This document shows positions 1-64,000 of a stretch of DNA of 64,000 nt, piece by piece. Source of the stretch: Chlorophyllum brunneum (Eukaryota > Basidiomycota > Agaricomycetes > Agaricales > Agaricaceae); NCBI GenBank assembly GCA_963576785.1, contig OY756144.1, positions 2,604,001-2,668,000 of the forward strand. Direction: 5' to 3'. The number at the start of each line of letters is the position of its first letter. Within the stretch, counting starts at the first letter, position 1. The position numbers were made by a program, and so were the translations under genes. The notes beneath the pieces are model-generated. The model ran no database searches. It saw nothing but the letters and a program-made list of their open reading frames with translations, and had not been told where the DNA came from.

Positions 1-1613
1 CTGGAGACCACATCGGCCTCAGTGAGGATTTGTCCTCAGGGTGTGATGTAATTAACGTCCGTGACTTTCACGAACGACTTGGACTTGGGGAGGGAAACAT
101 CACCCATGGTGATTCCTCCGAATTTCTCTTTGAGCCATGCTTTGACGATGTTAAGCTCTGTGGGGGTTAAGACCTCTGAGGTGTGGACCATAAGGCCCAG
201 CTTACCCTGCGAGGTGGCGATAACCCTCGTCTTGGACTTCTCCGCGATAAGGCATGCATTGAGAGAGTCGATGATGGCCCCGAAATTGGTGACGGTGGGA
301 CCGGTGAGAAGGGGAATGATCACTTGCTTTCGCGAGGGACCATTAAGAGTGGAGCGAACAGTACTAGCTTTCTTGGCCGGTTTCTTATTCGCAGGGGAGG
401 CGGAGGGCGAGTAGGCAGCATCATATATAGCCACTATCTTCTCATTGGATAATTCAGGGAATTTGCTTGCAAACTCCAAGAGTTTGAGAGGGTCCCGAGC
501 ATTGGCGGAAGGGCCGGCAGTGGAGCCCTTTTTGGCTGCCATAGCAGCATAGGAGGATTTTACTCCTTCCTGAGGTGTGGTCTTGGCTTCTTTACCGTTG
601 GGCGCGGGAGCCGGAGTTTTGGTGACCTTGGTAGACGCAGTGGCGGAGGCGGCCTTGTTAGGCATGGAGGAGGTCGTCTTCTTTGGCCCGGAGTTTTCTG
701 GGGCCGGAGTTCTCGGTTTCCTGACCTGCTTCTTCTTTCCGTGAGACATGGTCTTGAACTCCGCTTCGGAGATCATTTGAACGTCATCATCGGAGATACC
801 CGAATGAGTGACATCATTGCCATCGGTGATACCCGGAGTGACAATGTGTTCGATGACCTCCATGTGGACATCATCAGGTTTGCGCATGGGGCCTTTGGAG
901 GCCACGCGGGGGGGGCGTGCAACGTCCAGCTGTGGGGTTTCCTTAGTGTGGACAGTGTGCTTACCAAAGTTTTTCCCCAGCCACCCATGGAGATTGTTCT
1001 TTCCTTCGTCAACCACTACCTTAAGCCATCCTGCCTTTCTCAAGGTCTCCGTCAATTCCATGAAGGCTCGCCCGAAAGCCAGTCCTTCATTGCCGCTCAT
1101 GTTGAAGGTGCTGCAGGCTTTTACCCATTCCAAGATCTTTCCAACCTCTTTGACAGCATCCTCATAAAATTCCTCAGGACCTTCTCTTTGGTCCTCTTCG
1201 CCTTCGTCCTTCTCTTCTTCTAGTATGACTTTTCTTTTGGGCGTGAGTTCTTCTTCCACTTGTTCAGCCCAGTCACCTGAGTAATATTGGTCTCCACTGG
1301 TTCTCGACCATTTGGAAATGCAGTGAATAGTTCGTTCTCCTTTGCCTTGGAGGGGGTTCAAGGTTACCGAAGTGGGTGTGGTCGGCTGACTGCTTAAGAC
1401 CAACAGGGGGATGGTGTCACTATAGGCTTGGTCCGTGGGTACGAACGGCCTAGTCATAGTTGGCGTCCTAGGGAACAGGATGCCAGGGGGTGGCAAAGCT
1501 GGAGAGGACGCAAATATGGAGGAGGGTGGAACACGTGTTGTGTTCCCAAAGACCTCCCCATCGCCGTCGGGCGTGGGTTCTCTCAGGGAGAGATTCGAAC
1601 AAAGCGCAGGCAT
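1..1613 (-). pseudogene. LINE C ORF1, 5' part of first copy, cut by window edge
   Basis: A 525-codon reading frame starts at the ATG at 1613 and ends at a TGA at 36-38. It contains a Lys/Ala/Pro-rich central part (APAPNGKEAKTTPQ), a helix with LLEFASKFPELSNEKIV, and the segment GPSRKQVIIPLL shared by the ORF1 proteins of LINE A and LINE B. In this family ORF1 is a nucleic-acid-binding gag-like protein. The second copy shows that the frame goes on after the TGA in the same phase, so the stop is a later mutation, probably from CGA. Confidence 0.8.
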
Positions 1614-1689
1614 GATTGTTTATCCAAGTACTGTAGACTAATACCGTATAATCATCTTTTATGAAAACGATGGTGGTGGTACGAGTCAA

Positions 1690-2904
1690 AGAAGGGATGC
1701 TTGGTGGTTTATCAATAGGTAAACCAGTAGATGGATCTGGAGCATGGAAGACAATAACTTCCGAAGGTGTACTTCGAGAAGTAGAAGATGATGGTTGGTT
1801 CATCCGTTCTTCTCGCTTCTTCCCAACACATTTAGGGAAGTGTTCTTCACTGAATATGGCTGTTGGAGATGTATAGATTACATTTCCATTTAGGTGCCTC
1901 ATGAAACGATAGTTTTTCCTGTCCGATGTCCAACCAAGGAAAATCATGAGTTCTGACTTCGCTGTCAGTTTATTGTCTCTTATCTCTTTTGGAAGAAAGA
2001 TATAAGCACCGCAACCAAAGACTCTCTCCTTGGAGATGTCTGGAATCTTCTGATTCAACACTTCATAAGGTGTTTTCCACATGAACTGTGATACCGGTGT
2101 TTTATTATAGATATGTATTGCATGATCTATAGAAAACTCCCACCAACCATCAGGAATACAAGCATGATGCCGCATGGCTTCTTCTTTATCCATTAGAGTT
2201 CAGTTCAAGCATTCCACTCGACCATTTTGTTGGTGTATGTGCGGTGCACTAGTCTCATGTATAATCCCTAATGAGCGCAAATGAGATTGCAACTCGTCAG
2301 TTGCATACTCTCCTCCTCTATCAGTGCAGAGATATTTTAATTTAGTCTTGTATTGAGTCTGAATTAGGGCAATGAAATTTTTCATTTCTTCTGCTGCTTC
2401 TGATTTCTTATGAAGGAAGCGAATCCATCCATGAGAGGAAAAGTTGTCCATTATAGTCATGACCCATTTAAATTTATGGTAAGAAAGAATCGGAAGTTCA
2501 ACTAAATCCAAGTGAATTCTTTCGAATGGATGCTTTGCGCATGTAGGGTTCTCTCTAAAGGGTTTCTGGTGCATTTTTCCCTTGGCACAACTGTCACAGA
2601 CTGGTTTTTGCTCGGGAATCCGCACCGGAGTAAACCCAATCGTATTTTTCTCAAAATGATTGAGGATACGATTAGAGGGATGTCCTAATCTTGCATGTAC
2701 AACTTTGTAGCCAACGATCGGATCCGCAGTCATAGCTGCTTGTTCCAAGTGTACAATTTTGGTATTAACAAAATGTAAAGTAGTATTACGACTTGCTGAA
2801 GGATATGCTTGAAGAATAGCATTTCCTTCGCGATCAACAACTACTGATTTGTTGGCATCTGTTCTAACAGTTTTGCCATCCTGGCATAACTGTCCTACTG
2901 ACAT
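1690..2904 (-). pseudogene. pol: copia integrase (zinc, core and part of C-terminal domain)
   Basis: The usual pre-integrase segment is present: an H-H-C-C zinc module with HARLGHPS and CDSCAKGK. The core shows D in HLDLVELP, D in CTDRGGEY and E in NGRVE, with exactly 35 residues between the last two (D-35-E). A TGA at about 2197-2199 interrupts just after the catalytic E, where family members have Arg (CGA to TGA). The C-terminal part follows with GWWEFSIDHAIHIYNKTP and FLGWTSDRKNYRF, and the frame is lost around 1690 where LINE C takes over. RT is missing, so no active integrase would be made. Confidence 0.88.
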
Positions 2905-2907
2905 TAG

Positions 2908-3735
2908 TCATTCAGAGGTTCCTTTTAGAAGGAAGACTGGATATATTAATATCTGCATTGGTTGAACGCTGTCAGTCTTCCCGTTATAGACTCTATGCTT
3001 AAGCATGACTGCGCCAAGACCAACTGCATTAAGGTAGGGGCCTTGTGCTCCTACAGTCTTAATTGGGATCGAAACTTCGAGTTCTTCGAAGTTGATAAAG
3101 TCTTCCGCATAAGGGGTATAATGATATGATGCCCCTGAGTCTAATAACCATATGTCACTGTATTCTTCTAGTGGCGTTATGATTTGATCATTGCTTAGCG
3201 ATCGAGATCTTAGTTGATCCGGTACTCTTAAATACTGATCAGGCATGCATGTTGAGAAACAAGAAAATTGAGAAGTGTTAAAACACTTCTCATTCATCAT
3301 TTTACACAATAATACATTATTATGGGACCCTAAAGATCCTGATAGTGTATCTATATGCCCGGCCCCCAACATCCCTTCCCCTTGCCCTTGCCCTTCTTCT
3401 TGTGAAGATGGCCAGTCGGCATATTGGTGACAGGACTGTGTATCAGGGTTAGTAAGAGTATCTGAGATCGAATCAATCACGTACCCAGCTCCTCCCTTCT
3501 TCTTGAAGTTGCTCCCATAGTTGGTTGACGAAAGTCCAAGAGACACCTCAGATTGAGGTGCCGAAGCAAATGGTTCGGAATTCGGAGACTTTGGGAGAGG
3601 CCTAGAAGAGGGTCCTGCAACGTTTGCAGGGTTCCTGGGGTCGCGGATGTCATAGGCGACATCCTGAGCCGGCGCCAGGAGGTCGTCGACCTCCTTCTCG
3701 CTCTCAAGCCATTTGAAGGCTTCGTCTACCAACAC
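2908..3735 (-). pseudogene. pol: copia aspartic protease region
   Basis: The frame continues from the gag extension. The catalytic triplet is in WLLDSGASYH near 3140, the D-S-G-A form of retroelement aspartic proteases, which act as dimers to cut the polyprotein. Upstream lies a low-complexity Gln/Gly stretch and a KKKGGAGYVID segment. An in-frame TGA at 2905-2907 separates it from integrase; the codon was plausibly CGA. Confidence 0.85.
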
Positions 3736-4849
3736 TGTAAGTGTGGCAGGTCGCCTGTCAGCGGTCTTGTTTTTCTGAGTAAGAGAGTATCTCTTACTCT
3801 GGAAGTGCTCCGTTGGAGGGGAGGCCCTAGGAAGAGGAGGAAATTCCTCTTCATAGGTCCTTACAGCCGGAGCTACTATTTCCTCTTAAGGAGGAAGGTA
3901 GAACGGCTGAACCTCTCCGGGTTCAAACAAGTTGCCCCAGGCGACGGAGTCCATGCTTGGGATCTTTACCACATGGTGCATAGCCAAATTAATTTTTGTC
4001 CCAAATTTGGGAGAAACCAATAAGGTATATGGCGAACCAAGGGGTAAGAGGAAAGAGAAGCGGACACGAGTCGCATTAATATTGGGGTTACTATGCTTTA
4101 GGAACCATTTACTCACCCTCGTGTGTCCCTCACAGGTGCAACCTGGGGGGTGACCAGAAGGAACTGAAGGTGCACCGGGAGGTGTCACCAATCGTCCTTG
4201 TTGGGCATGGGGATGAGAGACCTCGTGCATCCGTCGATCATAATGATCGAGGGCACATTTCTTCACCATTTGCATTGGCAAAGGACCAGTGACGCGGTCG
4301 CACCAGGTGGTCACCTGTTGAATCTGCAGTGAGTTCTCGAGAAGGGCGGTAAAACATAAGTTTCATGCCTCAGCACGCACCTTTTTCTCGAGCTCAGCAT
4401 GAGCATTCTCTCGTGCCTGCTGGACCTTCTTGGGATTAACCCAAGTAAGAGGCTTTGGTCTCTCACTCACTAGTACACGAGTGGTTGGAGGAGCGGGAGT
4501 GGGAACAGGTCGAGGCACATCCATGCGCCTCATCAAGTTGAAGGGGGTCATCCCTAGACCAGTGTAGTGACGGACCGCTGGTTCTGTGGCAGCGGCAAAG
4601 CCCGCCATGGCTTCCGCCATGTGGGCCTGAGGTTTACCCTGGCGCTTTTTGGGCTTCTTCTTCTTCTTCTGGACGTCAATCCAGGTAGGAGTAGGAGGAG
4701 AAGGCTGAGGGGGCTGCCCACTCGGATTGGCAGAGTGGCGAGGACCTCTTGCAGGCTGGGCCCTGGTATCGCCTCCAGGGTGGAAGCAGTTCCAGGGTGG
4801 TCCAGGGTGAGTCCTAGGGAAGTTGCCCTGAGGGCGAGCTTGGTAGTTG
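3736..4849 (-). pseudogene. In-frame extension between copia capsid and protease, origin unknown
   Basis: About 370 codons continue the gag frame between capsid and protease. The segment holds a Pro/Arg-rich stretch, a lysine block (QKKKKKPKKRQGK) near 4650-4690, an Ala/Glu-rich stretch ending near 4363, a TGA there that could be a former CGA, then residues with CTCEGH near 4130-4150 and a TAA near 3886 that could be a former CAA. Frame conservation across it and into protease shows that it was translated with the polyprotein. I do not recognise it. It could be a captured coding fragment or a lineage-specific gag C-terminal part. Confidence 0.55.
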
Positions 4850-5502
4850 GCGGTAGTGGCAAATGAAGCTTGTTGGTTAGACATGGAGGGTCTGGATCCT
4901 TCACGTCTTGACCATTCAGCATTTATAGCCTGCTGAACTACCTCCCAGGTCATATCCACAACATTGTGATTATTTGCCAATGTTGTTTGTGCCACAGCAT
5001 TCCAATCAGGTGGTAATGCATTCAAAGCAATCATTGCGCCAAGAACTTCTGGCAATCTTACTTTAGCTATTTCTAATTGAGAAGCCATTGTTCTCAATTC
5101 AGCTAGATCCATTGCTGGATCTTGATTCCCTGAAATGCGCTTTCGCAGCATTCTTTGGAGAATTGAATATACCATGACAGGAGAAGGTGTCCCGAAGCGG
5201 GTTTTCAAGTCATCCCAGAGGAATCCAGGAGCATCATGCCCATGGAGTAATAGGGAATCAGGTAAGGTACCATTTATAACAGCCAATGCCTAACCTCTCA
5301 ATTGTTCTCTCCTTCTATCCTCCTCTGTTAAGGTGGTAGGATTCGCAGGAGAGAGATCCTGGTCTGTCACAGTCCATCCGGACTGGTCAGAACCAGTGAC
5401 AGAAATGAGGGTTAGGGCATCCTGAAGCCTTCTAGACCAGAACGCATAGTTTTTAGGCCCATTGAGCTTAGGTAAACCAGCGACGATATTATTGGTAGAC
5501 AT
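4850..5502 (-). pseudogene. gag: copia gag capsid region, broken by one stop
   Basis: The start is the ATG at 5502, followed by a copia-type N terminus (LPKLNGPKNYAFWSRRLQDA) and a UBN2-like capsid region with FLWDDLKTRF, a helix-rich middle and a W-V-Q-Q-A-I-N-A-E-W segment. An in-frame TAG at 5290-5292 splits it after 70 codons; it probably derives from CAG. The same TAG is in the second copy, so it precedes the duplication. The product would form the virus-like particle shell. No clean CCHC knuckle follows where copia gag normally has one. Confidence 0.85.
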
Positions 5503-5648
5503 AATATCTTCGTCGAGTGTATTTCTTTCTAGAAGAAAATTCTCATATCAGCAATGATCAAATATAAGGATAACTCTGTCAGGTAAAGCCCTATCATCCT
5601 ATCTCAGTTAGAGGGGATGATAATGGTTTAACCATTGGTAAGGCTACC

Positions 5649-5661
5649 GGGGCCCATAACC
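5649..5661 (-). other. Primer-binding site, initiator tRNA-Met half-molecule type
   Basis: Directly inside the LTR end the minus strand reads GGTTATGGGCCCC. This complements the anticodon-arm region of initiator tRNA-Met, not its 3' end, which is the priming mode known for Drosophila copia, Ty5 and Tos17. Confidence 0.8.
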
Positions 5662-6233
5662 TGTTGAGGAAATGACCATAACGAGTTGTTTGCTGGAGGC
5701 AGCAGTAAATGCAGTGGAAGAGAACATAGGATCTACTCACCGAGATAATAAGCTTCTATCTGATACCTGTAGAAAGGTAATTCGGATAGACAGATATTAT
5801 TGATGAAGTGGTTAACATCAGAGAAGTAGAGGTCAAAGTCGATTAAATCGATGGAGATGTTGTACTCAAAGAGATAGGCAATGATGAAGGGGTTGTTCAT
5901 TTGAACAAGATGCAGAACTAGGTCTGCTACATAGGGTTTATATACATATTGTAACATAGGCAAGTCATACTACATAAAATACTAGCATTGCATGGATTGT
6001 TCCTTATGACTCCCTTTAACTGCAGCGTAGTGCCTGCGGAGTACTGCGGAACATAGTATCTAGTCATTTGGTACTATGTAGAATAATCTATCAAGTACTT
6101 ATGACTCTTATCGTATGCAGAGCAACTCATAGGAAGTTACTACGGAATGAAGTTACTGGAAAGTAATAGATCAGTCTATTATTATCATAATGACTTCATA
6201 GTCTATTTCTAGAATATGTCCGAAACTTCAACA
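5662..6233 (-). repeat. 5' LTR of the copia element, first copy
   Basis: A 572-bp segment begins TGTTGA and ends TCAACA on the minus strand, the short inverted termini typical of copia LTRs. It directly adjoins a primer-binding site on the inner side. A TATATAAACC box lies at about 5936-5946 on the minus strand and could be the promoter. The flanking bases CACTG (6234-6238) would be half of a 5-bp target duplication; the partner is lost with the 3' LTR. Confidence 0.85.
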
Positions 6234-7053
6234 CACTGTTCACTTGAGGCAGTCTTCCTATATGGTATATGGACAGGATCGCACTGCTTGACTGCATATG
6301 CTGCCACCCCGAATCCAGATCACTTATGTGGTATCAACTTAAACGGGTACACTCCATTGTTGGTGGAGACCCATCGATGGAGGATTTAGATCTCTCGAGC
6401 CAGGCTGCCCCTTCTCGGCAACTGGGCAGCTTTTTCCAGCATGCTCCCAGTAGACGACCTGCTACAGTCCACTAGTTGGGTAGGGAAGTGTAAGTCCCAG
6501 GCACTTCTAGACCCTAGGCACCCCCTCCAAGGTGTGACCCCTAGACTAGCTTCCCATTCCCCCACAGCCACTTTCGCTATGCCCAACCTCCTAGGAGGCG
6601 ACTTGTCTTAGGGTACAGATCCGCATGCTAATACTAATGGGGATCTCCATCTCACAGGGGGTGCTACCGGGGTGGTGTTCACATTGGATTACCTAAGCAA
6701 CCCATGGAACAGATTACTAAGCATTCCATGGAATGAATTACTAAGTATTCCATGGAATGGGCACCAATCAACCTGAGTTTTCCCGAGCCAACCCGTACCT
6801 GCCCGCTGCCCTGGAGTTTGGCTGATCCCTACTAACAACCAGGCACTACCCCTGAAGGGGTCCGAACATGGCGATACTGGTAGGGGGTGGCCTGTCCTTG
6901 CAGTCAGCTTGTTGTCACCTCAATACCCCTCTTATCATCCCCTATCCTTTCGGTCCCTTTTGGGTGTGACAGGGCAGCTTTTTTCAGCATGCTCCCCACC
7001 AATATGCAAGTATGATTGGGAGTGGGCCCAGACGTCCATCATTAGCCAAGATA
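6234..7053 (-). mobile_element. Head-1 fragment (target of copia insertion), first copy
   Basis: The stretch is homologous, on the minus strand, to the interior of the non-coding head-1 sequences at 19,597-21,028 and 57,564-58,998. It includes both copies of the GCTGAAAAAAGC-type motif (near 6430 and 6970). It lacks the head 5' end, cut at the duplication junction, and the head 3' end, cut by copia. No coding capacity is convincing. Confidence 0.85.
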
Positions 7054-9819
7054 ATGAAGCCTCGACGATTGTCGTTTGGCCAACTTTCGGAGATGAAGTT
7101 TGATGGGCATGAGCCCCGCGAGGGACTCTACACTGCCAGTGGGAGAAGTCCGGAAGGCTCCAGTGATCCAGAGCGCTGCCCTTCTTTGCATTTTGTTGAG
7201 GATTTCACAAGTTCCCTTGGTGCGGGATCGATCGTGAAACCATAGTCGGTATCCGTATGTCGCAACTGGAACAACACATGAACGGTAAAGTAACCTCTTG
7301 TTGCCAGGGGACAAGCCCCTGATGGAGTTCCCTAGCATCTTTATTGTCTTGATCATAGAGATCACTTTGGCGGAGTAGAATCGCACGTGCTCTTTGAAGG
7401 TCAACGTCCGATCAAAGTAAAAGCCGAGGTACCGCCAATGGGTCCTCGGTTTGAGGGGGTTACGACCTGTGAACGGCGGGGATCCCAAGTTGATCAAGGG
7501 ATTCGAGTCTTGTCTTGCACGCATGAAGTGAAAGATCTCCGACTTGCCATGTTCAATTTCCAGGCCAAATTCATTCATGAGCTGCTCCATTTCGCGGTAC
7601 ATGTGTTGAAGGATTTCCACATTCTTTTCCAGAGACGGGGATTGTGCGACCAGAGTGCCATCGTCAACGAATGACAGGATATCGAAGTCCCACTTGTCGC
7701 GGTATTCCTCCATACGGATGTCGAAGACTTGTAAGAGGGGGGCGAGGAATAGGGCGGAGAGAATAGGGCTAAGGGCTGAGCCCTGACCTACTCCTACCGC
7801 TGCGTCGTATTCCGGGGAAGTCTCATTGTTCCACCGGTAGGTAGTGCGGTGCTCCTTAAGGTAGTTGTTGAAGAACGCAGCGACCTGGGGGGGGAAACCT
7901 TGTTGTTGTAGAATTTCGATAAGGAGATCATGGTTGAGGGAGGGAAAGAATTGGGCCACGTCGAATGTAAGCATCGACGTTTTCTTCTTCTTCGTCCAAG
8001 CTCCCTGGATGATGTGAGTCAGGAACAAGCCTGCATCCTCAGTAGACCGTTGGCGGATCACTCCCAATTGATGTGGATGGAGGACCTTGAATTTAATGGC
8101 CTCGAATTGGAGTCATTTAGCAAGCATTTTTTCTATCAGCTTGCCAAACGTATTGAGGAGGACAATCGGTCGGAACACCTTCGGGGTGGAGTAGTCGGGT
8201 TTGTTGGGTTTGGGAATAATTACCGACGTAGACTTTTTGAAGTGGGTAGGCCAGTGCCCAATGTTCAGACACGCACTACCGATTTTGAGGAGTAGACCGG
8301 CGCAAGTTTCATTGGCAACAATCTGTTTGAGATGGGACCAGGAAATATGGTCGGGACCGGGGGAGGAAGAATTCGAGGTATCCTTGAGTGACTCCATCAT
8401 CTCAATGAGAGAGAAGTCTACCCAAGTCCTATTCTCCGTTCCGTTCGGAGGAGGGAGCTTGTCCAGAACCGCCGCATTCGTTGGTCTATTGCGGGCAGCG
8501 TTGTAGTGGGAGTCAAGAGCCGTCCACAGATTGTCTAGTGTGAGACAAGGCCAGCCGTTGTGTCGCATGGCTTCCATGGCCGGCAGTGCGTGGTCTTTGA
8601 CCCATGGCATGAGATCCCACAGACGTTTTCGGTCAACAGAGATTTCTTGTATCTTCTTGTCGAAGTATGCTCTTTTCATCTTCCTCATGGTTTTGTGAAA
8701 AGCGTTCCATTTGCGCTTGTTCTTGTGATCCGCGTGATGCGTAGTGAGTGCGGTCGAGCACTCCTCGTTCCACCAGGTCTTGGATCTAGTGGTGATCTTG
8801 GTCTTCTTTGCATTTTGAGTCCATGATCTGTCAAACAAAACTCCCAATTCGGCAACAGCTCTCTCCAGCTCGTCCGCGTCATTCATTGGCCAGTTCTTGT
8901 TCTTGATTTCTTCTATGATGTCCGTCAGGAACCTAGTCTCCTCTTCCAAATCTTTGGGGATGGTCAATCTTTCGACGACGATATCCATCTGAGGAATAGG
9001 TAACTTGATTAGCAGGGGGGCGTGGTCTGAGTTGTACCGATTGCCATCCTGGATAGCATGGGAGGGAATGTGTGGAAGCGTTCCCGAAACAAAGATTAGG
9101 TCGATGACTGTGTCCAGTAAGTTGGGGTCCGAGGCATATTGAGTCGGCTTGGTCTCAAGCGGAGTAGTCCTCACAAGATTGAGGGCTTCGGTGACCATAA
9201 GGAGTCGGTCTGCACTTGCCGGATGTTGATCCGTCGAAGGGTCCCAGAACTCTGATCTGATGTTGATGTCTCCTCCCAGAAGAAGAAAGGGCGGGAGGTC
9301 GAAGAGTCACTCCTCAAGGAAGTGGAGTGCAGTGTTACGGCTGTCATTATAGACGTTCAGCAGCAGTAACACTTCTCCTCCCACATATAGAGATATACAC
9401 AGGAGGTCTCGATAGTTGATTACGTCTCTTCGGATGGAAGGTCGGAGTCGTTTCAGCCTTTTATGAGCAAAGGCGAGGACTCGTGGAGTGGTACGGTGTT
9501 CCATGTTGACCGTACGTTGAGGGTATCGTCGGCGTCCCACTTGAAGGACTTCATCGGCGATGAATGGATAAGAAAGGAGCGTCCAATCCGGGTGAACTGG
9601 GCCTCCTACGAGGGGCGATCCATTGTTAGAGATAGATGAGGGGATGTCTCAGAGATATCTCCAAGGGGGTTCTTGTATGAGGAGGAGGTCGACGTCACCT
9701 CTATGCGTGAGGACTGTCTCTATCACTCCATATGATCTTTCTACGTTGTGAGAGCAGACCTTCAACTCATTCAGAAGTGAACGAGGAGGCCTGTCTTGCT
9801 TGTTGGGGATGTTATTCAT
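7054..9819 (-). pseudogene. LINE C ORF2: endonuclease and RT, truncated, several stops
   Basis: The ATG at 9819 starts an APE-type endonuclease: IQEPPW, LLLGGDIN and SDHAPL (near 9010) are the metal-site motifs. A TGA follows the first of these, another lies near 9307, and a TGA near 8110 falls where LINE A has Arg in SNRIQF, a clear CGA-to-TGA change. RT motifs follow: FDVAQFFPSLNH (A), GQGSALSPILSALF (B), FVDDG (C) and WRYLGFYFDRT (E). Coding ends at the duplication junction (codons RLHYLG then TAA, the TAA belonging to head-1 sequence). RNase H is absent. Confidence 0.85.
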
Positions 9820-12013
9820 TGAGGGGGGTTAGTCTGGCTTCGACTAGCCGGGGATGGAGAGGAGGCGGGTGATGGCACTCCTTTGTTCGCTCGTAGTTCG
9901 AGCGCCTTGTTTGCATGCCAGTCATGGTCGAATCGCTTCTTCCAAAACTGACATTTATGGTCAGTAGCGAGGTGTTCCTTGCCACAGTTGGAGCACAATG
10001 CCTTGTGGGGACATGGTTCTCCGAGGGGGGTAGCCGCAATGGGTGGATTGGCCTTATCATTGCCCTTACAGCAGTGGGCGAATGATCGGTGATTGGCAGT
10101 GGAATGTGGCCCTTTGCAGTGTGCGCATGTGAAAAGCCTTGCTCGACAGCAAACTAGGGGGTGGCCCCATCGGCAGCATTTACCGCAGAATGGTACTCCC
10201 GGATTTGCGGTTGCCCTCCTGATGCGGAAGAGCCCTCCATAGATGTTGAGAACTTGTCCTCGATCTTCGCGACATTGGTCCCCGCTTTGGAGTCCCAAAT
10301 TTCAAACCACACTGTACAGGTGTCCGAATGTTTCGAGTTGTGTTGTACACGTGACTGCGACACAAATTGGATGGCATCGGAGTGGATCGAACTCCGGATG
10401 CTGGAGACCACATCGGCCTCAGTGAGGATTTGTCCTCAGGGTGTGATGTAATTAACGTCCGTGACTTTCACGAACGACTTGGACTTGGGGAGGGAAACAT
10501 CACCCATGGTGATTCCTCCGAATTTCTCTTTGAGCCATGCTTTGACGATGTTAAGCTCTGTGGGGGTTAAGACCTCTGAGGTGTGGACCATAAGGCCCAG
10601 CTTACCCTGCGAGGTGGCGATAACCCTCGTCTTGGACTTCTCCGCGATAAGGCATGCATTGAGAGAGTCGATGATGGCCCCGAAATTGGTGACGGTGGGA
10701 CCGGTGAGAAGGGGAATGATCACTTGCTTTCGCGAGGGACCATTAAGAGTGGAGCGAACAGTACTAGCTTTCTTGGCCGGTTTCTTATTCGCAGGGGAGG
10801 CGGAGGGCGAGTAGGCAGCATCATATATAGCCACTATCTTCTCATTGGATAATTCAGGGAATTTGCTTGCAAACTCCAAGAGTTTGAGAGGGTCCCGAGC
10901 ATTGGCGGAAGGGCCGGCAGTGGAGCCCTTTTTGGCTGCCATAGCAGCATAGGAGGATTTTACTCCTTCCTGAGGTGTGGTCTTGGCTTCTTTACCGTTG
11001 GGCGCGGGAGCCGGAGTTTTGGTGACCTTGGTAGACGCAGTGGCGGAGGCGGCCTTGTTAGGCATGGAGGAGGTCGTCTTCTTTGGCCCGGAGTTTTCTG
11101 GGGCCGGAGTTCTCGGTTTCCTGACCTGCTTCTTCTTTCCGTGAGACATGGTCTTGAACTCCGCTTCGGAGATCATTTGAACGTCATCATCGGAGATACC
11201 CGAATGAGTGACATCATTGCCATCGGTGATACCCGGAGTGACAATGTGTTCGATGACCTCCATGTGGACATCATCAGGTTTGCGCATGGGGCCTTTGGAG
11301 GCCACGCGGGGGGGGCGTGCAACGTCCAGCTGTGGGGTTTCCTTAGTGTGGACAGTGTGCTTACCAAAGTTTTTCCCCAGCCACCCATGGAGATTGTTCT
11401 TTCCTTCGTCAACCACTACCTTAAGCCATCCTGCCTTTCTCAAGGTCTCCGTCAATTCCATGAAGGCTCGCCCGAAAGCCAGTCCTTCATTGCCGCTCAT
11501 GTTGAAGGTGCTGCAGGCTTTTACCCATTCCAAGATCTTTCCAACCTCTTTGACAGCATCCTCATAAAATTCCTCAGGACCTTCTCTTTGGTCCTCTTCG
11601 CCTTCGTCCTTCTCTTCTTCTAGTATGACTTTTCTTTTGGGCGTGAGTTCTTCTTCCACTTGTTCAGCCCAGTCACCTGAGTAATATTGGTCTCCACTGG
11701 TTCTCGACCATTTGGAGATGCAGTGAATAGTTCGTTCTCCTTTGCCTTGGAGGGGGTTCAAGGTTACCGAAGTGGGTGTGGTCGGCTGACTGCTTAAGAC
11801 CAACAGGGGGATGGTGTCACTATAGGCTTGGTCCGTGGGTACGAACGGCCTAGTCATAGTTGGCGTCCTAGGGAACAGGATGCCAGGGGGTGGCAAAGCT
11901 GGAGAGGACGCAAATATGGAGGAGGGTGGAACACGTGTTGTGTTCCCAAAGACCTCCCCATCGCCGTCGGGCGTGGGTTCTCTCAGGGAGAGATTCGAAC
12001 AAAGCGCAGGCAT
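9816..12013 (-). pseudogene. LINE C ORF1, gag-like with zinc knuckles, two lesions
   Basis: The first 525 codons match the copy at 36-1613. After the TGA at 10,436-10,438 the same phase continues to about 10,300 with a segment (WFEIWDSKAG) matching LINE A ORF1 (FFDIWDSMRG). A frameshift near 10,290 then moves to the frame holding three zinc-binding motifs: CGKCCRWGHPLVCC (a perfect C-X2-C-X4-H-X4-C), CAHCKGPHSTANH and CSNCGKEH. The ORF ends at a TGA that overlaps the ORF2 ATG (ATGA, 9816-9819). Role known for the family: RNA binding and RNP formation. Confidence 0.82.
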
Positions 12014-12089
12014 GATTGTTTATCCAAGTACTGTAGACTAATACCGTATAATCATCTTTTATGAAAACGATGGTGGTGGTACGAGTCAA

Positions 12090-14135
12090 AGAAGGGATGC
12101 TTGGTGGTTTATCAATAGGTAAACCAGTAGATGGATCTGGAGCATGGAAGACAATAACTTCCGAAGGTGTACTTCGAGAAGTAGAAGATGATGGTTGGTT
12201 CATCCGTTCTTCTCGCTTCTTCCCAACACATTTAGGGAAGTGTTCTTCACTGAATATGGCTGTTGGAGATGTATAGATTACATTTCCATTTAGGTGCCTC
12301 ATGAAACGATAGTTTTTCCTGTCCGATGTCCAACCAAGGAAAATCATGAGTTCTGACTTCGCTGTCAGTTTATTGTCTCTTATCTCTTTTGGAAGAAAGA
12401 TATAAGCACCGCAACCAAAGACTCTCTCCTTGGAGATGTCTGGAATCTTCTGATTCAACACTTCATAAGGTGTTTTCCACATGAACTGTGATACCGGTGT
12501 TTTATTATAGATATGTATTGCATGATCTATAGAAAACTCCCACCAACCATCAGGAATACAAGCATGATGCCGCATGGCTTCTTCTTTATCCATTAGAGTT
12601 CAGTTCAAGCATTCCACTCGACCATTTTGTTGGTGTATGTGCGGTGCACTAGTCTCATGTATAATCCCTAATGAGCGCAAATGAGATTGCAACTCGTCAG
12701 TTGCATACTCTCCTCCTCTATCAGTGCAGAGATATTTTAATTTAGTCTTGTATTGAGTCTGAATTAGGGCAATGAAATTTTTCATTTCTTCTGCTGCTTC
12801 TGATTTCTTATGAAGGAAGCGAATCCATCCATGAGAGGAAAAGTTGTCCATTATAGTCATGACCCATTTAAATTTATGGTAAGAAAGAATCGGAAGTTCA
12901 ACTAAATCCAAGTGAATTCTTTCGAATGGATGCTTTGCGCATGTAGGGTTCTCTCTAAAGGGTTTCTGGTGCATTTTTCCCTTGGCACAACTGTCACAGA
13001 CTGGTTTTTGCTCGGGAATCCGCACCGGAGTAAACCCAATCGTATTTTTCTCAAAATGATTGAGGATACGATTAGAGGGATGTCCTAATCTTGCATGTAC
13101 AACTTTGTAGCCAACGATCGGATCCGCAGTCATAGCTGCTTGTTCCAAGTGTACAATTTTGGTATTAACAAAATGTAAAGTAGTATTACGACTTGCTGAA
13201 GGATATGCTTGAAGAATAGCATTTCCTTCGCGATCAACAACTACTGATTTGTTGGCATCTGTTCTAACAGTTTTGCCATCCTGGCATAACTGTCCTACTG
13301 ACATTAGTCATTCAGAGGTTCCTTTTAGAAGGAAGACTGGATATATTAATATCTGCATTGGTTGAACGCTGTCAGTCTTCCCGTTATAGACTCTATGCTT
13401 AAGCATGACTGCGCCAAGACCAACTGCATTAAGGTAGGGGCCTTGTGCTCCTACAGTCTTAATTGGGATCGAAACTTCGAGTTCTTCGAAGTTGATAAAG
13501 TCTTCCGCATAAGGGGTATAATGATATGATGCCCCTGAGTCTAATAACCATATGTCACTGTATTCTTCTAGTGGCGTTATGATTTGATCATTGCTTAGCG
13601 ATCGAGATCTTAGTTGATCCGGTACTCTTAAATACTGATCAGGCATGCATGTTGAGAAACAAGAAAATTGAGAAGTGTTAAAACACTTCTCATTCATCAT
13701 TTTACACAATAATACATTATTATGGGACCCTAAAGATCCTGATAGTGTATCTATATGCCCGGCCCCCAACATCCCTTCCCCTTGCCCTTGCCCTTCTTCT
13801 TGTGAAGATGGCCAGTCGGCATATTGGTGACAGGACTGTGTATCAGGGTTAGTAAGAGTATCTGAGATCGAATCAATCACGTACCCAGCTCCTCCCTTCT
13901 TCTTGAAGTTGCTCCCATAGTTGGTTGACGAAAGTCCAAGAGACACCTCAGATTGAGGTGCCGAAGCAAATGGTTCGGAATTCGGAGACTTTGGGAGAGG
14001 CCTAGAAGAGGGTCCTGCAACGTTTGCAGGGTTCCTGGGGTCGCGGATGTCATAGGCGACATCCTGAGCCGGCGCCAGGAGGTCGTCGACCTCCTTCTCG
14101 CTCTCAAGCCATTTGAAGGCTTCGTCTACCAACAC
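12090..14135 (-). pseudogene. pol: copia protease and integrase, second copy
   Basis: Protease (WLLDSGASYH) lies in 13,308-14,135 and integrase (HHCC module, D-D-35-E) in 12,600-13,304, with the integrase C-terminal part down to about 12,090. The TGA codons between protease and integrase and after the catalytic Glu are the same as in the first copy. Confidence 0.87.
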
Positions 14136-15902
14136 TGTAAGTGTGGCAGGTCGCCTGTCAGCGGTCTTGTTTTTCTGAGTAAGAGAGTATCTCTTACTCT
14201 GGAAGTGCTCCGTTGGAGGGGAGGCCCTAGGAAGAGGAGGAAATTCCTCTTCATAGGTCCTTACAGCCGGAGCTACTATTTCCTCTTAAGGAGGAAGGTA
14301 GAACGGCTGAACCTCTCCGGGTTCAAACAAGTTGCCCCAGGCGACGGAGTCCATGCTTGGGATCTTTACCACATGGTGCATAGCCAAATTAATTTTTGTC
14401 CCAAATTTGGGAGAAACCAATAAGGTATATGGCGAACCAAGGGGTAAGAGGAAAGAGAAGCGGACACGAGTCGCATTAATATTGGGGTTACTATGCTTTA
14501 GGAACCATTTACTCACCCTCGTGTGTCCCTCACAGGTGCAACCTGGGGGGTGACCAGAAGGAACTGAAGGTGCACCGGGAGGTGTCACCAATCGTCCTTG
14601 TTGGGCATGGGGATGAGAGACCTCGTGCATCCGTCGATCATAATGATCGAGGGCACATTTCTTCACCATTTGCATTGGCAAAGGACCAGTGACGCGGTCG
14701 CACCAGGTGGTCACCTGTTGAATCTGCAGTGAGTTCTCGAGAAGGGCGGTAAAACATAAGTTTCATGCCTCAGCACGCACCTTTTTCTCGAGCTCAGCAT
14801 GAGCATTCTCTCGTGCCTGCTGGACCTTCTTGGGATTAACCCAAGTAAGAGGCTTTGGTCTCTCACTCACTAGTACACGAGTGGTTGGAGGAGCGGGAGT
14901 GGGAACAGGTCGAGGCACATCCATGCGCCTCATCAAGTTGAAGGGGGTCATCCCTAGACCAGTGTAGTGACGGACCGCTGGTTCTGTGGCAGCGGCAAAG
15001 CCCGCCATGGCTTCCGCCATGTGGGCCTGAGGTTTACCCTGGCGCTTTTTGGGCTTCTTCTTCTTCTTCTGGACGTCAATCCAGGTAGGAGTAGGAGGAG
15101 AAGGCTGAGGGGGCTGCCCACTCGGATTGGCAGAGTGGCGAGGACCTCTTGCAGGCTGGGCCCTGGTATCGCCTCCAGGGTGGAAGCAGTTCCAGGGTGG
15201 TCCAGGGTGAGTCCTAGGGAAGTTGCCCTGAGGGCGAGCTTGGTAGTTGGCGGTAGTGGCAAATGAAGCTTGTTGGTTAGACATGGAGGGTCTGGATCCT
15301 TCACGTCTTGACCATTCAGCATTTATAGCCTGCTGAACTACCTCCCAGGTCATATCCACAACATTGTGATTATTTGCCAATGTTGTTTGTGCCACAGCAT
15401 TCCAATCAGGTGGTAATGCATTCAAAGCAATCATTGCGCCAAGAACTTCTGGCAATCTTACTTTAGCTATTTCTAATTGAGAAGCCATTGTTCTCAATTC
15501 AGCTAGATCCATTGCTGGATCTTGATTCCCTGAAATGCGCTTTCGCAGCATTCTTTGGAGAATTGAATATACCATGACAGGAGAAGGTGTCCCGAAGCGG
15601 GTTTTCAAGTCATCCCAGAGGAATCCAGGAGCATCATGCCCATGGAGTAATAGGGAATCAGGTAAGGTACCATTTATAACAGCCAATGCCTAACCTCTCA
15701 ATTGTTCTCTCCTTCTATCCTCCTCTGTTAAGGTGGTAGGATTCGCAGGAGAGAGATCCTGGTCTGTCACAGTCCATCCGGACTGGTCAGAACCAGTGAC
15801 AGAAATGAGGGTTAGGGCATCCTGAAGCCTTCTAGACCAGAACGCATAGTTTTTAGGCCCATTGAGCTTAGGTAAACCAGCGACGATATTATTGGTAGAC
15901 AT
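14136..15902 (-). pseudogene. gag: copia gag plus unexplained in-frame extension, second copy
   Basis: It is the duplicate of 3736-5502. The capsid region covers 15,250-15,902 and is split by a TAG at 15,690-15,692. The lysine-rich and CTCEGH-bearing extension covers 14,136-15,249, with the same TGA and TAA interruptions as the first copy. Confidence 0.8.
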
Positions 15903-16061
15903 AATATCTTCGTCGAGTGTATTTCTTTCTAGAAGAAAATTCTCATATCAGCAATGATCAAATATAAGGATAACTCTGTCAGGTAAAGCCCTATCATCCT
16001 ATCTCAGTTAGAGGGGATGATAATGGTTTAACCATTGGTAAGGCTACCGGGGCCCATAACC

Positions 16062-16633
16062 TGTTGAGGAAATGACCATAACGAGTTGTTTGCTGGAGGC
16101 AGCAGTAAATGCAGTGGAAGAGAACATAGGATCTACTCACCGAGATAATAAGCTTCTATCTGATACCTGTAGAAAGGTAATTCGGATAGACAGATATTAT
16201 TGATGAAGTGGTTAACATCAGAGAAGTAGAGGTCAAAGTCGATTAAATCGATGGAGATGTTGTACTCAAAGAGATAGGCAATGATGAAGGGGTTGTTCAT
16301 TTGAACAAGATGCAGAACTAGGTCTGCTACATAGGGTTTATATACATATTGTAACATAGGCAAGTCATACTACATAAAATACTAGCATTGCATGGATTGT
16401 TCCTTATGACTCCCTTTAACTGCAGCGTAGTGCCTGCGGAGTACTGCGGAACATAGTATCTAGTCATTTGGTACTATGTAGAATAATCTATCAAGTACTT
16501 ATGACTCTTATCGTATGCAGAGCAACTCATAGGAAGTTACTACGGAATGAAGTTACTGGAAAGTAATAGATCAGTCTATTATTATCATAATGACTTCATA
16601 GTCTATTTCTAGAATATGTCCGAAACTTCAACA
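16062..16633 (-). repeat. copia 5' LTR, second copy
   Basis: The segment is identical to the LTR at 5662-6233, with TGTTGA...TCAACA ends. The primer-binding site GGTTATGGGCCCC is at 16,049-16,061 on the minus strand. Confidence 0.85.
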
Positions 16634-17466
16634 CACTGTTCACTTGAGGCAGTCTTCCTATATGGTATATGGACAGGATCGCACTGCTTGACTGCATATG
16701 CTGCCACCCCGAATCCAGATCACTTATGTGGTATCAACTTAAACGGGTACACTCCATTGTTGGTGGAGACCCATCGATGGAGGATTTAGATCTCTCGAGC
16801 CAGGCTGCCCCTTCTCGGCAACTGGGCAGCTTTTTCCAGCATGCTCCCAGTAGACGACCTGCTACAGTCCACTAGTTGGGTAGGGAAGTGTAAGTCCCAG
16901 GCACTTCTAGACCCTAGGCACCCCCTCCAAGGTGTGACCCCTAGACTAGCTTCCCATTCCCCCACAGCCACTTTCGCTATGCCCAACCTCCTAGGAGGCG
17001 ACTTGTCTTAGGGTACAGATCCGCATGCTAATACTAATGGGGATCTCCATCTCACAGGGGGTGCTACCGGGGTGGTGTTCACATTGGATTACCTAAGCAA
17101 CCCATGGAACAGATTACTAAGCATTCCATGGAATGAATTACTAAGTATTCCATGGAATGGGCACCAATCAACCTGAGTTTTCCCGAGCCAACCCGTACCT
17201 GCCCGCTGCCCTGGAGTTTGGCTGATCCCTACTAACAACCAGGCACTACCCCTGAAGGGGTCCGAACATGGCGATACTGGTAGGGAGTGGCCTGTCCTTG
17301 CAGTCAGCTTGTTGTCACCTCAATACCCCTCTTATCATCCCCTATCCTTTCGGTCCCTTTTGGGTGTGACAGGGCAGCTTTTTTCAGCATGCTCCCCACC
17401 AATATGCAAGTATGATTGGGAGTGGGCCCAGATGTCCATCATTAGCCAAGATAACCTAGCTTCGAG
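16634..17466 (-). mobile_element. Head-1 fragment, second copy
   Basis: This duplicates 6234-7053, but here head-1 homology runs about 13-15 bases further (AACCTAGCTTCGAGAT, compared with AACCCAGCCTCGAGATG in the head at 19,597-21,028) until the T-tract of the adjoining LINE A. This copy therefore shows what the sequence was before the duplication breakpoint. Confidence 0.82.
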
Positions 17467-19596
17467 ATTTTTTTTATTTTTTATTTTTAATCGTAGCCTA
17501 AGGCCAATTTATTATGCGGTGCTCGAATACAGCCCATGGCTGGAATACAAACACGTACTCTAGCGGGTATCTATAGAGAGAAAGTGGTAATTACGCCCTA
17601 CCAAGCAAAAGTACTGTTGCCCAAAACCAATGGTAGGAGGAATCGTGGCCTACTCCTGAGCCCAAAGGGCAAGGGGAGTGGATGCCAGAGGAGGCAAGTG
17701 GGCAGGGAGGTCCCCCAACCAGCGACCCAATCCGGAGACCAGGCCCAGTCAGTAAGTATTACTTCACTGTAAATGCCCAATGCCAGAAACCCCTAGTTAC
17801 CAGTCCTGCTACTAGCCCCTAGAGTTCTTCTTACTAGGAGCCATCCCTCTCGGCCACAGTCACCCTTGCCAGAGTAATAGGCCACACCATTTGTATGGCT
17901 ATTGGCGTCTTCACCACACCTAGTTGCCAAAGGGGACAATGCCGTTCATAAAACTCTAAAGGTCTTCACCAGACTTTCACCAGAGTTCTCTGGTGCTGGA
18001 CAATAACCCACCTACCCTGAGCCAGTTATCCAATTCCCTGAGGAATGGATGGGAAAGCGAATGACTGAGGGTTTGCTTTCAAGAACTTGACGAGGGTACC
18101 CGGCATGGCAGGGTACTCCCTAGAGGTATCAAACCAACTACAGTTAGTAAGAATATGCACACAAGACTTGAAGGGAGCCCCGCATGGACACCAGAATGGT
18201 TCATCCTGGAAGAACTGAGACCTGTAGGCCCCGATAGGCATATGGTTGAGTATAACTCTACACATGCGGGCAGACAGCAAGTTTGACTCTGCTGCGGCAG
18301 AGGGCAGCCACAAACCTCCATGGAGGTAAGTGGGCTGGAGGGACTTACTGTTGCGCCCTTCAAGAGCCATAAACTGGCTACCCAAGTAAGTAGGATCCTG
18401 GAATCGAGTGACCCAGGCATCCTGGCAAGATTTGACAACCTTCTGACGAAGGGAATCAAGGGAGGTTTGCAGACAGGGACCTGCAGAGACCTAAAGCTCA
18501 GTACAGTACTGATGCACCGTACCATGAATGGCCCACTTCTCCGAAGAGTATGTATGCCAGACGTGAAGGGAGTGTTTGGGGTGACCCCCAAACCACTCCA
18601 TAAGGGTGTTGCACATGGCAAGCGAGTGAGCCTGACTGGAGTGAACAGAAGGGTCCACCACTCTCCTAGCTGAGCCAAGAGAGTCAGTGAACAGGACAAT
18701 GGAGTCACAATCAGGAAGACTGGTAGCCTTCCCAACTGCAATCTGGATAGTGTACAGCTCCGCATCAGGAGCTGTCACTTGGCCCGCTGCATGTCTTGTC
18801 TGAAAGACACACCAGCCTGACCAGTAGATATGGGCAGCAGAAACTGCCTGGAATTCCCCCCACAGCGGCAGACTAGCATCCATGGCCACAGTGAGAACCC
18901 GAGGATTGGCATTAGCATGTTCCAAGGTGCTGTTCAGATGCCTTATATGCACGGCCCTCTTGTTGCAAGAACGAGGAGAGTCGTGGAAGGATACCTGGGC
19001 TGCAAAGTGGTCCAGGAGATGGTGACCAGGTTGAGCCACTGCAGCGCAGGGATCAAACTGTTCAGTGAGGGATGGGAGCACTGAGATGGCTTCCATAAGG
19101 GAACCCTTGACCTGCCTGAAGAGGTGGTCAGATAAGAGGGAGATAGAGAGAGGGTGTGGGGGGGCACCCTTGGCATTCAGATGATCGAGAAGGGATCGGA
19201 GAGGGTGGGTATTGGAGAGGGTGGCAAGATGGTAGTTTGCTCTTGAGGCCAGCTTTTTCAGATGGAGGTGGACAGGGATGAGACCAGCAAGGGCTTTGGT
19301 GCCGTCAGAGGGGGAGGTGCAGAATGCACTGCTGATCCACAGCACAGTCTTGTGCTGCATAGTATTGAGGGATTTGAGAAGGCTCTTTACACCGAGCCTT
19401 GTCAAAATACCACAGCCAGAAGGTATATGTTGTAATAGGCATGACACATGACCTGAAGAGGAGCCACTTCTGCTTAGGGGTCAGACTGCGGGAGGAATTG
19501 CCAAGCATTCCCATTGCTTTCACGGTGGAGAGAGCCTTGGTAGAATAATATCAAATGTGCTCTTGAAAATTCAGGGCATGATTGAAGTAAAAGCCC
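17467..19596 (-). mobile_element. LINE A, 5'-truncated, minus strand
   Basis: A T-rich tract at 17,467-17,488 is the poly(A) tail. The 3' UTR follows with the LINE A signature AATAAATTGGCC, then the C-terminal part of ORF2. Homology stops at 19,596, inside the RT palm/thumb (YLGFYF region), where head 1 begins. I found no target-site duplication. Confidence 0.88.
18026..19590 (-). pseudogene. LINE A ORF2 C-terminal part (RT thumb, RNase H, zinc module)
   Basis: The frame is shifted and stopped several times but keeps a recognisable RNase H with VAMDASLPL (first Asp), DAELYTIQ (Glu) and FTDSLGSA (second Asp), and the zinc module CPCGAPFKSCVHILTNC before the end at 18,026. The RT part includes the segment following the LGNSSRSLTPKQK motif. 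The lesions include a frameshift between RT and RNase H near 19,310 and a stop around 18,490. Confidence 0.82.
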
Positions 19597-21028
19597 CATC
19601 GCTCCTTGACTTGTTACCACCACCATCACTTTTTCCACTTCCTTTCCCCATCACACCTTTTGTCTCCTGGGCTCTCTCTCATGGGCCTGGGTCTTTTCTG
19701 AGCCTTTGCTGGCTGTAGGGGGGTGGTCCGTGTGGCAATGTTACTCGGTCAATAGGTGGTGCGCCCTTGGTAAAGGCAATTAAAGGTGGGTATATCCCCA
19801 CCATTCATCTGACTGATGCCTATACACACAGATTGATGGGGTGGCCCCTTGGTAAAGGGTCTTAAAGGCTGGAGTACTGGCCACCTTGCTTGCTTGTGCT
19901 TGCTGGGTTGCCAGTGGTGGCAGCCCTTCTATTAATCCAATGGAGTTGTAGTCCCGTATAGGGTTTGCATAGTGGTTTTAACCCCTGCTATAGCTCAAGT
20001 CCAGTTAGCATCTCGAGGCTGGGTTATCCTGGCTGACAATGGATGTCTGGGCCTACCCCTAATCATGCTTGCATGTCGGTGGGGAGCATGCTGAAAAAAG
20101 CTGCCCTGTCGCACCTGAAAGGGACCAAAAGGATAAGGGATGGTAATAGGGGGTATGGAGGTGAAAACAAGCCAACTGAAAGAATAGGCCACCCTCCACC
20201 AGTGTCGCCATGCCTTCGGGAACCCCTCTGGGGGTAGTGCCTGGTCGTTAGTAGGGATACGCCAAACTCCAGGATACCAGGTGGGTGCAGGTCAATGCGG
20301 GGAAACTTGGGTTGATTGGCACTCATTTCACGGATTGCTTAGTAACCTGTTCCGCGGGATGCTTATGTGATCCAATGTGAACACCACCCTGGTAGTGCCC
20401 CCTGTGAGATGGAGATCCCTGCCAGTATTAGCACACAGATCTGCACCCAAAGACAAGTCATCTCCTCTGGGGGTAGGGCATGGCGAAAGCAGCTGCAGGG
20501 GAAGGGGAAGCTAGTCCAGGGGTTGCGCCTTGGAGGTACACCTTCATGGCCTCTGCCTGCCCAACTAGTGGACCGTAGTGGGCTGTTTACTGGGAGTACG
20601 CTGAAAAAAGCCACCCGGTTACTGAGAAGGAGTGGCCTGGCTCAAGAGGTCTAGATCCTCTGTTGATAGGTCTCCATCAACAACGGAGTGTACCTGTTTA
20701 AGTTGATACCACGTAAGTAGTCTGGATTTGGGGTGGTGATGTGTGCAGTCATGTGGTGAGGTCCTGTCTGTACACTATGTAGGAAGAATGCCTCAAGCAA
20801 ATGGTGGGCCAGTCCTCAGGGATACCACACTCTCTCAGTAGTGGGGTGTCCACCCAAGCTAAAGGCTTTACCTCTTAGGAGGGAGGGGCAAAGTCCCCGC
20901 AACATGGCTGGATGTGACATCAATATGGGAGCCTGGGAACATGCTGGGCATTCTACGGGCACATATCATCTCAAGACCCCCATCTCTGGGCTGCTAGGAG
21001 TTTGCCTGCAAGGAACTCCATGTACGGG
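19597..21028 (+). repeat. Head-1 sequence, full length (copy a)
   Basis: The 1432-bp unit recurs at 41,916-43,182 and 57,564-58,998 and in part at five further places. It has two GCTGAAAAAAGC motifs (near 20,090 and 20,590) and ends CAAGGAACTCCATGTACGGG. No long conserved reading frame runs through it, so it looks non-coding. A short frame near its end, with an ATG around 20,904, happens to run into the LINE B RNase H frame. Confidence 0.85.
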
Positions 21029-22212
21029 TGTTCGCTCCATCATGGGGTGTCAGTATATAGGGGGTTGTGTTCCACACCCCAGATCAATCGCTCTCATGAC
21101 CCCCACTCAGGCAATTAGGGTCAAGGGGCCGGTCACAGAGGCAAACTCTCGTTTGCCAGACTTAACAGAGATGTTCAAGCCATTTGTGCTCAAAGCATCC
21201 CCAGGTTCTCGTCTCCTGGACTGCTACACGGCCCAGGTGACTTACAAGACATATGACACCTCGCTGGGTGGAAACCCTGCAGATCGTCAGGTGGATTTGC
21301 TCAACGATACCCTTTGTGGGTATCATGGAGACAGACAGGTTGTCTACACAGTGATGGATGCAAGTCTGCCACTGATTGGAGATTACCAGGCAGTCTTGGC
21401 TGCCCATGTTTACAGGGGGACATGCTTGCTTCATGCAATGCATCACTCAGCTGGCAAGGTTATAGCCCCAGATGCTGAGCTATTTGCCATTTGTATGACT
21501 TTGGGAACTGCTATGGCAGTTTCTGAGGCTATACATATTGCGGTCTTTACAGACTCAATTGGTTCTGCCAAGCAAACTCTTGACCCATCCGTACACTCTG
21601 GCCAGGGGCATTCTCTGGCTGTGTGTCATCTTCTGTTGGAGTGGTTCAAGAATTATCCTGACCACTCCCTCACTTTCTGGTCTGTTCTGTCTTCAGCAAA
21701 ATAGTCCATTCATCAGGAGGTGCATTTATTTGCCACCGACTTATGGGTTGCTGCTGGACGTTGTCCAGCAATGTCTATCGATTCGCTGTGTAAACTCAAT
21801 ATGGCAACCATTCAGAAGGCTTGGAGAGTCACTTTCCAAGACTCCTCTTATTGTGGTTCTAACTTACCTTGCTCTCAAGGATAGTAGGAACAGAGTTTTA
21901 CAGCCGACATACCTCCATGGGGGCTCTTGGCTTCCTTCCTTTCCCTCTCAGTCCATCATGACAAGAGCGAATCATGCCATTCTTGGGCATGCTCCAACTG
22001 GCGAGTATCACTCCCGGTTCTATCCTCTAGAGCCTATCAGCTGCAAGTGTGGGGCCCCTCTGGAGACCCGCACTCATATCTTGTGCTCCTGTCCTTTGTA
22101 CAAGAGACGTCATGGCCTGCCGGTCTCTGTTGACCAGCTAGTATCTTTTCTTAAATGCAATCCTTCTGCGTTTGCATTTAAGGCCAATGCACCGCTTGCA
22201 GGAGTTGGATAA
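21029..22212 (+). pseudogene. LINE B ORF2 C-terminal tail (RNase H and zinc module)
   Basis: Homology to LINE B begins right after the head GGG. RNase H residues are visible: Asp in VMDASLPL, Glu in DAELFAI and Asp in FTDSIGSA. A TAG at about 21,702-21,704 replaces the Trp of the AKWSIHQ segment; the same TAG occurs in the LINE B copy at 35,189-38,848. A frame change follows, and the zinc module CKCGAPLETRTHILCSC and the end ANAPLAGVG close the reading frame at 22,212. Confidence 0.85.
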
Positions 22213-22517
22213 TGCAACATGGCCCCTGCTAGCTTCCCACATCTCCGATGTGTGTAGAAGTTAATTGTGAATTGACGCATACTCTTCTTAGGGAGGGGAG
22301 GCTAGGGGTCACTTGTATATCTGGTCTAGGATTTGTATGTCCGTGCGTATTTCCACGACCATTCACCCAGACTGCCAACAGGCAGTCTAGTTCGGCCAGG
22401 GGAGAGCCTGTCTTCTTTTACCTACCTATGTAGTCTACATGTCACAGTAGATACAGGTGGACTGCAATTGTGCACCACCTTAAACATGTTGATTTAAAAA
22501 AAAAAAAAAAAAAAAAA

Positions 22518-22830
22518 GCCACAACTAAGAATATTGAGATCCTTAGGGCATTGGTCGAACATCTGTCCCCTCCAGAAGCCCCCTTCTGGATTGGACTCCC
22601 CTCTTCAGTGTCGTACCTCCACATGGTCAACGTTCCTTGTCTCAAGAACTCTGTTGCCAGAGTTCAGTGTACTCCAGCAGACATCGAGGAGGTTCTTACC
22701 TCATCGGTGCATGCTTCTCTTATCAGTCTCAAGGGTCCCCCAAGACTGGTGTGTAACTCAAAGACGTCTGACTCCTTGACGGTGTTCTTCAACATTTGGG
22801 ACTCCATAAGGGGTATCCAAGCTCTCGGTC
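22518..22830 (+). pseudogene. LINE A ORF1 internal fragment
   Basis: About 104 codons match LINE A ORF1 (for example IEILRALVE, PFWIGLPSSVSYL and ISLKGPPRLV). The fragment sits between the poly(A) of the chimeric element on its left and the poly(T) of the full-length LINE A on its right. It has neither ORF1 start nor zinc knuckles. Confidence 0.85.
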
Positions 22831-22849
22831 TTTTTTTTTTTTTTTTTTT

Positions 22850-23384
22850 GAATCATAGCCTAAGGCCAATTTATTACACGGTGCTCAAACACAGCCCGCG
22901 GCCGGAATACAAACGAGTACTCTAGTGGGTATCTACGGAGACAGTGGTAACTACGCCCTACCAAGCATAAGTACCGTTGCCCGAGACCAACGGTAGGAGG
23001 AATTGCGTCCTACTCCTGAGCCCGAAGGGCAAGGGGAGTGGATGCCAGAGGAGGCAGGTGGGCAGGGAGGTCCCCCAACCAGCGGCCTAGTCTGGAGACC
23101 AGGCCCAGTCAGTAAGTGTTAGTTCACCACAAATGCCTGGCAATGGAAACCCCCAGTTACCGGTCTAGCTACTAGCCCCCAAAGTTCTTCTTACTGAAAG
23201 TCATCCCCCCGGCCACGGTCACCCTTGCCAGAGTAATCGGCTGCACCATTTGTGTGGCTATTGGCGTCTTCACCACACCTAGTTGCCAAAGGGGACAACT
23301 CTATTCATAGAACTCCGAGAGTCTTCACCGGACTTTCACCGGAGTTCTCCGGCGCCGGACAGTAACCCACCTACCCTAAGCCAG
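22850..23384 (-). other. LINE A 3' UTR
   Basis: About 535 bp after the ORF2 stop. It ends with AATAAA followed within about 20 bases by GGCC-TTA-GGC, a small potential hairpin, then the A-tail. The same end is found in the LINE A tails ending at 17,467, 31,036, 44,181, 46,390 and 56,236, so it defines the family and is probably what the RT recognises. Confidence 0.7.
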
Positions 23385-26300
23385 TTATCCAATTCCCTGA
23401 TGAATGGATGGGAAAGTGAACGCCTGAGGGTTTGCTTTCAAGAACTTGACAAGGGCATCCGGCATGGCAGGGTACCCCCGAGAGGTGTCAAACCAACTGC
23501 AGTTGGTAAGAACATGCACACGAGACTCGAAGGGAGCCCCACATGGACACCAAAATGGTTCATCCTGGAAGAACCGAGACCTATAGGCCCCAATAGGCGC
23601 ATGGTTGAGTATAACCCTACACATGCGGGCAGACAGCGAATTGGACTCTGCTGTGGCAGAAGGCAGCCATGAACCTCCATGGAGGTAAGTGGGCTGGAGG
23701 AGCTTACCGTTGCACCCTTCGAGAGCCATGAACTGGCTACCCGAGTAAGTAGGATCCTGGAATCGAGTGATCCAGGCATCCTGGCAGGATTTGACAACCC
23801 TCTGACAAAGGGAGTCAAGGGAGGTTTGTGGACAGGAACCTGCAGCAACCTGAAGTTCGGTGCAGTACTGGTGTACGGTACCATGAATGGCCCACTTCTC
23901 CGAAGAGTAGGTGTGCCAGATGTGAATGGAGCATTCGGGGTAACCCTCGAACCACTCCATAAGGGCGCTACACATGGCAAGCAAATGAGCCTGACCCGAG
24001 TGAACAGAGGGGTCCACTGCTCTCTTGGCAGAACCAAGGGAGTCGGTGAACAAGACAATGGAATTGCAGTCAGGAAGGCCAGTGGCCTTTCCAATCACAA
24101 TCCGGATAGCGTACAGCTCCGCATCCGGAGCCATCACCCGACCCGCTGCATGCCTCGTCTGGAAGACACGCAGGCCTGACCGGTAGATATGGGTAGCAGA
24201 AACTGCCTGGAATTCCCCCCGCAGCAGTAGACTGGCATCCGTGGCCACAGTGAGAACCTGAGGATCGGTATTGGCACGTTCCAAGGTGCCATTCAGATGC
24301 CTTATATGTACAGCCCTCTCGTCACGAGAACGAGGAGAGTCGTGGAAGAAGACCTGGGCCGCAAAGCGGTCCAGGAGACGGTGACCAGGCTGAGCCACTG
24401 TAGTGCAGGGGTCAAACTGCTCAGTAAGAGATGGGAGTACGGAGACAGCTTCCATAAGGGAGCCTTTGACCTGTCTGGCAAGACAGTCAGACAGAAGGGA
24501 GATGGAGAGGGGGTGCAGGGGGGCACCCTTGGTGTTCGGACGATCAAGGAGGGATCGAAGAGGATGAGTATCGGAGAGGGTAGAGAGGTGGTAGTTCGCT
24601 CTTGAGGCCAACTTCTTCAGATGGAGGTGGACGGGGATGAGACCAGCGAGGGCTTCGGCGCTGCCAGAGGGAGAGGTGATCCACAACGCAGCCTTGTGTT
24701 GCATAGTGTTCAGGGATTTGAGGAGGCCCTTACACCGAGCCTTATCAAAATACCACAGATGGAAGCCATACATCGCAATAGGCATGACGCATGACCTGAA
24801 GAGGAGCCGTTTCTGCTTGGGGGTCAGACCATGGGAGGAGTTACCCAGCATCCCCATTGCTTTCATGGTGGAGAGGGCCTTGGTAGAATAATGTCGAACA
24901 TGCTCCTGAAAGTTCAGGGCATGATCGAAGTAGAAGCCCAGGTACCTCCAATAGGTCTTAGGGTGGAGGGGGGTGTCCCCTGTGAATGGACCAAAGCCCA
25001 AGTCAAGGGGGGGATTGACGTCTCCAGGCCTTCTGGAGAAGTGGAAGAGCTTGGACTTGTCATGCTCCATGACAAGTGCAAACGCTACGAAAAGATTAAA
25101 GAGAACAATGTACGCCCCCTTGAGGGTATCCAAGTTCTCGTCCCAGGTCTTAGCCTGGGCAACGATGGTACCGTCATCAATGTATGACAGCAGAGTACTC
25201 CCAGGGGAAGTGATCCGCAAGTCGAAAACCTTTATAAGAGGCGCGATATAGAGGCCAGAGAGGACGGGGGACATGGCAGAGCCCTGTCCGATGCCCACAT
25301 CTGCACCCCGGGGATCAGAGGAGAAGCTGTTCCATGTGTAGACAGTGGAACAGCCCACCAGGTATGAAGCAAAAAAGGTTCGCACGTTAAGTGGGAACCC
25401 CTGCTTGGCAAGAATAGCCATGAGCATCTCATGGTTAAGAGAGGGGAAGAACTGAGCGATGTCGAAAGCAACCACGCTCGTCTTGAGACCTTTAGCCCAC
25501 CCAGCGCGAACTAGGTGGGTAAGGAACAACCCGGTGTCCTCAGTGGAACGTTGGCAAATGCCTCCGAGTTGATGGGGATGAAAGATGTCATATTTAATGG
25601 CATCAAACTGGATGCAGTTGGAAATCATTTTCTCAACCAGTTTACCAAGCATGTTCAGGAGGACAATTGGCCTGAACGCCTTGGAAGTAGAGTAGGAGGG
25701 CTTCCCTGGCTTCGGAATGATAACCAAGAGCGACTCCTTAAAACTGCACGGCCAATGCCCCACCATGAGGCAGGCGTTGGCCAAGTGCAGGAACACCGTC
25801 AAACAATCTTCATCGATGACAATGTACTTAAGGTGGGACCACGTAACATGGTCCGAACCCGGAGAGGACATATTGGAACAGGAGGACAGGGCCTCCTTGA
25901 GTTCCAGCGCCGAGAAAGAGGCCCACTCCCAGACTGGAAGGTCCGGGAGGGGGTCAAGGACAGACATATCACACCGCCGATCAGCAGCGGAGTTGTACGT
26001 TGAGTGGAGGGCATCCCAGAGGGAGTCCATGCCATGACAAGGCCATCCATTATACTGGATAGCCTCGCAGGGAGGTAACTTGCAAGCCTTAACCCATTCC
26101 ATAAGGTCCCATGGCTGCTTGTTAGTGGAAGCGATTTCCTCAATTTTAGAATCAAAGAACTGTCGTTTGGCGGCTGTATGAGCTCGCCTAAAGTCCCCCC
26201 AGTCACCACAACTATGAGAGCCCTGGTACCTGGAGAAGGAGGTAGAGCACGCCTTGTCCCACCAGGGATGAGTGCGGCGAGTAATCCGGATCTCCTTCGA

Positions 26301-27320
26301 GTGGTGGGTCCACGCGTTGGAGAAGGCTTCAGCCATGGCCAGAGCCAAGGCATCCACTTGATCCAGGGATTCCGGAGAGGGATGATCAGACAGACCAGTC
26401 ACCTCATCAATGACGTGTTCCAGAAAGGCCTCCTCTTCGTCGGAGCCCTTCAGTAGGACAGATTTGACAACCCCGACATCAACGGGGGTGATGGGAAGGG
26501 TGACGGTCATTGGAACATGATCCGAAGTACCCTGCAGAGATATATCCCGATAAGGAAAAGTCCTTGATGCATCGGGAGATGAGACAAACACCAGATTGAT
26601 CACTGATGGGCGGAGATCTGGGTTGTGGGAAATAAACGTTGGACCTGGGTTGGTTAGCATAACCAAATCGAGGCTGAGATCGCAACTCATTTCCATGAGT
26701 CTATGAGCTGTTGTTCGATGATGCAGAACCTCAGGGTCCCACTCTGAAGAATGACAGTTAAAGTCCCCACTCATAAAGTCGAATGGGGGAAGAGCATCAA
26801 CCTTCCCATGAAGGAAGTTGATGGTGGTATGCTGATCATCTGAGTAGACGTTCAGGAAATTAAGGGCCTTCACATCAGTGAAGAGCGTCAGCGCCAAGAT
26901 ATCAGGGTGATCCACAAGGTCCCTCCTCATTGATGGCCTTAGACGTTGCAGCCAAGTGTGTACATACGCCATCACTCGGGGCAGGGACCCCTGGGTAGGG
27001 GGACGCACCACCATGAGCCAGTCAGGGTGCTTAGGTGCGCCAGTAATGTCATCCCCTTCCACGTCAGTGGTCGAGGGAGCGGTGCGGATGAACCTCCACG
27101 GAGGTTCTTGGAAAAAGAGAATGTCAAAATCATCTTTCAACTTCTCGAGCAGAGTGTCAACGTATACATAAGATTTAGCGATGTTAAATGAAAATACCCT
27201 AATGCCCTCCAGATGGTCCAGGTTGTTCCTAGACATAAGGGGGGTTATGAGGGGGGATGGGAGAGCGACGACATCTGTCACACACCTCTCGATAATGGGC
27301 TGTCAGCCAGGCCTGGTCAT
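23385..27320 (-). CDS. LINE A ORF2 polyprotein: endonuclease, RT, RNase H, zinc module
   Basis: A single open frame of 1298 codons lies at 27,281-23,385. Counting from its first codon: APE-type endonuclease (Glu59 in FFQEPPW, GDFN 172-175, SDH 253-255), RT (Asp607 in FDIAQFFPSLNH, GQGSAMSP around 665, YIDD 700-703, WRYLGFYFD around 778), RNase H (Asp1015, Glu1055, Asp1080) and a C-X-C-X8-H-X4-C zinc module (1245-1261). The natural ATG is probably at 27,320, overlapping the ORF1 stop as ATGA, but its sixth codon is TGA (27,303-27,305). A 15-nt in-frame deletion removes the GAFRT-type residues seen in sister copies near residue 869. It would nick DNA and copy LINE RNA by target-primed reverse transcription. 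Confidence 0.9.
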
Positions 27321-28891
27321 GTTTGTGGTTCCAGAAAGTGCAACTTCCTGGAATCAGCGGGATGCTCCTTCTTGCAGTTATGACAATGAGGAGAATGGGG
27401 GCATGGTTGACCAGAAGGGGTAGCAGGAACCAGAGGCGTAGCCTTCGGTTGCCCCTTACAACACAGTGCAAAGGTGCGGTGGTTAGCACGAGAGTGCGCC
27501 CCACCACAGTCGGGACATGCAGGGCCGTCGGCCTTGCACCAGGAGGAGGCGTGGCCCCACTTGTAGTAGTGGGTGCACAACGACTCATTGCGGCGAGGGT
27601 TAGCAGAGAGTATCACACACTGCTTGTTCCCAAACATGATCTTCTTATTTAGAAGACCGAGGGCTCGGGTACCCCTCATGGAGTCCCAGATGTCGAAGAA
27701 CGCCGTACATGAGTCAGATGTCTTGGAGTTGCGCACCAGCCTAGGGGGACCCTTAAGGCTGATAAGAGGAGCATGCACCGATGAGGTAAGAACCTCCTCG
27801 ACGTCTGCTGGGGTACACTGAACTCTGGCGGCAGAGTTCTTGAGATATGGGACGTCGACCACACGGAGGTACGACACCGAAGATGGGAGTCCAATCCAGA
27901 AGGGGGCTCCTGGAGGGGACAGACATTCAACCAACGCCCTAAGGATCTCAATATCCTTGGTTGTGGCGAGTTTGTTGGTGGCCATGGAATAGCCATCGTA
28001 TGCGAGCATGGCACCTTCCACGATCAGAGAGCTTCTCCCAGCCTTCAACGCCTTACAGGCCTGCTGGGTAAGAGTATGGAGACCAGCCGAGGCATTCAAC
28101 TTGTCTTCATAGGAAACTAGGACCTGCTTTCGCGATGGCCCAGGAATTGTGAATGCTGGCTTTTTAGGGCAAGCATTTGACGAGGGGGATTGCTTTGCAG
28201 CCTCAGCTTGCGAATGAAGACTGAGGAGCTGCTCTGCAGAGAGGTGGGGGAAGGCCGCTTTCAATGCAGAGAGTGGTTCTATCCCAGGCTTGGATGAGGC
28301 TGGTTGTTTCACTGTAGCCAAATAAGCCTTCTGTCCTGGCTTGGGCTTCGAAGCGATTGTGGATGGAGGAGGTCCAGAGGGCCTCTCATAGGGGACCTGA
28401 GGCTTTGTAGGGGCCTTAACAGGTCGGACGGGTGCCTTCCCCTTAGGGTCCGTGCGCGGGCATTTGACTGGAGTCTTCTCTGGATCCATAAGATCGTCCT
28501 CCTCCTGCACAGGGGCTCTGTGCTGGGGGAGGCTGAGGATAGAAGGTCCTGGTACCCTGGGAGGGGTAGCCGGGGGCCTATAAGTCACCACTGGGAGAGC
28601 AGGAAATGCCGAAGCGATTGAGTCCCTCAGGGAGAGAGAGTCACTCGCCCCTGTGTAGGTTTCATGCCACATGGGGGAGGATGTGACCGTCTGGACTATC
28701 TCAGATAGTTGAGAGGCGATGGGATGGAAGGACGGAGCATCCTCCTGAGGAATGAGATGTGCCGTCTTCATGAAGTCGGCAACAATCTCGAGTGACCGTT
28801 GGATCGCATCAGCATCCTCTCTGGCACTAATATTAATGCCCAGGATAGAGAGGGGGGTAGCGGTAGGCTCCTCCTGGTTGTCCTGTTCCAT
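27317..28891 (-). CDS. LINE A ORF1, gag-like RNA-binding protein
   Basis: There are 524 codons from the ATG at 28,891. The N-terminal half is Pro-rich with VRPVKAPTKPQ, followed by a helix (HLSAEQLLSLHSQAEA), the family motif GPSRKQVLVSYE, a conserved core (PFWIGLPSSVSYL, FFDIWDSMRG) and zinc motifs at the C terminus. The first knuckle reads C-T-H-Y-Y-K-W-G-H-A-S-S-W-C, so the second Cys is replaced by Tyr; the second, CPDCGGAHSRANH, is intact. It ends in TGA overlapping the ORF2 start. It is expected to bind LINE RNA. Confidence 0.85.
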   Translation of the reverse strand: MEQDNQEEPTATPLSILGINISAREDADAIQRSLEIVADFMKTAHLIPQEDAPSFHPIASQLSEIVQTVTSSPMWHETYTGASDSLSLRDSIASAFPALPVVTYRPPATPPRVPGPSILSLPQHRAPVQEEDDLMDPEKTPVKCPRTDPKGKAPVRPVKAPTKPQVPYERPSGPPPSTIASKPKPGQKAYLATVKQPASSKPGIEPLSALKAAFPHLSAEQLLSLHSQAEAAKQSPSSNACPKKPAFTIPGPSRKQVLVSYEDKLNASAGLHTLTQQACKALKAGRSSLIVEGAMLAYDGYSMATNKLATTKDIEILRALVECLSPPGAPFWIGLPSSVSYLRVVDVPYLKNSAARVQCTPADVEEVLTSSVHAPLISLKGPPRLVRNSKTSDSCTAFFDIWDSMRGTRALGLLNKKIMFGNKQCVILSANPRRNESLCTHYYKWGHASSWCKADGPACPDCGGAHSRANHRTFALCCKGQPKATPLVPATPSGQPCPHSPHCHNCKKEHPADSRKLHFLEPQT

Positions 28892-28993
28892 GTCCTCCGG
28901 AGAGGCGGGAGGAGGGGAAGATGGGGGGAGGGACGAAGCCCTGGCTTCTGCACCAGGAGCTGGGATAGGTCGAGAGGGGGTTGGGGACCCATG

Positions 28994-29209
28994 TCACGAC
29001 GGAGTGCGTCCCCTCTGCTGAAGGGGAACTGTGGGGGCGTAGGTATCCCTGGCACTGCTACCGTAGGGGGGGATACCCAGAGAGTAAGGGCCTGGGGTGG
29101 ACCTGGAGGGGGGACCAGCTGCTGCCTCGAAGGCAGTGGCCATGTTGTCGTTGTCTGAGGAGGCCTCACAATGGGCGCTCGTCCTCCTCCTCAAACTGCG
29201 AGTAGGCAT
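28994..29209 (-). CDS. Short upstream ORF or split N terminus of LINE A ORF1
   Basis: A 71-codon frame (starting MPTRSLRRRTSAHCEASSDN) is in the same phase as ORF1 and ends with TGA 102 nt before its ATG. The sister copy has the same TGA at 45,319-45,321, so it predates both insertions. Either it is a uORF or the source ORF1 was longer and acquired a stop. Confidence 0.5.
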   Translation of the reverse strand: MPTRSLRRRTSAHCEASSDNDNMATAFEAAAGPPSRSTPGPYSLGIPPYGSSARDTYAPTVPLQQRGRTPS

Positions 29210-29244
29210 GGGGGCTAGGGGCCCGTACGGAAATCTGCGCTAAG

Positions 29245-29340
29245 AGCGCTCACTGTCTTGGATGTGTAGGACATTAAGAGTGTTGACGAAGGGGTGATCA
29301 CGTGATTGACAGGTGGGAGTTCCGGGAAAAGAAGCGATGC
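29245..29340. other. Unassigned 96-bp spacer
   Basis: It lies between the 5' end of the full-length LINE A (minus) and a 5'-truncated LINE A (plus). I see no match to other repeats in the window and no feature in it. It may be a remnant of older sequence. Confidence 0.5.
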
Positions 29341-30477
29341 TGCCCACACCCTCTCTCCATCTCCCTCCTGTCTGACCACCTCGTTAGGCAGGTCAAAGGT
29401 TCCCTTATGGAAGCTGTCTCTGTGCTCCCATCCCTCACTGAACAGTTTGACCCCTGCGCTGCAGTGACTCAACCTGGTCACCGTCTCCTGGACTGCTTTG
29501 CGGCACAGGTCTCCTTCCATGACTCTCCTCATTCTCGTGACGAGAGGGCTGTGCATATAAGGCATCTGAATAGCACCTTGGAACATGCTAATGCCAATCC
29601 TCGGGTTCTCACTGTGGCCACGGATGCTAGTCTACTGCTGCAGGGGGAGTTCCAGGCAGTCTCCGCTGCCCATATCTACCGGTCAGGCCTGCGTGTCTTC
29701 CAGACGAGGCATGCGGTGGGTTGGGTGATGGCTCCTGATGCAGAGCTGTACACTATCCGGATCGCGATTGGAAAGGCCACCAGCCTTCCTGACTGCGACT
29801 CCATTGTCTTGTTCACTGACTCCCTTGGCTCTGCCAGGAGAGCGGTGGACCCCTCTGTTCACTCTGGCCAGCTTCACTCGCTTGCCGTGTGTAATACTCT
29901 TATGGAGTGGTTCAAGGGCCACCCCAAATGCTCCATTCACATCTGGCACACCTACTCTTTGGAGAAGTGGGCCATTCATGGTACCGTACACCAGTACTGC
30001 ACCGAACTTTAGGTTGCTGCGGGTTCCCATCCACAAACCTCCCTTGACTCCCTTCGTCAGAGGGTTGTCAAATCCTGCCAGGATGCCTGGATCACTCGAT
30101 TCCAGGATCCTACTTACTCGGGTAGCCAGTTCATGGCTCTCGAAGGGCACAACGGTAAGCTCTTCCAGCCCACTTACCTCCATGGAGGTTTATGGCTGCC
30201 TTCTGCCACAGCAGAGTCCAATTTGCTGTCTGCCCGCATGTGTAGGATTATACTCAACCATGCACCTATCGGGGCGTATAGGTCTTGGTTCTTCCAGGAT
30301 GAACCATTCTGGTGTCCATGCAGGGCTCCTTTCGAGTCTTGTGTGCATATTCTTACCAACTGTAGTCGGTTTGACACCTCTCGGGGGTACCCTGCCACGC
30401 CGGGTGCCCTTGTCAAGTTCTTGAAGGCAAACCCTCAGGCGTTCGCTTTCCCATCCATTCCCCAGGGAATTGGATAA
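29341..30477 (+). pseudogene. LINE A RNase H and zinc module fragment
   Basis: The RNase H residues VATDASLLL, DAELYTI and FTDSLGSA are present. A TAG at about 30,010-30,012, at the Gln after CTEL (CAG to TAG), interrupts the frame, which otherwise continues to the natural end QGIG at 30,477. The zinc module reads CPCRAPFESCVHILTNC, with Gly replaced by Arg between the ligands. Confidence 0.85.
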
Positions 30478-31036
30478 CTGGCTTAGGGTAGGTGGGTTAT
30501 TGTCTGGCACCAGAGAACTCTGGTAGAAGTCCGGTGAAGACTCTCGGAGTTTTATGAATGGAGTTGTCCCCTTCGGTGACTAGGTGTGGTGAAGATGCTG
30601 ATAGCCACACAAATGGTGTGGCCGATTACTCTGGCAAGGGTGACCGTGGCCGGGGGGATGACTTTCAGTAAGAAGAACTTTGGGGGCTAGTAGCTAGACT
30701 GGTAACTGGGGGTTTCCATTGCCAGGCATTTGTGGTAAACTAACACTTACTGACTGGGCCTGGTCTTCGGACTGGGTCACTGGTTGGGGGACCTCCCTGC
30801 CCACTTGCCTCCTCTGGCGTCCACTCCCCTCACCCTCCGGGCTCAGGAGTAGGACGCAATTCCTCCTACCATTGGTTTTGGGCAATGGTACTTTTGCTTG
30901 GTAGGGCGTAGTTACCACTTCTCCGTAGATACCCGCTAGAGTACTCGTGTCTATTCCGGCTGCAGGCTGTGTTTGAGCACCGTGTAATAAATTGGCCTTA
31001 GGCCATGATTCAAAAAAAAAAAAAAAAAAAAAAAAA
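29341..31036 (+). mobile_element. LINE A, 5'-truncated, plus strand
   Basis: It starts in the region between RT and RNase H, carries RNase H, the zinc module, the 3' UTR and a 25-base poly(A) (31,012-31,036). It lies head to head with the full-length LINE A, separated by about 96 bp. Confidence 0.88.
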
Positions 31037-31919
31037 GACACTCCCTGGCTGTGTGACGTCTTCTGTTGGAGTGGTTCAGGGATCGTCCTGACCGTTCCCT
31101 TACTTTCTGGTCCATTCCGTCTTCGGCGGAATGGTCCATTCATCAGGATGTGCATTCATATGCCACCAACCTACAAGTCGATTTGCTGCGTAAGCTCAAC
31201 ATGGCAACTATTCAGAAGGCCTGGAAGGTCACTTTCCAGGACTCCTCTTATCGTGGTTCGAACTTCCTTGCTCTCAAGGACAGTAAGAACAAAGTTCTAC
31301 AGCCAATGTACCTCCATGGAGGTTCTTGGCTTCCTTCCTTTCCCTCTCAGTCCATTGCGACAAAAGCGAACGCGAACTGTGCCATTCTTGGGCATGCTCC
31401 AACCGGCAAGTACTGCTCCTGGTTCCATCCTCTAGAGCCTATTGGCTGCGAGTGTGGGGCTCCTTTGGAGACCTGTACTCATATCTTGTGCTCTTGTCCA
31501 TTGTACAAGAGACATCATGGCCTGCCGGTCTCCATTAACCAGCTGGTATCTTTTCTTGGACGCAACTCTGCTGCATTTGCGTTCAAGTCCAACAGACTGC
31601 TTGCAGGAGTTGGATAATGTGACGCAGCCCCTGCCAGCTCCCCACGTCTTTGGCGTGTGTAGGAGTTAATTGTGAATTGATGCATACTCTCCCTAGGGAG
31701 GGGAGGCTAGGGGTCGCTTTGCATATCTGGTCTATGATTCATGCATCCATGCATGTTTCTGTGACCATTCACCCAGACTACCTGTCGGCAGTCTAGTTTG
31801 GCCAGGGGAGAGCCCATCTTCGAGTACCCTACATTGTATGTACATGTCATAGTAGATACAGGTGGACTGTGATCGCACACCACCTTAAACATGATGATTT
31901 AAAAAAAAAAAAAAAAAAA
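31037..31919 (+). mobile_element. LINE B, 5'-truncated, plus strand
   Basis: It directly follows the LINE A poly(A). The coding part begins within RNase H (GACACTCCCTGGCTGTG), stays open to the stop at 31,617 with the zinc module CECGAPLETCTHILCSC, and is followed by the LINE B 3' UTR and a 19-base poly(A) (31,901-31,919). Confidence 0.87.
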
Positions 31920-32066
31920 CTTGTCATGGAGTATGACAAGTCCGAGCTCTTCCACTTCTCCAGAAAGCCTGGAGATGTCAATTGCCCCCTTGACTTGGAC
32001 TTTGGTCCGTTCACAGGGGACACTCCTCTCTGCCCTAAGACCTACTGGAGGTACCTGGGCTTTTAC
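31920..32066 (+). pseudogene. LINE A RT palm/thumb fragment
   Basis: About 147 bp match LINE A ORF2 (MEYDKSELFHFSRKPGDV, then WRYLGFYF). It is enclosed by a LINE B poly(A) on the left and a LINE B poly(T) on the right. Confidence 0.82.
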
Positions 32067-32631
32067 TTTTTTTTTATTTTTTTTTTAAATTGTCATGTTT
32101 AAGGTGGTGTGTGATCACAGTCCACCTGTATCTACTATGACATGTACATACAATGTAGGGTACTCGAAGATGGGCTCTCCCCTGGCCAAACTAGACTGCC
32201 GACAGGTAGTCTGGGTGAATGGTCACAGAAACATGCATGGATGCATGAATCATAGACCAGATATGCAAAGCGACCCCTAGCCTCCCCTCCCTAGGGAGAG
32301 TATGCATCAATTCACAATTAACTCCTACACACATCAGAGATGTGGGGAGCTAGCAGGGGTCACTCTGCATTATCCAACTCCTGCAAGCAGTGTGTTGGAC
32401 TTAAACACAAATGCTAGAGGATTGCACTTAAGGAAAGATACCAGCTGGTCAATAGAGACCAGCAGGCCACGACGTCTCTTGTACAAGGGACAAGAGCACA
32501 AGATATGAGTACAGATCTCCAAAGGAGCCCCACACTTGCAGCCAACAGGCTCTAGAGGATGGAACCAGGAGCAGTACTTGCTGGTTGGTACATGCCTGAG
32601 GATAGCACAATTCGCTCTCATTGCAATGGAC

Positions 32632-33114
32632 TTTTTTTTTTTTTTTTTTTTTAAACCATCATGTTTAAGGTGGTGCGCGATCACAGTCCACCTGTATCTA
32701 CTATGACATGTAGGCTACAAAAAGGGTAGTATACGAAGATGGGCTCTCCCCTGGCCAAACTAGACTGCCGACAGGCGGTCTGGGTGAACGGTTGCAGAGA
32801 CACGCACGAACGTGTGAATCCTAGACCAGATATGCAAGCGACCCCTAGCCTCCCCTCCCTAGGGAGAGTATGCATCAATTCGCAATTAACTTCTACACAC
32901 ATCAAAGACATGGGAAGCTAGCAGGGGTTGCGCTATGTTATCCAACTCCCACATGTGGTATGTTGGCCTTAAATGCAAATGCAGAAGGATTACATTTAAG
33001 AAAACTAACCAGCTGGTCAAGAGAGACCGGCAGGCCATGACGTCTCTTGTACAAAGGACAAGAGCACAAGATATGAGTGCAGGACTCCAAAGGAGCCCCA
33101 CACTCGCAGCCAAA
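32632..33114 (-). mobile_element. Short 5'-truncated LINE B insertion with target-site duplication
   Basis: The 483-bp insertion consists of a T-tract (32,632-32,652), the LINE B 3' UTR and the last codons of ORF2. It is bracketed by the perfect 13-bp direct repeat CATTGCAATGGAC (32,619-32,631 and 33,115-33,127), and the host LINE B sequence resumes directly after it. Confidence 0.93.
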
Positions 33115-34296
33115 CATTGCAATGGACTAAGAGGGAAAAGAAGGAAGCCAAGAACCCCCATGGAGGTACATTGGCTGTAGAACCTTGTTCTTACTGTCCT
33201 TGAGAGCAAGGAAGTTAGAACTGTGATAAGAGGAGTCCTGGAAGGTAACCCTCCAGGCCTTCTGAATGGTTGCCACATTTATTTTACATAGCGAGTCAAT
33301 AGATGTCACTGGACGGCATCCAGCAGTAACTTGTAAGTTGGTGGCAAATACATGCACCTCCTGATGAACGGACCATTTTGCCAAAAACGGAACGGACCAG
33401 AAAGTGAGGGAACGGTCAGGTCAACCTCTGAACCAATCCAACAGAAGATGACACACAGCCAGGGAGTGTCCCTGGCCAGAATGTACGGATGGGTCAAGAG
33501 CTCGCTTGGCAGAACCAATCAAGTCCGTAAAGACTGCAAGGTGTATGGCCTCAGAGACTGCCGCAGCAGTCCCCAAAGCCATATGAATGGCAAAAAGTTC
33601 AGCATCTGGGGCTGTAACCTTGCCAGCTAGGTGATGTGTTGCACAAAGCAAACGGGTCCCCCTATAAATGTGGGCAGCCGAAACTGCCTGGAAGTCCCCA
33701 CCCAGCAGCAGACTTGTGTCCATAGGCGACATGTCTATCCTCGCGATACCCACAAAGGGTATCGTTGAGCAAATCCACCTGATGACCCACAGGGTCTCCA
33801 CCGAGCGAGGCATCATATGTTTTGTAAGTCACCTGGGCTGCGTAGCAGTCCAGGAGATGAGAACCTGGCGACGCTTCGAGCGCAAATGGCTCGAACATCT
33901 CCATTAAGTCTGGCAAACAAGAGTTTGCCTCTGTGACCAGCCCCTTGACCTTGACCGCCTAAGCGGGGGTCATGAGAGCGATTGATCTGGGGTGTGGAAC
34001 ACATCCCCCTATGTACTGACGCCCCATAACAGAGCGAACAGGATAATTCTCAGAAAGGGTGGCAACCCTGTGGACAGTATGGGCAGCCAGTTTCTTGAGA
34101 TGGAGGTGGATGGGGATGAGGCCAGCCAAGGCCTCAGCTTCTCTGGTAGGGCTGGTGCAGAACGCACCAGTGATCCACAATGCAGCTGTATGCTGCATAG
34201 TGTTAAGTTGTTTCAGAAGGGCCTTGTTATGGGCACCTTCATAAAACCAGAGTCAAAACCCATACATAGCGATAGGAACTATGCATGAGCAATAAA
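33115..34296 (-). pseudogene. LINE B ORF2 tail (RT thumb to RNase H), split by an insertion
   Basis: The segment covers the thumb, the linker (LIPIHLHLKKLAAHT), RNase H (DAELFAIHMALG; FTDLIGSAKRAL) and continues beyond the insertion at 32,087-32,618 with the zinc module CKCGAPLEICTHILCSC. Frame changes occur near 33,800 and 33,420. Confidence 0.8.
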
Positions 34297-35188
34297 CCCA
34301 CATACGGAGCCCCTTGAGGGAATAAAGCTCCTAGAGGCCCAGAGATGGGGGTCTTGAGATATCGTGTGCCCGTAGAATGCCCAGCATGTTCCCAGGCTCC
34401 CAGATTGGTGTCGCATCTGGCCATGTTGTGGGGACTTTGCCCCTCCCTCCTAAGAGGTAAAGCCTTTAGCTTGGGCAAACACCCCGCTACTGAGAGAGCA
34501 CGGTATTCCTGAGGACCAGCCCACCGTTCGCTTGAGGCATCCTTCCTATATGGTGCATGGACGGGATCTCACCACTTGACTGCGCATGCCGCCACCCCAA
34601 AACCAGACCTCTCACGTGGTAACAACTCAAATGGGTATACCCCGATCTTCACGGGGACCCACCAACAGAGGATTTTGACCTCTTGAGCTGGGCCACTCCT
34701 TCTCGGCAACCAGGCGGCTTTTTTCAGCATGCTCCCAGTAAACAGCCTGCTACGGTCCACTAGTTGGGCAGACAGAGGCCACAAAGGTGTACCTCCAAGG
34801 CGCAACCCCTGGACTAGCTTTCCGTTCCCCCGCAGCTGCTTTTGCTTTGCCCTACCCCCAGAGGAGGCAACTTGTCTTTGGGCATGGATCTACATGCTAA
34901 TACTGGTGGGGATCTCCATCTCGCAGGGGCCACTACCAAGGTGGTGTTCACATTGGATTACCTAAGCAACCCGTGGAACGGATTACTTAAGCATTCCGCA
35001 GAACGGGCACCAATCAACCTGAGTTTCCCCGAGTCAACCCAAACCCACCCGTGCCCTGGAGTTTGGCATATCCCTACTAACGACCAGGCGCTACCCCCAG
35101 AGGGGTTCCCAAAGGCATGGTGACACTGGTGGGGGGTGGCCTGTTCTTTCGGTTGGCTTGTTATCACTCCATTCCCCCTATTATTGTC
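34297..35188 (-). repeat. Head-1 sequence, 5'-truncated (copy b)
   Basis: It corresponds to the 3' 890 bp of head 1, with one GCTGAAAAAAGC motif near 34,715. Its 3' end on the minus strand is CAAGGGGCTCCGTATGTGGG, followed at once by LINE B sequence. Confidence 0.85.
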
Positions 35189-38100
35189 TTTTTTTTTTAA
35201 AAAAAAATCATCATATTTAAGGTGGTATGCAATCGCAGTCCACCTGTATCTACTATGACAAGTACATATGATAGAGGGTACACAAAGATGGGCTCTCCCC
35301 TGGCCAAACTAGACCACCGACAGGCGGTCTGGGTGAACAGTTGCAGAAACCCACACGGGCGCACAAATCTTAGACCAGATATGCAAGCAACCCCTAGCCT
35401 CCCCTCCCAAGGGAGAGTATGCATCAATTCACAATTAACTCCTACACACATCAGAGATGTGGGGAGCTAGCAGGGGTCATGCCATGTTGTCCAACTCCCG
35501 CAAGCGGTGTGTTGGACTTAAACGCAAACGCTAGAGGATTGCACTTAAGAAAATCTACTAGCTGGCCAATAGAGACTAGCAGGCCACAATATCTCTTGTA
35601 CAAAGGACAAGAGCACAAGATATGAGTGCAAGTCTCCAAAGGAGCCCCACACTCGCAGCCAATAGGCTCTAAGGGATGGAACCAGGAGCAATACTTGCCG
35701 GTTGGTGCATGCCCGAGGATGGCACAGTTTGCTCTCGTCGCAATGGACTGAGAGGGAAAGGAGGGAAGCCAAGAACCTCCATGGAGGTACGTTGGCTATA
35801 AGACCTTGTTCTTACTATCCTTGAGAACAAGGAAGTTAGAACTGCGATAGGAGGAGTCCTAGAAGGTAACCTTCCAGGCCTTCTGAACAGTTGCTATGTT
35901 AAGCTTATACAGCGAATCAATGGATGTCACTGGACTTTGTCCAGTGGCGACCTGAAGACTGGTGGCAAATAAATGCACATCCTGATGAATGGACTATTTT
36001 GCCGAAGATGGAATGGCCCAGAAAGTGAGGGAATGGTCAGGACAATCCCTGAACCACTCCAACAGAAGATGACACACAGCCAGGGAGTGTCCCTGGCCAG
36101 AGTGTATGGACGGGTCAAGAGCTCGCTTGGCAGAACCAATCAAGTCTGTAAAGACCGCAATATGTACAGCCTCAGAAACTGCCGCAGCAGTCCCCAAAGC
36201 CATACGAATGGCAAAAAGTTCAGTATCTAGGACTGTAACTTTGCTAGCTGGGTGTCGCAATACACAGAGCAAATGTGTCCCCCTGTAAATGTGGGCAGCC
36301 AAAACTGCCTGGTGGTCTCCAATCAGTGGCAGACTTGCGTCCATCACCGCGTAGACCACCTGTCTGTCCTCACAATACCCACGAAGGGTATTGTTGAGCA
36401 AATCGACCTGATGACCCATGGGGTTTCCACTGAGCAAGGCATCATACATTTTGTAGGTCACCTGGGCCGCATAGCAGTCTAGGAGACAAGAACCTGGCGA
36501 CGCTTTGGGTGCAAAGAGCTCAAACGTCTCCGTTAATTCTGGCAAACAAGAGTTTGCCTCTGTGACCGGCCCCTTGACCCTAACCACCTGAGCGGGAGTC
36601 ATGAGAGTGATCAATCTGGGGTGTGGAACACATCCCCCTATGTACTGACACCCCATAACAGAGCAAACAGGGTGATTCTCAGAGAGAGTGGCAACCCTGT
36701 GGATGGCATGGGTAGCCAACTTCTTGAGATGGAGGTGGATAGGGATAAGGCCAGCCAAGGCCTCAGCCCCTCCGGTGGGGCTGGTGCGGAATGCACCAGT
36801 GATCCACAATGCAGCTTTCCACTGCATAGTGTTAAGTTGTTTCAGAAGGGCCTTGTTACGGGCACCCTTGTAGAACCACAAACAAAACCCATATGTGGCA
36901 ATAGGCACCACACATGAGCGATAAAGAGTCCTCTTCTGATTAGGAAGAAGGCCTCGCAACGAGTTACCAAGCATGCCCATGGCCTTAACCATGGACAGAA
37001 ACTTAGTAGCATAATGTTGAATGTGCTCTTTGAACATAAGAGCTCGATCGAAGAAGAAACCCAAGTACCTCCAGTGGGTCTTAGGGCATAACAGAGTATC
37101 ACCAGTATGGGGAGCATACCCCAAATCCAGCAGTGGGTTGTCATCTCCCTGCTTACGGGAGAAATGAAAAACTTCAGACTTGTCATGCTTGACAGCAAGT
37201 CCAAACGAGGTAGTCAGGTAATATATAATCTGGTATGCCTGCTTAAGGCATACCAGATTAGGTTCCCAGGTTTTTGCCTGGGCAATGGCAAGGCCATCGT
37301 CGACGTATGAGAGTAGGGTACTCCCAAGAGCGATTGCCTCCCTGTCATAAAGTTTCATGAAGGGGACGAGATAGAGACCGGAGAGGACAGGAGAGAGTAA
37401 AGAGCCCTGACCTACCCCAACGTCCACCTGTCTGAGATCAGACTTATGGTCCCCCTGCGCATACTGCGTAGAGTGGCCAACTAAGTAAGAGGCAAAGAAT
37501 CTCCCCACACAGGGGTCGAATCCTTGCTTCCGCAGAATAGCCAACAACATATTGTGGTTGAGCGAAGGAAAGAACTGAGTAATGTCAAAAGCAACAACAC
37601 TCGTCTTGAGGCCCTTGGCCCACCCCGCACAAACAATGTGGGTTAGGAGCATCCCAGCATTATCAGTGGACCTCTGACGGATACCACTGAGCTGATTTGG
37701 ATGAAACACTCCATGTTTGACAGAGTCAAACTGGAGGCGATTCGAGATTATCTTCTCAATGAGTTTGCCAAAGGTGTTCAGGAGCACAATAGGCCTGAAT
37801 GCCTTGGGCATTGAGTAGGATGGCTTGCCCGGCTTCGGTATGATAACCGACAGGCTTTCCTTGAAATGGAATGGCCAGTGACCCACACGCATGTAGGCAT
37901 TAGCTATCCCGATGAACAGCCAAAGGACATTGGGGTCCTCGGTGATTTCTTTGAGGTGGGTCCATGTTACATGGTCCAGCCCTGGAGCGGACACACCCAA
38001 GCATGCGCTCAGGGCATCCATCAGCTCTAAGGCTGAAAAATGGACCCACTCCCTAGCCGGAAGGCTTGGCAGCAGATCAAGAACAGAAATATCCACAGCT

Positions 38101-38848
38101 TGGCCAGAAGCTGAGTTGTAGGTATTGTGGAGTGTGTCCCAGAAATCCGGGAGCGCATGACATGGCTCTCCATTGTATTGGATAGCCTTGCAGGGTGGAA
38201 GCTTCCGCTTTTGGACCCATTCCATAAGGTCCCACGGTCGCTTGTTAGTAGAAGCAATTTCCTCAATGCAAGCATCAAAGAAGTTGCATTTAGCACACTT
38301 CTTAGCACGTCTAAAATCAGAGTAGTCATCATGAAAACGAGTCTCACGATACCTCCCGAAGGTTTTGCGGCATTCCTGGTTCCACTAGGGTTTAGAGCGG
38401 CGAGTGATCATGATGTCCACTGCATGGGCTTCCCACGCAGTGGAGAAGGCCTCCGCAATGGCATAAACTGCAGCTTCAACCTCATCAGTAGTAGTAGGTT
38501 CCAGAAGTCTAGCTACTTCACAGAGGTCCTGGATAACATCAGTGAGGAAGAGTGCTACCTCTTCACCACTGTCATGTGGCAGGGTTTTCCTGTGAGTCTC
38601 CACAATTGTGGGTGTGACTAGAAGCACCAGAACCAGTGGAACATGGTCTGATGGACCCCTAAGGGAGTAATCCAACCTAGGCCTATAGGAGATAGACAGG
38701 TCTGATGGAACAAATGCCAGATCAATGACCGAAGGTTGGAGATCCTCATTGTGTGGAATATGAGTAGGCCCAGGCTCGACTGGAAGGGTGAGGTCTAGAC
38801 TGATGTCTGTCCCGATGGAGATCAGAGACTGCAAGGTGCCTGAGTGGG
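35189..38848 (-). mobile_element. LINE B, minus strand, 5'-truncated in endonuclease
   Basis: It has a short T-tract (35,189-35,198), the LINE B 3' UTR, RNase H, RT and the C-terminal half of the endonuclease. It ends at 38,848 where head 2 begins. This is the best LINE B ORF2 in the window. Confidence 0.88.
35460..38834 (-). pseudogene. LINE B ORF2: endonuclease C-terminal half, RT, RNase H, zinc module
   Basis: The endonuclease part has GPSDHVPL. RT shows FDITQFFPSLNH (A), GQGSLLSPVLSGLY (B), SYVDDG (C) and WRYLGFFFDR (E). RNase H shows VMDASLPL, DTELFAI and FTDLIGSA; the zinc ligands follow near 35,640. The phase is constant from 38,834 to 35,994 except for one TAG near 38,385, at the Trp of KPWWNQEC (TGG to TAG). 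A second Trp-to-TAG is at 35,994, at the same codon as in the chimera at 21,704. A later part shows further changes. Confidence 0.88.
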
Positions 38849-38935
38849 TTGGCCTAATGGTCGAGTGGTTTGGGTGTAGACTTAATTCCTACCAGACTAC
38901 TTGGCTAGAAGGTCCTGGGTTTGAAACCTGTGGGG
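38849..38935 (+). promoter_or_regulatory. tRNA-like start of head 2 with A- and B-box motifs (copy a)
   Basis: The sequence starts TTGGCCTAATGG. TGGTCGAGTGG (38,858-38,868) fits the pol III A box, and GGTTTGAAACC (38,918-38,928) fits the B box. The spacing of about 50 nt is like class II (Leu/Ser) tRNAs. There is no CCA end and the acceptor stem is not restored, so it is a tRNA-derived retroposon start and not a tRNA gene. Confidence 0.65.
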
Positions 38936-39688
38936 GGGGATTTATTCTCAACCATGGGAAGTACCAGTGTGCAAGGCGTGGTTGCTTAGCAATATTCCTG
39001 GGTGACACCGGATTAGGTTGTGTGGTCCTATTTGGCATTGTTTGGTGCTGTCACAGGCTAGCATGGGAGTTGTCACACCCAGCCACATAGCAAGTCACAT
39101 AATGACGTCACACTGTCACGGTGTGACCCAGCTGTGTGCATCGCCCAAGTCCAATATTGGCCAAAGGTGGTGGTACCCTAATACCGGGGCCTAACTTGGG
39201 AGGATTACCTAAGCCACTACTGGAGATAGGGCATTATAAGAAAGGGAATGTCGTGATAACAGTCCAACTCGGGGCATGCTGAAAAAAGCCGCCAAGATAG
39301 GATACCCCTCCCAGTCTGCTTCGGCATAGTTCCGGTAGTTAGTAGACATAACCCAATCTCCAGATTGAGGATGTTGACTAAGTTGGCTTAAAATATCCTC
39401 AGAACCAATCTGGTAGTGGTGTCTGCAAGGTGTAGATCTCAGACAGTTAAGCACGGGGATCCGGGCCATAAGGCATACCAAACCGGCTACTGAGGAATGG
39501 GAAGCAACTCCGGGGTAGCGCCTAGGTGAAGTTGTAGGCCATAGCAGGTGATGTACTGGGGCATGCTGAAAAAAGCTGCCGGTTATCAGAGAATGCTCAC
39601 CTGGCTCAAGAGGACTAAATCCTACATCGGTTGGCCTGGTATAGGAAAAATAGCCAGGTTCCAGCTCAAGTTGATTCCACGTCGCCAT
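38849..39688 (+). repeat. Head-2 sequence (copy a)
   Basis: About 840 bp, homologous to 51,830-50,943 (minus) and 61,198-62,053 (plus). It has two GCTGAAAAAAGC motifs (near 39,280 and 39,565). Unlike the other two, it is joined to LINE sequence about 50 bp before the usual head end, at a short overlap (CCAT/ATG). Confidence 0.82.
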
Positions 39689-41425
39689 GTTCTCTTTAAT
39701 CTTTTCGTAGTGTTCGCACTTGTCATGGAGCATGACAAGTCCAAGCTCTTCCACTTCTCCAGAAAGCCTGGAGATGTCAATCCCCCCCTTGACTTGGGCT
39801 TTGGTCCATTCACAGGGGACAGCTCCCTTCACCCTAAGACCTATTGGAGGTACCTGGGCTTCTACTTCGATCGTGCCCTGAACTTTCAGGAGCATGTTCG
39901 ACATTATTCTACCAAGGCCCTCTCCACCATGAAAGTGATGGGGATACTGGGTAACTCCTCCTGCGGTCTGACCCCCAAGCAGAAGTGGCTCCTCTTCAGG
40001 TCATGTGTCATGCCTATCACGACGTATGGCTTCCGTCTGTGGTATTTTGATAAGGCTCGGTATAAGGGTCTCCTCAAATCCCTGAACACTATGCAACGCA
40101 AGGCTGCATTGTGGATCACCGGTGCATTCCGCACCTCTCCCTCTGGCGGCACTGAAGCCCTCACTGGTCTCATCCCCATCTACCTCCATCTGAAGAAGTT
40201 GGCCTCAAGAGCGAACTACCACCTCTCCACCCTCTCCGATACTCATCCTCTTCGATCCCTCCTCGATCATCCGAACACCAAGGGTGCCCCCCCACACCCT
40301 CTCTTCATCTCCCTCCTGTCTGACCGTCTTGCCAGACAGGTCAAAGGTTCCCTTATGGAAGCCATCTCCGTGCTCCCATCTCTTACTGAGCAGTTTGACC
40401 CCTGCGCTGCAGTGGCTCAGCCTGGTCACCGTCTCCTGGACCGCTTTGCGGCCCAGGTCTTCTTCCACAACTCTCCTTGTTCTCGTGACGAGAGGGCTGT
40501 ACATATAAGGCATCTGAATGGCACCTTGGAACATGCCAATACCGATCCCCGGGTTCTCACTGTGGCCATGGACGCCAGTCTACCGCTGCAGGGGGAACTC
40601 CAGGCAGTTTCTGCTGCCCATATCTACCGGTCAGGCCTGCGTGTCTTCCAGATGAGACATGTGGTGGGTCGGGTGGCAGCTCCGGATGTGGAGCTGTATG
40701 CTATCTGGATTGCGATTGGAAAGGCCACCGGCCTTCCTGACTGCGATTCCATTGTCTTGTTCACTGACTCCCTTGGTTCTGCCAAGAGAGCGGTGGACCC
40801 CTCTGTTCACTCGGGTCAGGCTCATTCGCTTGCCGTGTGTAGCGCTCTTATGGAGTGGTTCGAGGGTCACCCCGAATGCTCCATTCACATCTGGCACACC
40901 TACTCGTTGGAGAAGTGGGCCATTCATGGTACCGTACACCAGTACTGCACCGAACTTCAGGTCACGGCGGGTTCCCATCTGCAAACCTCCCTTGACTCCC
41001 TTCGTCAGAGGGTTGTCAAATCCTGCCAGGATGCCTGGATCACTCAATTCCAGGATCCTACTTACTCGGGTAGCCAGTTCATGGCTCTCGAAGGGTGTAA
41101 CGGTAAGCCCCTCCAGCCCACTTACCTCCATGGAGGTTCATGGCTGCCCTCTGCTGCAGCAGAGTCCAACTCGCTGTCCACCCGCATGTGTAGGGTTATA
41201 CTCAACCATGCGCCTATTGGGGCCTATAGGTCTCAGTTCTTCCAAGATGAACCATTCTGGTGTCCATGTGGGGCTCCCTTCGAGTCTCGTGTGCATGTTC
41301 TTACCAACTGCAGTCGGTTTGACACCTCTCGGGGGTACCCTGCCACACCGGGTGCCCTTGTCAAGTTCTTGAAAGTGAACCCTCAGGTGTTCGCTTTCCC
41401 ATCCATTCCTCAGGGAATTGGATAA
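39551..41425 (+). CDS. Fusion ORF: head-2 leader joined in frame to LINE A RT thumb, RNase H and zinc module
   Basis: An ATG in head 2 (39,551) opens a frame that crosses the head/LINE junction and stays open to the natural LINE A ORF2 stop at 41,425, about 624 codons. The first 46 or so residues are head-encoded (MYWGMLKKAAGYQRM). The LINE part begins after YIDD (VFALVMEHDKSKLFHF), so the RT catalytic site is absent. RNase H has VAMDASLPL, DVELYAIW and FTDSLGSA, so all three acidic residues remain. The zinc module is CPCGAPFESRVHVLTNC. Whether it is translated is unknown; the head leader may be fortuitous. Confidence 0.6.
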   Translation: MYWGMLKKAAGYQRMLTWLKRTKSYIGWPGIGKIARFQLKLIPRRHVLFNLFVVFALVMEHDKSKLFHFSRKPGDVNPPLDLGFGPFTGDSSLHPKTYWRYLGFYFDRALNFQEHVRHYSTKALSTMKVMGILGNSSCGLTPKQKWLLFRSCVMPITTYGFRLWYFDKARYKGLLKSLNTMQRKAALWITGAFRTSPSGGTEALTGLIPIYLHLKKLASRANYHLSTLSDTHPLRSLLDHPNTKGAPPHPLFISLLSDRLARQVKGSLMEAISVLPSLTEQFDPCAAVAQPGHRLLDRFAAQVFFHNSPCSRDERAVHIRHLNGTLEHANTDPRVLTVAMDASLPLQGELQAVSAAHIYRSGLRVFQMRHVVGRVAAPDVELYAIWIAIGKATGLPDCDSIVLFTDSLGSAKRAVDPSVHSGQAHSLAVCSALMEWFEGHPECSIHIWHTYSLEKWAIHGTVHQYCTELQVTAGSHLQTSLDSLRQRVVKSCQDAWITQFQDPTYSGSQFMALEGCNGKPLQPTYLHGGSWLPSAAAESNSLSTRMCRVILNHAPIGAYRSQFFQDEPFWCPCGAPFESRVHVLTNCSRFDTSRGYPATPGALVKFLKVNPQVFAFPSIPQGIG

Positions 41426-41900
41426 CTGGCTCAGGGTAGGTGGGTTATTGTCCAGCACCGGAGAACCCCGGTGAAAGTCCAGTGAAGATCGTCGGAGTTT
41501 TATGAATGGAGTTGTCCCCTTCGGTGACTAGGTGTGGTGAAGATGCCGATAGTCACACAAGTGATGCAGCCTAGTACTCTGGCAAGGGTGACCATGGCCG
41601 GGGGGTCGACTCTCAGTAAGAGGAACTCTGGAGGCTAGTAACCAGACCAGTAACTGGGACGTTTCCACTGCTGGGCATTTACAGTGAATTAACACCTACT
41701 GACCGGGCCTGGTCTTCGGACTGGGTCGCTGGTTGGGGGACCTCCCTGCCCACTCGCCTCCTCTGGCATCCACTCCCCTTGCCCTCCAGGCTCGGGAGTA
41801 GGACGCAATTCCTCCTACCGTTGGTTTTGGGCAACGGTACTTCTGCTTGGTAGGGCATAGTTACCGCTTTCTCCGTAGATACCCACTAGTGTACTTGTTT

Positions 41901-41915
41901 GTATGCCGGCCGCGG
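41901..41915. repeat. Target-site duplication, left copy
   Basis: GTATGCCGGCCGCGG here equals 44,101-44,115 exactly. The two copies bracket the nested head-1 chimera inserted in a LINE A 3' UTR. Without the insertion the LINE A 3' UTR reads continuously. Confidence 0.95.
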
Positions 41916-43182
41916 CATCGCTCCTTGACTTGTTACCACCACCATCACTTTTCCACTTCTCTTTCCTCATCGCATCATTCATTTCTCGGGCTCTCTCTCA
42001 TGGGCTTGTGTCTTTTCTGAGCCTTTGCTGGCTGTAGGGGGGTGGTCCGGGTGGCAACGTTAGTTGGTCGATGGGCGGCGCACCCTTGGTGAAGGCGATT
42101 AAAGGTGGGCATATCCCCACCATTCATCGGACTAATGCCTATATGCACAGATCGACAGGGCGGCCCCTTGGTAAAGGGTCTTAAAGGCTGGGATACTGGC
42201 CACCTCGCTTGCTTGCGCTCACTGGGTCGTCAGTGGTGGCGGCCCTTCTACTAATTAGATGGGCTTGCAGTCCCGTATAGGGTTTGCATGTGGGTTTTTA
42301 CCCCTACTGCAGGTCAAGTCTGGCTAATATCTCGAGGCTGGGCTATACCGGCTGACAACGGACACTTTGGGAACCCCTCTGGGGGTAGTGCCTGGTTGTT
42401 AGTAGGGATACGCCAAACTCCAGGGCACGGGTGGGTTCGGGTTGACTCGGGGAAACTCGGGTTGATTGGCACCCGTTCTGCGGAATGCTTAAGTAATCCG
42501 TTCTGCGGGTTGCTTAGGTAATCCAATGTGAACACCACCCTGGTAGCGCCCCCTGCGAGACAGAGATCCCCACCAGTATTAGCATGCGGATCCGCACCCA
42601 AAGACAAGTCGCCTCCTCTAGGGGTAGGGCATAGCAAAAGCGGCTGCGGAGGAACAGGAAGCTAGTCCAGGGGTCGCGCCTTGGAGGTATGCCTTCGTGG
42701 CCTCTGCCTGCCCAACTAGTGGACCGTAGTGGGCCGTTTACTGGGAGCGTGCTGAAAAAAGCCACCCGGTTACCGAGAAGGAGCAGCCTGGCTCGAGAGG
42801 TCAAAATCCTCTGTCGGTGGGTCTCCGTGAAGATCGGGGTGTACCCATTTGAGTTATTACCACGCGAGAGGTCTGGTTTTGGGGTGGCAGTGTGTGCAGT
42901 CAAGCGGTGAGATCCCGTCCGTGCACCATATAGGAAGAATGCCTCAAGCGAACGGCGGGCCGGTCCTCAGGGATACCGCGCTCTCTCAGTAGTGGGGTGT
43001 TCACCCAAGCTAAAGGCTTTACCTCTTAGGAGGGAGGGGCAAAGTCCCCGCAACATGGCCGGATGCGACACCAATATGGGAGCTTGGGAACATGCTGGGC
43101 ATTCTACGGGCACATGACGTCTCAAGACCCCCATTTCTGGGCCTCTAGGAGCTTTATTCCCTCAAGGGGCTCCATACACGGG
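41916..43182 (+). repeat. Head-1 sequence (copy c)
   Basis: It is 1267 bp, about 165 bp shorter than copies a and e because the part around the first GCTGAAAAAAGC motif is missing near 42,365. It ends CAAGGGGCTCCATACACGGG. Confidence 0.88.
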
Positions 43183-43795
43183 TGGCCAGGGACACTCCCT
43201 GGCTGTGTGTTGTCTCTTGTCGGAGTGGTTCAGGGATCGTCCCGACTGCTCCCTCACTTTCTGGTCCATTCCGTCATCGGCGAAGTGGTCCATTCATCAG
43301 GATGTGCATGTGTTTGCCACCGATTTACAGGTTGCCGCTGGACGTCGTCCAGCCACATCTATTGATTCGCTGTGTAAAATCAACGTAGCAACCATTCAGA
43401 AGGCCTGGAAAGTCACTTTCCAGGACTCCTCTTATCGCGGTTCTAACTTCCTTGCTCTCAAGGATAGTAAGAACAAAGTTTTACAGCCAACATACCTCCA
43501 TGGGGGTTCTTGGCTTCCTTCTTTTCCCTCTCAGTCTATTGCGACGAGAGCGAACCGTGCCATCCTCGGGCATGCTCCAACCGGCGAGTATCGCTCCCGG
43601 TTCCATCCTCTAGAGCCTGTTGGCTGCAAGTGTGGGGCTCCTCTGGAGACCCGCACCCATATCTTGTGCTCTTGTCCATTGTACAAGAGGCATCGTGGCC
43701 TGCCAGTCTCTCTCGGCCAGCTGGTTAATTTTCTTAGATGCAATCCTTCTGCATTCACGTTTAAGGCCAACACACCGCTTGCGGGAGTTGGATAA
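43183..43795 (+). pseudogene. LINE B ORF2 end in the chimera (RNase H end and zinc module)
   Basis: LINE B homology starts TGGCCAGGGACACTCC right after the head GGG. The frame 43,205-43,795 is open to the family's end (ANTPLAGVG) with the zinc module CKCGAPLETRTHILCSC. The RNase H catalytic residues lie upstream of the junction and are absent. Confidence 0.87.
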
Positions 43796-44181
43796 CACGG
43801 CGCGACCCCTGCTAGCTTCCCACGTCTCCGACGTGTGTAGAAGTTAATTGTGAATTGATGCATACTCTCCTGAGGGAGGAGAGGCAAGGGGTCGCTCTGC
43901 TTATCTGGTCTAGGATTCGCGTGTCCATGCGTGCTTCCGCGACCGTTCACCCAGACTGCCTGTCAGTGGTCTAGTTTGGCCAGGGGAGAGCCAATCTTCG
44001 ATTACCATCACTAGTGTAGCCTACATGTCACAGTAGATACATGTGGACTGCGATCGTGCACCACCTTAAACATGTTGATTTAAAAAAAAAAAAAAAAAAA
44101 GTATGCCGGCCGCGGGCTGTATTCGAGCACTGCGTAATAAATTGGCCCTAGGCCATGATTTAAAAAAAAAAAAAAAAAAAA

Positions 44182-45216
44182 GACCACACGGAGGTACGAC
44201 ACTGAAGAAGGGAGTCCAATCCAGAAGGGGGCTCCTGGAGGGGACAGACGTTCAACCAATGCCCTAAGGATCTCAATATCCTTGGTTGTGGCGAGTTTGT
44301 TGGTGGCCATGGAATAGCCATCGTATGCGAGCATGGCACCTTCCACGATCAGAGAGCTTCTCCCAGCCTTCAACGCCTTACAGGCCTGCTGGGTAAGAGT
44401 ATGGAGACCAGCCGAAGCATTCAACTTGTCTTCATAGGAAACTAGGACCTGCTTTCGCGATGGCCCAGGAATTGTGAATGCTGGCTTTTTAGGGCAAGCA
44501 TTTGACGAGGGGGATTGCTTTGCAGCCTCAGCTTGCGAATGAAGACTGAGGAGCTGCTCTGCAGAGAGGTGGGGGAAGGCCGCTTTCAATGCAGAGAGTG
44601 GTTCTATCCCAGGCTTGGATGAGGCTGGTTGTTTCACTGTAGCCAAATAAGCCTTCTGTCCTGGCTTGGGCTTCGAAGCGATTGTGGATGGAGGAGGTCC
44701 AGAGGGCCTCTCATAGGGGACCTGAGGCTTTGTAGGGGCCTTAACAGGTCGGACGGGCGCCTTCCCCTTAGGGTCCGTGCGCAGGCATTTGACCGGAGTC
44801 TTCTCTGGATCCATAAGATCATCCTCCTCCTGCACAGGGGCTCTGTGCTGGGGGAGGCCGAGGATAGAAGGTCCTGGTACCCTGGGGGGAGTAGCCGGAG
44901 GCCTATAAGTCACCACTGGGAGAGCAGGAAACACCGAAGCAATCAAGTCCCTCAGGGAGAGAGAGTCACTTGCCCCTGTGTAGGTTTCACGCCACATGGG
45001 GGAGGATGTGACCGTCTGGACTATCTCAGATAGTCGAGAGGCAATGGGATGGAAGGACGGAGTGTCCTCCTGAGGAATGAGATGCGCTGTCTTCATGAAG
45101 TCGGCGACGATCTCGAGCGACTGTTGGATCACATCAGCGTCCTCTCTGGCACTAATATTAATGCCCAGGATAGAGAGGGGGGCGGCGGTAGGCTCCCCCT
45201 GGTCGTCTTGTTCCAT
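44182..45216 (-). pseudogene. LINE A ORF1 N-terminal two thirds
   Basis: The ATG at 45,216 opens a frame very similar to that of the full-length copy at 28,891 (QEEPTA here GEPTAAPLSILGIN), through GPSRKQVLVSYE to PFWIGLPSSVSYLRVV, where it runs into the poly(T) of the neighbouring element. The zinc knuckles are lost. No stop occurs within it, which points to recent origin. Confidence 0.87.
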
Positions 45217-45568
45217 GTCCTCCGGAGAGGCGGGAGGAGGAGAAGACAGGGGGAGGGACGAAGCCCTGGCTTCTGCACCAGGAGCTGGGATAGGTCGAGA
45301 GGGGGTTGGGGACCCATGTCACGACAGAGTGTGTCCCCTCTGCTGAAGGGGAACTGTGGGGGCGTAGGTATCCCTGGCACTGCTACTGTAGGGGGGGATA
45401 CCCAGAGAGTAAGGGCCTGGGGTGGACCTGGGGGGGGGACCGGCTGCTGCCTCGAAGGTAGTGGCCATGTCGTCATTGTCTGAGGAGGCCTCGTGATGGG
45501 CGCTCGTCCTCCTCCTCGAACTGCGAGTAGGCATGGGGGCTAGGGGCCCGTATGGAAATCCGCGCTAA
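44182..45568 (-). mobile_element. LINE A 5' end fragment with ORF1
   Basis: It starts at the LINE A 5' terminus (45,568 on the minus strand) and breaks off in ORF1 at 44,182 against a poly(A). It covers the upstream short frame (45,534-45,319, TGA as in the full-length copy) and about 360 codons of ORF1. Confidence 0.88.
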
Positions 45569-46389
45569 GATTTGGGGTGGCGACGTGCGCAGTCAAGCAG
45601 TGAGATCCTGTCTGTGCACCATATAGGAAGGATGCCTCAAGCGAACGGCAGGCTGGTCCTCAGGGATACTGCACTCTCTCGGTAGCGGGGTGTCTGCCCA
45701 AGCTAAAGGCTTTACCTCTTAGGAGGGAGGGGCAAAGTCCCTGTAACATGGCCAGATGCGACACCAATATGGGAGCCTGGGAACATACTGGGCATTCTAT
45801 GGGCACATGTTGTCTCAAGACCCCCGTCTCTGGGCTGCTAGGAGTTTGCCTGCAAGGGGCTCTGTATACGGGCCCTGCAAGGCTATCCAGTACAATGGAG
45901 AGCCATGTCATGCATTTCCAGATCTCTGGGATGTACTCCACAATACCTACAACTCGGCTTCTGGCTGAGCTGTGGATATTTCTGTTCTTGATCCATTGCC
46001 AAGCCTTCCGGCTAGGGAGAGGGTCCATTTCTCAGCCTTGGAGCTGATGGACACCCTGAGTGCATGCTCGGGTGTGTCTGCCCTGGGGCCGGACCACATA
46101 ACATGGACCCACCTCAAGGAGATCACCGAGGACCCCGATGTCCTTTGGCTATTCATTGGGATAGCTAACACCTGCATGCGTATGGGTCATTGGCCATCCC
46201 ACTTCAAGGAAAGCTTGTCAGTTATCATACCAAAGCCGGACAAGCCATCTTACTCAATGCCCAAGGTGTTCAGGCCCATTGTGCTCCTGAACACCTTTGG
46301 TAAACTTATCGAGAAAATGATCTCGAGTTGCCTCCAGTTTGACTCCATCAAGTATGGAGTTTTTCATCCAAATCAGCTTGGTGGTATCC
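45569..46389 (+). mobile_element. Chimeric retroposon: head 1 plus LINE B RT, both ends cut (copy d)
   Basis: The last 304 bp of head 1 (45,569-45,872, ending CAAGGGGCTCTGTATACGGG) is joined to LINE B at the start of the linker between endonuclease and RT (CCCTGCAAGGCTATCC). LINE B runs to 46,389, in the RT fingers, where the T-tract of a LINE A interrupts it. Confidence 0.85.
45873..46389 (+). pseudogene. LINE B RT N-terminal fragment
   Basis: The frame from 45,972 carries LPAREWVHF-type sequence, CSGVSALGPDHITWTHLKEI, VIIPKPDKPSYS and FRPIVLLNTFGKLIEKMI (RT fingers) and stops in the poly(T). A TGA at about 45,967 interrupts the frame before that. The catalytic palm is missing. Confidence 0.85.
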
Positions 46390-46946
46390 TTTTTTTTTTT
46401 TTTTTTTTTTGAATCATGGCCTAAGGCCAATTTATTATGCGGCGCTTGAACACAGCCTGCAGCCGGAATACAAACGAGTACTCTAGCGGGTATCTATAGA
46501 GAAAGCAGTAACTATGCCCTACCAAGCAAAAGTACCATCGCCCAAAACCAATGGTAGGAGGAATTGCGTCCTACTCCCGAGCCCGGAGGGCAAGGGGAGT
46601 GGATGCCAGAAGAGGCGAGTGGGCAGGGAGGTCCCCCAACCAGCGACCCAGTCCGAAGACCAGGCCCAGTCAGTAAGTGTTAATTCACTGTAAATGCCCA
46701 GCGGTGGAAACGTCCCAGTTACCGGTCTGGTTACTAGCCTCCAGAGTTCCTCTTACTGAGAGTCGACCCCCCGGCCATGGTCACCCTTGCCAGAGTACTA
46801 GGCTGCACCATTTGTGTGGCTATTGGCGTCTTCACCACACCTAGTCACCAAAGGGGACAACTCTATTCATAGAACTCCGAGAGTCTTCACCGGACTTTCA
46901 CCGGAGTTCTCCGGCGCCGGACAATAACCCACCTACCCTAAGCCAG

Positions 46947-49900
46947 TTATCCAATTCCCTGATGAATGGATGGGAAAGTGAATGCCTGAGGGTTTGCTTT
47001 CAAGAACTTGACAAGGGCACCCGGCATGGCAGGGTACCCCCGAGAGGTGTCAAACCGACTGCAGTTGGTAAGAACATGCACACGAGACTCGAAGGGAGCC
47101 CCACATGGACACCAAAATGGTTCATCCTGGAAGAACCGAGACCTATAGGCCCCAATAGGCGCATGGTTGAGTATAGCCCTACACATGCGGGCGGACAGCG
47201 AGTTGGACTCTGCTGCAGCAGAGGGTAGCCACGAACCTCCATGGAGGTAAGTGGGCTGGAGGGGCTTACTGTTACACCCTTCGAGAGCCATGAACTGGCT
47301 ACCCGAGTAAGTAGGATCCTGGAATTGAGTGATCCAGGCATCCTGGCAGGATTTGATAACCCTCTGACGAAGGGAGTCAAGGGAGGTTTGCAGATGGGAA
47401 CCCGCCGTGACCTGAAGTTCGGTGCAGTACTGGTGTACGGTACCATGAATGGCCCACTTCTCCAACGAGTAGGTGTGCCAGATGTGAATGGAGCATTCGG
47501 GGTGACCCTCGAACCACTCCATAAGAGCGCTACACACGGCAAGCGAATGAGCCTGACCCGAGTGAACAGAGGGGTCCACCGCTCTCTTGGCAGAACCAAG
47601 GGAGTCAGTGAACAAGACAATGGAATCGCAGTCAGGAAGGCCGGTGGCCTTTCCAATCGCAATCCAGATAGCATACAGCTCCACATCCGGAGCTGTCACC
47701 CGACCCACCACATGTCTCGTCTGGAAGACACGCAGGCCTGACCGGTAGATATGGGCAGCAGAAACTGCCTGGAGTTCCCTCTGCAGCGGTAGACTGGCGT
47801 CCATGGCCACAGTGAGAACCCGGGGATCGGTATTGGCATGTTCCAAGGTGCCATTCAGATGCCTTATATGTACAGCCCTCTCGTCACGAGAACAAGGAGA
47901 GTTGTGGAAGAAGACCTGGGCCGCAAAGCGGTCCAGGAGACGGTGACCAGGCTGAGCCACTGCAGCGCAGGGGTCAAACTGCTCAGTAAGAGATGGGAGC
48001 ACGGAGATGGCTTCCATAAGGGAACCTTTGACCTGTCTGGCAAGGCAGTCAGACAGGAGGGAGATGGAGAGAGGGTGCGGGGGGGCACCCTTGGTGTTTG
48101 GACGATCAAGGAGGGATCGAAGAGGATGAGTATCGGAGAGGGTGGAGAGATGGTAGTTCGCTCTTGAGGCCAACTTCTTCAGATGGAGGTAGATGGGGAT
48201 GAGACCAGCGAGGGCTTCAGTGCCGCCAGAGGGAGAGGTGTGGAATGCACCGGTGATCCACAATGCAGCCTTGCGTTGCATAGTGTTCAGGGATTTGAGG
48301 AGGCCCTTATACCAAGCCTTATCAAAGTACCACAGATGGAAGCCATACGTCGCGATAGGCATGACACATGACCTGAAGAGGAGCTGCTTCTGCTTGGGGG
48401 TCAGACTGCGGGAGGAGTTACCCAGCATCCCCATTGCTTTCACAGTGGAGAGGGCCTTGGTAAAATAATGTCGAACATGTTCCTGAAAATTCAGGGCACG
48501 ATCGAAGTAGAAGCCCAGGTACCTCCAATAGGTCTTAGGGTGGAGGGGGGTGTCCCCTGTGAATGGACCAAAGCCCAAGTCAAGGGGGGGATTGACGTCT
48601 CCAGACTTTCTGGAGAAGTGGAAGAGCTCGGACTTGTCATGCTCCATGACAAGCGCAAACGCTACAAAAAGATTAAAGAGAACAATGTATGCCCCCTTGG
48701 GGGTATCCAAGTTCTCGTCCCAGGTCTTAGCCTGGGCAACGATGGTACCGTCATCAACATATGACAGCAGAGTACTCCCAGGGGAAGTGATCCGCAAGTC
48801 AAAAACCTTCATGAGAGGCGTGATATAGAGGCCAGAGAGGACAGGGGACATGGCAGAGCCCTGTCCGACGCCCACATCTGCGCCCCGGGGATCAGAGGAG
48901 AAGCCGTTCCATGTGTAAACAGTGGAACGGCCCACCAGGTATGAAGCAAAAAAGGTTTGCACGTTAGGTGGGAACCCCTGCTTGGTGAGAATAGCCATGA
49001 GCATCTCATGGTTCAAAGAGGGAAAGAACTGAGTGATGTCAAAAGTGACCATGCTCATCTTGAGACCTTTAGCCCACCCAGCACAAACCAGGTGGGTAAG
49101 GAACAACCCGGCATCCTCAGTGGAATGCTGGTAAATACCTCCGAGTTGATGGGGATGAAAGATGTCATATTTAATGGCATCAAACTGGATACGGTTGGAA
49201 ATCATTTTCTCAACCAGTTTACCAAGCGTGTTCAGGAGGACAATTGGCCTGAATGCCTTGGGGGTAGAGTAGAAGGGCTTCCCCGGCTTCGGAATGATAA
49301 CCGAAAGCAACTCCTTGAAACTGTGAGGCCAGTGCCCAACCGTGAGGCAGGCATTGGCCAAGCACAGGAACACCGTCAAACAATCTTCATCGATGACGAT
49401 GTACTTCAGATGGGACCACGTAACATGGTCCGGACCTGGAGAGGACGTATTAGAACAAGAGGACAGAGCCTCCTTGAGTTCCAACGCCGAGAAGGGGGTT
49501 GAGGACAGACGTATCACACTGCCGATCAGCAGCGGAGTTGTACGTTGAGTGGAGGGCATCCCAGAGGGAGTCCATAGTATGACAAGGCCGTCCATTAAAC
49601 TGGATAGCCTCACAAGGAGGTAACTTGCGTGCCTTGACCCATTCCATGAGGTCCCATGGCCACTTGTTAGTGGAGGCGATCTCCTCAATCTTAGAATCGA
49701 AGAATCGTCGTTTGGCAGCTGTGCGAGCATGCCTGAAGTCCCCCCAGTCACTACGACTATGAGAGTCTTGGTACCTGGAGAAGGAGGTAGAGCATGCCTT
49801 GTCCCACCAGGGATGAGTGCGGCTAGTAATCCGGATCTCCTTCGAGTGGAGGGTCCACACGTTGGAGAAGGCTTCTGCCATGGCCGAAGCCAGGGCATCC

Positions 49901-50637
49901 ACTTGATCCGGGGATTCCGGAGAGGGATGATCAGACAGACCAGTCATCTCATCAATGACGTGTTCCAGAAAGGCCTCCTCTTCGTCGGAGCCCCTCGGTA
50001 GGACAGACTTGACAACCCCGACGTCGACAGGGGTGATGGGAAGGGTGACAGTCATTGGAACATGATCCGAAGTACCCTGCAGAGATACATCCCGATAAGG
50101 AAAGGTCCTTGATGCATTGGGAGATGAGACAAACACCAGATCGATCACTGATGGGCGGAGATCTGGGTTGTGGGAAATAAACGTCGGACCCAGGTTGGTT
50201 GGCATAACCAAATTGAGGCCGAGATTGCAACTCATTTCCATGTGTCTATGAGCTGTCGTTCGATGATGCAGAACCTCAGGGTCCCACTCCGAAGAATGAC
50301 AGTTAAAGTCCCCACTCATAAAGTCGAATGGGGGAAGAGCATCAACCTTCCCATGAAGGAAGTTGATGGCGGTATGCTGATCATCTGAGTAGACGTTCAG
50401 GAAATTAAGGGCCTTCACATCAGTGAAGAGCGTCAGCGCCAAGATATCAGGGTGATCCACAAGGTCCCTCCTCATTGATGGCCTTAGACGTTGCAGCCAA
50501 GTGTGTACATACGCCATCACTCGGGGCAGGGACCCCTAGGTAGGGGGACGCACCACCATGAGCCAGTCAGGGTGCTTAGGTGCGCCAGTAACATTGTCCC
50601 CTTCCACATCAGTAGTCAAGGGAGCAGTGCAGATGAA
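46947..50637 (-). pseudogene. LINE A ORF2 without endonuclease N terminus
   Basis: The endonuclease part begins at the TAPLTTDVEGDN segment, so the catalytic Glu region (FQEPPW) is gone; GDFNCH and SDHVPM remain. A stop lies near 50,536. A deletion of about 33 nt near 49,495 shifts the frame between endonuclease and RT. After it the RT frame is open to the end: FDITQFFPSLNH, GQGSAMSP, SYVDDG, RNase H VAMDASLPL / DVELYAIW / FTDSLGSA, and the zinc module CPCGAPFESRVHVLTNC. Confidence 0.86.
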
Positions 50638-50639
50638 CT

Positions 50640-50942
50640 CCTCCTCGATGTCTGCTGGGGTACACTGAACTCCGGCGGCAGAGTTCTTGAGATACGGGAC
50701 GTCGACCACATGGAGGTATGATACTGAAGATGCGAGTCCAATCCAGAAGGGGGCTCCTGGAGGGGACAGACGTTCAACCAACGCCCTAAGGATCTCAATA
50801 TCCTTGGTCGTGGCGAGTTTGTTGGTGGCCAAGGAGTAGCCATTGTACGCAAGCATGGCACCTTCCACGATCAGAGAGCTTCTCCCAGCCTTCAATGCCT
50901 TACAAGCCTGCTGGGTAAGAGTATGGAGACCAGCCAAGGCAT
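50640..50942 (-). pseudogene. LINE A ORF1 fragment between head 2 and endonuclease
   Basis: About 100 codons of the ORF1 core (LHTLTQQACKALKAGRSSLI, PFWIGLASSVSYL). Homology begins right after the head GGG. At CTPADIEE it is joined in frame to the endonuclease. Both parents carry GGAGGTTC at the break, so an 8-bp microhomology probably guided the jump. Confidence 0.82.
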
Positions 50943-51830
50943 CCCATCTACGGAGCCCCTTGAGGGGTCTCTTACCACCAGCCTTAGCCAATGGCAACGT
51001 GGAATCAACTTGAGCTGGAACCTGGCTATTTTTCCTGTACCAGGCCAACCAATGTAGGATTTAGTCCTCTCGAGCCAGGTGAGCATTCTCTGATAACCGG
51101 CAGCTTTTTTCAGCATGCCGCGGTACATCACCTGCTACGGCCCACAACTTCACCCAGGTGCTACCCCAGAGTTGCTTCCCGTTCCTCAGCAGCTGGTTTG
51201 GTATGCCTTATGGCCTGGATCCCCGTGCTTAACTGTCTGAGATCTACACCTTGCAAACACCGCTACCAGATTGGTCCTGAGGTTATTTTAAGCCAACTTA
51301 GTCAGCATCCTCAATCTGGAGATTGGGTTATGTCTACTAACTACCGGAACTATACTGAAGCGGACTGGGAGGGATATCCTATCTCGGCGGCTTTTTTCAG
51401 CATACTCCAAGTTAGACTGTTATCACAACATTCCCCTTCTTATAATGCCCTATCTCCAGCAGTGGCTTAGGTAATCCTCCCAAGTTAGGCCCCGGCATTA
51501 GGGCACCACTGCCTTTGGCCAATATTGGACTTGGGCGATGTACACAGCTGGGTCACACCATGACAGTGTGACGTCACTATGTGACTTGCTATGTGGCTGG
51601 GTGTGACAACTCCCATGCTAGCCTGTGACAGCACCAAACAATGCCAAACAGGACCACACAACCTAATCCGGTGTCATCTGGAAATATTGCTAAGCAACCA
51701 CGCCTCGAGCACTGGTACTTCCCACGGTTGAGAATAAATCCCCTTCCACAGGTTTCGAACCCAGGACCTTCTAGCCAAGCAGCCTGGTAGGAATTAAGCC
51801 TACACCCAAACCACTCGACCATTAGGCCAA
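50943..51830 (-). repeat. Head-2 sequence, complete (copy b)
   Basis: The 888-bp copy begins, on the minus strand, TTGGCCTAATGG and ends CAAGGGGCTCCGTAGATGGG. Its tRNA-like start is the best preserved: A box TGGTCGAGTGG at 51,811-51,821 and B box GGTTCGAAACC at 51,751-51,761. It holds two GCTGAAAAAAGC motifs (near 51,110 and 51,395). Confidence 0.87.
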
Positions 51831-52093
51831 CGACTACTTATGTGGTATCAACTTAAACAGGTACACTCCATTGTTGATGGAGACCCATTGACAGAGGATC
51901 TAGACCTCTCGAGCCAGGCCACTCCTTCTCGGTAACTGGGTGGCTTTTTTCAGCGCACTCCCAGTAAATGGCCCACTATGGTCCACTAGTTGGGCAGGCA
52001 GAGGCTATGAAGGTGTACCTCCAAGGCGCAACCCCTGGACTAGCTTCCCATTCCCCCGCAGCTGCTTTTGCTATGCCCTACCCCCAGAGGAGG
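51831..52093 (-). mobile_element. Head-1 internal fragment
   Basis: About 263 bp of head 1 around the second GCTGAAAAAAGC motif, in minus orientation, between the 5' end of head 2 and the 5' end of a LINE B. The LINE B seems to have inserted into it after AGAGGAGG, since uninterrupted head 1 continues CAACTTGTC at that point. Confidence 0.8.
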
Positions 52094-52939
52094 CATTGCT
52101 TCTTGATTTGGTACTTCCACCAGTAAACAAGCGTAAACAAACCGTCCTCATTGTCTTAATTGTTGTACTCGCTTGTTTGGGTGTCCTAGTCTACTAGGAA
52201 TACACCCACGGCCTTTCCGCATGTCATCACAACCTCCATTTGGCAGGGGGACCGGGTGCCATGTCCCTGAGTCCCCTGACACCCTCAACACTATCCGAGA
52301 GTCCTCAACAGGACCCATCTGTTGTCAGCACAAATCTAGTCATACTAGAGGACTGCCTGACATCCTTCAAACTCCCACTGGTAGGAGGGGTTCACGTAAC
52401 CCTTCACGCACAACCTCGCCATTGCCTGGGCCTGCTGTGAAGGATTTTGGCGAGTTAGGAGGGTTCGATGAAGATCCTATGACTCCCCCTCAGGGCCCTA
52501 CCCCCAGCGTACCTAGCCCTGTGCCCTTGTCCACCAGCTCCTCATCCTTGTACTGCTGCCATCTTCTTAACACTGCCAATAGTGTTGCAGCAGATCTTGA
52601 AGCAGCCTCAGACTCACTGGACCTCATCTCCACCTTCCTTAACAAGACAGTGGAGAATATTGATTGGACAACCCTCCCAGACAATTCAGTATACCCCCCT
52701 TGCTCGATCGATTATTCAATTGTGCAAGGCTATCAATGACAGTGGATGGTCCACTGTCGAGCTTGGCTTTGGGATGCCTACCATTGGTACCATCCTGGCA
52801 GCATCTATGGGACTGGCCCCCACCACTCCCACTCCTCCTCCTCCTGCCCCTCGTACTCCTCCTGTGCCAAGGGCTCGAGCTGTCCCCCGGTTTCCCCCCC
52901 AAGACCCAGACGTTCTGATGTCTGGTCCAGAGGGTGCTC
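52094..52939 (+). mobile_element. LINE B 5' end with ORF1 N-terminal region
   Basis: The first bases CATTGCTTCTTGATTTG are taken as the LINE B 5' terminus because head-1 sequence ends exactly there. The head-1 5' end (CATCGCTCCTTGACTTG) is strikingly similar. Homology to the ORF1 of the minus-strand LINE B resumes only at the last 17 bp, so this is the part of LINE B otherwise missing from the window. The right end abuts a LINE B T-tract. Confidence 0.7.
52218..52939 (+). pseudogene. LINE B ORF1 N-terminal part, frame-shifted
   Basis: An ATG near 52,218 opens a frame (MSSQPPFGRGTG) rich in Ser and Pro, continuing to about 52,739. A second frame from 52,582 continues with LARSIIQLCKAINDSGW and a Pro/Thr-rich stretch (PTTPTPPPPAPRTPP) to the break at SGPEGAL. 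The change of frame suggests at least one indel. Assignment to ORF1 rests on position and on overlap with the minus-strand copy. Confidence 0.6.
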
Positions 52940-53244
52940 TTTTTTTTTTTTTTTTTTTTTAAATCGTCATGTTTAAGGTGGTGTGCGGCCGCAGTCCACC
53001 TGTATCTACTGTGACATGTAGGCTACAAAGTAATGATATACGAAGATTGGCTCTCCTCTGGCCAAACTAGACCACTGACAGGCGGTCTGGGTGAGCGGTC
53101 GTGGAAACACACATGGACACGCGAATCCTAGACCAAAAAAGTGAGCAACCCCTAGCCTCCCCTCCCTAAGGAGAGTATGCGTCAATTCGCAATTAACTTC
53201 TACACACACCAGAGATGTGGGAAGCTAGCAGGGGCCGCGCCACG

Positions 53245-55187
53245 TTATCCAACTCCCGCAAGTGGTGTATTGGACATAAATGCAAACACTGAAGGATTGC
53301 GCTTAAGAAAAGCTACCAGCTGGTCAATAGAGACCAGCAGGCCATGGCATCTCTTGTACAAAGGACAAGAGCACAAGATATGAGTGCAGGTCTCCAAAGG
53401 AGCCCCACACTCACAGCCAACAGGCTCAAGGGGATGAAACCAGGAGTGATACTCGCTGGTTGGAGTGTGCCCGAGGATGACATGGTTTGCTCTCATCACA
53501 ATAGACTGAGAGGGAAAAGAAGGAAGCCAAGAACCCCCATGAAGGTACGTTGGCTGCAGAAGTTTGTTCTTACTGTCCTTGAGAGCAAGGAAGTTTGAAC
53601 CGCGATAGGAGGAGTCCTGGAAAGTAACCTTCCAGGCCTTCTGAATGGTTGCCACATTTATCTTACATAGTGAGTCAATAGACGTTGCTGGACGACATCC
53701 AGCAGTGACTCGAAGGTCGGTGGCAAATAAATGCACATCCTGATGTATGGACCATTTCGCCAAAGATGGAACAGACCAGAAAGTGAGGGAGCGGTCAGGA
53801 CAATCCCTGAACCACTCCAACAGAAGACGACAAACAGCCAGGGAATGCCCCTGGCCAGAATGCACGGACGGGTCAAGAGCTCGCTTGGCAGAACCAATTG
53901 AGTCCATAAAGACTGCGAGGTGTATAGCCTCAGAGACTGCCGCAGCAGTCCCCAAAGCCATATGAATGGCGAAAAGTTCAGCATCCGAGGCTGTAACCTT
54001 GCCAGCTGGGTGATGCGTTGCCCGGAGCAACTGCATCCCCCTATAAACATGGGCAGCCAAAACTGCCTGGAAGTCCCCAAACAGCAGCAGACTTGCGTCC
54101 GTCACTGCATAGACTACCTGTCTATCCTCACAATACCCACGAAGGGTATCATTGAGCAAATCCACCCAATGACCCACAGGGTTTCCACCAAGTGAAGCAT
54201 CATACATTTTATAAGTCACCTGGGCCTTGTAGCAGTCCAGGAGACGAGAACCTGGCAATGCTTTGAGTGCAAATGGCTTGAACATCTCCGTTAAGTCTGG
54301 CAAATGAGAGTTTGCCTCCATGACTGGCCTCTTGACCTTGACCGCCTGAGCGGGAGTCATGAGAGCGATCAATCTGGGGTGCGGATCACATCCTCCAATG
54401 TACTGACACCCCATAACGGAGCAAACAGGGTGATTCTCGGACAGTGTGGCAACCCTATGGACGGCATGGGTAGCCAGTTTCTTGAGATGAAGATGGATGG
54501 GGATGAGGCCAGCTAAGGCTTCAGCTCCTCCGGTAGGGCTGGTGCGGAACGCACCAGTGATCCACAATGCAGCCTTTCGCTGCATAGTGTTGAGTTGTTT
54601 CAGAAGGGCCTTGTTGCGGGCACCTTCATAAAACCAGAGTCAAAACCCATACATAGTGATAGGAACTATGCACAAGCGATAAAGGGTCCTCTTCTGAGCA
54701 GAAAGAAGGCCTCGCAAAGAGTTACCAAGCATGCCCATGGTCTTAACCGTAGACAGAGACTTAGTAGCATAATGTTGAATGTGCTCCTTGAAAGTAAGAG
54801 CCCAATCGAAGAAAAAACCCAAGTACCTCCAATGGGTCTTAGGGCATAGAAGAGTATCACTGGTATGGGGAGCATACCCCAAATCCAGTGGTGGGTTGTC
54901 ATCTCCCTGTTTATGGGAGAAGTGAAACACTTTGGACTTGTCATGCTTGACGGCAAGTCCAAACAAAGTAGTCAGGCAGTATATAATCTGGTATGCCTGC
55001 TTAAGGCATACCAGATTAGGTTCCCAGGTTTTCGCCTGGGCAATAGCAAGGCCATCATCGACATATGAGAGAAGGGTACTCCCAAGCACAATTGCCTCCC
55101 TGTCATAGAGTTTCATGAAGGGGGCGAGGTAGAGGCCAGAGAGGACAGGAGAGAGTGAAGAGCCCTGACCTACCCCAACATCCGCTT
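53245..55187 (-). pseudogene. LINE B ORF2: RT palm to zinc module
   Basis: It includes GQGSSLSPVLSGLY and SYVDDG (RT B and C motifs), WRYLGFFFDW, RNase H (VTDASLLL, DAELFAIH, FMDSIGSA) and CECGAPLETCTHILCSC. The frame breaks near 54,640 (TGA at the position of GF, Trp or Arg in sister copies), then is open for 446 codons to the end at 53,245. Confidence 0.86.
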
Positions 55188-55199
55188 GGACTTTGGTCT
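55188..55199. repeat. Target-site duplication (left) of a LINE A insertion
   Basis: GGACTTTGGTCT here corresponds to GGACTTATGGTCT at 56,237-56,249, with one base of length difference. Joining the LINE B flanks across the insertion restores LINE B RT sequence, which supports an insertion. Confidence 0.75.
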
Positions 55200-56236
55200 T
55201 GTACACCAGTACTGCACTGAACTTCAGGTCGCTGCGGATTCCCATCCGCAAACCTCCCTTGACTCCCTTCGTCAGAGGGTTGTCAAATCCTGCCAGGGTG
55301 CCTGGATCACTCGATTCTAGGATCCTACTTACTCAGGTAGCCAGTTCATGGCTCTCGAAGGGCGTAACGGTAAGCCCCGCCAGCCCACTTACCTCCATGG
55401 AGGTTCGTGGCTGCCCTCCGCCGCAGCAGAGTCCAACTCGCTGTCCGCCCACATATGTAGGGTTATACTCAACCATATGCCTATTGGGGCCTATAGGTCT
55501 CGGTTCTTCCAAGATGAACCATTCTGGTGTCCATGTGGGGCTCCCTTCGAGTCTTGTATGCATATTCTTACCAACTGCAGTCGGTTTGACACCTCTCGGG
55601 GGTACCCTGCCATGCTGGGTGCCCTTGTCAAATTCTTGAAAGCGAACCCTCAGGTGTTTGCCTTCCCATCCGTTCCTCAGGGAATTGGATAACTGGCTCA
55701 GGGCAGGTGGGTTATTGTCCGGTGAAAGTCCGGTGAAGACCCTCGGAGTTTTATGAATGGAGTTGTCCCCTTTGGCAACTAGGTGTGGTGAAGACGCCGA
55801 TAGCCACACAAATGGTGCGGCCGATTACTCTGGCAAGGGTGACCGTGGCCGGGGGGTCGACTCTCAGTAAGAGGAACTCTGGAGGCTAGTAACCAGACCA
55901 GTAACTGGGACGTTTCCACTGCTGGGCATTTACAGTGAATTAACACCTACTGACTGGGCCTGGTCTTCGGACTGGGTCGCTGGTTGGGGGACCTCCCTGC
56001 CCACTCGCCTCTTCTGGCGTCCACTCCCCTCGCCCTCCGGGCTCGGGAGTAGGACGCAATTCCTCCTACCGTTGGTTTTGGGCGACGGTACTTCTGCTTG
56101 GTAGGGCGTAGTTACCGCTTTCTCCATAGATACCTGCTAGTGTACTTGTTTGTATGCCAGCCACAGGCTGTGTTCGAGCACCGCATAATAAATTGGCCCT
56201 AGGCCATGATTTAAAAAAAAAAAAAAAAAAAAAAAA
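55200..56236 (+). mobile_element. LINE A, 5'-truncated insertion inside LINE B
   Basis: It starts in the RNase H end (GTACACCAGTACTGC), with coding to 55,692 in two frames, the zinc module CPCGAPFESCMHILTNC, the LINE A 3' UTR and a 24-base poly(A) (56,213-56,236). Confidence 0.88.
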
Positions 56237-56242
56237 GGACTT

Positions 56243-57563
56243 ATGGTCTCCCCATGCATACTGTATAGAGCAGCCAACTAAATAAGAGGCAAAGAATCTA
56301 CCCACACAGGGGTCGAATCCTTGCTTCCATAGGATCGCCAACAACATATCATGGTTGAGCGAAGAAAAGAACTGAGCAATGTCAAAAGCAACAACGCTAG
56401 TCTTGAGGCCCTTGGCCCACCCCGCGCAAACAATATGGGTTAGGAGCATCCCAGCATCATCAGTGGACCTCTGACAGATACCACTGAGCTGATTTGGATG
56501 AAAAACTCCATGTTTGACAGAGTCAAACTGGAGGCAATTCAAGATCATTTTCTCAATAAGCTTGCCAAAGGTGTTCAGGAGCACAATGGGCCTGAATGCC
56601 TTGGGCATTGAGTAGGATGGCTTGCCTGGCTTTGGTATGATAACCAACAAGCTTTCCTTGAAGTGGGATGGCCAATGACCCACACGCATGCAGGCATTAG
56701 CTATCCCAATGAACAGCCGAAGGACATCAGGGTCCTCAGTGATCTCCTTGAGGTGGGTCCACGTTACGTGGTCTGGCCCTGGGGCGGACACACCTGAGCA
56801 TGCGCTGAGGGCATCCATCAGCTCTAAGGCTGAAAAATGGACCCACTCCCTAGCCAGAAGACTTGGCAGCAGATCAAGAACAGAAATATCCACAGCTCGG
56901 CCAGAGGCCAAGTTGTAGGTATTGTGGAGTGCATCCCAGAGATCCGGGAGCACATGACATGGCTCTCCATTGTACTGGATAGCCTCGCAGGGTGGAAGCT
57001 TCCGCTTTTGGACCCATTCCATAAGGTCCCATGGTTGCTTGTTAGTAGAAGCAATTTCCTCGATGTGAGCATCAAAGAAGTTGCATTTAGCGCACTTCTT
57101 AGCACGTCTAAAATTAGAGTAGTCATTGTGAGAACAAGTCTCACGATACCTCCCAAAGGTTTCGTGGCATTCCTGGTTCCACCAGGGCTTAGAGCGGCAA
57201 GTGATCATGATGTCCACTGCATGGGAAGCCCATGCAGTGGAGAAGGCCTCCACCATGGCAAGAACCGCAGCTTCGACCTCATCAGTGGTAGTGGGTTCCG
57301 GAAGTCTAGCTACTTCACGAAGGTCCCGGATAACATCAGTGAGGAAGAGTGCTACCTCTTCACCACCATCATATGGCAGGGTTTTCCTGTGAGTCTCCAC
57401 AACCATGGGTGTGACTGGAAGCACCAGAACCAGTGGAACGTGGTCTGATGGGAGTAATCCAACCTAGGTCTATGGGAAATAGACAGGTCTGATGGAACAA
57501 ATGCAAGATCAATGACCGAAGGTCGAAGATCCTCATTGTGTGGAATGTGAGTAGGCCCAGGCT
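56243..57563 (-). pseudogene. LINE B ORF2: endonuclease end and RT fingers/palm
   Basis: An open frame from about 57,424 carries the connector (CYRSKPWWNQEC-type, here intact Trp-Trp), CSGVSAPGPDHVTW, VIIPKPGKPSYS, and motif A as FDIAQFFSSLNH, where a Pro is replaced by Ser. It stops at the LINE A insertion. Upstream a deletion near 57,450 (the GPSDHVP site) shifts the frame, so the endonuclease SDH motif is damaged. Confidence 0.84.
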
Positions 57564-58998
57564 CATCACTCCTTGACTTGTTACCACTACCATCACTTTT
57601 TCCACTTCCTTTCCCCATCACACCTTTTGTCTCCTGGGCTCTCTCTCATGGGCCTGGGTCTTTTCTGAGCCTTTGCTGGCTGTAGGGGGGTGGTCCGTGT
57701 GGCAATGTTACTTGGTCAATAGGTGGTGTGCCCTTGGTAAAGGCAATTAAAGGTGGGTATATCCCCACCATTCATCTGACTGATGCCTATATGCACAGAT
57801 CGACAGGGCGGCCCCTTGGTAAAGGGCCTTAAAGGCTGGAGTACTGGCCACCTTGCTCGCTTGCGCTTGCTGGGTCGCCAGTGGTGGCGGCCCTTCTATC
57901 AATCCAATGGAGTTGCAGTCCCATACAGGGTTTGCATGGCGGTTTTAACCCCTGCTGCAGCTCAAGTCCGGCTAGCATCTCGAGGCTGGGTTATCCTGGC
58001 TGATGACAGACGTCCGGGCCTACCCCTAATCATGCTTGCATGTCAGTGGGGAGCGTGCTGAAAAAAGCCGCCCTGTCACACCCGAAAGGGACTGAAAGGA
58101 TAAGGGACGGTAACAGGGGGTATGGAGGTGAAAACAAGCCGACCGAAAGGACAGGCCACCCCCCACCAGTGTTGCCATGCCTTCGGGAACCCCTCTGGGG
58201 GTAGTGCCTGGTTGTTAGTAGGGATATGCCAAACTCCAGGACACCGGGCAGGTGCAGGTCAATGCGGGGAAACTCGGGTTGATTGGCGCTCATTCTGCGG
58301 ACTGCTTAGTAACCCGTTCCACGGGTTGCTTATGTGATCCAATGTGAACACCACCCTGGTAGCACTCCCTATGAGACGGAGATCCCTGCCAATATTAGCA
58401 CACGGATCCGTGCCCAAAGACAAGTCACCTCCTCTGGGGGTAGGGCATAGCGAAAGCAGCTGCGGGGGAACGGGAAGCTAGTCCAGGGGTCGTGCCTTGG
58501 AGGTACACCTTCATGGTCTCTGTCTGCCCAACTAGTGGACCGTAGCGGGCCATTTACTGGGAGTGTGCTGAAAAAAGCTGCCCGGTTACTGAGAAGGAGC
58601 GGTCCGGCTCGAGAGGTCTAGATCCTCCGTCGATGGGTCTCCGTCAACAACGGAGTGTACCCGTTTAAGTTGATACCACATAAGTAGTCTGGATTTGGGG
58701 TGGTGATGTGCGCAGTCATGCGGTGAGATCCCGTCCGTGCACTATATAGGAAGGATGCCTCAAGTGAACAGCGGGCCAGTCCTCAGGGATACCGTGCTCT
58801 CTCAGTAGCGGGGTGTCTGCCCAAGCTAAAGGCTTTACCTCTTAGGAGGGAGGGGCAAAGTTCCTGCAACATGGCTGGATGCGACACCAATATGGGAGCC
58901 TGGGAACATACTGGGCATTCTACGGGCACACGACATCTCAAGACCCCCATTTCTGGGCCTCTAGGAGCTTTATTCTCTCAAGGGGCTCTGTACATGGG
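57564..58998 (+). repeat. Head-1 sequence, full length (copy e)
   Basis: The 1435-bp copy starts CATCACTCCTTGACTTGTT and ends CAAGGGGCTCTGTACATGGG, followed by LINE B at TTCTTAAATGC. It has both GCTGAAAAAAGC motifs (near 58,055 and 58,570). Confidence 0.9.
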
Positions 58999-59372
58999 TT
59001 CTTAAATGCAATTCTTCTGCATTTGCATTTAAGGCCAACACACCACTTGCAGGAGTTGGATAACGCAATGCAGCCCCTGCTAGCTTCCCACATCTCTGAT
59101 GTGTGTAGAAGTTAATTGCAAATTGATGCATACTCTCCTTAGGGAGGGGAAGCTAGGGGTCGCTTGTATATCTGGTCTAGGATTCACACATCCATGCGTG
59201 TTTCTGCGACCGTTTACCCAGACTGCCTGTCGGCGGTCTAGTTCAGCCAGGGGAGAGCCAATCTTCAAATACCCTCTTTGTGTAGCCTACATGTCACAGT
59301 AGATACAGGTGGACTGCGACTGCGCACCACCTTAAACATGTCGAATTAAAAAAAAAAAAAAAAAAAAAAAAA
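57564..59372 (+). mobile_element. Complete head-1/LINE B chimera with minimal LINE tail (copy e)
   Basis: The 1809-bp insertion has head 1 (57,564-58,998), only about 65 nt of ORF2 end, the LINE B 3' UTR and a poly(A) of about 25 bases (59,348-59,372). Direct repeats GAGTAGGCCCAGGCT (57,549-57,563) and GAGTAGGCCTAGGCT (59,373-59,387) flank it with one mismatch. The host LINE B endonuclease sequence continues across. In structure it is close to a SINE: a non-coding head plus a LINE 3' end. Confidence 0.92.
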
Positions 59373-59387
59373 GAGTAGGCCTAGGCT

Positions 59388-59966
59388 TGACTGGGAGGGC
59401 AAGGTCTAGACCGATGTCTGTCCCGATGGAGATCAGAGACTGTGAGGTACCCAAGTGGGAGCCATAGTTAGGGTCCCAAAGCTCGGAATGGCAATTGAAA
59501 TCACCGCCTATATAGATATGTTTGGGCAAAGTAGCAGACTGGTCCGAAAGGAACTAAATTGCTGTGTGTTCTGAATCAGAGTAAATGTTCATGAGGTTCA
59601 GGGTCTCGCCCCCCAAAAAGAAGGAGAGAACCATGATGTCATGGTGATTGATGAGATCTGTCTGATAGGACGGTCTCAGAGAAGCCAACCAGTTATGGAC
59701 AAATGTCATAACCCATGGGTTGGAGCCAGGCTCTGGGGCCCGAACCATGCACAGCCACTCGGGGTGCTTGGGGGTATAATGTCATCCCCCTCGACAGAAG
59801 TTGTGGAGGGAGCAAATCTGATGAACTGCCAGGAAGGTTCTTGAATAAAGAGAACATCAAACTGATCTTTGAGATCCTCAAGTAGTGTGTCCAATAAATC
59901 ATAATTTTTATTTAGATTCTGTTGGTACATTTGGATACTTTGTAGTTCTAAGGGCTGCCTATTCAT
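59388..59966 (-). pseudogene. LINE B endonuclease N-terminal part
   Basis: The ATG at 59,966 overlaps the ORF1 stop region (ATGAATAG). The catalytic Glu motif is FIQEPSWQFI, and GGDFNCHSELWDP is intact. A deletion near 59,775 (after VEGDDII) shifts the frame, and a TAG replaces Trp near 59,553. The end at 59,388 continues across the chimera insertion into 57,563. Confidence 0.84.
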
Positions 59967-61197
59967 TGGCAAGCTGTAGAGTACAAGGGCTGGTGAGGGG
60001 AGATTGCCATCGAAGACGGTTATTACTCACCTCGTGATAGAACTTCTTGATTTTCTCAGGTTCAAACCGAGGATCAAAAAATTTGCATTTCTTCGAGGTC
60101 ATGTGGTGGGGACCCTGGCAGTTGAGACAATGTGGCATATGAGGACAAGGCTCATCTGCTGGTGTAGGAGGAGTGGGATGGAGTTACCTTTGCAGCAACC
60201 ACAGAGAGTTCAGTGATGTTCCTCACGATGAGGACCACCACAGGTTGGACACTTCAAGGCCTGCGCCTTGCAGAATTGAATGGGGTGGCCCCAGTGGAAG
60301 CATTGCTTGCACAAGGACACCCCCGGAGAGGCTGTGGATGGCCTGATAGGACAGGCATATCCACCAATATGGAGAGACTTCCTGAGAAGGAGGTTCGCCC
60401 ATTGACCCTTCTGAGAGTCATGGATGTTGAAGTACACTGTAGCAGTATCAGATGCCTCAGAGTTGCTCGAAATATGGGGGGGTCCCATTAATGTGAACAG
60501 ATCAGAAAACACTGTGTGCTTCATGATCTGCTCGATCTCGAAAGAGGACCAGCGAGTCTTGCCAATCCTAAAGAAAGGGATGTCGATGACCTTGAGATAG
60601 GACTTCAACTGGGGAAGGCCAACTGTAAAAACAGTTCCCTGAGGGACAGTCTTCGAGATCCATGTCTTGGCGACCTCAAGGTCAGCAGGAGTGGGGACAG
60701 TGTTGGTACGCAGAGCAAAACCCCCATACTTGGCAGAGGTGGACTCTACTCAAATGTGGAGGCGTGCGTCGACGAAACCATGGTTAACCATGGTCTTGAG
60801 GTGAAACGAGGAGACTTCAGGGGTAGCCTCGAAGTCAACGATTAATTGGCACTGTGAGGGGCCAGCAGTGGTCATCCTAGGCCTCTTCTTAGAAGCCTTG
60901 GACTTGGGAGGAGAGGCTTGCTTGCCCATGGCAAGAATCCTGTCTGGAGGAAGCAAGGGGAACATCTGTGCAAGCTGCACAACAGTTCCAGATGCTGTAG
61001 TCGCCTTCCCCTTCCCTTTCAGTTGGGGGACAGGCTCCTTAGCCACTGCAGAGAACATTCTCTTGTTCCCTGGCTTGGCAGCTGGAGTAGAAGGTGCAGG
61101 AGGAGCCACCAGCTTGCACTGGTAGGTTCCCTTGCCTGCGAGAGGAGAAGGTCCAATCCCACCAGGGCGAGGACTACTCAGAGCACTCTTTGGACAG
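59960..61197 (-). pseudogene. LINE B ORF1, C-terminal two thirds
   Basis: On the minus strand, a Pro/Lys-rich region (PQLKGKGKAT), a helix (FPLLPPDRILAMGKQA), the family motif GPSQCQLIVDFE, a stop near 60,750 and the core to the perfect knuckle CKQCFHWGHPIQFC and CPTCGGPH near 60,240-60,310. A frame change near 60,210 leads into the last part (ADEPCPHMPHCLNC-like knuckle, FYHEVSNN) and the TAG overlapping the ORF2 ATG. The 5' end is cut by head 2 at 61,197. Confidence 0.82.
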
Positions 61198-62053
61198 TCG
61201 GCCTAATGGTCAAGTGGTTTGGGTGTAGGCTTTGGGTTCGAAATCTGTGGGGGGGGATTTATTCTCAACCATGGGAAGTACCAGTGCGCAAGGCGTGGTT
61301 GCTTAGCAATATTCCCAGGTGACACCGGATTAGGTTGTGTGGTCCTGTTTGGCATTGTTTGGTGCTGTCACAGGCTAGCATGGGAGTTGTCACACCCAGC
61401 CACATAGCAAGTCACATAGTGATGTCATACTGTCATGGTGTGACCCAGCTGTGTGCATCACCCAAGTCCAATATTGGCCAAAGGCGGTGGTGCCCTAATG
61501 CCGGGGCCTAACTTGGGAGGATTACCTAAGCCACTGCTGGAGATAGGGCATTATAAGAAGGGGAATGTCATGATAACAGTCTGACTCGGGGCATACTGAA
61601 AAAAGCTGCCGAGATAGGATACCTCTCCCAGTCTGCTTTGGCATAGTTCTGGTAGTTAGTAGACATAACCCAATCTCCAGATTGAGGATGCTGACTAAGT
61701 TGGCTTAAAATAACCTCAGGACCAATCTGCTAGTGGTGTCTGCAAGGTGTAGATCTCAGACAGTTAAGCACGGGGATCCAGGCCATAAGGCATACCAAAC
61801 CGGCTGCTGAGGAACGGGAAGCAACTCTGGGGTAGCGCCTAGGTGAAGTTGTGGGCCGTAGCAGGTGATGTACTGGGGCATGCTGAAAAAAGCTGCTGGT
61901 TATCAGAGAATGCTCACCTGGCTTGAGAGGACTAAATCCTATATCGGTTGGCCTGGTATAGGAAAATTAGCCAGGTTCCAGCTCAAGTTGATTCCACGTC
62001 GCCATTGGCTAAGGCTGGTGGTAAGAGACCCCTCAAGGGGCTCCGTAGACAGG
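61198..62053 (+). repeat. Head-2 sequence (copy c)
   Basis: The A-box-like TGGTCAAGTGG is at 61,207-61,217 and the B-box-like GGTTCGAAATC at 61,235-61,245. About 32 bp between them are deleted compared with the other copies, so the promoter spacing is disturbed. The head ends CAAGGGGCTCCGTAGACAGG. Confidence 0.85.
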
Positions 62054-62223
62054 CACTGGCAGATGAGCCCTGCCCTCATACACCGCGTTGTCTCAACTGC
62101 CAAGGTCTATACCATATGACCTCAAAGAAGTGTAAATTCTTTGATGCTCAGTTTGAACCCGAGAAAATCAAGAAATTCTATCGTGAAGTGAGTAATAACT
62201 GTCTTCGATGGCAATCTCCCCTC
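62054..62223 (+). pseudogene. LINE B ORF1 C-terminal fragment
   Basis: It matches, in the other orientation, 60,000-60,165: a CPHTPRCLNC-type zinc ligand cluster, HMTSKKCKFFDAQFEPEKIKK-like sequence and EVSNN. It stops in the CTCCCCTCACC segment, about 30 bp before the ORF1 end. Confidence 0.8.
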
Positions 62224-62738
62224 ACCAACCCTCATACTCTATTCATAAAAAGTCCGCCGAATGCGCCATTCACACATGGCAGGCTATGTTCGGGTTCAAA
62301 ACTTACAGCGGTAGCTCCTTCCTCCACCTCCCAGTGCGAGCGAATGGGGCCTCTGCCTTACCATCGCACATCAAGTCCGGTCCATGGATACAAGAATGCG
62401 GATACCAGCCCCAGCTCTTCACAAGAACCTGTCGCACCATACTATGCCACGCCCCGATTGGAGAATATCGACTACGATTCTTTCCTAACGAGGACCTAGC
62501 ATGCCACCACTGCAACAGTCAAATGGTGCAAATGCGGTCACACATCCTGTATCGTTGTAACAACTTCGATCACCATTTTGGCATCGACACGATCAAGACA
62601 TTAGTAAACTTCTTGCGTCGCAACCCCTCCATGTTCAGCTTCCCCCCGGAACCTGACCACCCTCGTATCCATGCCAGTTCAATCCCACCATTACATCGTC
62701 ATCAAGTCCAAAGGAGGTTTGGGTCTGTGCCTGCATAG
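62224..62738 (+). pseudogene. LINE D ORF2 C terminus with zinc module
   Basis: The reading frame to the stop at 62,738 contains TCRTILCHAPIGEYRLRFFP, the same HAPIG-Y-F-P block as in LINE A and B, followed by C-H-H-C...H-I-L-Y-R-C zinc ligands and a VNFLRRNPSMFSFP tail like VKFLKANPQAFAFP of LINE A. It is a separate family from A and B. It could be the missing 3' end of LINE C, but nothing here overlaps to prove that. Confidence 0.75.
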
Positions 62739-63202
62739 AATCTTTTTCTTTTATCTTCTTTTCTTTTGCTCTCCCGGTTATGGATTTCCAATTCATTTCT
62801 CTATCTCCCTTTCCCTCGCTCGTCTACTATTTTATATAGTTTTCATTCATAATTCATCTCTTCCATGGTGCCCAGGTAAATACCCGCCCACATGCTATGT
62901 ACCGTTTGATGTTTCCCCTTGTGACTGCGAGTAGATAGTTTCTCTTCTATCAATTTCTCTCTCTCACTCTCTCTCTTTCCGAATCCCTTCTCTTCTCTCT
63001 CTTTGCTAAACATTGTAGGTACCAAACATCTCTCTAGTGTACGCGCTAGATGACAACGAGTCTCATGGGGTTAGTTTACTTGTAGTTTACTTTCCCTTCT
63101 CCGAACATTCTGTATGTTCTGCCTTTGTATGTATGTACATGCGGACTGTGTTCGAGCACTACTATATAAATTGTTGATTAAAAAAAAAAAAAAAAAAAAA
63201 AA
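62739..63202 (+). other. LINE D 3' UTR and poly(A)
   Basis: It is pyrimidine-rich with CTCTCT runs near 62,960-63,000. The end TGTTCGAGCAC...TATAAATTG-TTGATT plus A-tail resembles the LINE A end (TATTCGAGCAC...AATAAATTGGCC), pointing to common ancestry of the 3' ends. Confidence 0.7.
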
Positions 63203-64000
63203 CCCTTGTACTCTACAGCTTGCCAATGAATAGGCGACCTTTAGAACTACGAAGTCTCTGTGTGTACCAACAGAACTTAAATAAAAATTATGATTTATTG
63301 GACACCTTACTTGAGGACCTCAAGGATCTCTTTGACATTCTCTTTATTCAAGAACCTCCCTGGTAGTTTATCAGATCCGCTCCCTCCACAACTTCTGTCA
63401 AGGGGGATGACGTTATTGGCGCCCCCAAGCACCCCAACTGGCTGTGCATGGTTCGGGCCCTGGAGCCTGGCTCTGACCTGCGGGTTATAACATTTGTCCA
63501 TAATCGGTTGGCTTCTCTGAGACCGTCCTATCGGACAGATCTTGTCAATCACCGTGACATCATGGTTCTCTCCCTCTTTTTGGGGGGTGAGACCCTGAAT
63601 CTCATGAATGTTTACTCTGATTCGGAGCACACAGCGATTTGGTTCCTTGCGGACCATGCTGCTACATTGCCCAAGCATATCTACATGGGCGGCAATTTCA
63701 ATTGCCATTCTGAGTTGTGGGACCCTAATTATGGCTCCCACTCAGGTACCTCGCAGTCTCTGATCTCCATCGGGACAGACATCGGTCTAGACCTCGCCCT
63801 TCCGGTCGAGCCTGGGCCTACTCATATTCTGCACAATAAAGATCTTCAACCTTTGGTCATTGATCTGGCATTTGTTCCATCAGACCTGTCTATTTCCCAT
63901 AGGCCTAGGTTGGATTACTCCCTTAGGGGTCCGTCAGACCACGTTCCACTGGTTCTGGTACTTCCAGTCATTCCCACTATAGTGGACTGCCGCATGATAG
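63203..64000 (+). mobile_element. LINE B, plus strand, starting at the ORF1/ORF2 overlap, cut by window edge
   Basis: It begins CCCTTGTACTCTACAGC, a few codons before the ORF1 end, and continues through the endonuclease to the end of the window. Confidence 0.85.
63226..64000 (+). pseudogene. LINE B endonuclease, start of ORF2
   Basis: The ATG at 63,226 is in the ATGAATAG overlap with ORF1. The motif FIQEPPW is followed by TAG (Gln in the sister copy; CAG to TAG). The frame then stays open. The metal-binding motif reads GGNFNCHSELW, so the Asp of GDFN is Asn here; SDHVPL is intact. With a stop and a changed active-site residue this copy is inactive. Confidence 0.85.

Follow-up and report, generated by a model that had tools for sequence, protein, structure and literature searches.

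Non-coding heads joined to LINE tails in Chlorophyllum brunneum, with a lost LINE motif that matches a short stretch of each head

Introduction

Template switching and RNA ligation are the explanations so far given for chimeras of LINEs and non-coding RNAs, as far as the accessible text of two reports goes (PMC2104539, PMC13174262). In MINE of Magnaporthe, the WEIRD RNA is combined with the LINE MGL. The available part of its description presents a full-length non-coding head of ~1.1 kb fused in sense to a 5'-truncated LINE, with 10-20-bp target-site duplications, shared junction sites and no solo head found (PMC2104539). A motif, GCC*A/U, was noticed at the LINE break and ascribed to pausing, the published model being unguided template switching, and no guide in the head is proposed in that part of the text (PMC2104539). 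In the U6/LINE-1 chimeras of mammals, a non-coding RNA, which as a rule is complete and in sense orientation, is joined to a 5'-truncated LINE with accompanying duplications; cutting plus RNA ligation is one of two models considered, and the accessible portion makes no mention of a guide-like match of head and break point (PMC13174262). More broadly, no guide in LINE chimeras is described in the titles and abstract openings listed from the open-licence literature.

The chimeras described here share with MINE, as the available text presents it, a full-length head at the 5' side, a sense 5'-truncated LINE, 10-20-bp direct repeats, junction sites used more than once, a break motif and the fact that no head was found on its own (PMC2104539). 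The parallel with MINE drawn in an earlier, sequence-only reading of the locus holds as a parallel of described features. By comparison with that account of MINE, at least two related head families are present here, each with its own motif and a matching loop, one head has a tRNA-like start, three LINE families are involved, and head ends number about 160. Compared with the U6/LINE-1 chimeras as described in the portion available, the heads here form repeat families in their own right, 0.9-1.4 kb long.

Elements of the window

The genome assembly examined comprises 38.9 Mb in 14 contigs. The window, i.e., the whole stretch of 64,000 nucleotides analysed, is a LINE cluster, which is perhaps a centromere. 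Its features are given below, "guide" standing for the putative guide stretch discussed later.

6,234-7,065 (-): head-1-like piece, 76 % identity to head 1; guide GAGG at 6,918-6,921
16,634-17,468: second copy of the head-1-like piece
19,597-21,028 (+): head 1a, full length; guide GAGG at 20,158-20,161
21,029-22,516 (+): LINE B tail of this head-1a chimera
22,831-29,245 (-): headless LINE A, full length and starting at its own 5' end; ORF1 27,317-28,891, ORF2 23,385-27,281
32,632-34,296 (-): LINE B tail of the head-1b chimera that follows
34,297-35,183 (-): head 1b from head position 548; guide GGAG at 35,167-35,170
38,848-39,688 (+): head 2, exceptional in that its 3' end is 48 nt short; guide GTCG at 39,250-39,253
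39,689-41,915, resuming at 44,101-44,180 (+): LINE A tail of the short head 2
41,916-43,182 (+): head 1b without head positions 448-617 (guide loop included)
43,183-44,100 (+): its LINE B tail, with poly(A)
45,569-45,872 (+): 3' part of a head 1a, covering head positions 1129-1432
45,873-46,389 (+): LINE B piece following it
46,392-50,942 (-): LINE A tail with poly(A), from LINE A position 1151, of the head that follows
50,943-51,831 (-): full-length head 2; guide GTTG, a decayed GTCG, at 51,426-51,429
57,564-58,998 (+): head 1 combining a b-type tail with an a-type guide, GAGG at 58,125-58,128
58,999-59,372 (+): its LINE B tail, with poly(A)
61,197-62,053 (+): head 2; guide GTCA (decayed GTCG) at 61,567-61,570
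62,054-62,246 (+): its LINE B tail, resuming at 63,203
62,247-63,202 (+): LINE C piece, inserted in this LINE B tail
63,203-64,000 (+): rest of the LINE B tail, running past the window end

The seven junctions of the sequence-only reading were confirmed, namely those of head 1 at 21,028, 43,182, 45,872, 58,998 and 34,297 (minus strand), and of head 2 at 50,943 (minus strand) and 62,053. The fixed head end that it described is present at these 7 of the 8 window junctions and fails at an eighth that it did not list, 39,688, where the short head 2 meets LINE A. Likewise, the tail after 62,053 does start in LINE B, but is interrupted after 193 bp by the LINE C piece. An LTR identity was considered for this piece and rejected, its relatives encoding a LINE region that we take to be RNase-H-like from its motif.

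Two units of the window lie between 15-bp duplications: 41,916-44,100, with GTATGCCGGCCGCGG at 41,901-41,915 and 44,101-44,115, and 57,564-59,372, with a 14/15 match between 57,549-57,563 and 59,373-59,387. The 5' flank of the 19,597-22,516 chimera, GTAAAAGCCC, recurs as the 3' flank past the poly(A) at 32,072 on the minus strand, which is what an inversion between LINE B copies would produce. In database searches, the LINE A protein has matches in Cyclocybe, Psilocybe and other agarics at no more than 58 % identity, and no match above 38 % was obtained for LINE C, a third LINE family that is dispersed in the genome.

Heads as discrete units joined to variable LINE tails

Head 1 is a unit of 1,432 bp and head 2 a unit of 889 bp, both with fixed ends; sequence comparison bears out the proposal that they are related. 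Thirty head-1 loci were sampled by whole-head similarity among 44 matches listed (40 of 142 candidates scored). The 3' end is fixed in 28 of them, L018 and L026 ending early, and all 30 run on into LINE A or B; in 25, the alignment starts within head positions 1-5 and reaches either the end or position 1407, the point of divergence of the 1b tail, the rest being cut short. The proposed discrete head with fixed ends and variable LINE starts is supported, and variation of head ends, which would have spoken against the proposal, is not what these head-1 loci display. Ten loci with 76-85 % identity to a head-1-like query, picked among 40 matches listed, all have a recognisable head end, departing from the end pattern at 0-5 bases. 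Another 20 head-2 loci and 20 further loci were selected through their 3' end, and hence are no test of its fixity. When up to 3 mismatches are allowed, a 20-nt pattern of the 3' end of the heads occurs at 167 places, against 11 for the reversed pattern, and the head ends of the genome lie mostly in one zone per contig.

LINE sequence directly follows the head in 85 of the 86 junctions examined. Eighty-two could be placed on LINE A/B references, all of them in sense orientation (82/82), and the four unplaced ones match other LINE copies at the junction, two running into LINE C; in one placed junction (L126), the LINE alignment begins only at base 57. The tails begin at different positions of three LINE families (A, B and C), in line with the earlier count. 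No sign of added bases is seen at 80/85 junctions, the criterion being agreement with the LINE consensus, transitions tolerated, at 5 or more of the first 6 bases. Besides the two window units, target-site duplications of ~15 bp surround head, LINE and poly(A) in 9/18 testable head-1 loci, and one head-2 plus LINE C unit has a duplication at 13/15; since the duplications enclose the whole, each such unit is a single LINE-driven insertion.

Reuse of the same LINE base amounts to 16 cases, against 2.9 expected, and as many as 16 were reached in none of 2,000 simulations. The idea that shared junctions are copies of one chimera was rejected: only 3 of 15 pairs are duplicates (L019/L022, c8/c9 and L132/L133, with tails 97.5-99.5 % alike), in 9/15 the tails are less alike mutually than each is to a headless LINE copy, and the remaining 3 are ties or mixed. 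Within one LINE B stretch, head 2 cut after CGA 2239, 1b after CTC 2245 and 1a after TCT 2246; cuts by different heads at most 8 nt apart amount to 12, with 7.5 expected, which is not significant (P 0.13).

A lost LINE motif that depends on the head

The LINE bases lost just 5' of the junction vary with the head: CCT/CCA| for 1a, CTY| for 1b and YGA| for head 2. These motifs are complementary to a 4-nt stretch of the respective head, GAGG (1a), GGAG (1b) and GUCG (2), and the three stretches look like the same loop of each head. Complete pairing at positions -1 to -3 is found in 61/82 junctions, with about 6 expected; by own guide, the counts are 18/28 for 1a, 17/18 for 1b and 26/36 for head 2, the LINE positions that fit each guide being 9.1, 8.7 and 5.8 %, respectively. 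Among junctions obtained after the rule had been fixed, 23/29 are paired (21/27 without duplicates, 2.0 expected). Swapping the guides abolishes the match: the head-2 guide fits 0/46 head-1 junctions, and the head-1 guides fit 0/36 head-2 junctions. At position -2, 1a junctions have either C or T and 17/18 of the 1b junctions have T (P about 4e-6), and the retained LINE base +1 is G in 0/82.

The loop was found by scanning, its column giving the best joint fit among 1,433 head-1 columns with G-U pairs down-weighted, a weight chosen only after a full-weight scan. With G-U at full weight, GGG runs, including the 3' GGG of the head, fit up to 24/29 head-1 targets and the loop 22/29. The terminal GGG was rejected as guide, as it does not fit head 2 and does not account for the way 1a and 1b differ in C/T. 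The head-2 loop lies within a stretch that is 23/33 identical to its counterpart in 1b. Counting against the guide, UCG occurs at 7/887 head-2 positions. The pairing is short (3-4 bp only), 21/82 junctions are incompletely paired (12 of these failing at -1 only), and 1a junctions frequently have a T at -4 that finds no partner in the loop. The head at 41,916-43,182 has its guide loop deleted, and its junction is still CTC|. Headless 5'-truncated LINEs, sought as a control for the motif, yielded one locus (twice) and one poly(A) artefact. As a whole, the matches between heads and lost bases suggest that the head RNA chooses its LINE site by base pairing of a 3-4-letter stretch.

Structure and affinities of the head RNAs

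An Rfam search of the window returned no known RNA family at the gathering score, with weak, chance-like matches only; in the heads, neither a group I or group II intron core (up to E 5 or 10) nor a known ribozyme family was matched. Of the 395 pairs predicted for head 1, 60 have changes on both sides, versus 5-22 when the structure is slid, a figure to be read with the structure being derived from the same alignment and with many changes looking like CpG decay; the clearest candidate regions are 353-402, 1081-1095 and 1409-1423.

Some head-2 copies have a tRNA-Leu-like 5' end. ARAGORN reports a tRNA-Leu(UAA) in 2 of the 3 head-2 loci scanned and none in the window copies, and TTTT is absent from 6 head-2 copies, as it is from 8 % of shuffles of one copy. 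Transcription of head 2 by RNA polymerase III from this start is probable. tRNA-derived SINEs have a tRNA-like start and depend on LINEs, and head 2 is similar in its tRNA-Leu-like start and LINE dependence; unlike them, it possesses neither a constant LINE-derived 3' end nor a poly(A) of its own, and its LINE tail differs from copy to copy.

Proposed mechanism and alternatives

Our main reading, to which we assign a probability of roughly 0.7, is that the head RNA pairs with LINE RNA and is joined to it through its 3' GGG, the LINE machinery then inserting the hybrid. Heads 1 and 2 would be structured non-coding RNA families, mobile as the 5' partner of LINE RNA. The guide (GAGG in 1a, GGAG in 1b, GUCG in 2) would pair with LINE RNA positions +1 to -3, the break in the LINE RNA would lie between -1 and +1, and the downstream fragment would be joined to the 3' GGG end of the head, resembling a partial reverse splicing; the LINE protein would then reverse-transcribe the hybrid from the poly(A) tail into a new site. 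The least certain part of the model is the agent of RNA breakage and joining. Candidates are the head itself, by analogy with the initial step of intron reverse splicing, a nuclease or ligase that the head brings along, and the reverse transcriptase, which may run off at a guide-directed cut and jump to the tethered head end. In a known ribozyme system acting on a DNA target, the RNA 3' end is also joined to the downstream part of the target, followed by reverse transcription; here the target would be LINE RNA, and the heads have no group I/II match in Rfam. A head that cleaves itself at GGG would explain how a fixed RNA 3' end arises from copies embedded in LINEs. That the heads are an unrecognised class of mobile catalytic RNA, devoid of a LINE-like 3' end, splicing themselves onto LINE RNA under the direction of an internal 3-4-nt guide, freeing themselves from the hybrid transcript by the same chemistry, parasitic on several LINE families and with WEIRD/MINE as another member, is a tentative proposal that we consider possible, with the odds against it.

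Among the alternatives, unguided template switching, in which a LINE reverse transcriptase that pauses or meets a broken end abandons the LINE RNA for the 3' end of a head RNA present in abundance, accounts for the fixed head end, the variable LINE start, the sense orientation and the target-site duplications, and the cut-short-head junctions (L018, L026 and 39,688), in which neither the 3' end of the head nor the motif is present, look like ordinary switching. However, it predicts neither a head-dependent lost motif on the same LINEs nor a match of that motif to a head loop, it gives no reason for the reuse of one LINE base by separate insertions, and the junctions are cleaner of added bases than jumping would seem to suggest; we regard it as unlikely. 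Of the sequence-only reading, the single insertion events are supported by the duplications; its simple template switching leaves the head-dependent motif unexplained. On the sequence evidence, plain template switching fails to explain the LINE break points, and the head-dependent motif is new.

Cutting of LINE RNA by cellular nucleases whose preference is set by head-bound proteins, with a cellular RNA ligase joining the head before reverse transcription, would fit the exact junctions and the existence of a lost motif; under it, the complementarity of the motifs to one loop, seen in 1a, 1b and 2, would be coincidental, and we find it quite improbable. Finally, the heads might be the usual 5' regions of LINEs, brought to their junctions by deletion, or else separate elements that inserted into LINE DNA, as their place directly 5' of a sense LINE in every placed junction might suggest. 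This was rejected and merits almost no credence: LINE A copies have a common 5' end at 29,245 and 45,570 without a sense head upstream, a given head is joined to several LINE families, at dozens of positions, and the duplications surround head plus tail. An origin of the heads as LINE 5' UTR, which would have spoken against the sequence-only reading, is thus not what LINE A shows.

Significance

A head-encoded guide, if true, would mean that what passed for an accident of reverse transcription is a directed step, in which RNA is joined to RNA. It would explain how a head without a LINE-like tail becomes a repeat family, and would represent a natural RNA-guided RNA joining in a eukaryotic nucleus.

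Genomic setting and features

The window (C6, 2,604,001-2,668,000) belongs to a genome of 38.9 Mb in 14 contigs; in self-mapping, LINE A, LINE B and the two non-coding heads abut, with little other sequence between them. Features include:

1-7,070 and 10,401-17,469: two direct copies of a roughly 7-kb segment at 99.9% identity, apparently from a recent tandem duplication; next to a head-1-like piece, the segment has a protein match to Pol_BBD (copia-like elements)
23,385-27,281, minus strand: LINE A ORF2, with endonuclease and reverse-transcriptase domains; closest named relatives are agaric proteins (e.g., Cyclocybe aegerita), identity at most 58%
35,183: head starting late, from head position 548
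39,688: eighth head/LINE junction of the window, with a shortened head 2
41,916-43,182: head with an internal deletion
62,247-63,202: LINE C, a third LINE family spread over chromosome arms (518 candidates; loci L032-L055)

Among the matches listed, most copies of the heads and LINE A/B ends fall in one narrow zone per contig (C1-C13), and some head-2 copies lie outside. A single such zone per chromosome suggests centromeres, and the zones offer a possible centromere map of this genome. Some head-2 copies were carried out of the clusters by LINE C (e.g., locus L034).

Heads and their junctions

All seven junctions named in the sequence-only reading are present, exact to the base, and its observation of a constant head end continued by LINE sequence is right, and understated: among 30 head-1 loci selected by whole-head similarity (loci selected through the 3' end carry no information on end fixity), the end is fixed in 28 and LINE A/B lies downstream in all 30. 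Genome-wide, the head 3'-end pattern occurs at 167 places vs 11 for the reversed pattern. We compiled 86 junctions: these 30, 3 further head-1 junctions of the window, 23 of head 2 (20 retrieved loci plus 3 of the window), 10 from a head-1-like query and 20 from the 3'-end pattern. On LINE A/B 82 could be placed, all in sense orientation, including L126, whose LINE alignment starts only at base 57 and which was excluded from motif counts; the other four match other LINE copies, two continuing into LINE C. No trace of added bases was seen in 80/85 junctions.

Head 1 starts with CATCGCTCC. From their predicted folding, the heads look like structured RNAs: predicted head-1 pairs hold in 97.5% of cells, the structure being derived from the same alignment, and compensating changes between subfamilies 1a and 1b occur (one within the 3' hairpin), their count being inflated by CpG decay. 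A core and the 3' hairpin are common to both heads. ARAGORN reported tRNA-Leu(UAA) at the head-2 start in 2/3 loci and in none of the window copies; TTTT is absent from six head-2 copies and present as runs in four inspected head-1 copies; no Rfam family matched the heads. Differences of CG to TG/CA are frequent between copies (e.g., L057-L096), which suggests decay of methylated CpG. Head 1 contains two copies of a hairpin with an A-rich loop, GCUGAAAAAAGC, as do some head-2 copies.

A head-specific motif and a matching loop

Comparison of each junction with LINE copies extending upstream gave the lost bases, which differ by head and are complementary to a four-nucleotide loop stretch, the putative guide.

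Head ends, guides (in brackets), lost LINE bases and complete pairing at -1 to -3 (slash, junction)
Head 1a: end ...CTCCGTGTACGGG; loop GGGGG-UAUG-[GAGG]-UGAAAAC; lost mostly TCCT/ or TCCA/; GAGG pairs with CCU/Y; complete 18/28, nearest copy 17, random 9.1%
Head 1b: end ...CTCAAGGGGCTCCGTACGCGGG; loop GGGGG-AAC-[GGAG]-UGAUAAC; lost CTC/ or CTT/; GGAG pairs with CUY/Y; complete 17/18, nearest copy 16, random 8.7%
Head 2: end ...CCCCTCAAGGGGCTCCGTAGAYGGG; loop GGGG-AAU-[GUCG]-UGAUAAC; lost CGA/ or TGA/; GUCG pairs with YGA/Y; complete 26/36, nearest copy 21, random 5.8%

Pairing is antiparallel and was scored against the consensus of LINE copies with G-U allowed (nearest copy, the closest LINE copy replacing the consensus; random, random LINE positions); three junctions with cut-short heads were removed beforehand. 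Altogether 61/82 pair completely: 38 of the first 53 (4.05 expected) and 23 of the later 29 (2.15 expected; 21/27 without duplicates). Exchanging guides between heads 1 and 2 left zero complete pairings; those of 1a and 1b cross-match in 7/28 and 6/18, overlapping through G-U pairs. With G-U down-weighted and the two subfamilies taken together, the guide ranks first among 1,433 head-1 columns (2.37 and 2.58 of 3; runner-up 2.10 and 2.09); at full weight, GGG runs in head 1 equal or slightly beat it. In head 2, UCG occurs at 7/887 positions, and its loop stretch matches that of 1b at 23/33. Several head-2 copies carry GUUG, GUCA or GUUA for GUCG, which fits CpG decay, and one carries GUGG.

G is never the first retained LINE base (0/82). 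On LINE B, 16/43 junctions (one duplicate pair included) share their exact site with another same-head junction, vs 2.9 expected from motif-bearing positions; in 9 of 15 same-site pairs the tails resemble one another less than either resembles a headless LINE copy, while 3 pairs are duplicates and 3 are ties or mixed.

Among the 21 junctions with incomplete pairing or none, 12 fail at -1 only; 62,053, L128, L129 and L134 misfit the motif. The deletion in the head at 41,916-43,182 removed its guide loop, the junction nevertheless being CTC/; it may postdate joining.

Insertion and mechanism

Target-site repeats show that head, tail and poly(A) were inserted as single events. Direct repeats of about 15 bp bound such units, scoring at least 12 in 9/18 testable head-1 loci, with no clear repeat in 6/18; mismatched flank pairs reached 9 in 3/306, both L019/L022 cross pairs, judged by eye, being among these. 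Two window units have repeats of 15/15 and 14/15 bases (the latter is also locus L004), and the head-2/LINE C unit L034, on a chromosome arm, 13/15. The flanks of L019 and L022 match crosswise by eye, and the sequence just 5' of 19,597 recurs as the 3' flank at 32,072; both patterns point to inversions caused by LINE copies recombining with one another. Late head starts are expected if copying begins at the LINE poly(A); rearrangement is an alternative cause.

Template switching, proposed in the earlier reading, accounts for fixed-end heads and single insertions, and the junctions of L018, L026 and 39,688, inside the head and without the motif, look as expected from it; as sole account it is incomplete, leaving the head-specific motif and matching loop. 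Since all heads use the same LINE families, a LINE property alone cannot account for that motif. Fixed ends, lost motif and loop are shown at sequence level; their best explanation (probability about 0.7) is guided joining, in which head RNA would pair with LINE RNA, the latter would break within the short duplex, and the 3' GGG end would be joined there. Catalysis by the head itself is a tentative, rather doubtful possibility.

The closest biological parallel is MINE of Magnaporthe, a WEIRD/MGL chimera, in which GCC is lost before the LINE break and was attributed to pausing (PMC2104539). Guided joining predicts a GGC-type guide in WEIRD.
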